Shown here: piece by piece, positions 1-64,000 of the stretch
Numbering within the stretch: position 1 is the stretch's first letter
Layout of the letters: the number at the start of each line of letters is the position of its first letter
NCBI GenBank assembly: GCA_028554795.2
Contig: CM068841.1
Coordinates: 23,927,308-23,991,307, forward strand
Source of the DNA: Sinohyriopsis cumingii
Lineage: Eukaryota > Mollusca > Bivalvia > Unionida > Unionidae
Length of the DNA: 64,000 bases
Reading direction: 5' to 3'
The notes under the pieces: generated by a model
Databases searched by the model: none
Seen by the model: only the letters and a program-made list of their open reading frames with translations
What the model was told of the DNA's origin: nothing
Position numbers and translations under genes: made by a program

Positions 1-180
1 CCCGTAATGACCGATAGCAAGCTGATGGTCATCACAACCATCCCCTTTTTTCAGAGAGTCACAGTTGCGGATGTAATAAGTTATATTTCTGAATTTAACT
101 AGGAGCTCTTTCTCTTTCACGTCTTGTTCATTTTGGGGACTGCTAGCGGCCTCATCCTGCTGAGTATTGGTTTCGAACAT
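1..180 (-). CDS. Open reading frame running off the left edge, unknown product
   Basis: Reading the minus strand from an ATG at 180, the frame stays open for 60 codons to the window edge, so the real length is unknown. The predicted start is acidic and Gln/Ser-rich (MFETNTQQDEAASSPQ), followed by a mixed polar segment ending at HQLAIGHYG. No domain is recognised. It could be a first exon of a host gene or part of another repeat. There is no match to the viral-like elements elsewhere in the window. The open length alone is weak evidence in AT-rich DNA, but the sequence is GC-richer than its surroundings. Confidence 0.3.
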   Translation of the reverse strand, partial: MFETNTQQDEAASSPQNEQDVKEKELLVKFRNITYYIRNCDSLKKGDGCDDHQLAIGHYG

Positions 181-1396
181 GTATATTAAATATTATATTT
201 GCAATTGATTTCACATCATTAGGAGTTGTTTTTGCACACGTCGGTTTCTTGATATTTGCACTTTTCGATACGGACATTTAATTGGATGTTATGTCATTCA
301 TGAATGCTGTCTTAGTTTTCTTTGAAGCATAGGGCTTCGGATATCCCTCTGGTATAGGCGATCCAATTTAAGCCAATATTGTATAACATCTGAAGCACAT
401 GAGTCGTTAGATTATTAACCGGATATTTATTGTTCATCTTCAAATGGCATGTACTCACTATCCTAACCCTTCCTGTAATAAAGAATAAATACATATTACT
501 AAAGGTACTATCACCCAGCATATCAATGAAATTATCCAGTAAATACTTAAATATAAACTAAAATTAGAGCACTTATACTCATCATTTTGCACCGTGCAGA
601 CCTAATTACAAGAGAGAATGATGCTTATTGGTGAACTTAGTCCAAATATGCTTCTGCCACTAGGACATGTCAGTCGTATATACTTGTAAAATCTTAGTTA
701 ATTGCTGCCCATTACCGGATTGGAGTTATTTTAAATATATGGAAATTTAGATCATGAGTACGGTTTTACTTACGTTTGAGGTGGTGTATAACTTAAAGTT
801 ATGTTGAGAGGCTGGTTCCGACAATGGCATTATTTGCAATATTTCAAATCTTAAAATATTTTTAATAATGAAATAAAGACTACATTATTGAGAAGATAGT
901 TATAGTCATTTTGCTTGTCGTGCAATACGTATCATACGATCACAGTTCAATCCAGTCTAGATAGTGTATGGTAGTTCTTCATTGGCAGTTTATTCAGCGC
1001 GAAATTCGCATAACTTAAAACAAAGGAAATTCCATGCCCTTGATTATTTGTAGCAGATGTCAGATTACTATATTTAATGTATGCTCTGATAAAATGGAGC
1101 TAACGTATAATTACATTAAGAAATGAATATGTACTGCTATAATGCAAGTCGTTACTATGGCTACCTACGACAGATGACTGCACGATTGTTTCAACTTATA
1201 TAGCACCATAAATTGTCACGTTATTTCGTTTCTCTGTATGAGATCAGTTTCACATAATATTCTAGACGATACAGCATTTCTTCGCTCAAATTTGGATATT
1301 TTTTACTGAAAATTCGATTCATGCATAGTATGGATCGTCTTTTAAAACGCGACATAAAATATATTTTTAATGTATCTGAGGGTATGGCATGCGTTG
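181..1396. other. Intergenic, nothing recognised
   Basis: AT-rich sequence with stops in all frames. No repeat shared with the rest of the window was seen. Confidence 0.5.
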
Positions 1397-1645
1397 TAGC
1401 AGCAGGGAGAGTGAACAGATCACTTGCTTATAAGTCCATTTTTAAAAAATAAAATTTCATACGCAAAAAATGAAAAATATAAGAGTAATAACGTCACAAC
1501 GAAGCCTCCAACTAAAACCGAGAGTTTCTCTTATTCGGGTAGCTCATTTTTTTACTTCATCTTTCTCGTTCGTGTTTTCAAAATTTGTAATGTTTTTATT
1601 TACCCGTTGGACAATCATTTTTGGTCACACCCTACTGCTGTAGTG
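1397..1645 (+). repeat. Left terminal inverted repeat of element A
   Basis: Matches the reverse complement of 17464-17713 along its length, beginning TAGCAGCAGGGA and containing the shared block AAAACCGAGAGTTTCTCT at 1514-1531. The inner end (CACACCCTACTGCTG) is roughly the inverse of the outer end, so the TIR is itself bounded by short inverted repeats. A related block ends element C (47544-47788). Confidence 0.85.
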
Positions 1646-1677
1646 TGTGAGTAATTAAATCATTATTATATCAATAA

Positions 1678-2650
1678 TGGAATATCGCACAGCTAGATTA
1701 GTTTGAGACTGACAAGATGCAGTTAAGAAATATATCCCTGTTCCTAATGCTGTCAAGCAACAAAGACAAGCGAGTCAGGACTCTCAGGTGGAATTTACAG
1801 AGGGTTCAGAACAAATATTTAAAAAAATTGTCGAACCAACAAAGAAAATGACTACAGCAACTGAGCCGGCTCAAACAGCTGAGACATTGCCTGTTGATTA
1901 TTCTGGCCGTCTTCAAGCAGGTCAACCACCACCGCAGCAATCTCCTCAACCATAACCGGAAGTTCAACCAAAACCTATGCCAGGAGTTAGAACTAACATT
2001 ACATATAAATTTACGCCGGAAGGTTTTGCCGCTATCAAAGACCCAGACCAAAAACTTGATATTGCTGCGTTTGGATATTACAATCGAGATAATTATGTAA
2101 AACCCGAATATGTTAAAACTTTTTAAAAAATGCCGATTGGATTAGATATGTAGATCACGTCGCTAATAATATTTAGCAAATCAGACCTGAAGAAGATGTC
2201 AATAATTTTAACATTTTTAACCAGAAGGTAAATGAGCATATTAAAGAATCAATACAAGAGAGGAGACATAAAGAAAACGAAATGAAGTTGCAATTTGAAA
2301 AAGCAAAAGCAGAAATAAGACAAAAAGAAAAAGAAGGTTTGGAACTTGAAGAAATTAAACGATGGAAGAATTGACGTTCTTCACCAAGTAAAAAAGAATC
2401 AGAAGAAAGAGCTGGAAGTGCTCTTGTTACTCGAGGAAGTGGTCTTATTTTTCCATGTCGTAGCAACGTTCTTGCCGATTTTGATAGACTACAAATTCTA
2501 ACTGGCAGAAAACGAGCTGGTAATAATTCACCGGAAATTGTTAATGAAGCAGCTAATATTTGTCAACGATTATTTACAGGCGGTATCATGGACATTAATG
2601 TGTATCGGTCTCTTATAGGTGAAATCGTTTATGACTATCAAAGTTATTGA
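1678..2650 (+). pseudogene. ORF X, charged coiled-coil protein remnant
   Basis: First gene inside the left TIR, about 30 bp from it. Reading from ATG 1678 to TGA 2648-2650 gives ~324 codons with about five internal stops and one net frameshift. The N-terminal half is Gln/Pro-rich; then comes a segment with NITYKFTPEGFAAIKD; then a strongly charged helix-prone stretch (about 2225-2375, many Glu, Lys, Arg); and a conserved-looking tail ending GEIVYDYQSY. It is absent from copies B and C, which lack this end. The function is unknown. By position it may be a structural or scaffold protein, but that is inference. Confidence 0.55.
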
Positions 2651-2682
2651 GTGTATACAATTAGATCAGTGAAAAAATTAGA

Positions 2683-3120
2683 TGATTATACATAATGCCC
2701 AACGTGGACCTGTAATGGTCAGGGTGATATATTCGCGATTACCTACGTATAAAGTTACCTGCGTTACAGGGTCTATTTAGAAGGATAGACCCAAAAGTAA
2801 TATAAATCGCAAAGCAGATGAGAATGAAAGATATTGACGTTGTTCGTGATAAAGGTATTGGTGCTGTTGGTGATGTTTCTAGTAAAACATTCTCGGCAGT
2901 AAAGGGTAGAGTAGCACTATTAATACGAAGAAAACACCAGCCAGTACAATTGCCCAGCACAGAAGGTACACCTGCAAATATTAGTTAAATAATAAATCAA
3001 GCTGCAAATCAAAAACTAGCAGAGTTGGCTGGTGTACGCATATCAGAAAAAGAAAAAGAAAAAAAAATATAACTGCTAGTCTGATAGCAGGAAGTGGTCT
3101 GCTTGCTAGACAACAATTAT
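2683..3120 (+). pseudogene. Gene Y, small alanine-rich protein remnant (copy A)
   Basis: Matches the copy at 60014-60345 in element C. Shared elements are LFRR, the segment MKDIDVVRDKGIGAVGDV (MKDIDDVRENGIGAVGDI in C), KTFSA, and IINQAANQKLAELAGV. It lies directly before the candidate major capsid gene in both copies. The upstream part (QRGPVMVRVIYSRLPTYK, 2702-2755) is repeated in fragment D at the right window edge. In-frame stops and a frameshift break it. The composition (small residues, amphipathic helix-like) and the position fit a minor capsid or membrane-active virion protein, but no known domain is recognised. Confidence 0.6.
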
Positions 3121-3125
3121 AAAAA

Positions 3126-4437
3126 ATGTTCAAACGAATATTTGATTCAGCATTAGACATGGATGCGCCAGTTCTCAAACATAAATCTGTCCGCGATTAT
3201 CAGTATAATTATCATGATTCATGTGTACCTAATGCACAAGGAAGAATCGCATTACAGGTTCAGGATAAAAGTAGATTTTTCTTACCGGCTGAGGCATTTA
3301 TTGAAGTAGAAGGTAGACAGTTGAGAGCAGACGATACACCATACGGAAATAGTGATCGAGTGGGTTTAGTTAATAATGGCGTCATGGCGTTATTTAACAG
3401 CGACGTATATACATCATTGACGGAAGAAATATTGAATCACACCAGGAAAATGTCGTCGTTGCCACGTCGATACTTGGCTTTGGAAGATACAGCGATGGTG
3501 ACTCTAGGTCAGTTGGTCTGTCAATGATGTTTGCAAAGGATGCCACTGATTTTCTAGAAAACAGAAACGTGACAATAAACGTAGATGTAACTGAAGTTGC
3601 ATCGAAGAAGGAAAATTTCAACTTGGGATTTACAACCCATCGAACAATGTTGAATATCAATGAAAAGTTCTTTTACGCGATTCCACTGTCTCATATCATT
3701 GAATTTTGCAGAAATGTTAGAAAAGTTATATATGACGATGGAACTTGTCAGAAAAGCCACCCAACATTGATGCGATACGGCGTGATGCTGTCGTTGGTGT
3801 TTGTAAAGTAACACTAACAAAACTGTCGCTGTGGATGCCAGTAATAATTCCATCGATCAACGAAGTACAACGGTTACTTTCTTTCATGAATAAGGGCTGT
3901 CAATCAGTATTATGATGGTAGACAATGATTACAGACAGTATTCAAAACAATGCTGCTGGGTTATTCACATGGCATATAGCACCACATCAGGGAATATAAT
4001 CATCAGGAAAATGCAATAGTAGATTCGCAGGAATGAAATCAAATCATATTTGACGCTTTTGGGGTTAGTGATGTTTCTTTGAGGATAAAAGTACATCAAG
4101 AACCTTCTAAAAGCGTTTCGCTAAATTTTGAACACAATCATTTAGCACGTGCATATCATCGTTTGATGACATCCATGGGACGTGATCAGAATGTTGATTC
4201 TGGTTTGCAGATATCTCAGCTGGATTTCACATCGCTGCATCCGATCTATTATTTTTCATTGGAACATTTGGATTTGTTCAGACAATCAGTCGTTCATATA
4301 CACTTAAAAGGTCGTGTAGCTCGGCTGCCCGCTGGCGATATAGAGCAATCCTTATTATTCGCTCAGATAAAACAATGTAGCTTGAAGGTGTAGTTGGATG
4401 AATGAGAATTATTTTTGCCCCAGTATAAACATTTTAA
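3126..4437 (+). pseudogene. Candidate major capsid protein (copy A)
   Basis: About 437 codons from ATG 3126 (MFKRIFDSALDMDAPVLKHK) to a stop near 4437, in several frames. The first 133 codons are open; later blocks include NFNLGFTTHRTMLNINE and IPLSHIIEFC (around 3620-3710) and DFTSLHPIYYFSLEHLD (4222-4272). Element C has the same gene (58650-59976) in the same neighbourhood. I recognise this as a conserved uncharacterised protein family of animal repeats. The length, the lack of any other large structural ORF and its place near the protease make the double jelly-roll capsid the best guess. That is inference from context, not a seen fold. The copy is broken by at least four frameshifts or stops. 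Confidence 0.6.
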
Positions 4438-4459
4438 TTAAATCGCTCATGATATTATA

Positions 4460-4860
4460 ATGTCATATCATTATGTTAGTGCCAGTCTGACTCCTGGTCA
4501 CATTAAAAAACTTAATCAAAATCAGGAAAAATCTGTGGAATAAAAATCACTAAAACGATCAGATCACAGATGGTCAAAATATAAGATCATTGTCAGCACG
4601 TCAACTCGAGCATTCCAGTGACACCAAGCAATCAAAAACAGGCGTTAAACTTAATCTTTGTGCGAGCGCCATTACAGATTCAATCAGACTGACAGTATAT
4701 TTCCGCTTCCTGCAGCTATACCAGCATTACAAGCCGTTGCGGCTTCAGCTGTTGCAAAAGCAGCTGCACATGTCAATGTTAGAACTGCTGCTAAAATGGC
4801 ATTAAATAAAATAACAGGAAAATGATATAAAGACTTCTAAAAAAGGCAAAAGTGTCTTAG
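4460..4860 (+). pseudogene. Gene Z, small Ala-rich structural-type protein remnant (copy A)
   Basis: Starts MSYHYVSASLTPGHIKKLNQ 22 bp after the capsid gene ends. It then changes frame and carries VKLNLCASAITDSIR, followed by an alanine/valine-rich segment, and ends with Lys-rich residues. Element C has the same gene at 58222-58627 (VRLNLSAGVIKDAIK, then KTSKRMGK). A short N-terminal motif, a glycine/alanine-rich helix and a basic tail are usual for small minor capsid proteins of adenovirus and Polinton relatives, but a specific homology cannot be shown here. Confidence 0.55.
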
Positions 4861-4897
4861 ATTGCCAGGAACCCCTCATAGGTACGGATAAGGTCTG

Positions 4898-6498
4898 TGG
4901 GGTTTGGTAGGTTTGGGGTGGGGTGCTCCCAATATATTATTTAAATTACTATGGAAGTGCCAGCCAGGCTCGATGTTGCATAAAGTGAACTTTGTGATAG
5001 AAAGAGGTAAAGCTCCCAGCCCCCGGCCTGCAGTGCCGACAGTTAAATTATTAGGAACATAAAGGTGAAATTCAAAAGAATAGCAATTTCATACAATTCA
5101 ATATCAAATGATAATTTCCTAATCACTCTTCTCCCTCTCGATCAAGCGATAGCTTATTACATCCTGTGATTTATAATGTGAAATCGCCTTCCACCTGTCC
5201 TTGTTTTCTACTCATCTGTATCTATCCTTTCCCGCCAATTCCTTATCTACTTCCGACCGACCTCCTATCTCCTACTCATTGACTGCTCTTCACCAATTTC
5301 TCCTCCACGACTCATTTTCCTCATCCACCTTGATTTTGCTCTCCGACTAGCTTCGATTCACAATCGACTTCTCCACTAGTCTCTATTCCGTGTACCTCCA
5401 AGAGACTCGGGACTCACCACATCGGAAGTCTGTCCCCTAAAAGCTTCATGTGAAAACACAAGGACGTTAACAAATTTCCTTAACCATCTCGTCTCACGCT
5501 AAACCAACAATCAATCATCAGATAAAGGCTATTACCATTTTCTGTCACGTATTCGTGCACATCGAAATACCCATCCGCTCTTGTATGTTAAACAACGTCG
5601 TAATAAAAGCACGGTATCAACTACTTAATCATACAGGCATCAATAATTACGTCAAACTGTACACATATATTATTAATCTCAGTATACTGAACAAAAGCAC
5701 AGCAATTATACTCATCTCTGTACATTACACTCCCACAAGTGTACACAAATATTCAAATATCCATATTAACTAATTTTACACACTGTAACCATTTTCCAAA
5801 GTTACAATTTAATTCAACAGTTGCAAAATCAAGATTATCACATGAATAAATGCACTAGTTTACTACGAATTAACCAAATAGAGAATTACAATATTAATTC
5901 TAACTACGAGCTAGCAATCTATATAATTCTTTACATAATCATAGCTCATTTCTCAAATACGCATGTAAATTAAACACTACAAAGGTAGTTCTACGTACTA
6001 ACTAGTCTAGTAATGAAGGATACATGCTGCACATAAATACAATTACAATGCCGTAATATTTTGCAACAATCCAATAAATAACTCACTGACATTTACGAAG
6101 CCTTGTCTTTCTTTTGAATTTCCCTAGTTGTCCAGCCAATTCACTTCTTAGCACGATGTCTCACAATTACTGGTGGTTTTTACCCTATTCTGTTAAATTC
6201 GTGTTGAAATACTGACCACGCCCTCTCTCAATTCCGATTGGATATCGATTCTACCCTGTTTTATTCCACTTAGCAGAGAATGCTCCAGCCGTTTGTCAAC
6301 GTGGTGAGATTTACGTCGCCAATAAGGGTCATTTGTTCTTGAACAAATCTTTCAACGTTCACATGTGATTTTTGACAAGCTGAGCTCTCGTAACAATTCC
6401 GAACAGGACCACTATAGCCGCGGAGTCTAACATATACACATGGTTTCTAACCATGTCCTATATTCTTGACTTAAAATATCGTAGCCAGGCACGTAAAA
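4898..6498. mobile_element. 1.6-kb insertion inside element A, unclassified
   Basis: Element C runs continuously from gene Z to the protease, whereas A is interrupted here. The flanks align with C: the left part ends ...GATAAGGTCTG and the right part resumes GTCTGATACTTCC. A 5-bp GTCTG stands on both sides (4893-4897 and 6499-6503) and could be a target-site duplication. The insert begins TGGGGTTTGGTAGG, is pyrimidine-rich around 5100-5560 and has no long ORF. No transposon family is recognised. Confidence 0.55.
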
Positions 6499-6535
6499 GT
6501 CTGATACTTCCAGGAAGACTTCGCTGATCCTTCCT

Positions 6536-6922
6536 GTTAAATTTTGATTTACTTTATGCTACTAAAATTTAAGTATCATACATTTTAGTGGTGTTTTTAT
6601 TCATGATCAATTATCGAAACAACCAAAAAGTGTTGTAAAAGGTATTATTAATCTTGATAAAAGATCCAGTCCTGTTACTCATCGGGTGGCATACGCAATT
6701 CATCCACGTGGAATTATTTATTTTGATTCGCATGGGTTAGCTCTACCAAAAGAACTTTTAAATTACGTAGATACAATAAAAAGTCCAGTCTAGTATTCAA
6801 CATTACCAACACAGACAATAACAGATCCGCCATTGTTTGGCCGTGAAGTAATTGCTGTACTCGACGCTGTGTAAGCTTCAACAAAACCACCTCATAAAGT
6901 TGTGGATGAATTATACAAGTAG
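6536..6922 (+). pseudogene. Adenovirus-like maturation cysteine protease remnant (copy A)
   Basis: Conserved blocks: HFSGVFIHDQLSKQPKS, GIINLDKRSSPVTHRVAY, YFDSHGLALPKELLNYVD and LPTQTIT, in the order of the catalytic His, Asp and Gln segments of the adenain/Ulp1-like C5 protease family. This enzyme normally cleaves capsid precursor proteins during virion maturation. The position where the family has its catalytic Cys reads PLFGRE, so the nucleophile is lost, and there are in-frame stops. Element C has the same gene at 57718-58139 with different damage. It is followed 35 bp later by gene V, as in C. Confidence 0.75.
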
Positions 6923-6956
6923 ACGGTCTGCCATGTTAATCAGATCTTAAAGTATA

Positions 6957-7719
6957 ATGGTAGATATTTACGGAACATAAAAAGTACGGAATAACTCACG
7001 AAAATGTGAGTAAACATATTAGTGATGAAATATCTGAATTATTAAATCTTGCAAATGTAGATCCAAACCAAGTGGTTACATTTCAAGATCAGCAAGGAAA
7101 ATTAAAAACAGCCTATCTTTCATTGAAAGATATTATAGTTAAAATTGAAAATAGTAATAAATTTAAAAATAAAAAAAAATTAAACCTGATGTTATTATAT
7201 CTACGATCTCAGATAATATTCGTGGTCGAGTACAAAAGTACCATGATACAATGACTGGTTCGGTCAATATGACTATTAAAAAAATCACTGATCTTGGAGA
7301 AACGAAATCAGACAATGACGTAGTAACGAAGAAATTAATCCTTCAAATGATGAACTCAGTTAATAATGAAATGACATCCTTTAAATCTGATTATAATACT
7401 CATGTGCAAACATTTTTAAATTTTCGCAAATGAGTAAATGGAGTTCTTGATAAAAAAATTTGAAAAACAATATTTGTTGATATCAAGCTCTTTGACATAA
7501 AAAATGGCCGACAGTGTGGTATATACGTTAGCGTCTGGGCAAGCATTATGATCACCACTTAAGAAATATATCAAACATCGCGCTGTGGTTACCGGTATAT
7601 AAAGGCTATCAGTAATTGGCGTTAAAACATTTTATGTGTTAGTGATGTAGGAGCAAAACAACGAGGAAACATTTGTAGTTGAACCCGAAGAAACAAAGCT
7701 CGGCTTGATTTACTATTGA
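6957..7719 (+). pseudogene. Gene V, conserved unknown protein (copy A)
   Basis: Starts at ATG 6957 (MVDIYGT), matching MVDLYGR in element C (57700). The best preserved block is HISDEISELLNLANVDPN, then VVTFQDQQGKLKTAYLSL and, after a frameshift, MTIKKITDLGETKSDNDV, a helical stretch and FVVEPEETKLGLIYY. The same order occurs in C. It looks like a fairly long, partly coiled-coil protein. I recognise the family as a repeat-borne protein of animals and have no function for it. A fibre- or spike-like virion protein is possible from the heptad-like middle, but this is a guess. Multiple stops and frameshifts are present. Confidence 0.6.
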
Positions 7720-7761
7720 AGTTTTGAATTAGTCGCTAAATTCCCATCTAACTAAAATATA

Positions 7762-8190
7762 ATGGGCATCAAGATTGATGTTCAACGTTTTTGATAGCAT
7801 CAGTAACGTGAATGGCAAACAAAATTTAAAAATATCGTTGACGAGTAAACAGTAAAAGTAATTGAAATACCGCAGACATCTAGTTGTTGTGAACATAAAC
7901 GTGGATTCGGCGTCTACTGTTATCGCCTGAACAGGTATATTGCTATCAACAATAACAATGACATCACCAGTAATTATAACTATTTGTGTTTCAGCTGCAA
8001 CAAAAATTGCTGGTCTTCTTATATCATCGCAAAAAATTATGCACGTGTACAAATACACAATTGCATGAGTATATAATAAAATTAAAGTTATCTTTGCTGC
8101 TATCACCGAGTCTCGGCGATGAAATAATATTAGATTTTGACTTTACACAGATGACTGGGATTTACAAAGATGCAGTGAATGTGATATAAT
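7762..8190 (+). pseudogene. Gene W, small membrane-type protein remnant (copy A)
   Basis: Begins MGIKIDVQRF and contains, across two frames, a hydrophobic Ile/Val/Ala segment with FVSAATKIAG and a C-terminal helical part with TNTQLHEYIIKLKLS. Element C has a better copy at 56333-56794 (TVITIFVSAAITIAGIP, LNEYIIKL, SSMISSSLQDGMISDAEFT). It is probably a membrane-inserting or virion-internal protein. The end is lost at the SINE insertion (8228). No enzymatic motif is seen. Confidence 0.5.
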
Positions 8191-8227
8191 CCATATCTGA
8201 CATTAATAATAATAATAATAATAATTA

Positions 8228-8482
8228 TTGTTGTTGTTGTTGTTGTAGGGTCTAACGCCATTTTTCATCACACGATAGGCTATACATGGGGGCCAGTATT
8301 AATAGTGGAGGAAGAACCCTGGAAAACCCCAAAAAGAACCACAGACCCACGAGAAGCTACTGGCAAGCTTTCTCACATACCCACATTAGCCGAATCCGAA
8401 ACTCGAACCCACGCAGACAGAGGTGAGATGGCAGTGATCCGTAACGAAGAGCGCTTTAGACCACTCGCCCACTCCGGGCCCC
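8228..8482 (-). mobile_element. tRNA-derived SINE (copy 1)
   Basis: On the minus strand it begins GGGGCCCGGAGTGG with a pol III A-box-like region, then a B box (GGGTTCGAGTTTC type), a central domain, and ends in (TTG)n repeats at 8228. It matches the SINE at 22311-22560 closely. It interrupts element A between W and P, so it inserted after the element. Confidence 0.8.
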
Positions 8483-8499
8483 AATATATTAAAAATAAA

Positions 8500-8875
8500 C
8501 AAGCTGGATCTCCCTATTAGCAAATTGTTGGAATTCCCTTGGGTAGTTATCAGATTGAACAAATCAGTGACGAATTTCAGCGCAAAAATGCTATCACTAT
8601 TTACCAACCAACATTACCAGCTGCGGTAGTAATATATTCGCAAGATTATGTTGTAGATATTTATAAATCATCAATCCGACCGGTGTTATGATGGCCTGAG
8701 GTTCTACAAGAATATCAAAAATCATCGGAACCAAAACGAGATGATTATATTTCAGATAAACGATCGTATTGAGTAAATAATCCAAGTTATAAAAAAAATA
8801 TTTTATGGAAAAGATAGAGGTTGAGCCTGACAGTGGTGAAATAATTAATCCATTTCACAGTGATTTATGGTTGTG
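8500..8875 (+). pseudogene. Gene P, candidate minor capsid (penton-like) protein, C-terminal part (copy A)
   Basis: Resumes after the SINE with VGIPLGSYQIEQISDEF, then PAAVVIYSQDYVVDIYKSS and KRDDYISDKRSY. The last two match IEINSLDYAADIYQPSYRS and KRDDSLTDKK in element C (55697-56310), which also keeps the N-terminal half. The arrangement (a short capsid-surface type protein downstream of the main capsid and protease genes) and the N-terminal motif in C suggest a minor capsid protein. The assignment is tentative. The N-terminal half is missing here. Confidence 0.5.
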
Positions 8876-8916
8876 ATATGGAAAAAGCAGAGAGTCATAA
8901 TCCAATGAACACAACA

Positions 8917-9583
8917 AAAATACTTTTGATCGTATTAATCGTGTTCACAAGCAATATTTAGACAAATTATGCCAGTTATGTATCGAGTATCTTTTTAACA
9001 TGACGTCAACACAAACAAAATAAGAAATTTTCAATCATCAAACAAATAGAACTTTCGAACCAGTTTATATTTGATATTGAAATTGTTCATCAGAGTATTA
9101 TGCGGGCAGTAATCAAGACTGAAGGTAGATATAATGATGGTACTCCATATAAACAATTATTTATTGATAATTATTTGACTGCAACAAAACCACTAATGAA
9201 AGCAGATTTACAAATATTTAAAATCCTTGATTTAAAGCTGACCAACTAAAAAAATCAGTCAGCGATCTGATCAATGAAAACTTTTCTAAATGTGTCGAAT
9301 CATGGATAAAATCATCACCACCAGCAAGTATTTTCAAACATAACAATGATCCGTACGGTGGAAGCCGTCATATTTCACAGGAACTTGTAAATATTACGTT
9401 AAAGATCGCGGTTAATCTTGTTTGTGATGCAATTGATGACAGTTATCAAATCGATCGTGAAAAATTTAGTCAGGCTCAGCAACGATATATTTTATACACA
9501 TTTACGCCTCAAGTACCTTCTGGATTTTTGATTGTACAAGAACATATTAATCCGGTCTATTTTCGATGTCATACACCGCTATA
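8917..9583 (+). pseudogene. Gene Q, conserved unknown protein (copy A)
   Basis: Reads through NTFDRINRVHKQYLDKLCQ, then TEGRYNDGTPYKQLFIDNYL, SIFKHNNDPYGGSRHISQEL, VNLVCDAIDDSYQID and RYILYTFTPQVPSGFLIVQE. Element C (54950-55600) has the same blocks: KHNNAPYGGGRHI, VCDAIDGRYEVD, RYILDTFTPQVPPSYLIVQE. It is a conserved single gene of the element family with no domain I recognise. It is the last rightward gene before the repeat array. One or two stops and frameshifts break it, but the 3' half (9270-9583) is almost intact. Confidence 0.55.
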
Positions 9584-9795
9584 ATCAAGGATATTTTTCA
9601 AACATTCTGACCGATTGGGACACTTGCTTGATTCGCAACATGAAGTCTTGAAGCTGAATCTGTATATAAGATCATAGATCTTCTCGTTAGTTCTTGATTT
9701 TCAAACCTGGTTCATAATGCGGGAAATAAAAGATATACAACATCATTTATTTGTTAGTGATTCTCGCGAAAATGTCTGGTGTATCATATTTAAAA

Positions 9796-10077
9796 AACGA
9801 AATTTAGTCAGATTTTATGATTGATGGGGTAAAAGGATACACAAAATAACGAAATTTAGTCAGATTTTATCACTGAAGGGGTAATAAGATACACAAAATA
9901 ACGAAATTTAGTCAGATTTTATCATTGATGGGCTAAAAGGATATACAAAATAACGAAATTTAGTCAGATTTTATCATTAATGGGGTAAAAGGATACACAA
10001 ACTAACGCAATTTAGTCAGATTTTATAACTGATGGGGTAAAAGGATGCACAAAATAACGAAATTTAGTCAGATTTTA
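9796..10077 (+). repeat. 52-bp tandem repeat array (copy A core)
   Basis: Five to six units with starts near 9796, 9848, 9900, 9952, 10004 and 10056, each beginning AACGAAATTTAGTCAGATTT and containing GATGGGGTAAAAGGATACAC. Regular 52-bp spacing and near identity show recent or homogenised repetition. Confidence 0.9.
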
Positions 10078-11960
10078 AAATTTGATGTGTTTTACCAATA
10101 TTTTTCAGTTTATCAAACAGTGTCATCAAATTGATGTGTATGTTACATAAATGAAATCAGATTATCAAACAATTTCATCAAAGAGATGGGCATATTACCC
10201 AAATTAAATCAGATTGTCAAATAATTTCATCAAATTAATAGGTATGTTGCCAAAAATAAATCAGATTATCAAACAGTTTATCAAATTAATGGGGTAAATA
10301 ATATTCAAAATATTTTTTAAAAATTTCATCGCAAAAGAAAAACTTACATTATAATAATTTTACCCTTTGAATTTGTCAAGGAACAAATAAATATATCTTA
10401 ACAGAATTTATTTTTTCCTCATTTTCATCCAGATTTCAGGTAAATGATATTTAAAATAACAAAAATCACTCAAATTTCGTGATTTGATGGGTTGAATGGT
10501 ACTTAAAATCATTGAAAATCAGTCTTATTTGATAAATGTATAGGGTATATGGTACTTAAAATATTTAAAATGAGTCAGATTGTATAATTTGATGGGGGTG
10601 AATGGTACTTAAAATAATAAAAATCACATCGACAACAGAAAATTAGATAAAAATATAATATAATCTCAATAAATTGTATAATCTGAATAATTATTATTTT
10701 CAGAATAAATATTATTATCAGAATGAATATTAATATCAGAAAAAATGCTATTATCAGAACAAAAATTATAATCCTATTCTTCACCGATTCTCAAATTTGA
10801 TGGGGTATATGCTACTAAAAATTGATAAAATCAGTCAGATTTTAAAATTTTATAGGATATGTGGTACTTAAAGTAATAAATATAGGACTGATTTTATAAT
10901 TTGCTAGGGTATGTGGTACTCGTAATTGTGAAAATCAGACAGATTTTATAATTTGCTAGGGTATACGGTACTCGTAATTGTGAAAATCAGACAGATTTTA
11001 TAGTTTGACAGGTTGACTGTTACTCATAATTGTGAAAATCCTACTGAAAACAGAAAAGAACATGATAAAAAATATAATCGAAATTATTATCAGAATGAAT
11101 AAAAATAAATATCATCAGTATTATGAAATAATATTGTTGTTATTATTATCGAATGATCTTTGCAAATCTGTAAAATAGCTGATTTTGGAAGGGTCACATC
11201 CCACGCAGTTCTCTAGGTGACTTTGATTATTTGTTAATAAATTCTTACGAAACATTGTCTGAAGTCAATTTTTATCTGAATCTGGTTAAAGTTCGACTAA
11301 AAAGCGAACAAATAGAAGAAAAATATTATCAATAAATCCTAAAATGACTAGAACTGCGTGAGGTTTCACCTTTCAAAAATCAGTAACATAACAGATTTTC
11401 TAAATCAAATCGACTAAAATAAATTAAAAAACGATGAAATTTAGTGAAGGATTTCAGATTTTTTTAAAAGAAATATAGCATCATTAATAAGTATTATCAG
11501 AATAAAAAGATAATTTTCAGAATCAGAATAACTTTCATGGTTAGAAAATTATATTATCAGAATTTTAAAAAATTCTCTTAAGAATCAGAATAAATATTAT
11601 TGTCAGAATAAATATTATAATCTGAAAAATATTATTATCAGAATAAAAAAATATTCTTCAATGATTTTCAAATTTGTAGGGATAAATGTTACTCAAAATA
11701 ATAAATATTGGACTGACTTCATAATTTTATGGAATAAATGTTACTAAAATAATAATTTTATGACTGATTTCATAATTTGTTTGGATAAAGGATGCTAAAA
11801 AATAAGAATAGGACTAAATTAAAATAAATATTATCATCAGAAATAACTCTAGCATAATTATTATCAGATATAATAAAAACTGAATCAGAAAGAAAAATAA
11901 ATAAATATTATCATCAGAAATAAATCTGAATGAGAATAAATATTAAAATCATGTTCTTTT
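10078..11960 (+). repeat. Degenerate continuation of the element's tandem-repeat region (copy A)
   Basis: Diverged units carry the same core (GGTACTTAAAATAATAAAAATC, ATCAGTCAGATTTTATAATT), separated by a second AT-rich motif of the type AATATTATTATCAGAATAA (about 10640-10770, 11090-11160, 11480-11960). The reverse complement of both motifs fills the equivalent place in element C (53720-54860). There is no ORF of note. The region lies between the 3' ends of gene Q (plus) and gene R (minus). Confidence 0.75.
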
Positions 11961-12066
11961 TTAGTAATGACACTTTTATAATCACTAGTAACTTGTTTTC
12001 ATTTCACAATCACCAGACAAATGTGAAACGCTCGCTGCCATAACTTCACTTTCACAATCACTACGG

Positions 12067-12378
12067 TCACTGACACCTGCTTTCATTTTCACGATCAGAC
12101 ATAATCTTTATCACTTGCCTCACACGTGATATAATTCTAATTTTTTCAATCGCGCGTGATAGAGATACGAATTCCTTATCTTCGATATCGTTGACTGTCG
12201 TCAAGGATTGGAACATAGACTGCTGAATTAGCTTAATGAACAAATATTCAGCTGGTAGCGTATAACTAACTTCAAATGTTCGTTTTAGTAATGAATCAAA
12301 GTCACAAATACTTTTCTCAGGATTTAATTCATCAGCGACTTTTATACCTTCATGTTTTAATTTTTTAATTGCAGACAT
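12067..12378 (-). CDS. Gene R, small protein on the opposite strand (copy A, open)
   Basis: 103 codons, intact from ATG 12378: MSAIKKLKHEGIKVADELNP, then ICDFDSLLKRTFEVSYTLPA and EYLFIKLIQQSMFQSLTT. Element C has a homologue at 53319 on the plus strand (ICDFESLRQRKFVDRYTRPA, ECRFIKLFQ). It is therefore a genuine element gene read against its left neighbours, next to the repeat array in both copies. It is mostly charged and helical with no known domain. It may be a small regulatory or DNA-associated protein. It is one of the few unbroken frames in the element, but it is short. Confidence 0.55.
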   Translation of the reverse strand: MSAIKKLKHEGIKVADELNPEKSICDFDSLLKRTFEVSYTLPAEYLFIKLIQQSMFQSLTTVNDIEDKEFVSLSRAIEKIRIISRVRQVIKIMSDRENESRCQ

Positions 12379-12799
12379 AATAACATCAATACTTTTGTAA
12401 ACTATTATAAAAAAATAAGTATTTAAATTATATTTCTAAATCAAGACGATATACAATAATGTTGTATAATCTCAAACACAAATATTACTAAATGAACGTT
12501 TGCCTTACCTGTTTACTCCCACGAAAGCACTTACAGACTGACACACGAATAATTCTGGCTGCATTTTATAACGGCAACACGGACTTTTTAATCGTATTTT
12601 CTAGAACGGCTTGGAAATTTCCAAAATAACGCCAACACGAAAGTTTCAATCGTATTTTCTAGAACGGCTTGGAAAATCAGTATTGGCGGTAAAAAGGCAG
12701 CAAGAATTATTCATGGACCATTCAGTAAGTGTATTCAAGGAAGTGAATAGGTTAAACAACGTTTTCTTGAATATGGTATGTTAATTTCCACACAAATAG

Positions 12800-12880
<81 letters not shown>

Positions 12881-13126
12881 ACTAAATGATGACACAAAAA
12901 ATAATATATATCACGCAGTAACAAGAGGGGCAACTGTTTGATTATTCTACCGGAGAAATCTTCGCTTGACTGTGTTACCCTCCTTCATCTGTTTGTATCT
13001 AACACAATCGGCAGATACTGAAATATTATTTTTTGTTTATATTTTCCTCAATACGCCGATCTAGTAATATTATCTGCGACATGTTGTACTGAAGGTGGAT
13101 TATTGAATAACATATACGATTATGTA
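12379..13126. other. Element A spacer with (TA)n microsatellite and a short duplication
   Basis: No polymerase N-terminus is readable here although element B has ~1.1 kb of it, so this part was deleted or replaced. A ~28-bp piece (AATCGTATTTTCTAGAACGG and following) occurs twice about 59 bp apart (12590 and 12648). (TA)n occupies 12801-12876. Confidence 0.6.
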
Positions 13127-15359
13127 GTCTCGCTTGATATACTTGCATGTCATCCCGGAAGTTTTCTAGGAATTGGAGAGTGTTCTAAGTATTTTGAACG
13201 ATTTTGACGTCAAACACACGAGATGACCAGAATATCGATAAAAGGACCATTTCCAGATTTTGAACTGACTGGATTCGCTTGTATCGAGTAATTTAAGTTT
13301 GCCGAAGATCTTCATCCAGTTTGTTACGTCTGGTTTGGCAAACACTTTTCATAAAAATGTGAGAACCAACAGTATTATTAAGGTATATGCTTGATGTAAA
13401 AATACTATTAGTGTTAATAGTAAGTGAAGCAATTATATCATATAGTCCGAAAAAGTTTGGTTACCACAGCAAAAGAAATATTCTGATGATGAAAATCCTA
13501 ATACAACCAATTTTGAGAATAAAATCGCAAAAGATCTTGGCAGAAAAATAATTAGTAAATTTACCCACGGAGGATCATATGATCATAAACGACTTTGTAC
13601 AAGATTAATTTTTGATGATGCTGACCTAGATTCTATAATTACCAATGCAACAAAGAGAAATATGTTTATAAGTCGAGATTTTTTTTTATTTTATTTTATT
13701 TATTTAGTTGTTTTTTTAACGAAATGGAACTAGATTAGGTACAATTGGGAGTTATATTGATGGTGAGTCACCGCAGTTTGCTCACTAAGATCTTCAGTGC
13801 TTGCGTATGTTTCAATAAATTTATTATCGATGATAAAAAAAAATTAATATGTCTTTACAGTCGCTAAAGAGTCATGCTATATCAATAAAGAACATGCGGG
13901 ATTGTTAGAACAATTACATATAGGCGCTTATGCATCATGAGGTGAATGGAGAATAAAACAAGAAAAATTACTTAGCTATTCTGAATCTGCCGACGTTGAA
14001 ATCAAAAATATTTATTATAAAAATAATTAAATACCAAAAGTATCATTAGCATTGTCGGTATATGATCATATCACCAGACATAAGACTGTTTATCTTAATG
14101 GACCAGGAGATTCTGGTAAAACGACACGTGTGATTGCGCTATTTCGACAGAGTTCTGCAAACTATGTTGATATAGTTGTTTTAGCACCTCCACATAGACT
14201 ATCAGAGAAATGAACGAACGAGGAGTTAAATCTTATACTGATCACAGCTTCTTTCGACGGAAGGGAGATACATGGATTCCTAAAGGAATGTTTGGAAAAA
14301 AATATTCCAAAGATTAGTATTTGGGATGAAATATGTAGTGTCGCTGGAAACGTTGACAATATTTATTTATTGGTTGCTGACAAAAAAAATCCTGTAACAA
14401 TGTGCGGCCATCATGGTCAACCGTAACCTTTTTGTTGGATTATCTCCCCATAAATGGCTGAGGAATGTTGTAGATTAGAATGAACAAATAAATGATGATC
14501 ATAGAGCACTTGATCCAGAATTAAGAGAGTTTAAGAAATTAATTAGACCACAACCAAATAATATTCAGTGTGAAATAATGCGTGAAATAGTTTCAGAAAC
14601 TCCTATTAACAACTTTTGGAATTTATAGAGACCAGCTGATTTGATAGTTGCAAGTAGCAATATAGTTCGTGATACACTTCAACAAGAGTTATTTATGTTA
14701 CATAAAAAAATGTCTTCAAATCTGCCTGTACCATTGTGTTATCGACCAGCAGATACGCGACGACAAAATATTGAAGCTGATATACATACCTGGATCGTCA
14801 GGGAAGGAACATCTTGTAATAAATGATATTGTTTTAGCTCCTGTCAGTGCTGCTGAGAGCACATTAACGATAGACAAAACTCCGTGGACTCTAGGGTATG
14901 CTATAACGATTCACTCATCTCTTGGATTAACTATTTCTGACACTAATATTTAGATTATTGACGATCGTATAGAATGGTCAAATTTAGTTTATCTCGCAGT
15001 GTCTCAAGTCAGAAGAATATCTCAGCTGCGGAGAGTTATCATATACTTTACAGAAACTGCTGGCAATAGCGATAATGGTATTGACAATGATGTAGCAAGA
15101 AAGAAATTAGTTATAAACAATGTGACAAAAAAGTTAACATGACTTTAATCTCGATGTTGACTTTATAATAACGTTGAATCAACAGCAAAATAATCACTGT
15201 GCAAGCTGTAACACATTCATGTTGTGACAATATTCAAAATATAATCCAAGACAATTTACCGTAGATATAATTAAAAGTAATTTCGGTCACAAACGTGAAA
15301 ATGTGACGCTGACCTGTCTTGAGTGTAATCGACGTCGAGACGCTAGTTCACAAATGTGA
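13127..15359 (+). pseudogene. Family-B DNA polymerase palm - SF1 helicase - HNH-like fusion (copy A, N-truncated)
   Basis: Starts at polymerase motif A (SLDILACHPGSF, 13128-13163), then ECSKYFERF. The motif C position reads VAKESCYI (about 13860) where B has VATDSCYI, so the catalytic Asp is lost. It continues into an SF1 helicase: P-loop GDSGKTTRV (about 14107), HRLSE, Walker B-like ISIWDEICS (about 14313), and a later part with LPVPLCYRPADTRRQNIEAD. The frame ends in a Cys-rich module, HCASCNTFM (15195) and FGHKRENVTLTCLECNRR, resembling an HNH treble-clef. Its stop (15357-15359) overlaps the convergent integrase end by 12 bp. It replicates the element by inference; many stops and frameshifts are present. 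Confidence 0.75.
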
Positions 15360-16275
15360 ATGCGGTGATAAGTGTGTGTCTTCAGGAATTACTTGTAACT
15401 GTTTACGTACAAATCCACGATGAGCTGCAGTTGAATCTGAACTGTAGATTGCAGGTCTACCCGTGGATCTTACCACGCCGGAAATTTTGTGTGTCGTAAT
15501 AATCCTAATACGATCAGTCGCTCTTTTTTTTACCACCTTCAGGTTCACCAGGTTCATATAAATACCTCACAGTCATATTACCTAGTACTGGTTGTTTTGA
15601 AAAGGAGTCATGTGGTTGCATTGGTATATGTTTTTTTCTTGATCGCATTGATGGGTTTCATGTAAATTGCTCGAGTAATTTCATTATTTAATGCAGCTAT
15701 CACACTTGGTTGTCTTGCAACCCATTCACGAGATCTTTTGACTTTCTGAATTATTTCCTTCGCATAATGATATCCAAACAATATCTCAGCAAGTGTTTGA
15801 TTAAATCGTTCAATAATTGCCTGATCGCGATGAATTGTGGTATGTCCACGTCTGATTTTAACGTTATGTTTTTTCCTCAGAGATGATACTGCACCGCAAA
15901 ATTCCTTGCCAGGATCAACCTGTAGTAACTGTGGCCATCGCAAGGGTCCTCGTTAATAAATTCGTTCAAAAGCAAATACAACTTCAGCTGCTGTTTTAGT
16001 CGATAGTGGTCGATAGTGGTTCCGCTTCTCTACCAGTTTTAATAGCATCGTGTGGTAAAATGAAATATATTTTTGATGAACTTCATTAGGAGTGCAGACA
16101 TCAAAATGTGCGTACTCAATTTGTTTACGTGGTGGTAGTTAAATTTGCAATATTACCTTTCGTGCTAACCGTTTTTCAGCAACAGAACGTGTGACATTTG
16201 CCGCATCAGCACGTTTGCGAATCGCTGCTCTACCCCTCCAATATCCTCTTGGGCTATAATAAATCGATTCAATTA
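15348..16275 (-). pseudogene. Retrovirus-type DDE integrase (copy A)
   Basis: Read leftwards: YYSPRGYWRGRAAIRKRADA, YAHFDVCTPNEVHQ, KTAAEVVFAFERIY, LRWPQLLQVDPGKEF (second catalytic Asp), GHTTIHRDQAIIERFNQTLA (catalytic Glu) and the C-terminal segment with STGRPAIY. It has the rve integrase core used by retroviruses and Polintons for insertion. The segment holding the first catalytic Asp in copy C (TVIDVASRYKGAEPL) is deleted here, next to a 12-bp duplication (GTCGATAGTGGTCGATAGTGG near 16000). It is therefore inactive. It overlaps the convergent polymerase-helicase gene tail by 12 bp and lies just downstream of the PLA2-like gene on the same strand. Confidence 0.85.
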
Positions 16276-16319
16276 TAATAATAATAATGATTGGTTGATT
16301 AATTACCGGCTCATAATAC

Positions 16320-16655
16320 TAGTTTAGCTTTCATCAAGGATCTTACCAACTAATTAGCTAATGATTCTCTGAAAGATTTACTTTTTATGGAATTTAATGA
16401 GTGAATCACCTTCACATCTGCAGTATGTCGTTGTTATAAATCCTTATTTCATACGCTACATCACGTAAGTGACCTGCTTAACAAATCGCATTTATTGGAT
16501 ACTCTCCAGGTCTTCGTTGATCTCGCTCGTCAAGACGGATATCATGTCGTGGTTCCAGGACCACAATAATTATGTCCAAGAAGATGGGGTTCCTGGTATT
16601 TTGTCTAATGAAGCAGCGATATCACCACCTGTTTTCCTTGACTCGTTAAAAGAGA
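16320..16655 (-). pseudogene. Phospholipase A2-like domain protein (copy A)
   Basis: On the minus strand: TGGDIAASLDKIPGTPSSW, then across a frameshift the Ca-binding-loop-like YNYCGPG, RRPGEYPINAI and GHLRDVAYE, the place of the catalytic His-Asp pair. A YCGPGT loop followed by an HD-x-A-Y helix is the signature of parvovirus VP1-type PLA2 domains, used there for endosome escape. The same gene sits upstream of the integrase in B and C. In the spot where C and B read APWAKY, A is mutated. Broken by stops and a frameshift. Confidence 0.65.
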
Positions 16656-16808
16656 TAAATTTGTATTTGCGTGTATCACATTTCACACACTTACCTGTAA
16701 GTGCGCGCTTTTTGTTTTTTGTTATTATTATTGTTCATCCACTGATGAGGATGGATGCTTTGCATCAAACGCAATATAAATCCATATTATTTATTATATT
16801 TCTACAAC

Positions 16809-17462
16809 ATGGATGTCATTGAGTTTTCAGCAACAAAGAAAACAAGAGCCAGTAAAACATATTTTAGCATTACCGAATTCCATCAGATAATAATAGGTCC
16901 ATCCGGATCAGGTAAAACACAATTACTGCTTAATATGATAAACAGATTGCTCTAGTGGGATATATTATATTGGCACCATCCTTAGATGATCACAGATGCT
17001 ACGATGTGCTTAAAGATTTTAATGAAAATGACAAAATTTTGGACGATGGTAATGATATTATTAATTTTACCACCGATATTGATGAAGCCCCGTCTGCAGA
17101 TGACCTCAATGGATTTATCAATAATCTCGTGGTATACAATAATGTATTGCTGGACAAAAAATCAAATCCAGTTTCGATCTTTTCTCGATGGAGACACAAA
17201 TACGTGGATCTATATCTGTACACAAATACCTAAAGTGAGCAGAGATAAATGCAATATTTTTTTATTGTGTTTAACTGAGTCGATACACATCTTCTGAGAA
17301 TATTCATCAGATTTGGTGTTCATGAGATATGGACATGATTAAGTTCAGGAACTTTTTTTTCAAAAGCACAAGCTACCCCAAGGGGTTTTAAAACAATACA
17401 TTTGCATGATCCTTGGTCACGATATCGTATAGGTCTTGATAAACATTTTGGATACAAAGATA
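16809..17462 (+). pseudogene. A32-type packaging ATPase remnant (copy A)
   Basis: Starts MDVIEFSATKKTRASK, then Walker A GPSGSGKTQLLLNM (about 16896), a stop and frameshift, YIILAPSLDDHRCYDVLKDF, and a Walker B-like LVVYNNVLLDKK in which the first acidic residue has become Asn (copies B and C keep YDDVM). Later parts with QIPKVSRDKCNIF complete the fold. This is the FtsK/HerA-like DNA packaging motor of Polintons and large DNA viruses. It reads towards the right TIR and ends against it. It is divergent from the PLA2-like and integrase genes. Confidence 0.75.
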
Positions 17463-17463
17463 T

Positions 17464-17713
17464 CAGCAGTGAGAGTGCAACCAAAAATTAGTGTCCGAAA
17501 GGTAAACAAAAACACGCATTACAAATTTAGAAAACCACGAAGGACAAAGATGAAGTAACAAAATAAACTAGCCCGGTTAGAGAAACTCTCGGTTTTGGTT
17601 AGAAGCTTCGGTTTTGTGTTATTACGCTTGTATTTTTCATTTTTTTTCTTATATGATTTTATTTTCTATAATGAACGTTTAAGCAAGTGGTCTGTACACC
17701 ATCCCTGCTGCTA
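17464..17713 (-). repeat. Right terminal inverted repeat of element A
   Basis: Reverse complement of 1397-1645 with point differences. It contains AGAGAAACTCTCGGTTTT at 17579-17596 and ends TCCCTGCTGCTA. The inner end TATCAGCAGTGAGAGTGCAA mirrors the outer end, as on the left side. Confidence 0.85.
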
Positions 17714-19733
17714 TTGCGTTCGTTGATTTCGTGACTGTATTCGTTATAAAATACTTGTATATACAGTTATTCGGATTTTAAACATTACATTAAATACTAT
17801 CTACAGCAAAGTGAATTGTCTGTCAGTGTTGTTTACCGTTGGTGTTAACTAACTAGTATATTGTTTCTGCATTTGCATTGATCTACGTGTTTTACTTTAT
17901 AATCACTGCGTTTGATGCAATAAAAGTTTTGACTTAATGTCTATTTTCCTTTAAATAATTTAGATTTCATTCCAAGGTGATATTTTCCATTTTTTTCTGC
18001 CAGTGCACATGCTCTGATAATCTCTTGGCTTGTAATGGCATCACTCAGTATGTTTTCAGGTTTCCTATCGTTTTGATCCAGTCGCGAATTTAATACATGT
18101 ACAAGTTAAGTGCGAAGTAGAGTTATACATTTTCCATCCTAATGTTTGACCTAAACCTTTAGTTTGTAAAGGCAGCAACCTCTTCGTTTTCTTATGCGAC
18201 ATATATTGATCGCGCCGCGATTTTCATACTTTATCCGTGCTACGTAACATATGGTGGTTATTTGAGCTCCCTGTAATCTTGTCGCATAATTAGCACCTGG
18301 TCAGTTGCAGGATTTAATAGACTGCAAAGACTTTATTATCAAAGTGTTAAAGAGCCCAAGCTGAGTCCCTGCATAAACACCCGTAAGGAAAGTGAAGACG
18401 AGGAAACTGAGTCGGACTATATTGACGATAACTATACCACGGCTATTTATAATGACATGACTAAGATTGTTGATGTCATAACTTTAATATATAGTGAGGT
18501 TGAATTCTTGGACTTTGTAAAGGATGACATTAGATAGTGGCATTTATATGACACTGTCAGTCACAAACATTTTGAAATTCACTATCATTGTTTATTTGTA
18601 AGACATGTAAAGTTACAATATTACGGGATATTCTGAATCGAGGCATTCTGAGTTATTTTTATAGCGGTATATAAACTATTCTTGAATTCATGGATATATC
18701 ATACATATGGATTTAAATTTTCAAACATTGTGGATTTATATGGATTTAATGAAAACAAATTTTAGGTTGTCAATTTATTATTGACATCTTCTACTCATTA
18801 ATTAATTATAGTTGACACTTGTTTTGTCCTTATTTTTCCTATCTATCCAGTCTGAATTGCCTATTTTATCAAAGGCATCAATGATTCACTGCAGAGAAGT
18901 CACCCATCAGATGGATTTAACCTGCATAATACACGTCGACTTACAAAAGGATCAAACAGAAATTTAGTATTAGGATCCTAAAACAAAACGGATGGGGGAT
19001 GTACTAAGTGTTGAATCGAATTAGAAGCGAGTATATACATGTATTTTCACTATATCAGCACTTGCTTTAAATGAGTTCTTACTTTCTCAACTTTCGCACC
19101 GTTAAGTCTTCTCGATTTTTCGACTAGTTCGAAAATTGCTATTCTTTTAAGCACAGTTGTATTTTCCGTACTATGAAAGTTTGGACATATCAACTTAGCC
19201 CCAGATGGGATAGAAAAAAAATACTACAATGTATAAAATGGAAGTACAACGACACAATATATTATTAATACGCCTGTTTTCAATGGATTGCCCGATCCAC
19301 AGAGAGAAAGAGAGAGAGAGAGAGAGAGACTATTTCTACATTGTTAATTTGTTTGCGAACGTACGATTTTTACAAGAGAGAGAGAGAGAGAGAGATGCAT
19401 ACTTGTACACGTCGTAATATTATCGTTTTCCAAGATTGGTAATGAGTTCTTCTCAGAACAAACTAGTCGAGCGTGTTATTTCACTTGATTCGTTAATTAT
19501 TTTGTCAGATCTGGTGGACACGGCTCGTTGAGACTTGGACAAATATACATAGGTGTTTCGATAGAACCGATGTAATGTATTAAAACCGGGTCATTCATGT
19601 ACAGAGGTAATTTTTTCCGGTATTCATTTTATATTGTCATTACATTTGTCGTAGTATGTCATTTATCTGATGGGTTAAGGCTAATTTTTTAATGGTATTC
19701 AGACTTAAAACTGGAGTGAATCGTTTCTCCACC
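17714..19733. other. Intergenic, one open frame and (AG)n repeats
   Basis: AT-rich. It holds the open frame at 18277-18537 (separate entry) and (AG)n runs at about 19303-19331 and 19373-19394. Nothing else is recognised. Confidence 0.5.
18277..18537 (+). CDS. Coding-like acidic open frame, possible terminal exon
   Basis: Open for 86 codons after a TAA at 18274, ending TAG 18535-18537, without an early ATG. It reads SVAGFNRLQRLYYQSVKEPK, an acidic run RKESEDEETESDYIDD, then VDVITLIYSEVEFLDFVKDD. Codon choice looks less random than the surroundings, and the acidic run does not look like chance. It may be the last exon of a host gene or a remnant of another element. There is no family match. 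The upstream acceptor is weak. Confidence 0.25.
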   Translation, partial: SCRIISTWSVAGFNRLQRLYYQSVKEPKLSPCINTRKESEDEETESDYIDDNYTTAIYNDMTKIVDVITLIYSEVEFLDFVKDDIR

Positions 19734-19748
19734 TTTAACATTTAAAAT

Positions 19749-19802
19749 TGTTGTTGTTGTTGTTGTAGGGTTTAACGCCATTTTTCAGCACAAGATAGGC
19801 TA
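19749..19802 (-). mobile_element. 54-bp 5'-truncated SINE insertion with 15-bp target duplication
   Basis: Only the SINE 3' end and its TTG tail are present. They are flanked by an exact direct repeat TTTAACATTTAAAAT at 19734-19748 and 19803-19817. It is the same family as 22311-22560. Confidence 0.9.
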
Positions 19803-19817
19803 TTTAACATTTAAAAT

Positions 19818-21045
19818 AGATTTTAACATGAAAATGGCTTGATCAAATCCAACGCCTCACCCCATCCCTACCCGTTTCATTACTTGATCGTATCGTAACA
19901 GCACAAAATTATTCAAATATTGACTGACTACACTGTGATGCAGACCAGAAACTTTCGGTGTAATTATGTAATGACAATTCCTTTGTTAAAGTCAGAATAT
20001 ATCAAATGCATTAATTCAATTTATTTATTTTCCTTCCCCCTTATCAACATCGCAACTTTATCAGAAATTCTTTTACAAATATAGAATGTGAAAGGTATTG
20101 TTAATTCGTTAACTTCAATGAAATATAATATAAAACCAAATAAAATAAATAAAATAATACTTTATAACTTTGAAGCTGAAAATCACATTCTTTACAAACA
20201 TTGTACGGTTCAGGCGTGTACCTTCCTAAAGGCAGAGAGGTAACTTCGTATAGAAAATTTGACAAGAAAAAAGAATACATTTCAAACAAATTATTTTAGT
20301 AATTTGTTATTGATTTATTTCAAAATATTCTTGGCGGAGGCCCTGCACCACCGCTGGCGGTATAGGGTAATCCCCCTCCTACACCTCACTCTTGTCGCTA
20401 CGCGACGAGGGTAATGCCCTCATCATTCTTTATTTGCGTATAAAAAAAAAGCGGTATGGCTACGCTCCTGGATCAATCATATGGTATCACGGTACCAAAT
20501 GTCTTTCCACAGACCTTAATGCTAATGTTTGCTGAAATAAATATAGTTTCTATCCTACTTTAGCGTGCAGGTCACACACTTTTCTAGGCAGCAGTGTTAG
20601 ATTGTCAATTTGACAAATGACAGAACCAGGTATTGAATTGCATTTAAGAGAGATAACTCTGCTGGAACCAGACAGACAGGGGTAAGAGTTATCTAGTGAG
20701 ATCATACGCATTTGCATTCATTTGTGCCATATTTGTGACATTAAAACGTCATAAAAATACAAGATATGAATTAGCATCATCTCACATGTTACTAAGAAGC
20801 TAATTTTTGTTAAGCCTAACCGAAATTACAGCTCTTACATGATGCACCAATCAGAGCTAGTTTCGTTTTTTATTTCTGAATATAATGGTACCGTTATATC
20901 ATATATGTAAATGCATGGGGGTGGGGGTGGGGTGTATGTGGCACATATGCATTTATACTCTGTGTCATTTTTTATTATTTTTTTGCAAAGAAAGAAAGAA
21001 GGTAACTAGAAGCAAGAAAGAGAGACAGAAGGAAAAGAGCAGGAA

Positions 21046-21080
<35 letters not shown>

Positions 21081-21925
21081 TCATGAAATAAAAAAGTACT
21101 GAATAAACGCAGGAAAGGATGAGAATTATTTGAATATTTACAGCCGAGTCAAACAGAATGTATGTGAATGCTTAGTTTTTATTTGTACTTCAGAACTCTT
21201 GCACAGTTAAATTACACTGAGAAACTCTAAATATGAGTATAAAAACGATTTTATTTTCGGCATCGTGACTTGTGCCATGATCAAATTGTAACAAAGCTTC
21301 TTTTATTTCCTACTGGCTAACGATAAACTTGTCGGATTTAACTATAACGCAGTTAATAGGAAGAAAGAAGTGGTATTATTATTATTATTATTATTATTTG
21401 ATTACCATGTAGACTGTTAGTTATTACGTTTCATATTAAGAGTGATGATAATGTTAGCTTGTGGTGGTAGTAGTTGTTTGATAGTTGCAACAAATGTAAC
21501 GGAGGCAAATATTTGAACTGAATATAAGCCCACACAAATCGCTGTTGTAACAAGTTATTAATGAAAATTAAAATCGATGCACACATGCTACAATTTGATA
21601 ACAATTATATTTGATATAACACTTTAAATTACATCATTATTTCTAGCGTTCCCACTTGTCTTTAAATAAAAGAGAAAATGTACAAACACAGATAAGCTGC
21701 TATAATCTCTAAAAAGCACAGTAACCACATCCGAATGAACAAACGTTGATATTTTCCAGTGTAGGCTCACAGCTAAATAAAAGATAAAATGTACAAACAA
21801 ATAAATGGCTAGAATCCATTGCCCATCGTAAAAACCACGCATAATATCTGTATGAAACCTATTATTCCTCTTTTGTGTTCTCAATTAAATTCGGTGAATG
21901 TGTTTGTTATGAACGTTGGACAAAC
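19818..21925. other. Intergenic, small repeats only
   Basis: It contains a locally GC-rich patch (about 20335-20420), a short inverted pair AGAGATAACTCT (about 20650) and AGAGTTATCT (about 20687), (GT)n followed by (AG)n at about 21046-21080, and (ATT)n at about 21374-21400. No gene is recognised. Confidence 0.5.
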
Positions 21926-22840
21926 AATAATAATAACAATAATAATGAGGACTTTGTATAGCGCCTAATCTTTACAAGCTCTAAGCGCTTTACAACATTA
22001 GACAACATCTATAAGATAAAAAACATATAAAAATATTATTACAAAAACAAACACCATGAAATTAGAAAAACATTAAAAATAAATAAAAAACATGCTGAGA
22101 ATATTTCAGGTAGGAAACATTATTAGGTCTTTAAGTTTGGTTTTGCAGTCGAAAAAAGTGAGTTTCGAGAGCACTCTTGAATGTGATCACTGTGTCCTTG
22201 TCTAAGTTCAGTGGGCTATTCATTCCACGTTGCTGGCCCTGTTATGCAAAAGAACTCTGTCTATATGACTTTGTTTTCATAGTGGGAATAATGAGTATTC
22301 GATTGTCAGATTTTTGTTGTTGTTGTGGGGTTTAACGTCATTTTTCAGCACGATAGGCTATACATGGCGGCCAGTATTAATGGTGGAGGAAGAACCCGGA
22401 AAACCCCGGAAAGAACCACCGACCCACGAGAAGCTACTGGCAAGCTTTCTCACATACCCACATTGGCTGAATCTTAGACTCGAACCGCCGCAGACAGAGG
22501 TGAGATGGCAGTGATCCGTAACGAAGAGCGCTTTAGACCACTCGGCCACTCGGGGCCCCCCGATTGTCAGAAGAGGAGCGTAAGTATCTTGCTGGTGTAT
22601 ACACATGGGTGAGGTCTAATAGGTATGCTGTACTAGAGTCCGACAGTGAGACGTAGCACAGAGAACAAATTTTGTGTTTGATTCTGGATCGAAAGGAATG
22701 CCAGTGTAGGGTGCAGAGCAGCGGGGTGGTGTGCTCTGAACGTGGTACTCTAAGAATGATCCGAGCAGCTGTGTTTTGAACTTTTGAAGTTTCTGGAGTA
22801 GATATTGAGATGAAGCAGACAGAACTGAGTTATAAAGTTA
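21926..22840 (-). mobile_element. 5'-truncated non-LTR retrotransposon (CR1/L2-like), interrupted by a SINE
   Basis: Same family as 51062-52125 but on the minus strand. It starts at the (AAT)n tail, with GCGCTTAGAGC-type 3' end sequence, and runs to a truncation near 22840. The reverse complement encodes the terminal part of the reverse-transcriptase ORF (for example SSQYLLQKLQK) with stops. A SINE is inserted at 22311-22560. Confidence 0.8.
22311..22560 (-). mobile_element. tRNA-derived SINE (copy 2, most complete)
   Basis: Bounded by an exact 11-bp target duplication CGATTGTCAGA (22300-22310 and 22561-22571). On the minus strand: A box TGGCCGAGTGG (22538-22548), B box GGTTCGAGTCT (22476-22486), a central domain with GTGGGTATGTGAGAAAGC and TTCCGGGTTCTTCCTCCACC, then a GTTGTTG-type tail. 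The head resembles a Leu/Ser tRNA (GTGGCCGAGTGGTCTAA). The central part recalls the conserved central domains of mollusc SINEs. It is nested in a LINE. Confidence 0.9.
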
Positions 22841-25800
22841 CAAATCACTAATAAAGATATACATCTATATTGCTCTTTTTGTTAAAAAAGAAATATATAA
22901 TAAATATATGTCTATGTTTACATACCTGCTGATTTCAACCCTGTTAGATTTTATTGATATCAACTTCAGTGAGTAATTCGAAGCAAACCAATTTTATCCA
23001 AAATGAAATTCTAAATCGAAATGAAAATATTGCTAATGTGGCCTTCTGCGATGTGAAAAAATCTTGTTAGACATAATTCTAACTTTATGGCAGTGCCAAA
23101 ATAATTATTATTTGTGTGTTTCCTTAATTACTTTTTTTCTTCATTTGTTTAGTTTTCATTTGATGGGATGGTGTTTTTTTTTTACCATTTCATTCTGATC
23201 CAAGCTCAAAAAGTTCACGATCATTAAGAAACATTTTACATGGCTGCATTTTCTGAATGAAGGACTGTAGCAACACGGCTGTATGGCTGTAGCAGCATGG
23301 CATTGCCATAGAAACATTACAGAAGCTTATAACTGCTTCTGCTTGTTGCTTATATGTCCTCCAAAAGAGCACAGCAGCGGCCATCTCTGACACAATGTAA
23401 CTGGTACTCACCTCGTGCGAAAAGCGGCATTGACATAAGGGCCTTGACCTTAACACTTCCTGCGAGTGTAATTGGTTCTGAATGAAAATGGTGCTGATCT
23501 GAGCACTGACCTTATCAAGACTTTATAAAGGACACTCAAACCCAGGCCTATTTGACCGTACGGTCAAGTTGTAGGTGATTGCTTGTAGTTTTTGTACTTC
23601 CCTGAGGTCATAAAAACAGTGACTTGTATATGCATACGGGAAATTGAATAAGGTTTGCCTTTGGTTGCATTCCAGTAAACAAGTTGACAGATCTCTGACA
23701 TTGATTTAATATCAAAGGTCTTGAGTCTCTTTTTTTTTAGCCGTGACTTGTTGTCATGTTGACACAAACAAGAAAGCATATATATGTATCAATATGAATA
23801 GTGTACGGATATACGGATATATTTGAATCATATCTTGAACGTATCTATAATTTGTTTTCTTCAAAATAAAAAGTGTATATCCAACGGAACGGAGGATGTG
23901 GGTATAGACTGAAATTGTTTCATTTGATTGCCGATCTACGATATCAAGGTTCAGGTCTAAGACCATAACAAGAACTTTGTACTGCACATATAACTAACTT
24001 GGGAATATCTTAACATTATATAAGACAATATGTTTATTTCCAAATTTCGTTTGCCAAATTTCTCAGATTTTAGAGATGTTTCAATACTCAACAGCTAAAA
24101 ATAATGAAAGGATTCAAGCGAAGTTATTCTGGATTAATATAAATCCTTTTTGGCCGGTAGAGAGTCAATCCCTTAGATGGATTCTTATTTCTGTTCTTTC
24201 TTACTTTTTTCTTTTCTTCTAAAAGTATCAAATTGAGTCACAGCAGAGCATACGAAAGTGTGGTAGGAGCTATAATATTAATCTTGCACAGTAAGGAACT
24301 GTAAATTTTAAAAAAGAAATTAAAATAACTCCAAAATATTACATTTTCGTTTCACTTGCATAAAACGTATCAAAACTCAGCATCATATAATATCTAAGTA
24401 TAGACTTACCGACAGAAAACATATTTAATAAATGTTGGCAAACTGCCTCTATCGTATTCTTTGACTGTAGATGTAGATGCTTCGAAGGTTCTCTGTAATT
24501 AATATTTTCAGTTGTAACTGACAATTGGAGCCGAATTCATCATCAGAGTTAAAACTTTTGATAAAAGCAAATCTAGAATATAATCATTTATACAGGACTC
24601 CTTTTTATCTCAATTCTGTTGTAATTCTGAAGCTTTATTTGTGAAAGAGATTGATATTTAGCGCATTGGTATCAAGCCAAATTCGGTCTTCTTACGTCCT
24701 AGTGTGCATACCATGTAGATAATAAATAATTTAGTTTGCAATGACTATATATTGATATTCAATAATAAAACATGAAGAACATAGATTTGGACGTTGTTTG
24801 TAGTGTACCAGCTTATGCTGGAACAAGAGGGAAGAACTTTGGCGTACGGGTTTAAAGTTTTTCTTGAGTTATCCCTGGCTTCCCTGCATAATAGCAATAC
24901 GTTTGTGTTCATAGCTGTTATATAACCGATTAATATATGGACATAAATTACATTTCATAAGCAGAGGAAAAATACTAAAACCTACACCCACTCTGTACGT
25001 GCCATTTTAATATTTAAGTACGGTGGACATAAAAAGTCGTTTCAGTCAGCGCAGCAAAATATGTAATGACCGTTTATAATTTATTGACGCTTTTAAAGTT
25101 GTTTGTCAGAATATTCAGGTCCAAAGCTCAAACTACTGCGTCATCGTCATTCTTTATGATGTAAATACTTCAATTTTCATAAATGTATACATATCTCATC
25201 CAGTTTTCATGACCTATCCTTGAGATCTTGCTAAAATTAAAAATCTAGAATTTAGTTGCATTCTTGCTGAGGGAGAGAAGTTTTTTTCCCGGGGACACAA
25301 CACGGAATCCGACCCGGACTGACACTATCGTAAAATTCAAACCCGCGCTATTCGAGTGCTTGCGTTCCCGGCATTTTGAAATTGCAGTCAATGATATCTT
25401 TTCTGAGTGATAGTTTTCAATCTATCATGTGGAACAGGATATCTATGTTTAACTTTAGAAGGGTTTTCTATGTTAAAAATGGTCATAGCTTTTGGTACAC
25501 CGAGGACTGTCAGATATTTACATTAATTATTATTTAACGTAAGTAAAAATGCCATGAAACACTTTTGTTAACCTATTTAACAGAGAAAAAACGATTTGTT
25601 TATTTTCTCTTACAATGTTAGCAATCATGCATACAGTAAAATACCTTATAACTGAAAGCTGATTAGACTGAAAAGTATACATGTTAAAAACACAAACAAC
25701 TTTCTTAATTGTTTGACCTCTTACATGCACACAGACACAAATCCATTTATCTCATAATTAAGCTCTCTAAAGTCCAGTTACGTGAGCTTTATCCCTATTT

Positions 25801-26412
25801 CACACTCGCACACACATTCTTTTTATCTCTGCCCCAGTCCTTCTCAAATCACATAAAAAACAATAACGTTCATGTGGTTTTTTAATTTTTGCGTTATGTC
25901 TTAAAATTTAGGACTGGTGTTTGTAATGGAGTGGTTGTTCAACTATTTATAAAACAACGAAATAAAGAAAACAAAATCTGACTAAATGAAAATATTAAAT
26001 GCTTTTTCACACTACAATGTTAATTTCATTTTCTGAAATGACAGAACAAATAGCCACTAGTAGCGTACTAACGGCGGGGGTGGGGTGGGAAGGTGACGTG
26101 GAAGTTGTCCGGGTTGCCAGAGATCTTGGGGCGCCAAAGCGGCGGATGAAAATAAAAATATAGGAAAATCGTTAGTGAGGCCCTTTACCCCTGGTACACT
26201 ACTGATGGCCTAACAGATATGTTTGGGAATATCAAACCAGAAATTAGTTTACATCTTTTCATTATGCTTAGACGAAACTGCTAAAAGTGCCAAAGCATCA
26301 TTTCGTGTGTAATACAGTAACATAGTCCAGGCTACAAGGTCATGGTAGGTGCATCTGTCATTTAAATATTCATCGTGTTAAGGAAAATATCCAAACACAC
26401 TGTATTTCCTAA
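22841..26412. other. Intergenic, nothing recognised
   Basis: AT-rich with scattered short ORFs (23190-23456, 23754-23987, 25530-25730) that show no conserved motif. No shared repeats were seen. Confidence 0.45.
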
Positions 26413-26805
26413 CTAGAATAAAAGAACATCAGCAAAGGAAGTAATGTGCAATTGGCCTTCTACGTGTGAACCAAGCGTTCCAGCAATCCAGACTTGATCA
26501 CCTTTACTCAAACGCACGATGGCACTATTTCATGCCTGCGTGTCATGAGCTTCCTGGACACCATCGGCAACAGCCTCGTTTTGCTTCACTCGGTCGACCT
26601 CCAACGCTGGCTCGATCTCACGGTCATGTCGGTTAACAATAGAACAGGAAAAGGTAAACTCCGTTTACCGGGACGATGAATATTCCAGTGTAGTTGTCAT
26701 ATCCGTTGCCTTCATTCACATGGACTGCAATGCATACAATAATCCGATCGTCTTGGATGCCGTTTATACTGTGGTTAAGATAGCTGGAGAATGCAACGCC
26801 GTTTT
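26413..26805 (-). pseudogene. C1q-domain terminal exon, broken
   Basis: On the minus strand, a 3' splice-like site (ATTTTCAG) precedes 26805. The exon then reads NGVAFSSYLNHSINGIQDD, VNEGNGYDNYTGIFIVPVNG and VYLFLFY. After a one-base frameshift it continues with EALEV-type sequence, QNEAVADGVQ, an in-frame TGA, and then VRLSKGDQVWIAGTLG and HVEGQLHITSFADVLLF before TAG at 26413-26415. This is the full beta-sandwich C1q domain of secreted C1q-domain lectins (innate recognition in molluscs). The frameshift and the stop make it a pseudogene or an inactive allele. The upstream exons with signal peptide were not found. Confidence 0.85.
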
Positions 26806-26821
26806 CTGAAAATGTATACAT

Positions 26822-29415
26822 AAATATTATAATATTGGTTGCATTGTTAATATGTATGAATCAGTAAAATTAGTAAATGCCTTTTTTGGCAGCAGCTGTT
26901 ATAATTGAACCTTCGAGAGACCAAAATTAGTGAAATATTCTTCAGAAACTCAGACCACTAAATCATTGTCCTGTGTCATTAATTTTAGCGTTTTTGTTCG
27001 ATTTATGGCTTAGAACACAACATATAAATTTCTCGATTAAATTTAAATGGAACTTTCTAAGCAAACAATCTATTTTGAGCAAGTTTGGACTGAAAATTTT
27101 TAATTATAATTTTTGACATACATTTTCGATCTACATTTGTACTAGAAGTAAGAAAAGAAATCAATGTTTTCACAATTTTGTTAACTTGGTTCTTCTTTAC
27201 ATTCTAAATTGTAATGATATAACTTAAATATATCTCTTCGGAATATTTTTCTGTTAAGCGTGCGTTTCGTGCTTAGCACCTTACACATAATCAATAGGTG
27301 AACTCCAAGATATAAACTACATTCTCAGGCTCAGCTGATATTAGAGCTATTTCGGAGAGGTCATAGTGTACAAAACTGATAATGGAGCATTTCGAGACGA
27401 TCTATATTTCATCAAGATAACATCTGTAAAGCTGTATTCTGTCAGATAAAATCGTGTTGCCCTTCCCTTTCAGACACATGCATTGCAGAAAAATGTAAAC
27501 GCAGTGAACAAACTGTTTAATTTATTTAATACGAATATTTGGAGTTTAATGTTATGTATAATTAATTGTATATGCTAGTTTTTTTTCCATGATTATATAT
27601 TATGCATAATTGTATTTTGGACTTAACCTTGTCCAAAATTAAATTCATTGTGTACCTGACTAGAGTCAATCATTCTGTAAACAAATAATACAAAGTTAAA
27701 ATTTCTCTGTGAATGTGAGATAAATATTATGATCAAGAGCAATAAAATTAAACATTTATTTGGGTTAGGACATTGGTATTCCCCGTGGAATAATCTATTT
27801 TACCTGGTCATTACCGCATTCATTAGTATAAGTTTTGTAACAGATTGTATCATTTTAAAGCTAGAATTTTCTAGAAATGAACTTTTGATCCATATCCTGG
27901 CTCTTCGTTTCTTTTCTTTTCTATAAATAATGCAGAACACATTTCTATTGCCGAGTTGAGGTTTTCATTTTGGTGGAATTATGTATTCAAATAATTATTC
28001 ACTAGAAATACAAAGCGCACATCTTGGACATAAATATTACTCTGGAATAATAGTGAATTCAGACAAGACATTTTTGACTATATTATTGTGATTACTTGGA
28101 CGACTGTTACTACATCATCACACTTCAACCCACAGGTACATTAGTATATTCAAGATTACAGGCACATCGACGCCATGGGCAATGACTTTTAATTGGATCA
28201 CCACTGCAATTTAATTAGGACTGGTAAGACAAATTGTTGGAGGTGATAGAACGTTTTGGACTATTTGGGATTTAATTCACAATACTGTAAGTTCTTATTA
28301 AATATCACTTTCAAGAGAACAAATTATTTGTTAAAATTTACAAAACTGTTTGATTTTCGCTCTTTTCCGTTACTTAGTTTTTAAGACCATAGGGTCGTAA
28401 TAATCCGATCAAATGGAATATGACAATGCTTGACGACAATATTGATGTTTTTATATATAAATATCATTGTTTGCAAGTTTTACTGTTGTTTTTAATTGAC
28501 ACCATTTCAAACATAACTTTAAATTTCCTTTTTGTTTACATGTATAGCAATCATACATATACATTTAAAAGCGTTCCAAAAATATTATGTAATCTATTAA
28601 TGCAGGCATAACCGAAACGAAACAACTTTGTCCCTCTGGCATTCATCTTTATTAAACAATATCAGTAGTTGTATAGGACAGTGGGGCTTCAACTGGCACT
28701 ATTGCTATTAAAAGGAACTGAACACTGGGTTTCCACTTTGAAGAAGGAAATTTTTTCTCTACATGCCGATCTGAGAGTTCGAAAAGATTCCAATACAGGA
28801 GTTGGAGATTTATCAAAGTCTGAGAATTCAAAATTAAAATTAAACAGAAAACATGCAAAAATCAAAATCTAAAAAGAATATTTTTAATGTGTGATTGGAT
28901 ACACTTTAATTGCTAGATGTGGTGTATTGCTCACAGCAAAGGTGTGTTGGAAAGTACGTTCGGGTATTGGATAGAACGTGGGGTGTTGGATCCTAGGTGA
29001 TTCCATGTTGGTTACTCCAACGGCATGTTGGTGGTATATAGTTTGTTTGTTTTGTTGATAACTAGGTGTTGGTCATTTAAAATGGTGTGTTGAATATCAG
29101 AAGTGGAGTGTTTTGATCGTAAGCTTTAGGTAGGTTCACTCCAACATCTTTTTCTTGCTACAGTCTTGACTTTGGACAGTAGATAACTGCGTATTGGTCA
29201 CTCGAAACGGCACGTAGATTATGTTGTGTCCTGAGTTGTCCATTAGATCACTGGGTATAATTTACTCCAAGTTTGGGTTGATGGTAGAGTAAGAATGTTG
29301 GATAGTAGATAAATCGTTGTTGGTTACTTGTTCGACTAAGTAAGGCAGCTGTGACGAATGATGTAAGTAAACGTTAGTCTGAAGTAGACGTGAGTTTTTT
29401 CGAGCTTGTATTACA
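26822..29415. other. Intergenic, nothing recognised
   Basis: AT-rich. A degenerate run of TGTTGG-type words lies at 28930-29300. Short ORFs (27729-27926, 28420-28611, 28669-28872) have no conserved motifs. Confidence 0.45.
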
Positions 29416-29910
29416 TATTTAGTACATATGTTTGGACATGGACAAGTTACGCCTGTAGAAGTTAATGTTAAAGCTATTTCTAAACTCTCAGTGCCTATCA
29501 ATAAAAATCAACTGATACGATATTCTGGTATCGCTAGATATTATCGGAAATTTGTTCAGTGTTTTTTATAATTGCTTAGCCTCTGACCAATTTGCTGAGT
29601 GCAAGAAAAACAAGTTTTATATGAGTGACAAATGTCAGGAGGCGTTCGGTAAATTAAAGGCTTTGCTTATAAGTTCACCAGTTCTTTCACCTCCAGAGCT
29701 CAACCAATCAATTTAGATGTTTGTTGTTGCAGGTGATGTAGGGATTGGTGCCGTATTAATTGAAGACGCAACAATGGTGTGGATCATCCAGTGTGTTATT
29801 TAATTAATAAAAATTAAACACGCACCGTATAAATCATTCCATTATCGAGAAGGAGAGCTTGTTTTTAATTTTTACCTTGCAATCCTTTGAAGTGTATATT
29901 AGTATTACAG
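29416..29910 (+). pseudogene. Ty3/gypsy-type reverse transcriptase - RNase H fragment
   Basis: Reads GHGQVTPVEVNVKAISKL and GIARYYRKFVQ, then across stops and frameshifts the linker and RNase H start (DVGIGAVLIQED-type, then VYFINKKLNTH- and YSTIEKE-type words). This is the connection region between reverse transcriptase and RNase H of Ty3/gypsy (Metaviridae) pol. No LTRs were found. It is a dead fragment. Confidence 0.8.
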
Positions 29911-30789
29911 CACTTGCCTTCTACTCACAGAATAAGCAATACAAGTCCAGTATTTGCTATAAGAAAATGCATTTTATTGTGCACGAGGTTGGTAAAAGGA
30001 GATAAATATATTTCACCTTCTTTCTTACCCCCTGCAAATACAATAATAATACATTCACTACAACTATAAATAATGCCGTCATCATGCGTTATTTTTCTGC
30101 ATTTATACATTGATTCTGTTTACAATACATTCAATACGAATGACTTACTATCCCATATATTTATTAATTATCCATCTAGAGAGATAGTGGACCAAATAAA
30201 CCTGAACACAACAACCAATGTGTAGAGCAAAAGTAGAGAGCAGACAGACAGGCAGACAAACGTACGACAGAATGATAGGCTCGGAAAAGAATATACAGGT
30301 TGATAACCTATTAAAGGTACTAAAATACACCAACATACATTTCAGAGAAATATACAGAGTACATATAAAATAAACTGTTACCTTAACCATATTATAAATA
30401 TATTTACCTTTTCATATGGAAGATGGGTCAAGTCACATTTTCTTTGAAGCAAAAGAATCATCAGGCACCTTTCGTACTACAATCCCACAACCATTACCAA
30501 TGGATTGATCACCACTATTATGCTGTTCATACTATGTTGTTTATACAGACAAGTAGCAAACTGACCAATCAGAAAGTTATTTACCAATTCTTGTCATACA
30601 ATAGAACAACCCAACATGAACATCAATCAGGGTAACTTCATTGCTCAGAGTGAACAAAACTCGAACACGTCATCTTGGTTGAAGGTTGCGTAAATGGATA
30701 AATATGTGTAAAAAGAGAATAAAACAATAATTCCAACTGATGACTTTACATTAACTAAATAAAATAATAAAATACCTACAACTGCGTAA
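29911..30789. other. Intergenic, nothing recognised
   Basis: AT-rich. The short ORFs on both strands show no motif. Confidence 0.45.
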
Positions 30790-31190
30790 TTAAAACATGA
30801 ATATATAAACTATAAAACATATGATCCTGTTGCACACTTTCAACCACATATTTAAATGTTGTCCTCGTTTAGGGGTATCCATCATAGTGGAAATTATGGC
30901 TTTGGAAATGGTTTCAGGCATACTGTGAAATACTCCGTTTGTTTGCAATGACTGGAGGATATGAGCTTTTGTTAGCCAGTCTGGTTCATTAACGGCTTGG
31001 GACATCACATAATCTCCAGAGGTCATCCATGAAGGTGCTTTCGTAGTTCGACTAGAACGTCGTGGTGCTGGAACAGGCAAGGAACTCTTCTCTTTTTATA
31101 ACTGATCAGTAACTACAGCGTTACTGGGGCTCTCATCCTTGGTGTGACCTGGTACTGTAGAGTCATTATCAATGTTGATCACAGTGTCTT
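30790..31190 (-). pseudogene. Probable LTR-retrotransposon polyprotein C-terminal tail
   Basis: On the minus strand a frame with one stop reads EDTVINIDNDSTVPGHTKD and then VPAPRRSSRTTKAPSWMTSG, DYVMSQAVNEPDW. An Arg/Ser-rich RRSxR-x-P-x-W motif followed by a GDY word is common at the C-terminus of gypsy-like integrases and polyproteins. The assignment rests on that motif only. It lies 0.9 kb from the gypsy RT fragment but on the other strand. Confidence 0.4.
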
Positions 31191-32353
31191 CTGTAAAAAG
31201 AAATTCATCGATTCATTTGGTAAAACCAGCAGATTGAATTTTAATGAGAAAATTGACGAAGATGAACTTTCTGTCGCGATTTACGTCTGTTTTCAGGACA
31301 TCAAGGGGCTCACCGATGAGAGGACAACCAGACTGTATCAAAGAATAGCTTCGTATATAATCTGTAGTTTAGGTCAATAGGTATACCACAGAAAATATAT
31401 TAGACAACATCAGAATGGATTTCAAGATAAACTTTCCTCAAATGGAATAAAATACCACAATTGACTTTTATCATCAGAATTAGGTTTTCCTATATCTACA
31501 TTGACAGCAAATCTTATAACATTAAAACCCATCAATTCCGAATAGGCGACGACGTAGCCTCGGCAATGCAGATGAGGAAGTAGGAAAGAAACTTAAATCA
31601 GGTAACATGGATAATCAATAAACGAGTACTCTTTTTTCTTTTTTGGTACATGCGTTTGTGTCTTTAACTATAATTGATGTAAAAATCGTCATCAGATGAG
31701 TAAATAATATTACCATTTAATAAGCTGAGGATGGAAAAACATAATGCATTCATAAATATTTGTCTATTGTACACGAGCTACGCTTGGAATAACAATTGCA
31801 TAGCTCGGAATAACAATAGTATACCTCGGTAATATATTCCGTCAGTCTAACCTATGAACATCATGACCTTTATATGTTGAATTTAAAAAAAAAAAACTAT
31901 TTTCATCATATACAACGCTTTGTTGTTATCCGAATCAACTGGGGAATATAGAATCCTAGAGACTTGTCATGCCACCCTTGACTGGACTGGTTATGGTTGA
32001 AATGACCCTCTGAACATTTGTGGCTGTAACTGATCGAACAACTACGATTTGGGTGGTCATGACTGACCAACAAAGGCCAACCATGGCGTTAATCGACAGT
32101 CGCATTATGGGAATAATTGTAGTGATGAACATTATCACTGAGGCGGTACTATTATGGTGTCTATAAGAATCGGGGAGAAAAGGGCTGCAATGACCGTTTG
32201 ATCATGTGAATGACTCCATGAAGAGCGGCCATAACCCAAATGGACCTGGGCAATTTCGACAGTCCAAACTATTGAGACAAGAGGTGCTAGGTCATCTCCT
32301 TTCTTTAAACCAAAAGGACTAGAAAAAGACAACTATGCACCAATTAAATTATC

Positions 32354-32443
<90 letters not shown>

Positions 32444-33726
32444 ATGAGGCTATTATTTCTGTCCATACATGGTGGCCAGATTGTGCTGCCTTAAAGTTCC
32501 AGGCCTTGATTAACATAGGAGTTACGTCCAGGACTGTAAACGTTGGCAAATAAAACATTGAAAACCCAATTTGTAGCTAAGCAATGAAAGGCTCCAACAT
32601 TCAGACATGCATTTCAGTCCTATAATTCCAATCGTCATTTACATGTACAACATACAGTTAACCTGTTGGTGTAACCTATCGAAATATACAATAGATAGTT
32701 ACTTAAATGGAAGATTTCTCAACGAATATACATATGCATTTCTATTCGCAACTGCACTAGCAAAAATGCCTCGTGTGGATTAGAATCAATACAACACTGC
32801 ACAAACAATGTAGTCCTAACCTAAGAATAAATACTTTACCATGATAAGTAAAGAAAATAAAATGTAGGTCACATTGGATTCTGTTTGATAATACAGGTAT
32901 AGTTCTAACAAAGGTGCGGCCATTTATCATTTCACGATTGGAACATAATCAGAAACCAATAACGTGAATATTAAACACAACATGACGCCTGAAACGTAGG
33001 TCACACAAACATCTTACTGAAATGTGGGCATAGATCTTAAAAAGATGTACCTCCTCTGTATGGTGCATACTTCTCCTCAGGATAGCATCCATTTAGCATC
33101 CGTAACGACTCATTTGGTTTCCCCTGTGGATAGCATCCATTTAGCATCCGTAACGACTCACGTGGTTACCAGCTTAAATTCATAAAATTGTTGCATTACA
33201 TATCTTGATGATTGATTCAAGCAAAAATGTTTACAATTGCACTTCTTGCCATCCCAATGTTTCCTTCTCAAAGGTGCAACACTATGTATACATGGCGAAA
33301 CAATGCTGACCTCCTTTTGTTGCCAGAGTTTCTTAAAATAAAAGATTCATATAATCATCAACTTTATTGCTTCCCGCATGAACAATGTTTGAGAATGAAT
33401 TCAATTAAGTAAAGCATGATTTTATAGGCAAAACAATTATACAGTGTGAATAAAACCTATTTTGTCTTGAGCTAATTGCACACGCGTAACCTAAGCCAGT
33501 AGCATGTGAAACATAGGTCACAATGATCTTTCTTTGCACAGTGCAATAACAATGCTAATATAATCATCTATTTTGATCATCCTAGCATGAATAAAGATTG
33601 CTATTTAGACTTAAAACACAAAATTGACCCACGTGGTGCAGCTTAAAATTTATGCGTTAGTAAACTATTTTTTATCTTTCTGTAGTACTCATTAATAAGC
33701 AAGCAGTCAACAAGTATATCTCTTCT
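31191..33726. other. Intergenic with (TA)n and short duplications
   Basis: (TA)n at 32358-32440. A 33-bp unit GGATAGCATCCATTTAGCAT... is duplicated at about 33080 and 33127. Several degenerate copies of a word like GTAGGTCACA occur (32866, 32990, 33509). No gene is recognised. Confidence 0.5.
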
Positions 33727-36997
<3,271 letters not shown>

Positions 36998-36998
36998 G

Positions 36999-37162
36999 TT
37001 GTTGTTGTTTTTATAAGGTGTAATGACATTTTTCAGCACAAGATAGGCTATGCATGGCGGTAAGTATCAATGGTGGAGGAAAAACCAGGGAAAAGACCGG
37101 GATAGAACCACTGTCTCACCATGACCTACTGCAAGCTTTCTCACATACCCACATCGGCCGAG
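36999..37162 (-). mobile_element. SINE copy 4, partial
   Basis: Contains the family tail, AATGACATTTTTCAGCACAA, the TGGTGGAGGAA word and TTTCTCACATACCCACAT, in the orientation of the 22311-22560 SINE, but lacks its tRNA-derived head (ends near CGGCCGA). Confidence 0.8.
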
Positions 37163-39689
37163 CTAAAGAATGAATATAGCCGCTTGTGCCACGTGGCATT
37201 CGATATCTGGGATAACACAGCGAGTGGTTTACAGGAAAATAAATCAAAATGACGAGCAAAATATACAGGATGATAAGCGAAACTACCTCATTGTCAATAA
37301 TTTTCAGTCCACATCATCTTACCAGAAGCATCAGGTTCACCCATATATACCTGCATTTTTGATTTTTAAATTTATTAGGTTTGGATTAAAAAGTAGTACA
37401 TTTTCCTTGTTTCTTTTTTTCTCGATGTAAACTTAAAATCGAACTAGTCCAGGTTTGGCGTATCTCTAATATAATCGAAATAGAAAATATTTTCGTACAC
37501 GTCATGGTCTCTGTTTGGTGAAGATCCCTAATTCAAAAGACATTCCTCTCTGCCTTGATGCACAAAGTGTTAGATGTACATCAATCTCCTTTCTCTCCTC
37601 TTTTTGTCATTTCACAAAATTTAGGTAGAAGATCGATCAATCCATAAAAGCTGTATGTACACACACATACATATATACATATATATATGCATGCATGCAT
37701 ACATACATACATACATACATAGACAGATAAATGCATATATGCATATATGCATACGCTTAACGCAAAAAGCAGGACAATAAATTATCAGCATTCCATATTG
37801 ACACTCTCTTTAAAAAACTGGCGGCAAATGCCCGCCCCCTCCCCCGTTTCTCAGTTAATTTTGAACCACATACTTTATTTAACATAAGAAGAGATACAAT
37901 GTACCCCATCTGCATATTTAAACACAAATATTTGCTCACATTTCTTTTCGACGAAATAATATCAAAAGTACTGTTTTCAATTAAAATATGACAAGAACTT
38001 ACGTTATTCCTGCTGTAGTGATGTTAGTGTTGATTTTTGGTTTATCATCATTTTTAGCACCTAATAGACGTGACATGGCGACAACTATATGCCTAATTTA
38101 ATGTTAATTGTTTGCAATTTGTGTTTTCTTGGTGTACAAGTTGCTGTCAATTAATCGTTCATTCAATACATTGTTACTGCATATTTTACTGTGCATAGCA
38201 TCGTTACATTTTTATTAAAAATATAAAAGTATTGGAGAAACATGCAATATTACCCATGGAAAAGGGGCATCTTTCTTTCATTTAATGATTTTTCAGAATT
38301 TGATTTTTACCTTTCTTATGTAAACTTCTTTAACAAAGAGGGCGTAAACAATTATGGAATCAAGACACTAAGAAGTTTGATTCTGTAAAGATTGCACAGA
38401 TATTTGAGCATGTTGAAATGTTTAATAAAGGAAATTATTTATGTAATATGAGATCGAATAAACAAGTCTCGAATCAAACAGACAAAAAATTCAATCCTTT
38501 ATCCGATAAAAGGAATACTTTTTCTTATATCCGTTTTTTTTCGTGATTTCTCTGTTAGCGAAGTAACTTTTTATCCTTAAGTTTTCGACAAGACCAGCAG
38601 CTAAACCATTATGTCTGTCCGTCCATATACCCGTGCGTTTGTTTGAAAAGAAATGTATCTTCGTGTGTATTCTTGTGGAGTTTACTACTTAAAAACTTAG
38701 TCAATATATGACGCAAATAAAATTACGGACGCACAGACACGTTTCAGTTACTTTTGCCCGCTTTGATTCGAGGATTCTAGGTGTCAGTATCGGGCAGTGT
38801 TTAGATTCTGGGTGATAGCAATGGACGGAAGATGAACGTGTACAGGGTTCCAATACGTCAGTGCTAGCTGAGGTCAAAAGTATGGATGGTATTTCAAAAA
38901 CATTTCTAATGCAATTATGCACACTGATATTTTCCAGTCAATGTAATCAAATCCACTATAGTATCCAACTAATAATGTTTATTCAATATTAAAAAGGGGA
39001 CAATTGACACGCTAACATTAATGCATAAGTATTGCTGGTTTTGTTTGGCTGTCAATGTGTTTGTTTGGCTGTCGATATTTTTGTTTCACTGTCGATATTT
39101 TTGTTTGGCTGTCGATTTTTTTGTTTGGTTGTCTATGTTTTTGTTGCTAGTTTTTGCAGTTTATGTTTATGTTGTTTTTGGCCGTGGATGATTTGGCTTT
39201 TGCTTTAGCATTGGTGCCGATAGGAAGTTGTTGGATTATAATGTTTGTTTTAGGAAATATTCAGGTATTTTGAATCTACATACGCTTGTTGGAACTTACT
39301 GCATATTTGGTGGCAGCAGTTTTGTTTTTCTTGCGTATTGGGGTTTATTGTGGACGAAAAACTAGACATAGTTATTTGTGTGTTCATTCAGAATGGTAAA
39401 CGTTTCCTGTAGTTGGTGTTTTGGTTGGTTTGGCGATTTATTGGTTGTAGGATAGGTATATTAAAGTAGTTGCAATGTAATAATTTTAGGACTCATTTAG
39501 CTTGACCCAGTTTAAACTGTTCCGTTCTAAAATCATTACTATGTTAATCAATTCAACCATATGTTCCGCTTTTATATCCGAAAAGCATATCAAATCTTTT
39601 GAACCTATTTAATAAATATGTAGATGCATTCAAACGAAACAGCGGGAGAAAAATTCTGCTACAGTATATATATTTTCCTTAATTATAAC
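37163..39689. other. Intergenic with microsatellite and minisatellite
   Basis: CATA/TGCA microsatellite at about 37660-37752 and a ~24-bp minisatellite at 39036-39145 (separate entry). No gene is recognised before element B. Confidence 0.5.
39036..39145 (+). repeat. ~24-bp minisatellite
   Basis: About five units of TTTGTTTGGCTGTCGATATT type in tandem. Confidence 0.8.
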
Positions 39690-42600
39690 ATGGAATCATT
39701 TACGAGATTATTTGCGATTAAACCTTCTCAAATGAGATTCGATCTTGACAGAATGCGCCGCCAACTTGGCGATTCGAACAAGTTAACGTCAACAAGCAAA
39801 CTATCGCTTATGCCGAGGCAATCTGTGGCAGATTTGTCGAAACAGACTCTAATCAATCGTATCCGTTAAGCCAATAAAGAGTTTCGCAACGATGGTTCGG
39901 CTCATGCGTGGTCAACATTCAGAATCATGCGCGAGGTTGACGCTACAGTGAATGAAGAGCGAGCAGCGATGATTATTAATTTTCTTTACGAACGAAGATA
40001 CACTTTTAGAATAAAATTTCTCGTGGCTGAGATGGACCACGCCGTAGACGTAATCTGAGTTATCCGTTACAAACGTAATCCTGTTTGAGAATCAAAGAGC
40101 ACACTGATGGTATTAGGGCTTCAAGTGAAAATTCCAGACCAGAAATCCTGACGGATATTGACAAACCATATTATTAGTAAGCATACCCTTTGACTGCAGT
40201 TGTTTATGAGATATATCCGTTGCATGATATTCCTAGCGTTGATGAACTTTTACCAATGAGATTTTCGACCATAAACTGTGTAGTTGAGCGAGTTACAGAA
40301 CATTTCACAAACGCGATATGTGGAAATAGTCTACCAGATATTCGACGTTAAACTAAGATGAGTTGGGTGAGCGTACCAAGAAACATGGAGCTACGATCAA
40401 CGATGCTAAAGAGCTTAAAAATAAATTAAAATTTCCGATGAGGGTACAAACAATAACCGGTCGACCAACGTAACAATATTTCCACGAGATAAAACTGTTA
40501 AATTTTATAACGGTGATATATTTGAATTTATCAGACATATTATTAAGAGTGACTATGTATCTGTCTGGTTGTTTCAAAGTTCCGAATGTGAAAATTATGA
40601 TCAGTTTTGTACGAACTAATGGAGATATTTATCGAGCAAAATCTCTTATAAAGAAATGAAAAATCTTGCGTTGGAATATACTGATGATGCTAAACAATTA
40701 CTCAGTAATTGTTTTACCGTTCTGTCAGTCGGTGCCCACGCTGCTCAGGAGAAAACTTCATGGTCGCCGACAAGATTCGAATTTCTTATCCATCTTCAGC
40801 ACAGATGTGTGGACACGGCGGATTGTGAAATACTATCTCCGTTGATATGGCTGCATGTTAATCTGGAAGTTTCCTTAGAATGGACGAGTGTTCTGAATAT
40901 TTAAAGGTTTGGACATCCAACACACGAGATGACCAGATTTACGTTAAATGGATATTTACCAGATTTCGATTTAACTGAATTTGCGTATATTGAATCATTT
41001 CCACTCACGGACAATCTCCATCCGATTCTTTATATTTTGGTGAGGTCGCCATTTAGCGGACGCGGTTAGGTTAGAAAAGTGTTATTACGATATATGCTTG
41101 ATGTTGAAATTTTAGCGTCGTTTGTTTAAGTGAGCAATAATATTAGAAAGAAGTATGTTTACCTGTAGTTGAGAGATCTATTTTTCAAGAAATCTTTGAT
41201 CGTAATCCCGATGAAATGGAATATGAAAATAAACTTGCAAAGGATCTCGGCAGAAAAATAATTGGGAAATTTACTCAGGGTGGTTCATGTGACCATAAAT
41301 GACATTGCTAAAGATTAGTTATCGACGATGCTGAACTCGATTTTATAATTGATGATACAACAGAGAAAGAGACAGATATAAGTCGAAATAATGCTTACAT
41401 GCCGGACGGAACTAAACTTGTAATTAATGTGAGCTATGTTGATGGTGAATCACCACAGCTTACTCAATTAAAATCTTCTATGTTAGCGTATGTTTCTATA
41501 AATATAGTATCGATGATAAAACAGATTTCATGATACTGCAGTTAGAGTTGCCACAGATTCATGTTATATAAATAAAAAATATACGGATTAAGGATTTATG
41601 CCGATGCATCATTGGGCGAATGGATAATAAAAAGAGAAAAACTACTCAGTTATTCTGAATCTGCTGATTATATTCCGAAGGATATTTATTATAAAAATAA
41701 TTTGATGTCAGCGTTATTATCAGCACCATCGGTCTATGATCCCGTAGCTAGACATACAATTTTTTATCTTAACGGGTGTCATGGTTCTGGTAAAACAACG
41801 CGTGTGATTGAATTATTCATCAACAGTTGTTCAGGAAATTTTGATATGGTTTTGTTAAGTCCAACTCATCGGCTCGCCAGATAAATGAGCGAACGTGGAG
41901 TGAAATCTCATACTTATCATTTTCTTTATATGGAAAGGAGATGCATCGACTCCTAAATGAATGGGCGAAAAATACATTCCCAAGATCATTATTTGGGATG
42001 AAATATGCACGGTGTCGCTAAATGTGTTGAAAATATGTCTCGATTGGTTATTAACTCAAAAAACTGTTGTGGTCATGTGCGAAGATCATGGTCAACCGCC
42101 ATCTTTTGTTGGATCATCTCCACATGAGCGGCTAAAAACGTTTGAAGATTATTATGAGGTAATAACCGATGATTACCGAGAGCTTGAAAAATAATTAAGG
42201 GGTTTTAAAAAATTAACCAGACTACAACCAGACACAATTCAGTGTGAAATAATGCGTAAAGTAATTCCAGGAACTCCTATGAATGATTTTTGGACTATGT
42301 AGAGACCAAATGATTTGATACTTGCAAGTAGAAAGAAAGTTCGTGATACACTTCAGCAACCATTATTTCTGTTACGTTAAGAGAAATTTCAAATATACCT
42401 GTTCCTTTATGTTATCGAGCAGCAGATTCACGACAGCAAAATATCGATGTTGAAATTCCAGGGTAATGGACAGAGCCAGGGGTGCGGAAAAATATCTTGT
42501 GTTAAATGATATTGTTTTAGTTTCTGGGACTATTGTTGAACAATATTTGGATTGTCGATATTCGTATTCAATGGTCAAATTTAGTTTATCGGCAGTGTCG

Positions 42601-42811
42601 CGAGTCAGAAGAATATCTCATCTGTGGATGGTTATCATAGACTTTACTGTAAAAAATAATAAAACTAATCGCAATGGCGATGATGTCGTAAGGAACAAAT
42701 TAGCTAGTTATCGGCAGTGTCATAAAAAAATAATCGCGACTTTGATCTTGATGCTGAATTTATCGTGACGCTAAATCAACGACAGATTAATCATTTTGCA
42801 ATCTGCAACAC
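39690..42811 (+). pseudogene. Family-B DNA polymerase - SF1 helicase fusion (copy B, longest)
   Basis: From ATG 39690 (MESFTRLFAIKPSQMRFDLD). The N-terminal part (ERAAMIINFLYERRYTFRIK) is a region I recognise from related polymerase ORFs. Motif A region VDMAAC then a stop and SGSFLRM (about 40844), FGHPTHEMTRFTLNGYLPDF, KIIGKFTQGGS, YVDGESPQLTQLKSSMLAY, and motif C VATDSCYI (41548-41571). Helicase: P-loop CHGSGKTTR (41776-41802), PTHRLAR, IIIWDEICTV (41983-42012), VVVMCEDHGQPP, and RLQPDTIQCEIMRK. The HNH-like tail is cut after CNTV at 42811. It combines the replicative polymerase and helicase in one polypeptide. Stops and frameshifts throughout. Confidence 0.75.
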
Positions 42812-43394
42812 TGTGTTACGTATATTTGAATTAAATTATAATTAATTTAATTTAATTGTTTGTAAGTTTTAAAATATTTGTTTTAATTTCATTATGTGTC
42901 AAAATAACGTAATTTTTTATTACTAGGAACTCGATACTTTTCCAGAAAATAGTTTGGCTTTGACTGTTCTTTTGTAATTACCTAAAGCTGACCTAGTTTC
43001 CGACCATAATTCAGAAATCAGTGAGAGAAATAAACAACTTTTTTATCTTATTCTTAGAGTAAAATGATTGGTTATTGTCAAGGTCATACACGGATACAGT
43101 ATACGTCATCGCCTTCCATCTTGGATTTTTCGGCGGGACTAGAACTTGAATTCATTAGAACAATTCATTATTAGGACTTCTACAATTTGATTCGTGGATT
43201 ATTATTGGATTATGTTTGGATTTGATTCTTAAAACTGTAAGTTATGTTTAAATTTTTACAGAGTTTTCCAGGTAAATAAATTATTTTTTAAATTTTTCAA
43301 AGCTTGTTGTTTTCATTCTTTCTCTTGTTACTGTTTATTCGAGCCTAAACACGTAACGTAAGAAGTGATGTTGTGTGTGCATGATTGATGTCTA
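42812..43394. other. Foreign or deleted junction in element B
   Basis: Replaces the HNH-like tail and the catalytic and C-terminal integrase parts seen in A and C. AT-rich, no ORF of note, origin not recognised. Confidence 0.55.
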
Positions 43395-43627
43395 CCAGTT
43401 TTAATAGTAGCATGTAGCAAAAACAAAATATCGGTCTCATTGGGAGTACCGACATCAAAATGTGCATACTGAAGTTTTAGGTGGTGGTTGAAATTTTGCC
43501 ATATTGCCTGTTGTGCTAACCAATCTGCCGCAACAGAACGTGCGACACCTGCTGCATCAGCAAGTTTACTAATCCCTGTTATACCTCTCCAATATCATCT
43601 TGGGCTACAATAAATGGATTCCATTAT
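43395..43627 (-). pseudogene. Integrase N-terminal remnant (copy B)
   Basis: On the minus strand from ATG near 43627: MESIYCSPR, YWRGITGISKLADAAGVARS and YAHFDVGTPNE. It equals the N-terminal (zinc-finger-side) quarter of the integrases in A and C. The catalytic core is missing because the copy is interrupted at 43394. Confidence 0.75.
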
Positions 43628-43659
43628 TATGATACTAATCGGCCGACTAATTAACGACC

Positions 43660-44010
43660 CCAATACTAGTTCACCTTTCATCGCAGATCTTACCCAAAAA
43701 TGAGCAACAGATTCTGTGAGAGATTTATTTTGTACTGATTTTAACGTGTGTATCAACTTAACGTCTGCTATCTGTCATTGTTGCAAATCTGGACTTTTGT
43801 ACGCGACGTCATAAACATGGCACGCATAATCAATTGCATTTATTGGATACTCTCCAGGTCTTGGCTGGTCTCGTACGTCAAATTGAAGATCAAGTCTGGT
43901 TCGAGGACATCAACAACTATACCCAGGAAGAGGCTTTTTGCCAGGATATTTAGCCCATGGAGCCCCTAGCAATATTTCCAATGAAATAAGGATATCTCCG
44001 CCTGCTGAAA
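43660..44010 (-). pseudogene. Phospholipase A2-like domain protein (copy B)
   Basis: On the minus strand: SAGGDILISLEILLGAPWAK then YPGKKPLPGYS, a damaged YCGPGT loop (CPRTRLD), RPGEYPINAIDYACHVYDVA and AYKS. The His-x-x-Asp helix of the PLA2 family is kept (ACHVYDVAY). It is the upstream neighbour of the integrase on the same strand, with the ATPase on the other, exactly as in A and C. Confidence 0.7.
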
Positions 44011-44162
44011 GAGGATCAGTTTATATTTTGTGTACCGCATTTCACATACTTGTCTGTAAGTACTATTCCTCATTGTTATTGTTTTCGATCCGATGGGGGG
44101 TGGGTGTGGATGCTCACCATCAAACACGATCTAAATCCATATGTTTGTTATATTTCTACAAC

Positions 44163-44830
44163 ATGGATGTCATTGATTTCTAAGCGACACGAAGGCAAGA
44201 GCCAGTCAGGTATCATCTAGTGCAACCAAGTTCTATCAGAGCAAATATCATTGGTCCATTTGGATCTGGTAAGACGCAACTGTTACTTAATCTGATAATG
44301 AGATGGCACATGAGGGATACGTTATATGTAGTTTCACCATCTGTAGACGCTCAGAGATGCTACAATGTGCTTAAAGATTGTAATGAAAATGCCAAGCTGT
44401 TGGTCGGGAACGGTATTGATATCATTGATTTTATCACAGACATCAACGATGTGCTATCTGTAGATGATCTTGATGGTAGTATTAAAAACCTCGTAGATTA
44501 CGATGATGTGATGATAGATAAACAAATCCAGCTCGAGTATTTTCCACAGCAGACAAAAAAAACCCACGGATATTATATATGTTACTCAGCGATACACGCA
44601 AATATCTAAAGTGATCAGAGATAAATGTAATCTTCCGGTTGTATTTAATGGTATTGATACCCACATACTAAGACATATCCACCAGACTTGGTGTTCAGGG
44701 GACATGGATATGATTACATTCAGAATTTTATCTCGCGCGCTGAAGCTACACCACACGGAGTTATCACAATAAATGTACATGGTCCTGTCTCATGTTGTCG
44801 CATAGGACTCAACAAATCATTTGGTTGAGA
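44163..44830 (+). pseudogene. A32-type packaging ATPase remnant (copy B)
   Basis: ATG 44163 (MDVIDF, then a stop), Walker A GPFGSGKTQLLLNLIM (about 44253), RDTLYVVSPSVDAQRCYNVL, Walker B-like LVDYDDVMIDKQ, then VTQRYTQISKVIRDKCNL-type sequence after a frameshift. The 129-codon open frame from 44220 is the best preserved ATPase stretch in the window. Both Walker motifs look usable on paper, but the gene is broken at both ends. Confidence 0.8.
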
Positions 44831-44924
44831 GACCCGTTACCGTTGTTTTAACATCCACGCACATGGGGGACCCAGATAAATATATTTGACGCACACAAAT
44901 ACCCTGGTTAGTGGTCTCAGTGGC

Positions 44925-45086
44925 ACGTGTATTTTTTTATCCTCCGTAGGAAGCTTTATTTTCAGGAATACATTTGGTCTGTACACCCTCCCTGGCTTAG
45001 CGTTATTGACGCTTGTATTTTTTAACCCTCAGTAGGAAGCTTTATTTCAGTCTGAAATTCTGGCCTCTTTACCCTGCTACTGCTTG
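44925..45086 (-). repeat. Right-end TIR of element B with a tandem duplication
   Basis: Contains GGTCTGTACACCCTCCCTGG (compare GGTCTGTACACCATCCCTGC in A). A ~80-bp unit with GTAGGAAGCTTTATTTTCAG is present twice (about 44935 and 45015), the second ending TTTACCCTGCTACTGC. Confidence 0.65.
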
Positions 45087-47543
45087 GGATCTACCGTTTT
45101 ATAAAGAAGAAAATAACAGCACATTAGAACGGACCCTTTGCTTTACTGAGTTGTAACCCATCCTATTCCGCGCTCTCATTGCATAGTCAAAACATAAGTT
45201 TAGGGTAGAAGATGTAACAATATTTGACCTATTTTGTCTCAGTTTTTTTAAGACTCAGATAGAAGAAGATCATTTGTTTTCCTTTTTTGAGGGGCCCCGT
45301 CCTTTGTTTAGGTAACGTTGTAACACTGTAGTTTCAATGAGTATACTGCAAATTTGACATCTGCTAAATTTAGGAGTGTTTATAAATCTAATGTCACTGC
45401 AGTCAGTCTACAATAAATATTACTCTACTTTTAATGAAAGAAAAACAAATGAATGAAAGAAATAGTTGTTAATGAATATTTTTTCACATTGAATGTATCG
45501 TTGTCTCCACCAAATCGTTCAAATTTTCTTCTAATGTTAATATATCCTTGCCCTATAATACCGAATAATAATTCAACACAATCACTTGCAACTTTCTGTT
45601 TTATACCATCACTTAAGTACTGCTCTATTCCGTGCACGAGCCCGTGTTAATTTCATCTCTTACTCTACATCATAAGGTTAATTCCATCTCTCTCTCTCTC
45701 TATCTCTATCTCTCTCTCAACATATACACCGCTTTATTATTAAATCATAATAACAATCGAAATAATAATACTAATGTTTAGCCTACTTGTTTTCACAAGG
45801 TCATATAAAGTGTCACCAAAGAAAACATAGGTTGTGGAATTATTCACTGCGTTCGTTTGATAAGATTTAATCGTGTACACTTTGCTCACATAGCTATTCA
45901 TATAGCTATGTCAAAGCGACCTGTGCTAGTGACAATAAACGTTAGTTTCTACTCGTTTTTAGTAAATAAATCTTTGTCTCGAGTTTGTGGATAGACACAG
46001 ACGCACTCGTACATGTATACATGTACACCATTCAAACATTATGGGGAAAAAGTATTTAGGTTTTACTTGATTTGGCAATCATGGAATAGTATCTTTTTTC
46101 TACAAGATGTGGTTGGCATTGGAAAGGACAGTTGGGTGCTTAGTTCTGACAAACTCGTGGATTTGACATGGTGAACTTTAACTGTATTAAGGCATTACCA
46201 CGACCAAATCCTACTTCTTCTCCTGCTACTGTTGGTGCGACGTTATTGAAAACTGCTGCTGACATTTTAACGGTAGTGAAATGAGTTTCGAATTTAGGCT
46301 ATAACTACAAGTACTCGGTCTCATGGTTTTATCTGTTCTCAGGAACGATCAAGATGCAGATTACATTGATAAATTTTAGCAAGCCACTCATATCTTGACA
46401 AGTTCCGATAGTAATGAACCAAAGTCCCTATACTATCGCAGGGAAAGGTGTAAACATCACGTAAATACAAGTGCACTGACAATATGTCGGACATATAGTC
46501 CTTATATCCCTTACCTATCGAACTTCCCTCATATTTCATAGACTAGATTAAATCGTCAAAACCTTGCAAAGTTTCAATCATTGTTAATGAAATTTTCAGT
46601 ATTCAATTTAACAATTAATACCAATTTACAATCTATAAATCACAACCTAAATACTTTAATGTTTATGGCGTAAGATACTAATGAATAAACAGGCATTGAC
46701 GTTTCATCGCAAAGTCGTGGTAGCAAATGTTATCCAGTCGAATTGTAATGCATGTTTCCAGTCACAAGTCTGTAAAGGACCCAACTACTGGCACTAGGGA
46801 GAACACACCTTAATAACACGATGAATATTTTTATAGCTACTTGAATTTGATTAGTTTTGTTTTCATAACACTACTGACGAATATTTTGCCTTCTTTTGCT
46901 GTGAAAGCTAAGTTATTCTTTATTACTTAGTTTGATGTTTCTCAGCAATATAGCGTAAATATACGTTTGAGCTTTCCATTCAATGGCAGGATAACAATGG
47001 ACCATTCTCTTTAAAACAAAATATCCCATTTCTGTTACGATGGAAATACTGAGATCATAAATTATCTCTAATTATCTGAAATACACAGGATCCAAGACCG
47101 AGGCTTTACAAGTTTTACTTTGTAAGTGATTTGCATCTAGCTTCTAATTAAGATACCTGATCGAAAGCTCATCAAATGTTAGCCAATGCAAGCGCTTGAA
47201 GATCTTAACTTCCCAATAATATGAAAATAATTTGCAAGTACTTGATAAAGACTTTCTTAAATGCAACTAAAGCAAAAAATGTATAAGCTTAATTATATGT
47301 TTTTAATCCGAACATTTACCAACGAATTCCCTAAGTGAACTAAAACCCGTAACTGCACTACTTATATGGGTGTCAATGGGTTGACTCTAAACCAAAACCG
47401 AGACATGTTATGGATGGATACATTATAGATAATTCGGCATATTATCAGTTATGAGAGATGTGTATGGTATGGTCTTTTTCAATGTGCCACTGTGTTTCTG
47501 AGGCATAATGAATATGTTTTCGTCTGTGTGAGTAAATAAAAGA
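45087..47543. other. Spacer between elements B and C
   Basis: 2.5 kb with a (TC)n run at about 45689-45719 and a few short ORFs without motifs. Nothing from the elements is recognised. Confidence 0.5.
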
Positions 47544-47788
47544 TAGCAACAGAGAGGATGAACAGACCATTCACTAGAAATTCCATTTACTAGAAAAAAT
47601 GCTTCGTACGGAAACGAAATTAAAAGGTCAATAAAGCCAAACCGAAACCTATAATAAGAACCAAGAGTTTCTCTAAGTGGGTTAGCTCATTTTCTTACTT
47701 TATCTTTGTCGTTTGTTTTCAAATTTGTATCTGTGTTTGTTTACCCGTCGGGCACTCATTTGTGGTCGCACCCTCTCTGCTGCTGTCC
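47544..47788 (+). repeat. TIR of element C (ATPase end)
   Basis: Aligns with the A TIRs: TAGCAACAGAGAGGATGAAC at the outer end, AACCAAGAGTTTCTCTAA near 47659, and GCACCCTCTCTGCTGCTG at the inner end. Confidence 0.8.
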
Positions 47789-47799
47789 TTTTATACAAA

Positions 47800-48215
47800 G
47801 ATTTTATCAAGACCTACATGATAACATTATCTAGGATCATATAAATTTATCATGATGAATCCGTGTGGCGTACCTTGCGCTTTTGAAAAGAAGTTTTTAA
47901 ACTTAATCATATATATGTCCCCACTACACCAAGTTGGATAAATGTTTCGCAATGTTCATGTATCAACTCCATTAAATAGAAAATATTGCAGTTATCTATG
48001 ATCACTTTAGGTATTTGTGTATTTAACTGAATAACATAAATTACATCAGTATTTTTACGTCTACCTCAGGAAATTTTTCTATCTGGATGTTGTTGTTTGT
48101 CCAGCATCACATCATCATACAGTACTAGATTATTGATACATAAATCGAGAGCCTCGTCAATATCGGTGATAAAATCAATAACATCATTACCATCCTCAGA
48201 TTTGTTGATATCGCT
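47800..48215 (-). pseudogene. A32-type packaging ATPase remnant (copy C, N-truncated)
   Basis: On the minus strand: GNDVIDFITDIDEALDLCIN, Walker B-like LVLYDDVMLDKQQ, then IQLNTQIPKVIIDNCNIF. The Walker A half present in A and B is gone; the PLA2-like gene begins directly at the break (about 48215), so a deletion has fused the two divergent genes. Confidence 0.7.
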
Positions 48216-48560
48216 GATTCGCTGGGAAAGCTATCAGGAGCTCCATGGGCTAAATATCAGGGTGAAAAACTTCTACTTGGATATAATTATTGTGGTCCTG
48301 GAACCCGACTTGATATCTGACTTGATGACATAGATCAATCAAAACCTGGAGAGTATCCAATAAAAGCTATTGATCAAGCATCACATTCATTATGCAGCGT
48401 TTAAAAATCAAAATCTACAACAACGATATATTGCAGATGTGAAATTGATTTACTCGTTATGTTCCATAAAAAATAAATCTCCCAGAGAAATACTTGCCGG
48501 ATTCCTGGTATAATCTGTGATGAAAGGTATACTAATCCTAGGGGCCGGTAATTAATTAAC
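48216..48560 (+). pseudogene. Phospholipase A2-like domain protein (copy C)
   Basis: One frame reads LGKLSGAPWAKYQGEKLLLG, then the clearest calcium-loop motif in the window, YNYCGPGTRLDI, a stop, SKPGEYPIKAIDQASH and SLCSV. The His of the catalytic helix is kept but the partner Asp is not. Parvovirus-type PLA2 domains have YCGPG followed ~20-30 residues later by HD-x-x-Y. It is immediately upstream of the integrase on the same strand. Confidence 0.7.
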
Positions 48561-48571
48561 ACGTTACTATA

Positions 48572-49533
48572 ATGGAATCGATTTAGTATAGCTTAAGAGT
48601 ATATTGGCGATTAGTAAGCTTGATGATGCAGCAAATGTCATACATTATGTTGCTCCAAATTGGTTAGCACGACAGGCAATATGACAAATTCTATCTACCA
48701 CCAAATAAATAAATTCAGTACTCACATTTTGATGTAAGCTCTCCCAATGAAGTTCATCAAGCAGATATTTTGGTTTTACCATACGATACCGTTAAAACTG
48801 GTATACGTCAATCACTCACATACAAATACGCATTGACTGTCATTGACGTTGCAAGTAGATATAAAGGAGCAGAACCACTATCGAATAAAACAGCAGCTGA
48901 AGTTGCCACTTCATTTGAACGAATTTATCACCGTGGTGGTCTACGATAGGCACATCTTCTTCAGGCTGATCCTGGCAAGGAATTTCTTGGTGCAGTATCA
49001 TCTCTGACGAAAAAATATAACGTACAAATATAACGTCAAAAGATGAGAACATACCGCAATTCATCGTGATCACGCAAATGTTGAACTATTTAATCGAACA
49101 CTTGCTGAGCGGTTATTTGGTTATCAGTATGGGAAGGGAATAATTCAGAAAGACATGAGATCTCGTAAATGAATTGCAAGACTAGCAAGTGTGATAGCTG
49201 CGTTAAATAATGAAATTACTCGTGCGATTTCTGTTAAACCTACCAATGGGATCACAGGAAACACATACCAATACAGCGACATGACTTTTCAAAACAATCA
49301 GTACCAGGTAATGTGATTGTGAGGTATTTATATGAACCTGGTGAACTTGAAGGTGGTAAAAAAAATGACTGATCCAATTTGGAGTGTGAAGACACGTACA
49401 CATTCCAGCTTGGTAAGATCCATGGGGAGACCTGCAATCTACATAATCAACTGCTCCTCAACGTGGATTTGGACGTGAACAATTACAAGTAATTCCTGAA
49501 GACACACAATTACCACCGCATTCACGTTTGTGA
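48572..49533 (+). pseudogene. Retrovirus-type DDE integrase (copy C, most complete core)
   Basis: From ATG 48572 (MESI). Later blocks: APNWLARQAI, YALTVIDVASRYKGAEPL (first catalytic Asp), NKTAAEVATSFERIYHRGG, LLQADPGKEFLGAVSSL (second Asp), AIHRDHANVELFNRTLAE (Glu), IARLASVIAALNNEITRAI, and the C-terminal PGNVIVRYLYEPGELEGG. All three catalytic acids are visible, but in different frames and with several stops. The end (TGA 49531-49533) overlaps the convergent polymerase-helicase-HNH end by 12 bp, as in A. Confidence 0.8.
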
Positions 49534-51060
49534 ACTGACGCATCGACGTCCATTACATTAAAGACAGGTCATAATCACATTTTCGCGTGTATGACCAAAG
49601 CTACTATATAGTCTCTCCACGGTAAACTGGCTTGGATTATTATTTGAATACTGCCACTGCATTGCTGTGTTACAGCTTGACAATGATTTTTTTTTTTTGC
49701 TGTTGTTTTAGCGTCGTGATAAATTCAACATCGAGATTAAAGTCACTTTATTTGTTTGTGTCACACTGTTTATAACTAAAATTTTTCTTCTACATCATTA
49801 TCTTTAACATTATCGTCAACATCTTCGGTGTTGCCAGCAGTCTCAGTAAAGTCTATAATAACCCTATTTAGCTAGCATATTCTTCTGACTCGAGACACTG
49901 CGAGATAAACTAAATTTGACCATTCGATACGATCATCAACAATCCTAATTTTAGTACCAGAAACAGTTAATCCTGCGATAAATGAATCGTTATAGCATAT
50001 CCTAGCGTCCATGTAGTTTTGTTCGTTGTTAATACATCCTCAAGAATGCTGACAGCAATTAAAACAATATAATTCAGCAAAAGATTTTGTTTCCCTGGCG
50101 ATCATGTATATCAACTTCAATATTTTGTCGTCGCGTATGTGCTAGTCGATGATACAATGGTATAGGTATATTTGAAAACTTTTCTTTATGTAACGTCAAT
50201 AATTGTTGTTGAAGTGTATCACAAACTATCTTTCTACATACAACAATCAAACCATCTGGTCTTTATAAATTTCAAAAATTGTTAATTGGAGTTTCTGAAA
50301 TTATCTCACGCACTATTTTACACTGATTTGTTTTTTGTGTTGTAGTCTGAATTATTTCGTAAACTCTCTTAATTCTTGAACAAGTATTCTATGATCATAT
50401 TTATTTCTTCAAAATAATCTACAAACTCTTTAAGCCATTCGCATGGAGACAATCCAACAAAAGCTGGCTGTTGACCATGATCGCCGCATATTAATACAGC
50501 AACATCTTTTGTCAACAACCAATCAAGAAATATTTTTAGAGTTTGCACTGTACATATTTCATCCCAGATAATAATCTTTGGAAAATATTTCTCGCCTATT
50601 CGTTCGAAAGTCCATGTGTCTCCATTACATCGAAGGAAGCTGTGATAAGTATGATAATTTACTCCTCGCTTGTTCATTTCTCTCGCGAGTCTATGTGTAG
50701 GTATTAAAACAATCATATCAACACAGTTCTTCGAAATAATTCGATCACACGTATTGTCTTTTTCTGATCCTCTTGGTCCGTTTAGATAAATAGTCTTATG
50801 TCTGGTTACATGATCATATAGCAAACGTGCAGATGATAATCCTAATATTTGATTTTTTTTTTTGGAATACATATCCTTAAGTTCTTGTTTTATTCTCCAT
50901 TCGCACCATAATGCATCAGCGTCAATATGTACTTGTTCTAGCAATCATGTATTTGTTATTGATATCAAATGAATCTGTGGCGACTCTAGCTGCAGCATCA
51001 TAAAATCTGTTTATCGTCGATTATAAATTTATCAAAACGTACGCGAATATTGAAGAACTT
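49522..51060 (-). pseudogene. Family-B polymerase motif C - SF1 helicase - HNH-like (copy C)
   Basis: On the minus strand: motif C VATDSFDIN (about 50980), then a 191-codon open frame from 50944: RIKQELKDMYSKKKNQ, IYLNGPRGSEKDNTCDR (P-loop destroyed: GSGKTTR in B is GSEKDN here), IVLIPTHRLAREMNKRGVN, YHTYHSFLRCNGDTW, IIIWDEICTVQTLKIFLDWL, VAVLICGDHGQQPAF. The tail has CNTAMQWQYSNNNPSQFTVE and FGHTRENVIMTCL, again HNH-like. The upstream polymerase part is cut by the LINE at 51062. Confidence 0.8.
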
Positions 51061-51061
51061 A

Positions 51062-52017
51062 AATGAGTTAAGCTGCAGATGAATGATGGTAAAACTGAGG
51101 CCATTCTGATCACAACACAAAGACTTTCTCATTCACATCCTTTACCTCAAACAATAAATATCAGTAACGCCAACACTAAATTCACACAATCAGTACGAAA
51201 GCTAGGTGTTACTCTGGACAGTACTCTTACTCTCACATTGCACCAACATGTCACGAACATATGCAAGGCTGCATATCTTGAGCTGAGACGCATCAGCTCA
51301 ATTTGCAAATATCTTTCAGTTGATGCCACTAAAAACTTGTGTGTTCATTAGTACTTTCAAGACTGGACTATTGTAACTCAGTTCTGTCTGGTTCATCTCA
51401 ATATCTACTCCAGAAGCTTCAAAAAGTTCAAAACATAGCTGCTCGGATCATACTTAGAGTACCACGATCAGAGCACCCCTCCCCGCTGCTCTATACCCTA
51501 CACTGGCTATCCATTCGATCCAAAATCAAACACAAAATTTGTTCTCTGTGCTACATTTCACTGTCGGACTCTAGTCCAACATACCTATCTGACCTCACCC
51601 ATGTATACAAGCCAGCAAGATACGTACGCTCCTCTTCTGACAATCGTATGCTCATTATTCCCACTATGAAAACAAAGTCATATGGACAGCGTTCTTTTGC
51701 ATACCAGGGCCCATCAACGTGGAATGAATTGTTCATTGAACTTAGACACAAAGACACAGTGATCACATTCAAGAGTGCTCTCAAAACTAACTTATTTCGA
51801 CTGCAAGAACAAACTTAAAGACATAATAATGTTTCCTATCTGAAATATTCTCAGCATGTTTTTTATTTTTTAATGTTTTTCTAATTTCATGTTTTTTGTT
51901 TTTATAATAATATTATTATGTTTATTATCTTATAGGTGTTGTCTAATGTTGTTAAGCGCTTAGAGCTTCTAAAGATTAGGCGCTATACAAAGTCCTCATT
52001 ATTATTATTATTATTAC

Positions 52018-52056
<39 letters not shown>

Positions 52057-52071
52057 TATTATTATTATTAT

Positions 52072-52124
<53 letters not shown>

Positions 52125-52125
52125 T
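51062..52125 (+). mobile_element. 5'-truncated non-LTR retrotransposon (CR1/L2-like) inside element C
   Basis: Two adjoining frames (51079-51351 and 51339-51818) encode the C-terminal part of a Jockey-superfamily reverse transcriptase: LGVTLDSTLTLTLHQHVTNI, LVLSRLDYCNSVLSGSSQYL, LQKVQNIAARIILRVPRS, LLYTLHWLSIRSKI, TKSYGQRSFAYQGPSTWNEL. The 3' UTR has GCGCTATACAAAGTCCTC followed by (ATT)n from 51998 and (AGT)n to 52125. One frameshift near 51345 only, so it is younger than the element it sits in. Same family as 21926-22840. Confidence 0.9.
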
Positions 52126-53318
52126 TATTTGGCAAGCATTATGAATGTAAATAACTCTGTCAAGGACACGCAGAGCAGTTAAAGAGTAACCTCGCATATA
52201 TTTGTACAACATTCTCTTATAAAGAAATTATATTTTTGGTTGGTTTTCTCTCTTTCGATACAACAAACCAATTCGGCGTTACAAACGACTAATGTTTTCA
52301 ATATTTCACTCCTTAAGTAAAATACGAACACTCCTATAGCAAGACAGCGTAATTTAATGTTTTATGACTTCGTCGATGATACCATCCTTGACAGCATCAT
52401 GATATAATCCTTGACAGAGTCAATGCGGATAACTGACAAATAAATGTAGAGCCTGTAATCTTATAAATATTTTATATTTACAAAAAAAAATGTATTTTGG
52501 TTGTATTTTAAAAGAAACATTATACTAATTTTCTGAATCGGTTACGTTTTTTTTTTTTTGGGGGGGGGCTTCATCTAGGTTTTGTCAACTATAATAATTA
52601 AGAAAATCAACAGTACAAAGTCACGCCCATTGCGTGAGCAACTTTGGATTTCTAGGTATTAGGGTATATAGCATAGGACCCGTTTTATGAAGGGGTAGTC
52701 CTAAATGTTCGCTTTAATGGACAAACAAACCTTCCCACCATGTCGCCTGGTGTTGGGTGCTCTTTCGCAAATCCCCGGGGTTGATTTTAGGGGTGGGTGT
52801 TCAGAAATGTTGAAAGTATATTTATAGTGCCGTCCGTAGAACTAAGTTAATTAAGTCCATTTTGTTCAGTTCATGGTTTAAAGATTGTATGTCGTACAGT
52901 CCATAGTTTACAGAATGTATATATTGCAGTCCATAGTTTTAAGATTGTATGTTGTGCAGTCCATATAACTAAATTAAATTAATGTTTTGCTGTCCATAAA
53001 CTTAAGTTAGATACATTATATGTTGTGCAGCCCATATATTTAAAATTTACTGTGTATCTAGCGTTCCATTTGAACTTGTCTGAATGTCGTTTGTCAACCT
53101 AGAATTTCACATGGGTGTTGGGCCGTCCTTAGAGCTAAGATTGAAATATGTTTGAGCTCTGAACCTGAGAGAATATCGTTTCTCACTCTATTGATTTACA
53201 TGGGGGTTGTGTTGTGTAATATTTTTTATTTTAAATACATATTTATTATAAAATGAATTACGAAAATATTAATGATATTATTTCTGAAAGTTAAACATTA
53301 AAACATGACTGTATAAAC
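52126..53318. other. Region in element C where the polymerase N-terminus is expected
   Basis: No polymerase motif can be read. It contains a G-run (about 52560) and four or five degenerate ~50-bp units with the word GCAGTCCATA (about 52850-53040). The polymerase N-terminal part has been lost or replaced, as in A. Confidence 0.5.
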
Positions 53319-53685
53319 ATGTCTGATGAAATGAATCCTGAACAAATTATTTGTGATTTTGAATCATTACGACAACGAAAATTTGTAGATAGATATACAC
53401 GACCAGCAGAATGCAGATTTATTAAGCTGTTTCAATAATCTATGTTATAATCATTGGGAACAATCAAAGATAGAGAATTTGAACAATTCGTATCACTCAG
53501 GTGCAATTGAAAAATTAGATCAGAATTATCTCATGAATACGAGACAATTGAGAAAGATTATGCCAGATGCTGAAACGATCCATGGTAAAAATGAATGCGC
53601 TGTCCGTGACTGCAGTGAAAGTAGCAATAACGTCACTGATGAAGGTGAAAGCTATGGCGACAGCAAACTTTTCACCTTTTTCTAG
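53319..53685 (+). pseudogene. Gene R (copy C)
   Basis: From ATG 53319: MSDEMNPEQIICDFESLRQR, KFVDRYTRPAECRFIKLFQ, then stops and a frame change to NSYHSGAIEKLDQNYLMNTR, QLRKIMPDAETIHGKNE. It matches the intact copy at 12067-12378. It lies beside the repeat array and is transcribed against the capsid-side genes, as in A. Confidence 0.6.
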
Positions 53686-53719
53686 TAACTGATTCTGAAA
53701 ATAAAAAACAATGACAAAG

Positions 53720-54860
53720 TCACCAGTACTTGTAAAAGTGTTTACTCCAATATAATATAAATTCTGATAATAATATTTATTCTGATTCAGATTTATTTTT
53801 ATTCTGATATATAATTATTATTTTTAGTATTATTTACAGATCAAATTCGATAATCGGTAAAGAATAAGACTTCTACTTTTATTCTGTTAATAATATTCAT
53901 TCTGATTCTGAAAATAATACTTTCTTTTTCTGATAATACTATTTATGATGTAATTTTCTGTTTGAGTAGGATTTGTAGAACGTTTAGTACCATATATCCC
54001 ATCAAGTCATAAAATCATTCCTACAAATATTACCTAAAGTACCATTTACCCATCAAATTATAAAATCTGACTGATTTTAACAATTCCGAGTACCATATGC
54101 CCAATCAAAATTGTGAATTAGTGAAGAATAAGATTATAGTATTTATTCTGATAATAATATTCATTCTGATAATGATATTTATTATGCAATATTCTGTTTT
54201 CGATGGGTTTTTTTAATTATTTTAAGTACCATTTACCCCATAACATTATAACATCTGACCGATTTTTAGGACCTAAAGTACCATATGCCGCATCAAAATC
54301 ATAAAATCTGAGTGATTTTTATTAATTTACGTACCATTTACCTGAAATCTGGACGAGAATAAGTAAAACAAATTCTGTTTTAATATATTCATTTTGTTCC
54401 TTGGCAAATTCAGTGGTGAAATTCTGATTTGTAAATTATTTTTCTTTTTCAATGAGATTTTATTTATTAATTTGAGTATTATTTACCGCATCAACTTCAT
54501 GAAACTGTTTGATAATCTGATTTAATTTGGGAAATATACCCATCTATTTGATAAATTAAAATTAATGATAAAATTATTGAACATAAGACTGTTAATGAAA
54601 TTGACTAATGATCTTAAAAATTATGAGTAATATTCCCATCCAATTGATGAAGGTGTTTGATAATCTGATTTAATTTGGGTAATATACCCATCAAATTATA
54701 AAATCTAAATAATTTAAGTTATTTTTGCTATCGTTTTACCCCATCAATTACAAAATCTGGCTGCCTTCTCTGTGTCAAGGTTGAATATCATATACCTGAA
54801 ATCTGGGCGAGATTAAGTAAAAATCAAATTATGTTATATATTTTTTCCCTGATTAGGAAT
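53720..54860 (-). repeat. Element tandem-repeat region (copy C)
   Basis: Reverse complement of the A array: units with CCCATCAAATTATAAAATCT, GACTGATTTTAACAATTCCG and GTACCATTTACCC, and AT-rich ATTCTGATAATAATATTTAT blocks. More diverged than the 52-bp core of A, and without its clean periodicity. Confidence 0.75.
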
Positions 54861-54949
54861 CATAACTGAAAATCAATCACGAGTGTGAATATCTGTGATC
54901 TTAAAATCGTTAAGATTTCACATACATATTCAAATTATAAACTGCATAT

Positions 54950-55600
54950 CTCACATCAAATCAAGTGTCTGGATTGGTCATTAAGTTTGCATGTATCCTT
55001 GATAGCAGCCAATTCAAAAATTGCAGGTAAACCGGATTAACAGGTTCTTGTACGATCAAATAGCTAGGAGGCACTTGAGGTGTAAATGTATCTAAGATAT
55101 ATCTCTGCTGAGTCTAACTAGATTTTTCAAGATCAACTTCATATCTGCCATCAATTGCATCACATACAAGAATAACTGCGATTGTTGATGTTATCTTGAC
55201 AACGCCTGGTAAAATATGACGACCACCACCATATGGAGCATTGTTATGTTTGAGAATATTTGGTGGTGGGGTTATTTTTCTCTATGACTCGACGATTTTA
55301 GGAAAATATTAATTGATGACGTTGTCGAGTGATTTCTTCAGCTCATCAGCGGCAATTGCTAGCACTATGAATTTTGCTAATTGTTCTTCTGTAATCGTAT
55401 ATGCCTTCAGGAATAATTGCTTAATTGTTGAGACATTATATACGTTATCACCATGGTAAATTATATTTTGATGACAGTTTTATTGGCTGCTAAAAATCGG
55501 ATATAACCTGATTTAAATGTTGTATTATTACGATCATCTGCTCTTTTATATCATCGCTGTAATATTGTGTGACGCTTAAAAATAAATGTTGGTATTGATT
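54950..55600 (-). pseudogene. Gene Q (copy C)
   Basis: Shares with copy A: YIRFLAANKTVIK, TIKQLFLKAYTITEEQ, ADELKKSLDNVIN, ILKHNNAPYGGGRHI, VCDAIDGRYEVDLEK, RYILDTFTPQVPPSYLIVQE. Two independent decayed copies keep the same protein sequence, which shows it was a selected gene. No known domain is recognised. Broken by stops and frameshifts. Confidence 0.55.
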
Positions 55601-55696
55601 GAGCATATATTTATATTATAACTTGATATCTCTGGAATATACATCAATTTGAGTTATTCATCATCATTAATGTCTGTATAGTAAGCAAAACTAAAT

Positions 55697-56310
55697 TTAA
55701 TTTATAGGAAACCTTGTATCATCAGACGCAATACAATTAAGTTCCGTAGTCCATTGTTCTTCTTTTCGATACTCTGGACGTTTTATAAATATTTTCTTAT
55801 CCGTGAGGGAATCATCTCGTTTTAGTTCTAGTGGTCTTTGATATTTTAGCGGGATTTCTGACTATCCTAGCACGCTTCGGTATGACGGTTGATATATATC
55901 TGCAGCATAATCGAGCGAATTTATTTCTATTGCCGCTGATAATGATGGTTCGTTATCAGTGATAGCTATTTTAAATTTGTTTCTGCGCATACATTCATGA
56001 TTGATTTGTTCAATCCGATAACCCCGACAACTTGCCAATCTTGAGTTCCATCTGGTTTATTTTTGTGTGCAAATACCAGTGAGTTATTTGCTTGTAATCC
56101 ACCGAATGATTTTGATCTAATATTTTCCCAACTATGATTTGCTCGTAATTGCGCTAGCGTTATTTCATTCGCGCGAATTGCAGTTGGAAAGTTGACGCTG
56201 AACTCAGGCTTGTTTGACCTTGCTGATATTATCGTGGTATTTGAAGGAGTTGTGTTAGCGACGATCTGATGCCTTAATTCCTGAGATGACGACATTATTG
56301 TTCTTATCAT
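55697..56310 (-). pseudogene. Gene P, candidate minor capsid (penton-like) protein (copy C)
   Basis: ATG 56310; the first 114 codons are open: MIRTIMSSSQELRHQIVANT, then PEFSVNFPTAIRANEITLAQ, HSWENIRSKSFGGLQANNSL, and PDGTQDWQVVGVIGL. After a frame change it continues IEINSLDYAADIYQPSYRS, KRDDSLTDKKIF and DDTRFPIN before the stop. The pattern of a short N-terminal arm, a VNFPTAI segment and a Trp-rich strand is one I associate with repeat-borne minor capsid proteins. By analogy with Polintons this would be the penton. The middle part in A (VGIPLGSYQIEQISDEF) is missing or altered here. Confidence 0.5.
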
Positions 56311-56332
56311 TTTCTAAATCGGACTTAGATTC

Positions 56333-56794
56333 TCATACAGTTATTGCTTCGTCATTCTTCCTAATCATTTATGTGAACTCAGCATCTGATATCATTCCAT
56401 CTTGAAGACTTGACGATATCATCGAAGATAATTTGGAATATACTAGCGTCCCTGTAAGTAACTTTATTATATATTCATTTAATTTCGTACTTGTGCACAT
56501 ACATATTTTTGCGATGAAATTAGGAATACCAGCAATTGTTATTGCAGCTGAAACAAAAATTGTTATAACTGTTGGTGATGTCATTTTTATTGTTGATAGC
56601 ACTACGCCGGTTCCAGCGATAACAGATGACTCAGAGTACACAATTATGTAGACAATAACATGTCTGCGATATTGTTTTACTTTTACTGTACAATCATCAA
56701 TTCTATTTTTCACTTTGGTTTGCTACTAATGTACTTAATTGTATCTGTAATGTTGCGCTGAAACATCACGTTCAGTGTCGACTGGGGAGATCAT
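56333..56794 (-). pseudogene. Gene W, membrane-type protein (copy C, best preserved)
   Basis: ATG 56794 (MISPVDTERDVSAQHYRYN). After stops it is open from 56713: NRIDDCTVKVKQYRRHVIVY, the hydrophobic Gly/Ile-rich segment SSVIAGTGVVLSTIKM and TVITIFVSAAITIAGIP, then STKLNEYIIKLLTG and SKLSSMISSSLQDGMISDAE. One or two membrane-length hydrophobic stretches are followed by an amphipathic helix. The family is common in virus-like repeats. A role in the virion or in membrane interaction is inferred. Confidence 0.55.
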
Positions 56795-56820
56795 TATTTA
56801 ACTGGGTGGGAATATAGTTA

Positions 56821-57700
56821 CTAATTCAAAACACCAGTAGTAAATCAAGCCGAGCATTTTTATTCCTGTTCCAATATAAATGTTTCCTCGTCATTTTGCT
56901 CCAATATCAATAACATAGATCCAGAGGATCCAGTTAGTAGATAACGCCGTAGTATTGTGGTGTATATTCTAAATGTTGTAACGCCAAGTTCTGAGAACTG
57001 TATGTACCGGTAACCTCAGCGCGACGTTTGATAGATTTATTGAGTAGTGACCATAATGCATGTCCAGACGCTACTGTATATATTACACTGTCTGTGTTAT
57101 TTTTGATGTCTGTGAGTTTAATACCAATAAATGCTGGATTTCCAAAAATGTAAATAATTCCGTTTATTCTCTTGCGATAATTCGAAAATGTATTTGCATG
57201 AGCATTATAATCAGATTTAAATGTGGTCATTTCAGTTTGAATTGAAACTAACGAGTTCATCATTGAGAGGTTCCTATTGTTGATATATTTCGTATTTCCA
57301 GCGTCATTGTATGATTCTGGTTCTCCAAGATCAGTACTTTAATTATTATACATGCTGAGAATACCAGTCTATGTATCACCGGAGTTTTTTTTACCCGACC
57401 ACGAATACTATATAATATCGTTCACATAATAATACCAGGCTTAATTTGTCCATTACTGTCAAACACAGCAATGCTATTTTAAGTTCTTCCAATAATTCTA
57501 TCAATAATATCATGCGATGAAAGATTACTTGTCTTTAATTTTCCTTGCCTATCTTGAAATACAAACACTTCATTTGGATCTAAATTTGCAAGATTTAATA
57601 ATTCTGATATTTCATCACTAATCTATCTTCTCACATTTTCCTGAGATATTCCGATAGTGGTTTGTTTTTGTACAGAAGATCTTCCATAAAGATCTACCAT
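56821..57700 (-). pseudogene. Gene V (copy C)
   Basis: ATG 57700: MVDLYGRSSVQKQTTIGISQ then ENVRR, a stop, ISDEISELLNLANLDPNE, VFVFQDRQGKLKTSNLSS. After frame changes a 109-codon open stretch from 57263 reads MMNSLVSIQTEMTTFKSDYN, AHANTFSNYRKRINGIIYIF, SVIYTVASGHALWSLLNKSI, TGTYSSQNLALQHLEYTPQY. It ends at TAG 56821-56823. The long, partly helical layout is consistent with a trimeric fibre-like or internal virion protein, but no domain is known. Confidence 0.55.
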
Positions 57701-57717
57701 TACACTTTAAGATCTGT

Positions 57718-58139
57718 TTAAAACGACAGTGGACGGTTATACCGTCTACTTGTATAATTGTGTACGACTTTACGGGATGGTATTGTTGATGATTGTATAG
57801 CGTCGAGTCCAGCAATTACTTCAGGCCACATATTGGCCGATTGGTTATTGTCTGTGTTGGTAATGTTGAATACCTGACTGCAGGAATAGTACGTATTCTG
57901 CCGACATATTTTACAAATTCTTTCATTGGTGCCAAGCAATAAGAATTGTAATAAATACTTCCACGTGGATCAATCACGTATGCAACCCAACGAGTGCCAG
58001 GGCGGGAGCTTTTATCGAGATTAATGATATTTGTTTCAACATTATTTGGTTGTTTTGATAAATGTTCATGCATAAAAACACCTCTGAAATGTTTGATATT
58101 TAATTTTTTAACAGCAGCAAGTAAATCAAAATTGGACAT
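57718..58139 (-). pseudogene. Adenovirus-like maturation protease (copy C)
   Basis: ATG 58139: MSNFDLLAAVKKLNIKHFRG then VFMHEHLSKQPNNVET, IINLDKSSRPGTRWVAYVID, GSIYYNSYCLAPMKEFVKYV, LPTQTITN and PICGLK. Order and spacing match the C5 adenain family: His segment, Asp segment, Gln segment, Cys. The catalytic His position is Arg (GTRWVAY) and the Asp position Asn (YYNSY), while the Cys segment (PICG) is present. Copy A has the reverse: His and Asp present, Cys lost. A frameshift near the C-terminus adds EVIAGLDAI-type sequence. Confidence 0.8.
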
Positions 58140-58221
58140 AGGATGAAGACGATTTGCGTTTTACAAAGTGTCCCGGGAAGTCTCAGACATTTTCCGTATC
58201 AATGATGGGTTCTTGGTAGTC

Positions 58222-58627
58222 TTAGACCTTGCCCATTCTTTTGGAAGTCTTTATTCCGTGACATGCTGTTTTCTTTAATGCCATCACAGCAGAAGTTCCA
58301 ACATCACCAACTGCAACCGATTTTGCAACAGCAGGGGATGCAGCGGCTATTAACTCTGGTTTAGCTGCAAGAAGTGAAAATATACCACCTGTTTTAATTG
58401 CGTCTTTAATGACACCCGCAGAAAGATTAAGTCTAACGACAGTCTTTGATCGTGTGGCCTCATTTAAGTGCCAGAGTTGACATACTGACAGTGATAGCAT
58501 ATTTTCACTACCTGTGATTTGTTCTTTTATTAGTCATATTTTTATTCCACAATACCTTTCTGACACTGGTTATAGTTTATTTAATCTGACTAGGAGTCAG
58601 AGTAACAATAACACGATGATATGACAT
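58222..58627 (-). pseudogene. Gene Z (copy C)
   Basis: ATG 58627 (MSYHRVIVTLTPSQIK, then stop). Open from 58500: LNEATRSKTVVRLNLSAGVI, KDAIKTGGIFSLLAAKPELI, AAASPAVAKSVAVGDVGTSA, VMALKKTACHGIKTSKRMGK. An alanine-rich amphipathic helix with a basic tail. In A the gene has the same neighbours. Likely a small virion protein by position. Confidence 0.55.
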
Positions 58628-58649
58628 TATAATATCATGAGAGATTTAA

Positions 58650-59976
58650 TTACATGATTTCTACTGGGTCATCAATAACTCTCATTCCTCCAATAATACC
58701 TTCTTGTAACATTGTTTTATCGCTGAGTATAACAGAGATTGCTTTCTAACCATCAGAAATAGGTCGAGCTACACGATTTCGGAAGTGTATATCAACGACA
58801 GATCGCCTGAAGAAATCCAGGTGTTCCAACGAAAAGTAATAGATTGGATACAGCGTTGTGAAATCCTGCTTAGATATTTCCAAACCAGAATCAACATTCT
58901 GATCGCGCCCCATGAATGTCATCAACCGATTATAAGCACGTGCAACATGATTTTGATCAAACTTCAGCAAAACTTCAGAAGGTACTTAATGTCCGTTTAT
59001 CCTCAAAACAACTCCAAATGTGTCAAATGCCGTTTAATTTCGTTCCTGCGAATCTACTCTGACAATTTCTGAAATGCAATGAATATATGTCGTGATGCTG
59101 ACACTCCCTGATGTGATGCTATATGCCAAATGAATAACGTAGCAGCATTACTTTGAATACTGTCTGTGGTCATTGTCAACTATGATAATGTTCATTTACC
59201 ACACATTGATTCATAAAAGAAAGTAACCATTGTTCTTCACCGATCGATGGAGTCATTACTTGCATCCACATCCACAGCGAAAGTTTTGTTAGCATTACTT
59301 TACAAGCATCAAGTGCATTGGGTCGACATATTGTATCATTTTCTGCCAAGTCCAATGGTGTGTTTAGGTCCAAATATAAATCTTTTTACATTTCTACAAG
59401 ATCTAAATATATGTGATAGTGGAATCACACATGAACAATTTTCTTCTCCATTTAACATAGATCTGCGTTCGGCAAATCCTAAGTTTAAATCGTCATTCAT
59501 CGATGCATTTGCGTCCCCAGCTGCATTTAGTGTCACGTTTATACTCCCGGGGTGATCAGTGGTATCCTTTACAAACATCATTGACGGACCAGCTGACCTC
59601 GAGAAATCATCGCTGTATCTTGCCAGACATAGTATCTTCGTGTCAACGTCGACGTTTTCCAGGCATGATTCAAAAGTGTTTCAGTCAATCATGTATATGA
59701 CACTGCTAAATAATGCCATAACACAATGTTAACAAAACCAGGTCGATCTAAAAGTCCGTACGCTGTATAATCTGCTTTCAAAAGTCTGCCTTCGATCTCA
59801 ATAAATGCCTTAGCGGGTAAGAAATATATGCTTGTATCCTGAACTGGTAATTCGATTATTCCACGTGTTTGATATACACGTGCGTCATAAGAATAATATT
59901 GATAATCACGCACAGATTCATGTTTGAGAACTATCGCATCCATGTCAAATACTGGATCAGATATACGTTTGAACAA
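58650..59976 (-). pseudogene. Candidate major capsid protein (copy C)
   Basis: Begins at the equivalent of A's start codon, here TTG (KLFKRISDPVFDMDAIVLKH). Blocks: ESVRDYQYYSYDARVYQTRG, FLPAKAFIEIEGRLLKADYT, DDLNLGFAERRSMLNGEE, IPLSHIFRSCRNVKRFIF, SKQDFTTLYPIYYFSLEHLD, FFRRSVVDIHFRNRVARP, and the end KTMLQEGIIGGMRVIDDPVE. About 442 codons, like copy A. The C-terminal part is better preserved here than in A. The loss of ATG and several frameshifts mark it as dead. The capsid assignment is inferred from size, position and family recall. Confidence 0.6.
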
Positions 59977-60013
59977 TTTATTAAAATTATTATCGTTAAA
60001 CACAAATACTACT

Positions 60014-60345
60014 TCATGCAATTTTATTTCCTGCAATCAGACTAGCGTTATATTTTGTTTCTGATAGTGGTACACTAGCTAACTCTGTTAGTTTTTTATT
60101 TACAGCCTGATTTATTATTTTACTGACATTCACTGGCATAGCTTCAGTCTGGATAATTTTACTGATTGCTGAGAATGCTTTGCCAGCAATATCACCCACA
60201 GCACCAATACCGTTTTCACGAACATCGTCAATATCTTTCATTCCCATTTGCTGTGCAATCAGTACTGCTACTGGGGCCATCCTTCTGAATAGACCCTGAG
60301 CAACATCAACGAGTCTATCTCCAAAGGTAACCGATGGACTTGACT
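60014..60345 (-). pseudogene. Gene Y (copy C, C-terminal part)
   Basis: Reads GDRLVDVAQGLFRRMAPVAV, LIAQQMGMKDIDDVRENGIG, AVGDIAGKAFSAISKIIQTE, NVSKIINQAVNKKLTELASV, SETKYNASLIAGNKIA and a stop. The 88 codons from 60280 are unbroken. The region upstream of 60345 no longer matches element A, so the copy is truncated here. Confidence 0.6.
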
Positions 60346-61707
60346 AGTGTTCGATGGCCTTCTATACCGAAATAACATTTCCGACATCCCCTGTTTCTGC
60401 AAAATGGGGCTATGTGATTTCCCGTGCTATCGTCTTCATCTATGTTTATAAAACCCTAAGAATCTAGTTTGGGTCACTCTTTTTATCGATGGGTTAATAC
60501 ATATTGGAATACCTAAGCTTTGTTTCCAAAACCAGTATGATAGGGATTATTCTACCTAAAAATCATTTTAAACTATGACGCGTACACATTTGATCCGACA
60601 GATAGAAACAGCAACACTAAACAGACCCATTGAAAACATATATTTGACAACACTAACTACTCTTATTTATAGTAACTCTGGTCAACATTCGCCTCTTATT
60701 GTCATAAAGGTTACAATTCTTCTATCATAGATCACAATAACAGTATTTGGTGAAATGAATATACCCTACTTCCTATTTTTGTATGCATGTCATATACCGG
60801 CACTGAGGACAATTTTTGATTGTCCATTTGACGAGACAGAACGGTGTACTTCACAGATCTTGAGCGAAATAGCTTTGCCCGAACTATAAGGGATAAGACT
60901 CGTTGTGTCACGAGAAATACATTATTTCCATATATGCATGCTTTATTTTTAAACAAATCCATAAAAGCACCAAGCATGATTTAAATATAAATTAATGTAA
61001 CCTAGCATAAAGCTCAGAGACTTTACCATTCTGACAGAAACTACAACCTTTACATAATTCACCAGTCACAGCTAAAATTGCACTTTTATTGAACACATTG
61101 GTGTCTGTATATTTAGCATGTTGGTTACGTCGCACTCACTGACAAGAGCCTGTTAATATGAAAACGCAGTAAATCGTTCTAGACTTCCACTATAGAACTG
61201 GGTAACGTTCTGAAACGTTAATCTGACCCTTACCACTAGTTTTCATCATAGTTTTCCTCTCTGGATGTAACTTGCAGATATTGATTTGATTGTAAACAAA
61301 TAATATTCATTGTAATCCAATAAACAAGCGTTCAAGTAATCAAACTAAACAGCTCAGACATTACTGTCATATATTTAGCCTTTAAGGCAAACCATTATTT
61401 AAGTTTCGTTTATGTAAAATTGTAACATTGTAATAGATGCGGATGATGATAATATGTAATTAGGACAGTTCAACAGCAATACTTTCTGCCTTAGATACAA
61501 CACGTGTTCTGAGACATCTGTCTACAGACATTTGTGAAAGTTTTCGAGTAATCACTTACTATCCAACAAGGCTTTAGTAATTTTTTCTATTTCAGTCTAC
61601 TATATTAACAGTGGAATTTATAGTGTTATAGCAACAAGGTTGACTTCTGTATGAAAGTTCGCAAGTATATAGAGGACATATTAAAAATTAGATTGTCTGT
61701 AGTTATA
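60346..61707. other. Intergenic, nothing recognised
   Basis: AT-rich. The short ORF at 60732-60977 has no motif. Confidence 0.45.
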
Positions 61708-62931
61708 GGTTACTGCATTTATATGGGAAAATAAAAACGAGTTTTGGGGTGGAATACTTCACGAACTTGGGAGTGCAGTATATCCTTCCGACAAAACGAG
61801 TTCATATTTTCCCATACAAGTACAGTAACCTTTTCATTATATGCTCATTTTTTTATTCTACCTAAGGTTTAATTATATAAACAAAAGACACTACAAGAAA
61901 CACGGTAAATGAATGAATGCCATATTCCAAACTAAATGCATAATCGCAGATTTGTCATTACACAATGACATCATTATTAATGCGCACATAACCCCACCCA
62001 GATAAATTTGAACTTAGTCGCGCGCTCGACATAACTTTCGAAAGAAAATGGCGTGTCTAGTTAAAATTGAAATTTTCAGTCATATTGTGAATGAATGCGC
62101 ATTGCAACAACCTTTCCATTTCATCTGGAATGAATATATTTTGGTATTTTGTTTCGATTCAACGAACTGCTGTGATTTTGGACTGGATTCATCTGTACAA
62201 ATTGTACATGAAATACATTGGATTGACGTGGCGCGGGAGAAGCTTGTTTACATCTGCAAATGTGTTTCTGTTTCTGTCTTTGAATGTTTGAAATCATAAA
62301 GTGGGAAAAATATGAAGTCTTTCAATTGTAATTATCAAAAAGACGCTATGGAATTTAATGCTTATTTCATTTTGAGTGCAGTAAGGAGGATGCAATTGCA
62401 CTTACCATCGAAATTACAGCAGAATTTCGAATGTGTAATCCAGATTGAAAACCTATGACATGGCTTATGTAATTCGGATTTGCAGAATTAAGAAAATACA
62501 TTTTGAGGAAATTAAGGATGTAAAACTGTAAGTATATTTTATTTTGCCATTCTTATCACCAGCTAAAGAAGAGAGTATATGACTTGTCACTTAAATGTTA
62601 TTTGTAAGGACCTTATCTTCCGTATGTTATATAATGTAGCTAGCCTAAATCCGTAACATTGTATCAACGCGGAATGTGCCAAAACAGAAGGGGTTTTTTA
62701 CAGTCCACGAAACATGTTTTAGTACATTCAGAAACAAATTTAAACAACCACAACGTAAAGAGCCTCTTGCGCGAGTGTATATGATTTGTGTACAAATCAA
62801 ACGTGCTGGCGTCTGCGTCCATTGTTTGTTTACAATAGAATGTAGTTCCTTTATGCAAGTGAAGTATCGGGTAATATTGAACGATTCTGACAATGTAAAG
62901 TTAACGGAGAAATAAATGAGCATATAATAAT
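61708..62931 (+). repeat. Dispersed 1.2-kb repeat, copy 2
   Basis: Second copy of 33727-34950, same orientation and many shared words. It begins with an imperfect palindrome of ~123 bp (61708-61830): arms GGTTACTGCATTTATATGGG and CCCATACAAGTACAGTAACC with pairing continuing inwards. No long ORF; the short ORFs in it are not conserved between copies. Confidence 0.8.
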
Positions 62932-63931
62932 CAGTCTTATTTAATAGGGATTATGTAATATAACGCACATGAGTGACTGACCATCGTTATCATAAGACAT
63001 TGTCTGTAACAGAGAATATGCAGTCTCTGCCCAATAATCTCTCAGGTTTCTTCCCCAAAGTGTTATGTTAACTTTTTGCTTTGGTACCCTTAATTCAGTA
63101 AAATGGAGGAAGACAGCCGTAACTCGCCACTTTAAAATGCACATATATAGGACAAATTTGCAGACATAATAATAGTCAACGTAAGTCAAATAAAACTAGT
63201 ACAGAATGTCATTAAGATTGGAAATTAAAAGTATGAAGTCATTTTGTCAGTTAATTCCAAAAGCGAGAGAAACTGGAAATAATGTTTCTACCGTAATCAG
63301 CGCCCACGAAGGCCCGACTGAACTTTTTGATACGAAATATAAAGTCACTGTCATTGCTATCTAGGTTATCAATTTTCCGAACAATTATTTTCCAGGTAAA
63401 ACAAAAGTATAAGGCCTCATTTTCCGGAAAGTAAATCAGAAACTAACCAAATTCTAACTGCTTGACCTATATCAGATGAACATTATCTGTAGTGATTATA
63501 AACAAGCGTCAGCCTTAAACTCTTAACTATACAAACTTAGCGCTTACTGAACCTTAGGGAGCAATAATAGCTCAATTGGTGTATTATCATCTATAGTAAT
63601 TATATTAGTTTTTGTTTTCCTTTACAGAATTCTGTATGATGACCAGGATAAAACTTATAAAAATTAATCTTTTCTTACAAAACATTCACTGCAAACATCT
63701 TATGGATCAGGTTAGTGTCAAAAAGAGCAGGCGCCATAGGTCAAGTAAGAAACTCCATTAAAACGAGGTATAGTATAATGCCGCAGTAAACATCTAGCTA
63801 TCAATTCGTAATTTAGACAAGAAGAAATTTATCAGGATGTTATGTCTCTAATACGCTGGTCATATTCTTTAATCATTTGACTGATCATAACACAATAAAC
63901 GATATCGTCTTATTGGTAATGGCTATAACTT
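62932..63931. other. Intergenic, nothing recognised
   Basis: AT-rich, no motif. Confidence 0.45.
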
Positions 63932-64000
63932 CAACGTGGACCTGTAATGAACATAATAATAAATTCGCGATTACCAACGTACAAAGCGATCTACGAAGAA
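63932..64000 (+). mobile_element. Element D: edge of a fourth copy (gene Y start)
   Basis: Starts CAACGTGGACCTGTAATG, identical to 2700-2717, and continues TTCGCGATTACCAACGTACA (2729 region: TTCGCGATTACCTACGTATA). It encodes QRGPVM...SRLPTYKAIYEE in one frame. It is cut by the window end, and upstream of it no ORF X is seen, so it begins abruptly. Confidence 0.7.

What the first reader, a model, noticed from the sequence alone, without database searches (positions are those of the whole stretch)
1397..60345. A family of Polinton-like elements with an unusual gene set, three copies in 60 kb
The sequence shows TIRs, an rve integrase, an A32-type ATPase, an adenain-like protease and a candidate capsid, which are Polinton/Maverick hallmarks. 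Canonical Polintons encode a protein-primed family-B polymerase without a fused helicase and no PLA2-like protein. Here the polymerase is fused to an SF1 helicase and an HNH-like tail, a PLA2-like gene sits beside the integrase, and a tandem-repeat array and genes Q, R, V and W are shared. I recognise some of these as unassigned repeat-borne protein families in animals and fungi; whether the whole element has been described is not decidable here.
Basis: partly seen in the sequence, partly recalled or inferred. Interest (0 to 1): 0.9.

Follow-up and report, generated by a model that had tools for sequence, protein, structure and literature searches.

The report
Mussel Polintons with a polymerase-helicase fusion
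The window holds three decayed copies of a virus-like jumping element that is abundant, and recently active, in what is probably the pearl mussel genome; it joins the usual capsid, protease, packaging and integrase genes of animal Polintons to a fused DNA-copying machine so far described mainly from protist elements, so it is a new mixture of known parts, not a new kind of thing.

Summary
The window contains one full-length element (A, 1398-17712, about 250-bp terminal inverted repeats), one nearly full copy (B, 60331-47544, reverse) and a right-half fragment (C, 39696-44825), collinear and full of stops and frameshifts. Other copies in the same genome, including a young subfamily with open frames, let the genes be read in pieces without repair. 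They encode a double-jelly-roll capsid, adenain-type protease, fibre-like protein, A32 ATPase, rve integrase, a parvovirus-type PLA2, and one open frame of 1,199 codons with PolB-like motifs, an SF1 helicase and HNH. Its novelty claim is too strong: pPolB-SF1-helicase fusions with a C-terminal HNH are published as "Tlr1-like helicases", and PLA2-like lipases are published for some Polintons. The tandem array is not a family feature. What I did not find in the held literature is this replicase together with the animal Polinton gene set. Replicase relatives are annotated in sea slugs and mycorrhizal fungi. Verdict: new variant of a known kind. Weakest point: the polymerase assignment rests on motifs only.

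The parts
1398..1640 (+). Copy A, left terminal inverted repeat (begins AGCAGCAGGG)
   Evidence: 79% to 17713-17464, E 8.7e-51; 11 of 12 ends of other copies printed begin AG[C/T]AGCA or AGCAACA (L004 does not)
1680..2644 (+). Copy A, orf1 (unknown; 356 codons in an intact copy)
   Evidence: tblastn 1e-22
2676..3045 (+). Copy A, orf2 (unknown)
   Evidence: tblastn 7e-24
3321..4398 (+). [quoted passage not shown]
   Evidence: tblastn 1e-116; PF21738 9e-16 in copy L012; fold
4457..4876 (+). Copy A, core-peptide (PX-like) protein; label from recall
   Evidence: tblastn 4e-10
4897..6490 (.). Later insertion inside A, absent from B and from the other copies aligned across it
   Evidence: alignments stop at 4897 and resume near 6490; part of it occurs alone in L014
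6569..6910 (+). Copy A, adenain-type cysteine protease
   Evidence: tblastn 2e-34; Peptidase_C5 0.006-0.008, below cut-off
6967..7746 (+). Copy A, fibre-like protein
   Evidence: Phage_T7_tail 8.1e-7 in an intact copy
7816..8186 (+). Copy A, orf196 remnant
   Evidence: matches of window:56372-56722 and L020:2081-2551; not hit
8203..8482 (.). Short interspersed repeat inserted in A (also at 22276-22559 and 36998-37161)
8527..9674 (+). Copy A, orf494 (possible minor capsid protein, inferred from position)
   Evidence: tblastn 1.5e-35; no Pfam match
9792..11925 (.). Copy A, tandem arrays, mostly of about 52-bp units; not a family feature
   Evidence: not in L022 and L023
12073..12399 (-). Copy A, orf158
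   Evidence: tblastn 1e-13
12991..13098 (-). Copy A, remnant of a free-standing HNH_3 endonuclease gene
   Evidence: HNH_3 9.8e-16 in an intact copy
13094..15356 (+). Copy A, PolB-like/SF1 helicase/HNH protein, residues 426-1198 (N-terminal part deleted)
   Evidence: tblastn down to 1e-100; one 1,199-codon open frame in L023
15357..16270 (-). Copy A, rve integrase
   Evidence: tblastn 6e-101; rve 2.5e-8 in an intact copy
16305..16632 (-). Copy A, PLA2-like protein
   Evidence: tblastn 1e-18; PF08398 3.4e-14 in an intact copy
16658..17452 (+). Copy A, A32-type packaging ATPase
   Evidence: tblastn 5e-55; Pox_A32 1e-13 in an intact copy
17464..17712 (-). Copy A, right terminal inverted repeat
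39696..42818 (+). Copy C, replicase (residues 9-1153, broken)
43400..43630 (-). Copy C, integrase N-terminal part
43655..44005 (-). Copy C, PLA2-like
   Evidence: tblastn 2e-45
44100..44825 (+). Copy C, A32 ATPase
   Evidence: tblastn 9e-63
47544..47782 (+). Copy B (reverse), right terminal inverted repeat
47797..48200 (-). Copy B, A32 ATPase
48207..48549 (+). Copy B, PLA2-like
48607..49524 (+). Copy B, rve integrase
49531..51068 (-). Copy B, replicase residues 667-1196; its 191-codon piece 50372-50944 matches AAA_19
   Evidence: (2.1e-6)
53205..53546 (+). Copy B, orf158
53752..54727 (.). Copy B, degenerate counterpart of the tandem array
54913..56295 (-). Copy B, orf494
56222..56758 (-). Copy B, orf196
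56869..57703 (-). Copy B, fibre-like
57825..58148 (-). Copy B, protease
58240..58551 (-). Copy B, core-peptide (PX-like)
58689..59737 (-). Copy B, major capsid protein
60026..60331 (-). Copy B, orf2

Best explanation
The three copies belong to one family of about 16-kb integrating, virus-like DNA elements of Polinton layout (phylum Preplasmiviricota) whose replication protein is of the Tlr1-like type: an N-terminal region with a vOTU-like Cys/His pair, PolB-like motifs with a changed motif C (ATDS), a Pif1/RecD-like SF1 helicase and a C-terminal HNH domain. Likely cycle: the rve integrase inserts the linear element with a 5-6 bp target duplication (duplication shown in one copy). Copying is by the fused protein, probably protein-primed, with the helicase separating the strands (inferred). 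The DNA is packed by the A32 ATPase into a double-jelly-roll capsid matured by the adenain-type protease (parts shown, function inferred). The fibre-like protein would bind cells and the PLA2 would open membranes at entry, as in parvoviruses (inferred). Window copies A-C are old, dead insertions; a sister subfamily has amplified recently in the same genome.
Confidence: 0.88

Rival explanations
1. An ordinary animal Polinton/adintovirus with a stand-alone PolB, whose decay or nested insertions only make it look fused to a helicase.
For: The morphogenesis genes, TIR start AG, rve integrase and 5-6 bp TSD are Polinton-like.
Against: A 1,199-codon open frame spans polymerase-like motifs, helicase and HNH in an intact copy, and relatives of similar length and architecture at 36-80% identity occur in other sources.
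Confidence: 0.04
2. Genes of unrelated elements stacked by nested insertion.
For: Nested insertions do occur in A (4897-6490; 8203-8482).
Against: Same order and strand in A, B, C, in 10 of 10 right-half stretches and, as far as probed, in 10 of 10 young copies; one intact copy bounded by TIRs identical over 198 bp.
Confidence: 0.01
3. The element replicates without using the palm domain: the polymerase part is inactive and a host polymerase copies the DNA, with the fused protein acting as helicase and primer protein only.
For: The first Asp of motif C is Ala in all 18 rows of the alignment (17 ATDS, one AIDS) and Thr in one fungal row (P0082); a 2016 paper, as cited in PMC11071308, proposed inactivation for Tlr1-like proteins.
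Against: Motif A Asp, the GKF core of motif B and the second motif C Asp are conserved in nearly all rows shown; PMC11071308 notes active polymerases that lack the same Asp.
Confidence: 0.25
4. Now a pure transposon: the young burst spread by transposition inside the germ line, without virions.
For: At least 106 intact capsid frames with close scores over many contigs of one genome, the 10 sampled being 96-100% identical; no relative in IMG/VR by three scans.
Against: Capsid frames stay open and dN/dS among the 10 sampled copies is 0.37, though biased; fibre and PLA2 frames are open in the stretches sampled.
Confidence: 0.35

Closest known systems
Tlr1 element of Tetrahymena and Tlr1-like helicases of polinton-like viruses and transpovirons (PMC11071308 section 10; PMC12721341 section 15)
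   Same: pPolB-like palm N-terminal to an SF1 helicase, C-terminal homing endonuclease in several, changed first Asp of motif C, candidate vOTU Cys/His; Tlr1 also has rve integrase, DJR capsid and packaging ATPase (passages).
   Different: Tlr1 itself has GIY-YIG (HNH is reported for other PLVs) and lives in a ciliate; a PLA2 gene, adenain-type protease and fibre together with this replicase are not described in the passages read.
Animal Polintons/Mavericks and adintoviruses
   Same: rve integrase, A32 ATPase, DJR capsid, adenain-type protease, TIRs, short TSD (TIR start AG and 6-bp TSD as Polinton marks are recalled).
   Different: Polinton pPolB is TP-vOTU-exonuclease-palm (PMC11071308 passage); here the palm-like region is fused to helicase and HNH.
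Polintons with PLA2-type lipases (PMC4642659 passage)
   Same: Lipase related to the parvovirus PLA2 domain.
   Different: That passage names no fused replicase and no host group.
Cryptophyte PLVs with helicases fused to GIY-YIG or HNH (PMC12220804 passages)
   Same: Large helicase-endonuclease proteins; in one cluster the helicase gene lies next to the rve integrase gene.
   Different: HNH is N-terminal there; protist hosts.
OmPLV helicase-PolB fusion of Oxyrrhis (PMC12721341)
   Same: SF1 helicase and PolB in one protein.
   Different: Opposite order, exonuclease kept, tyrosine recombinase.
'Polintons' of Glomus intraradices (Rhizophagus), named in PMC7805220 (passage)
   Same: The fungal replicase relatives found here may belong to these.
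   Different: No capsid gene was known for them there; their replicase is not described in the passage.

Membership tests
Polinton/Maverick | Terminal inverted repeats | tested here: met
   A: 79% over 251 bp; one intact copy: 198 of 198 bp identical
Polinton/Maverick | About 6-bp target-site duplication | tested here: met
   TTAGG(A) on both sides of one intact copy; not clean in A; six other copies tried, not resolved
Polinton/Maverick | rve-family integrase | tested here: met
   PF00665 2.5e-8; D71, D134, E169
Polinton/Maverick | Protein-primed PolB not fused to a helicase, with exonuclease domain | tested here: not met
   PolB-like region is fused to helicase and HNH; the exonuclease was not tested
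Polinton/Maverick | A32/FtsK-type packaging ATPase | tested here: met
   Pox_A32 1e-13
Polinton/Maverick | Adenain-like protease | tested here: inconclusive
   Peptidase_C5 0.0083, below the curated cut-off, but H, D, Q and C motifs in order
[quoted passage not shown]
   orf494 is a candidate by position only
Tlr1-like replicase | PolB palm motifs A, B, C | tested here: inconclusive
   DMxACYP, IIGKFTQG, VATDS in order; no significant profile or fold match
Tlr1-like replicase | SF1 helicase C-terminal to the palm | tested here: met
   AAA_19 7.5e-10 at residues 767-881; Pif1/RecD2 folds
Tlr1-like replicase | C-terminal GIY-YIG or HNH domain | tested here: met
Tlr1-like replicase | vOTU protease domain | tested here: inconclusive
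   NCVA in all rows shown, HNxHA in most
Tlr1-like replicase | Groups with Tlr1 in a tree | not tested
   No Tlr1 or PLV sequence was at hand
Polinton-like viruses (PLV) | Mostly lack pPolB and rve integrase | tested here: not met
   rve integrase present

The most novel reading that the evidence does not exclude
A separate major lineage of animal Polinton-type viruses, defined by a vOTU-PolB-SF1 helicase-HNH replicase and a PLA2 gene, lives in molluscs, has replicase relatives in arbuscular mycorrhizal fungi, and is amplifying now in a pearl mussel as a capsid-forming agent. It bridges Polintons and the Tlr1/transpoviron group.
Probability: 0.35. Interest if true: 0.8.

Novelty: new variant of a known kind. 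Interest (0 to 1): 0.6.

Why it matters
PMC11071308 proposes that polymerase-helicase fusions of preplasmiviricots traded the exonuclease for a helicase, on protist and giant-virus-associated examples. An animal family with a Polinton-type virion gene set and this replicase would let that trade be studied in intact, recent copies. It may account for part of the unclassified repeats of this mussel genome (23.08% unclassified, PMC10969987), and it gives a concrete test of whether animal Polintons make particles.

Tried and rejected
Codon-position scan of A against B to find frames: too decayed, only scattered windows exceeded z 2.5. Pfam on 20 window pieces: only AAA_19 above its cut-off, hence the move to other copies. 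IMG/VR scans with a capsid piece, the replicase alignment and the capsid alignment: 0 relatives in 3 scans. hhalign of the palm region to phi29 and PRD1 polymerases: not significant, and no better than the helicase region as control. Structure of a 1,160-aa replicase relative: poor; no polymerase fold appeared in its VIA list, which is not evidence of absence. Its BFVD top match H6WBE3 (999 aa, E 9.6e-10, 1,225 columns, TM 0.15-0.17) has no name in the output; I recall, unverified, that it may be a transpoviron protein. PDB sequence search with the capsid piece: 0 hits. TSDs of four old copies and of the L021 and L022 copies could not be resolved. Nested-insertion and ordinary-Polinton readings were rejected (see rivals). 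Literature: 9 searches showed no animal element with this replicase among the papers listed and the passages read. Two papers I wanted are not held, Repbase was not searchable, and the library lacks most subscription journals, so this is weak evidence of absence. Papers seen: PMC11071308 passages and section 10; PMC12721341 abstract, section 15 and passages; PMC3671162 passages and section 7; PMC4642659, PMC4028283, PMC7805220, PMC10120064, PMC11071296, PMC12220804, PMC10294476 and PMC10969987 passages only; PMC2579912 and the others search listing only.
Full report
What is there. The window (G000:C18:23927308-23991307 of a 2.90-Gb assembly) contains three copies of one element. Self-comparison gives TIRs for A at 1397-1640 and 17464-17713 (79%, E 8.7e-51), collinear matches between A and reverse copy B over most of A, and a right-half copy C. 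All three are decayed: the longest stop-to-stop piece is 191 codons, and of 20 pieces scanned only a helicase piece passes Pfam's cut-off.

Reading the genes without repair. A 277-bp helicase piece has 40 scored matches at 89-100% in the genome, the window's own included (2,816 first-look candidates, which is not a copy count). I fetched 20 stretches near 20 of the other 39, ten aimed at right halves and ten at left halves. Stop-to-stop pieces from them gave a double-jelly-roll capsid (PF21738 9e-16), Pox_A32 (1.3e-14) and weak helicase C-terminal matches (0.002-0.007), weak rve (0.0013), PLA2 (1.1e-4) and Peptidase_C5 (0.006). Eighteen of the 20 stretches carry element genes; L014 and L018 carry none. 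In all 10 right-half stretches the order is replicase, integrase (opposite strand), PLA2 (opposite strand), ATPase.

A young subfamily. A capsid piece from L012 finds 109 scored matches: 107 have no stop inside, 61 share one score, and all but the query's own copy are 76-78% identical to it. Only the best candidates are scored, so counts are lower bounds. Stretches from three different copies show open frames for orf1, orf2, the capsid start, PX-like, protease, fibre-like, orf196, orf494, orf158 and HNH_3, and for a 1,199-codon replicase (1,192 from its first Met), integrase, PLA2 and ATPase. Pfam: rve 2.5e-8, PLA2 3.4e-14, Pox_A32 1e-13, HNH_3 9.8e-16, AAA_19 7.5e-10, Phage_T7_tail 8.1e-7 in the fibre, Peptidase_C5 0.0083. 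The PLA2 has a GPG motif and HDxxY; the integrase has D71, D134 and E169 with 34 residues between the last two (motif meanings recalled). The PLA2 frame has no Met ahead of its catalytic region. One copy spans C10:113901745-113917915 (16,171 bp) with TTAGG(A) on both sides and TIRs identical over 198 bp. Ten further copies were probed: 10 of 10 have integrase, PLA2, ATPase or the replicase end where expected; 600-bp capsid probes are 96.0-100% identical (45 pairs, median 97.7%, 3 identical), while on the integrase side two of ten are only about 89% identical to L023. dN/dS in the capsid probes is 0.37 (39 of 45 pairs dN<dS, 3 dN>dS), but copies were chosen by protein score, which lowers dN.

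Mapping back. Fifteen proteins, matched by tblastn, give the window annotation in the parts list; orf103 is not found in the window and orf196 only in B. A lacks replicase residues 1-425, and the HNH_3 remnant abuts residue 426 after a deletion of about 2 kb (compare L003). B lacks replicase residues 1-666 and the left end; C lacks the left half and most of the integrase.

Comparison with print. PMC11071308 section 10 describes Tlr1-like helicases with palm, vOTU, SF1 helicase and C-terminal GIY-YIG or HNH, and notes the same motif C change. PMC12721341 section 15 describes an opposite-order fusion and says the other fusions lack the exonuclease. PMC4642659 (passage) reports PLA2-type lipases in some Polintons. 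PMC12220804 (passages) reports helicase-GIY-YIG and HNH-helicase proteins in cryptophyte elements. PMC7805220 (passage) names Polintons of Glomus intraradices without a known capsid gene; the fungal relatives here may be those. So each unusual part is known; the combination in an animal was not seen in 9 searches of the held library.

Host. Assembly size 2,904,868,851 against 2,904,942,185 bp and 19 linkage groups in PMC10969987 points to Sinohyriopsis cumingii; this is an inference. A word search of that paper's text gave no Maverick or Polinton.

Conclusion.

Noticed in passing
window 4897-6490: A 1.6-kb later insertion inside copy A; much of it (4895-6124) occurs alone in L014 (8576-7419). 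No Pfam match for its 100-codon ORF.
   Followed up: partly
window 8203-8482, 22276-22559, 36998-37161: A short interspersed repeat (80-87% within the window) that also sits in several of the fetched stretches.
   Followed up: no
window 33727-34980 and 61708-62962: A 1.25-kb direct repeat pair (73%), probably another transposable element, with a self-inverted stretch at 61707-61831.
   Followed up: no
window 21923-22835 and 51371-52021: A recent (about 90%) inverted pair with a 161-codon open frame at 51333-51815, no significant Pfam match; it lies within copy B.
   Followed up: partly
L022 6185-6769, L023 8021-8590: Besides the HNH tail of the replicase, the intact stretches carry a separate HNH_3 endonuclease gene (9.8e-16), remnant at window 12991-13098.
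   Followed up: partly
L023 2757-3137: The PLA2 frame has no Met ahead of its catalytic region and starts over the 5' end of the opposite-strand ATPase gene; its start (splicing, non-AUG, frameshift) is open.
   Followed up: no
L015: Two copies of the element's right half lie in the same direction within 10 kb.
   Followed up: no
protein P0023: A capsid relative (40%) with 156 member sequences on a 41-kb contig of unnamed source: perhaps another abundant family.
   Followed up: no
protein P0078: A replicase relative annotated in a bacterial symbiont MAG (Candidatus Thiodiazotropha), possibly host DNA in the bin.
   Followed up: no
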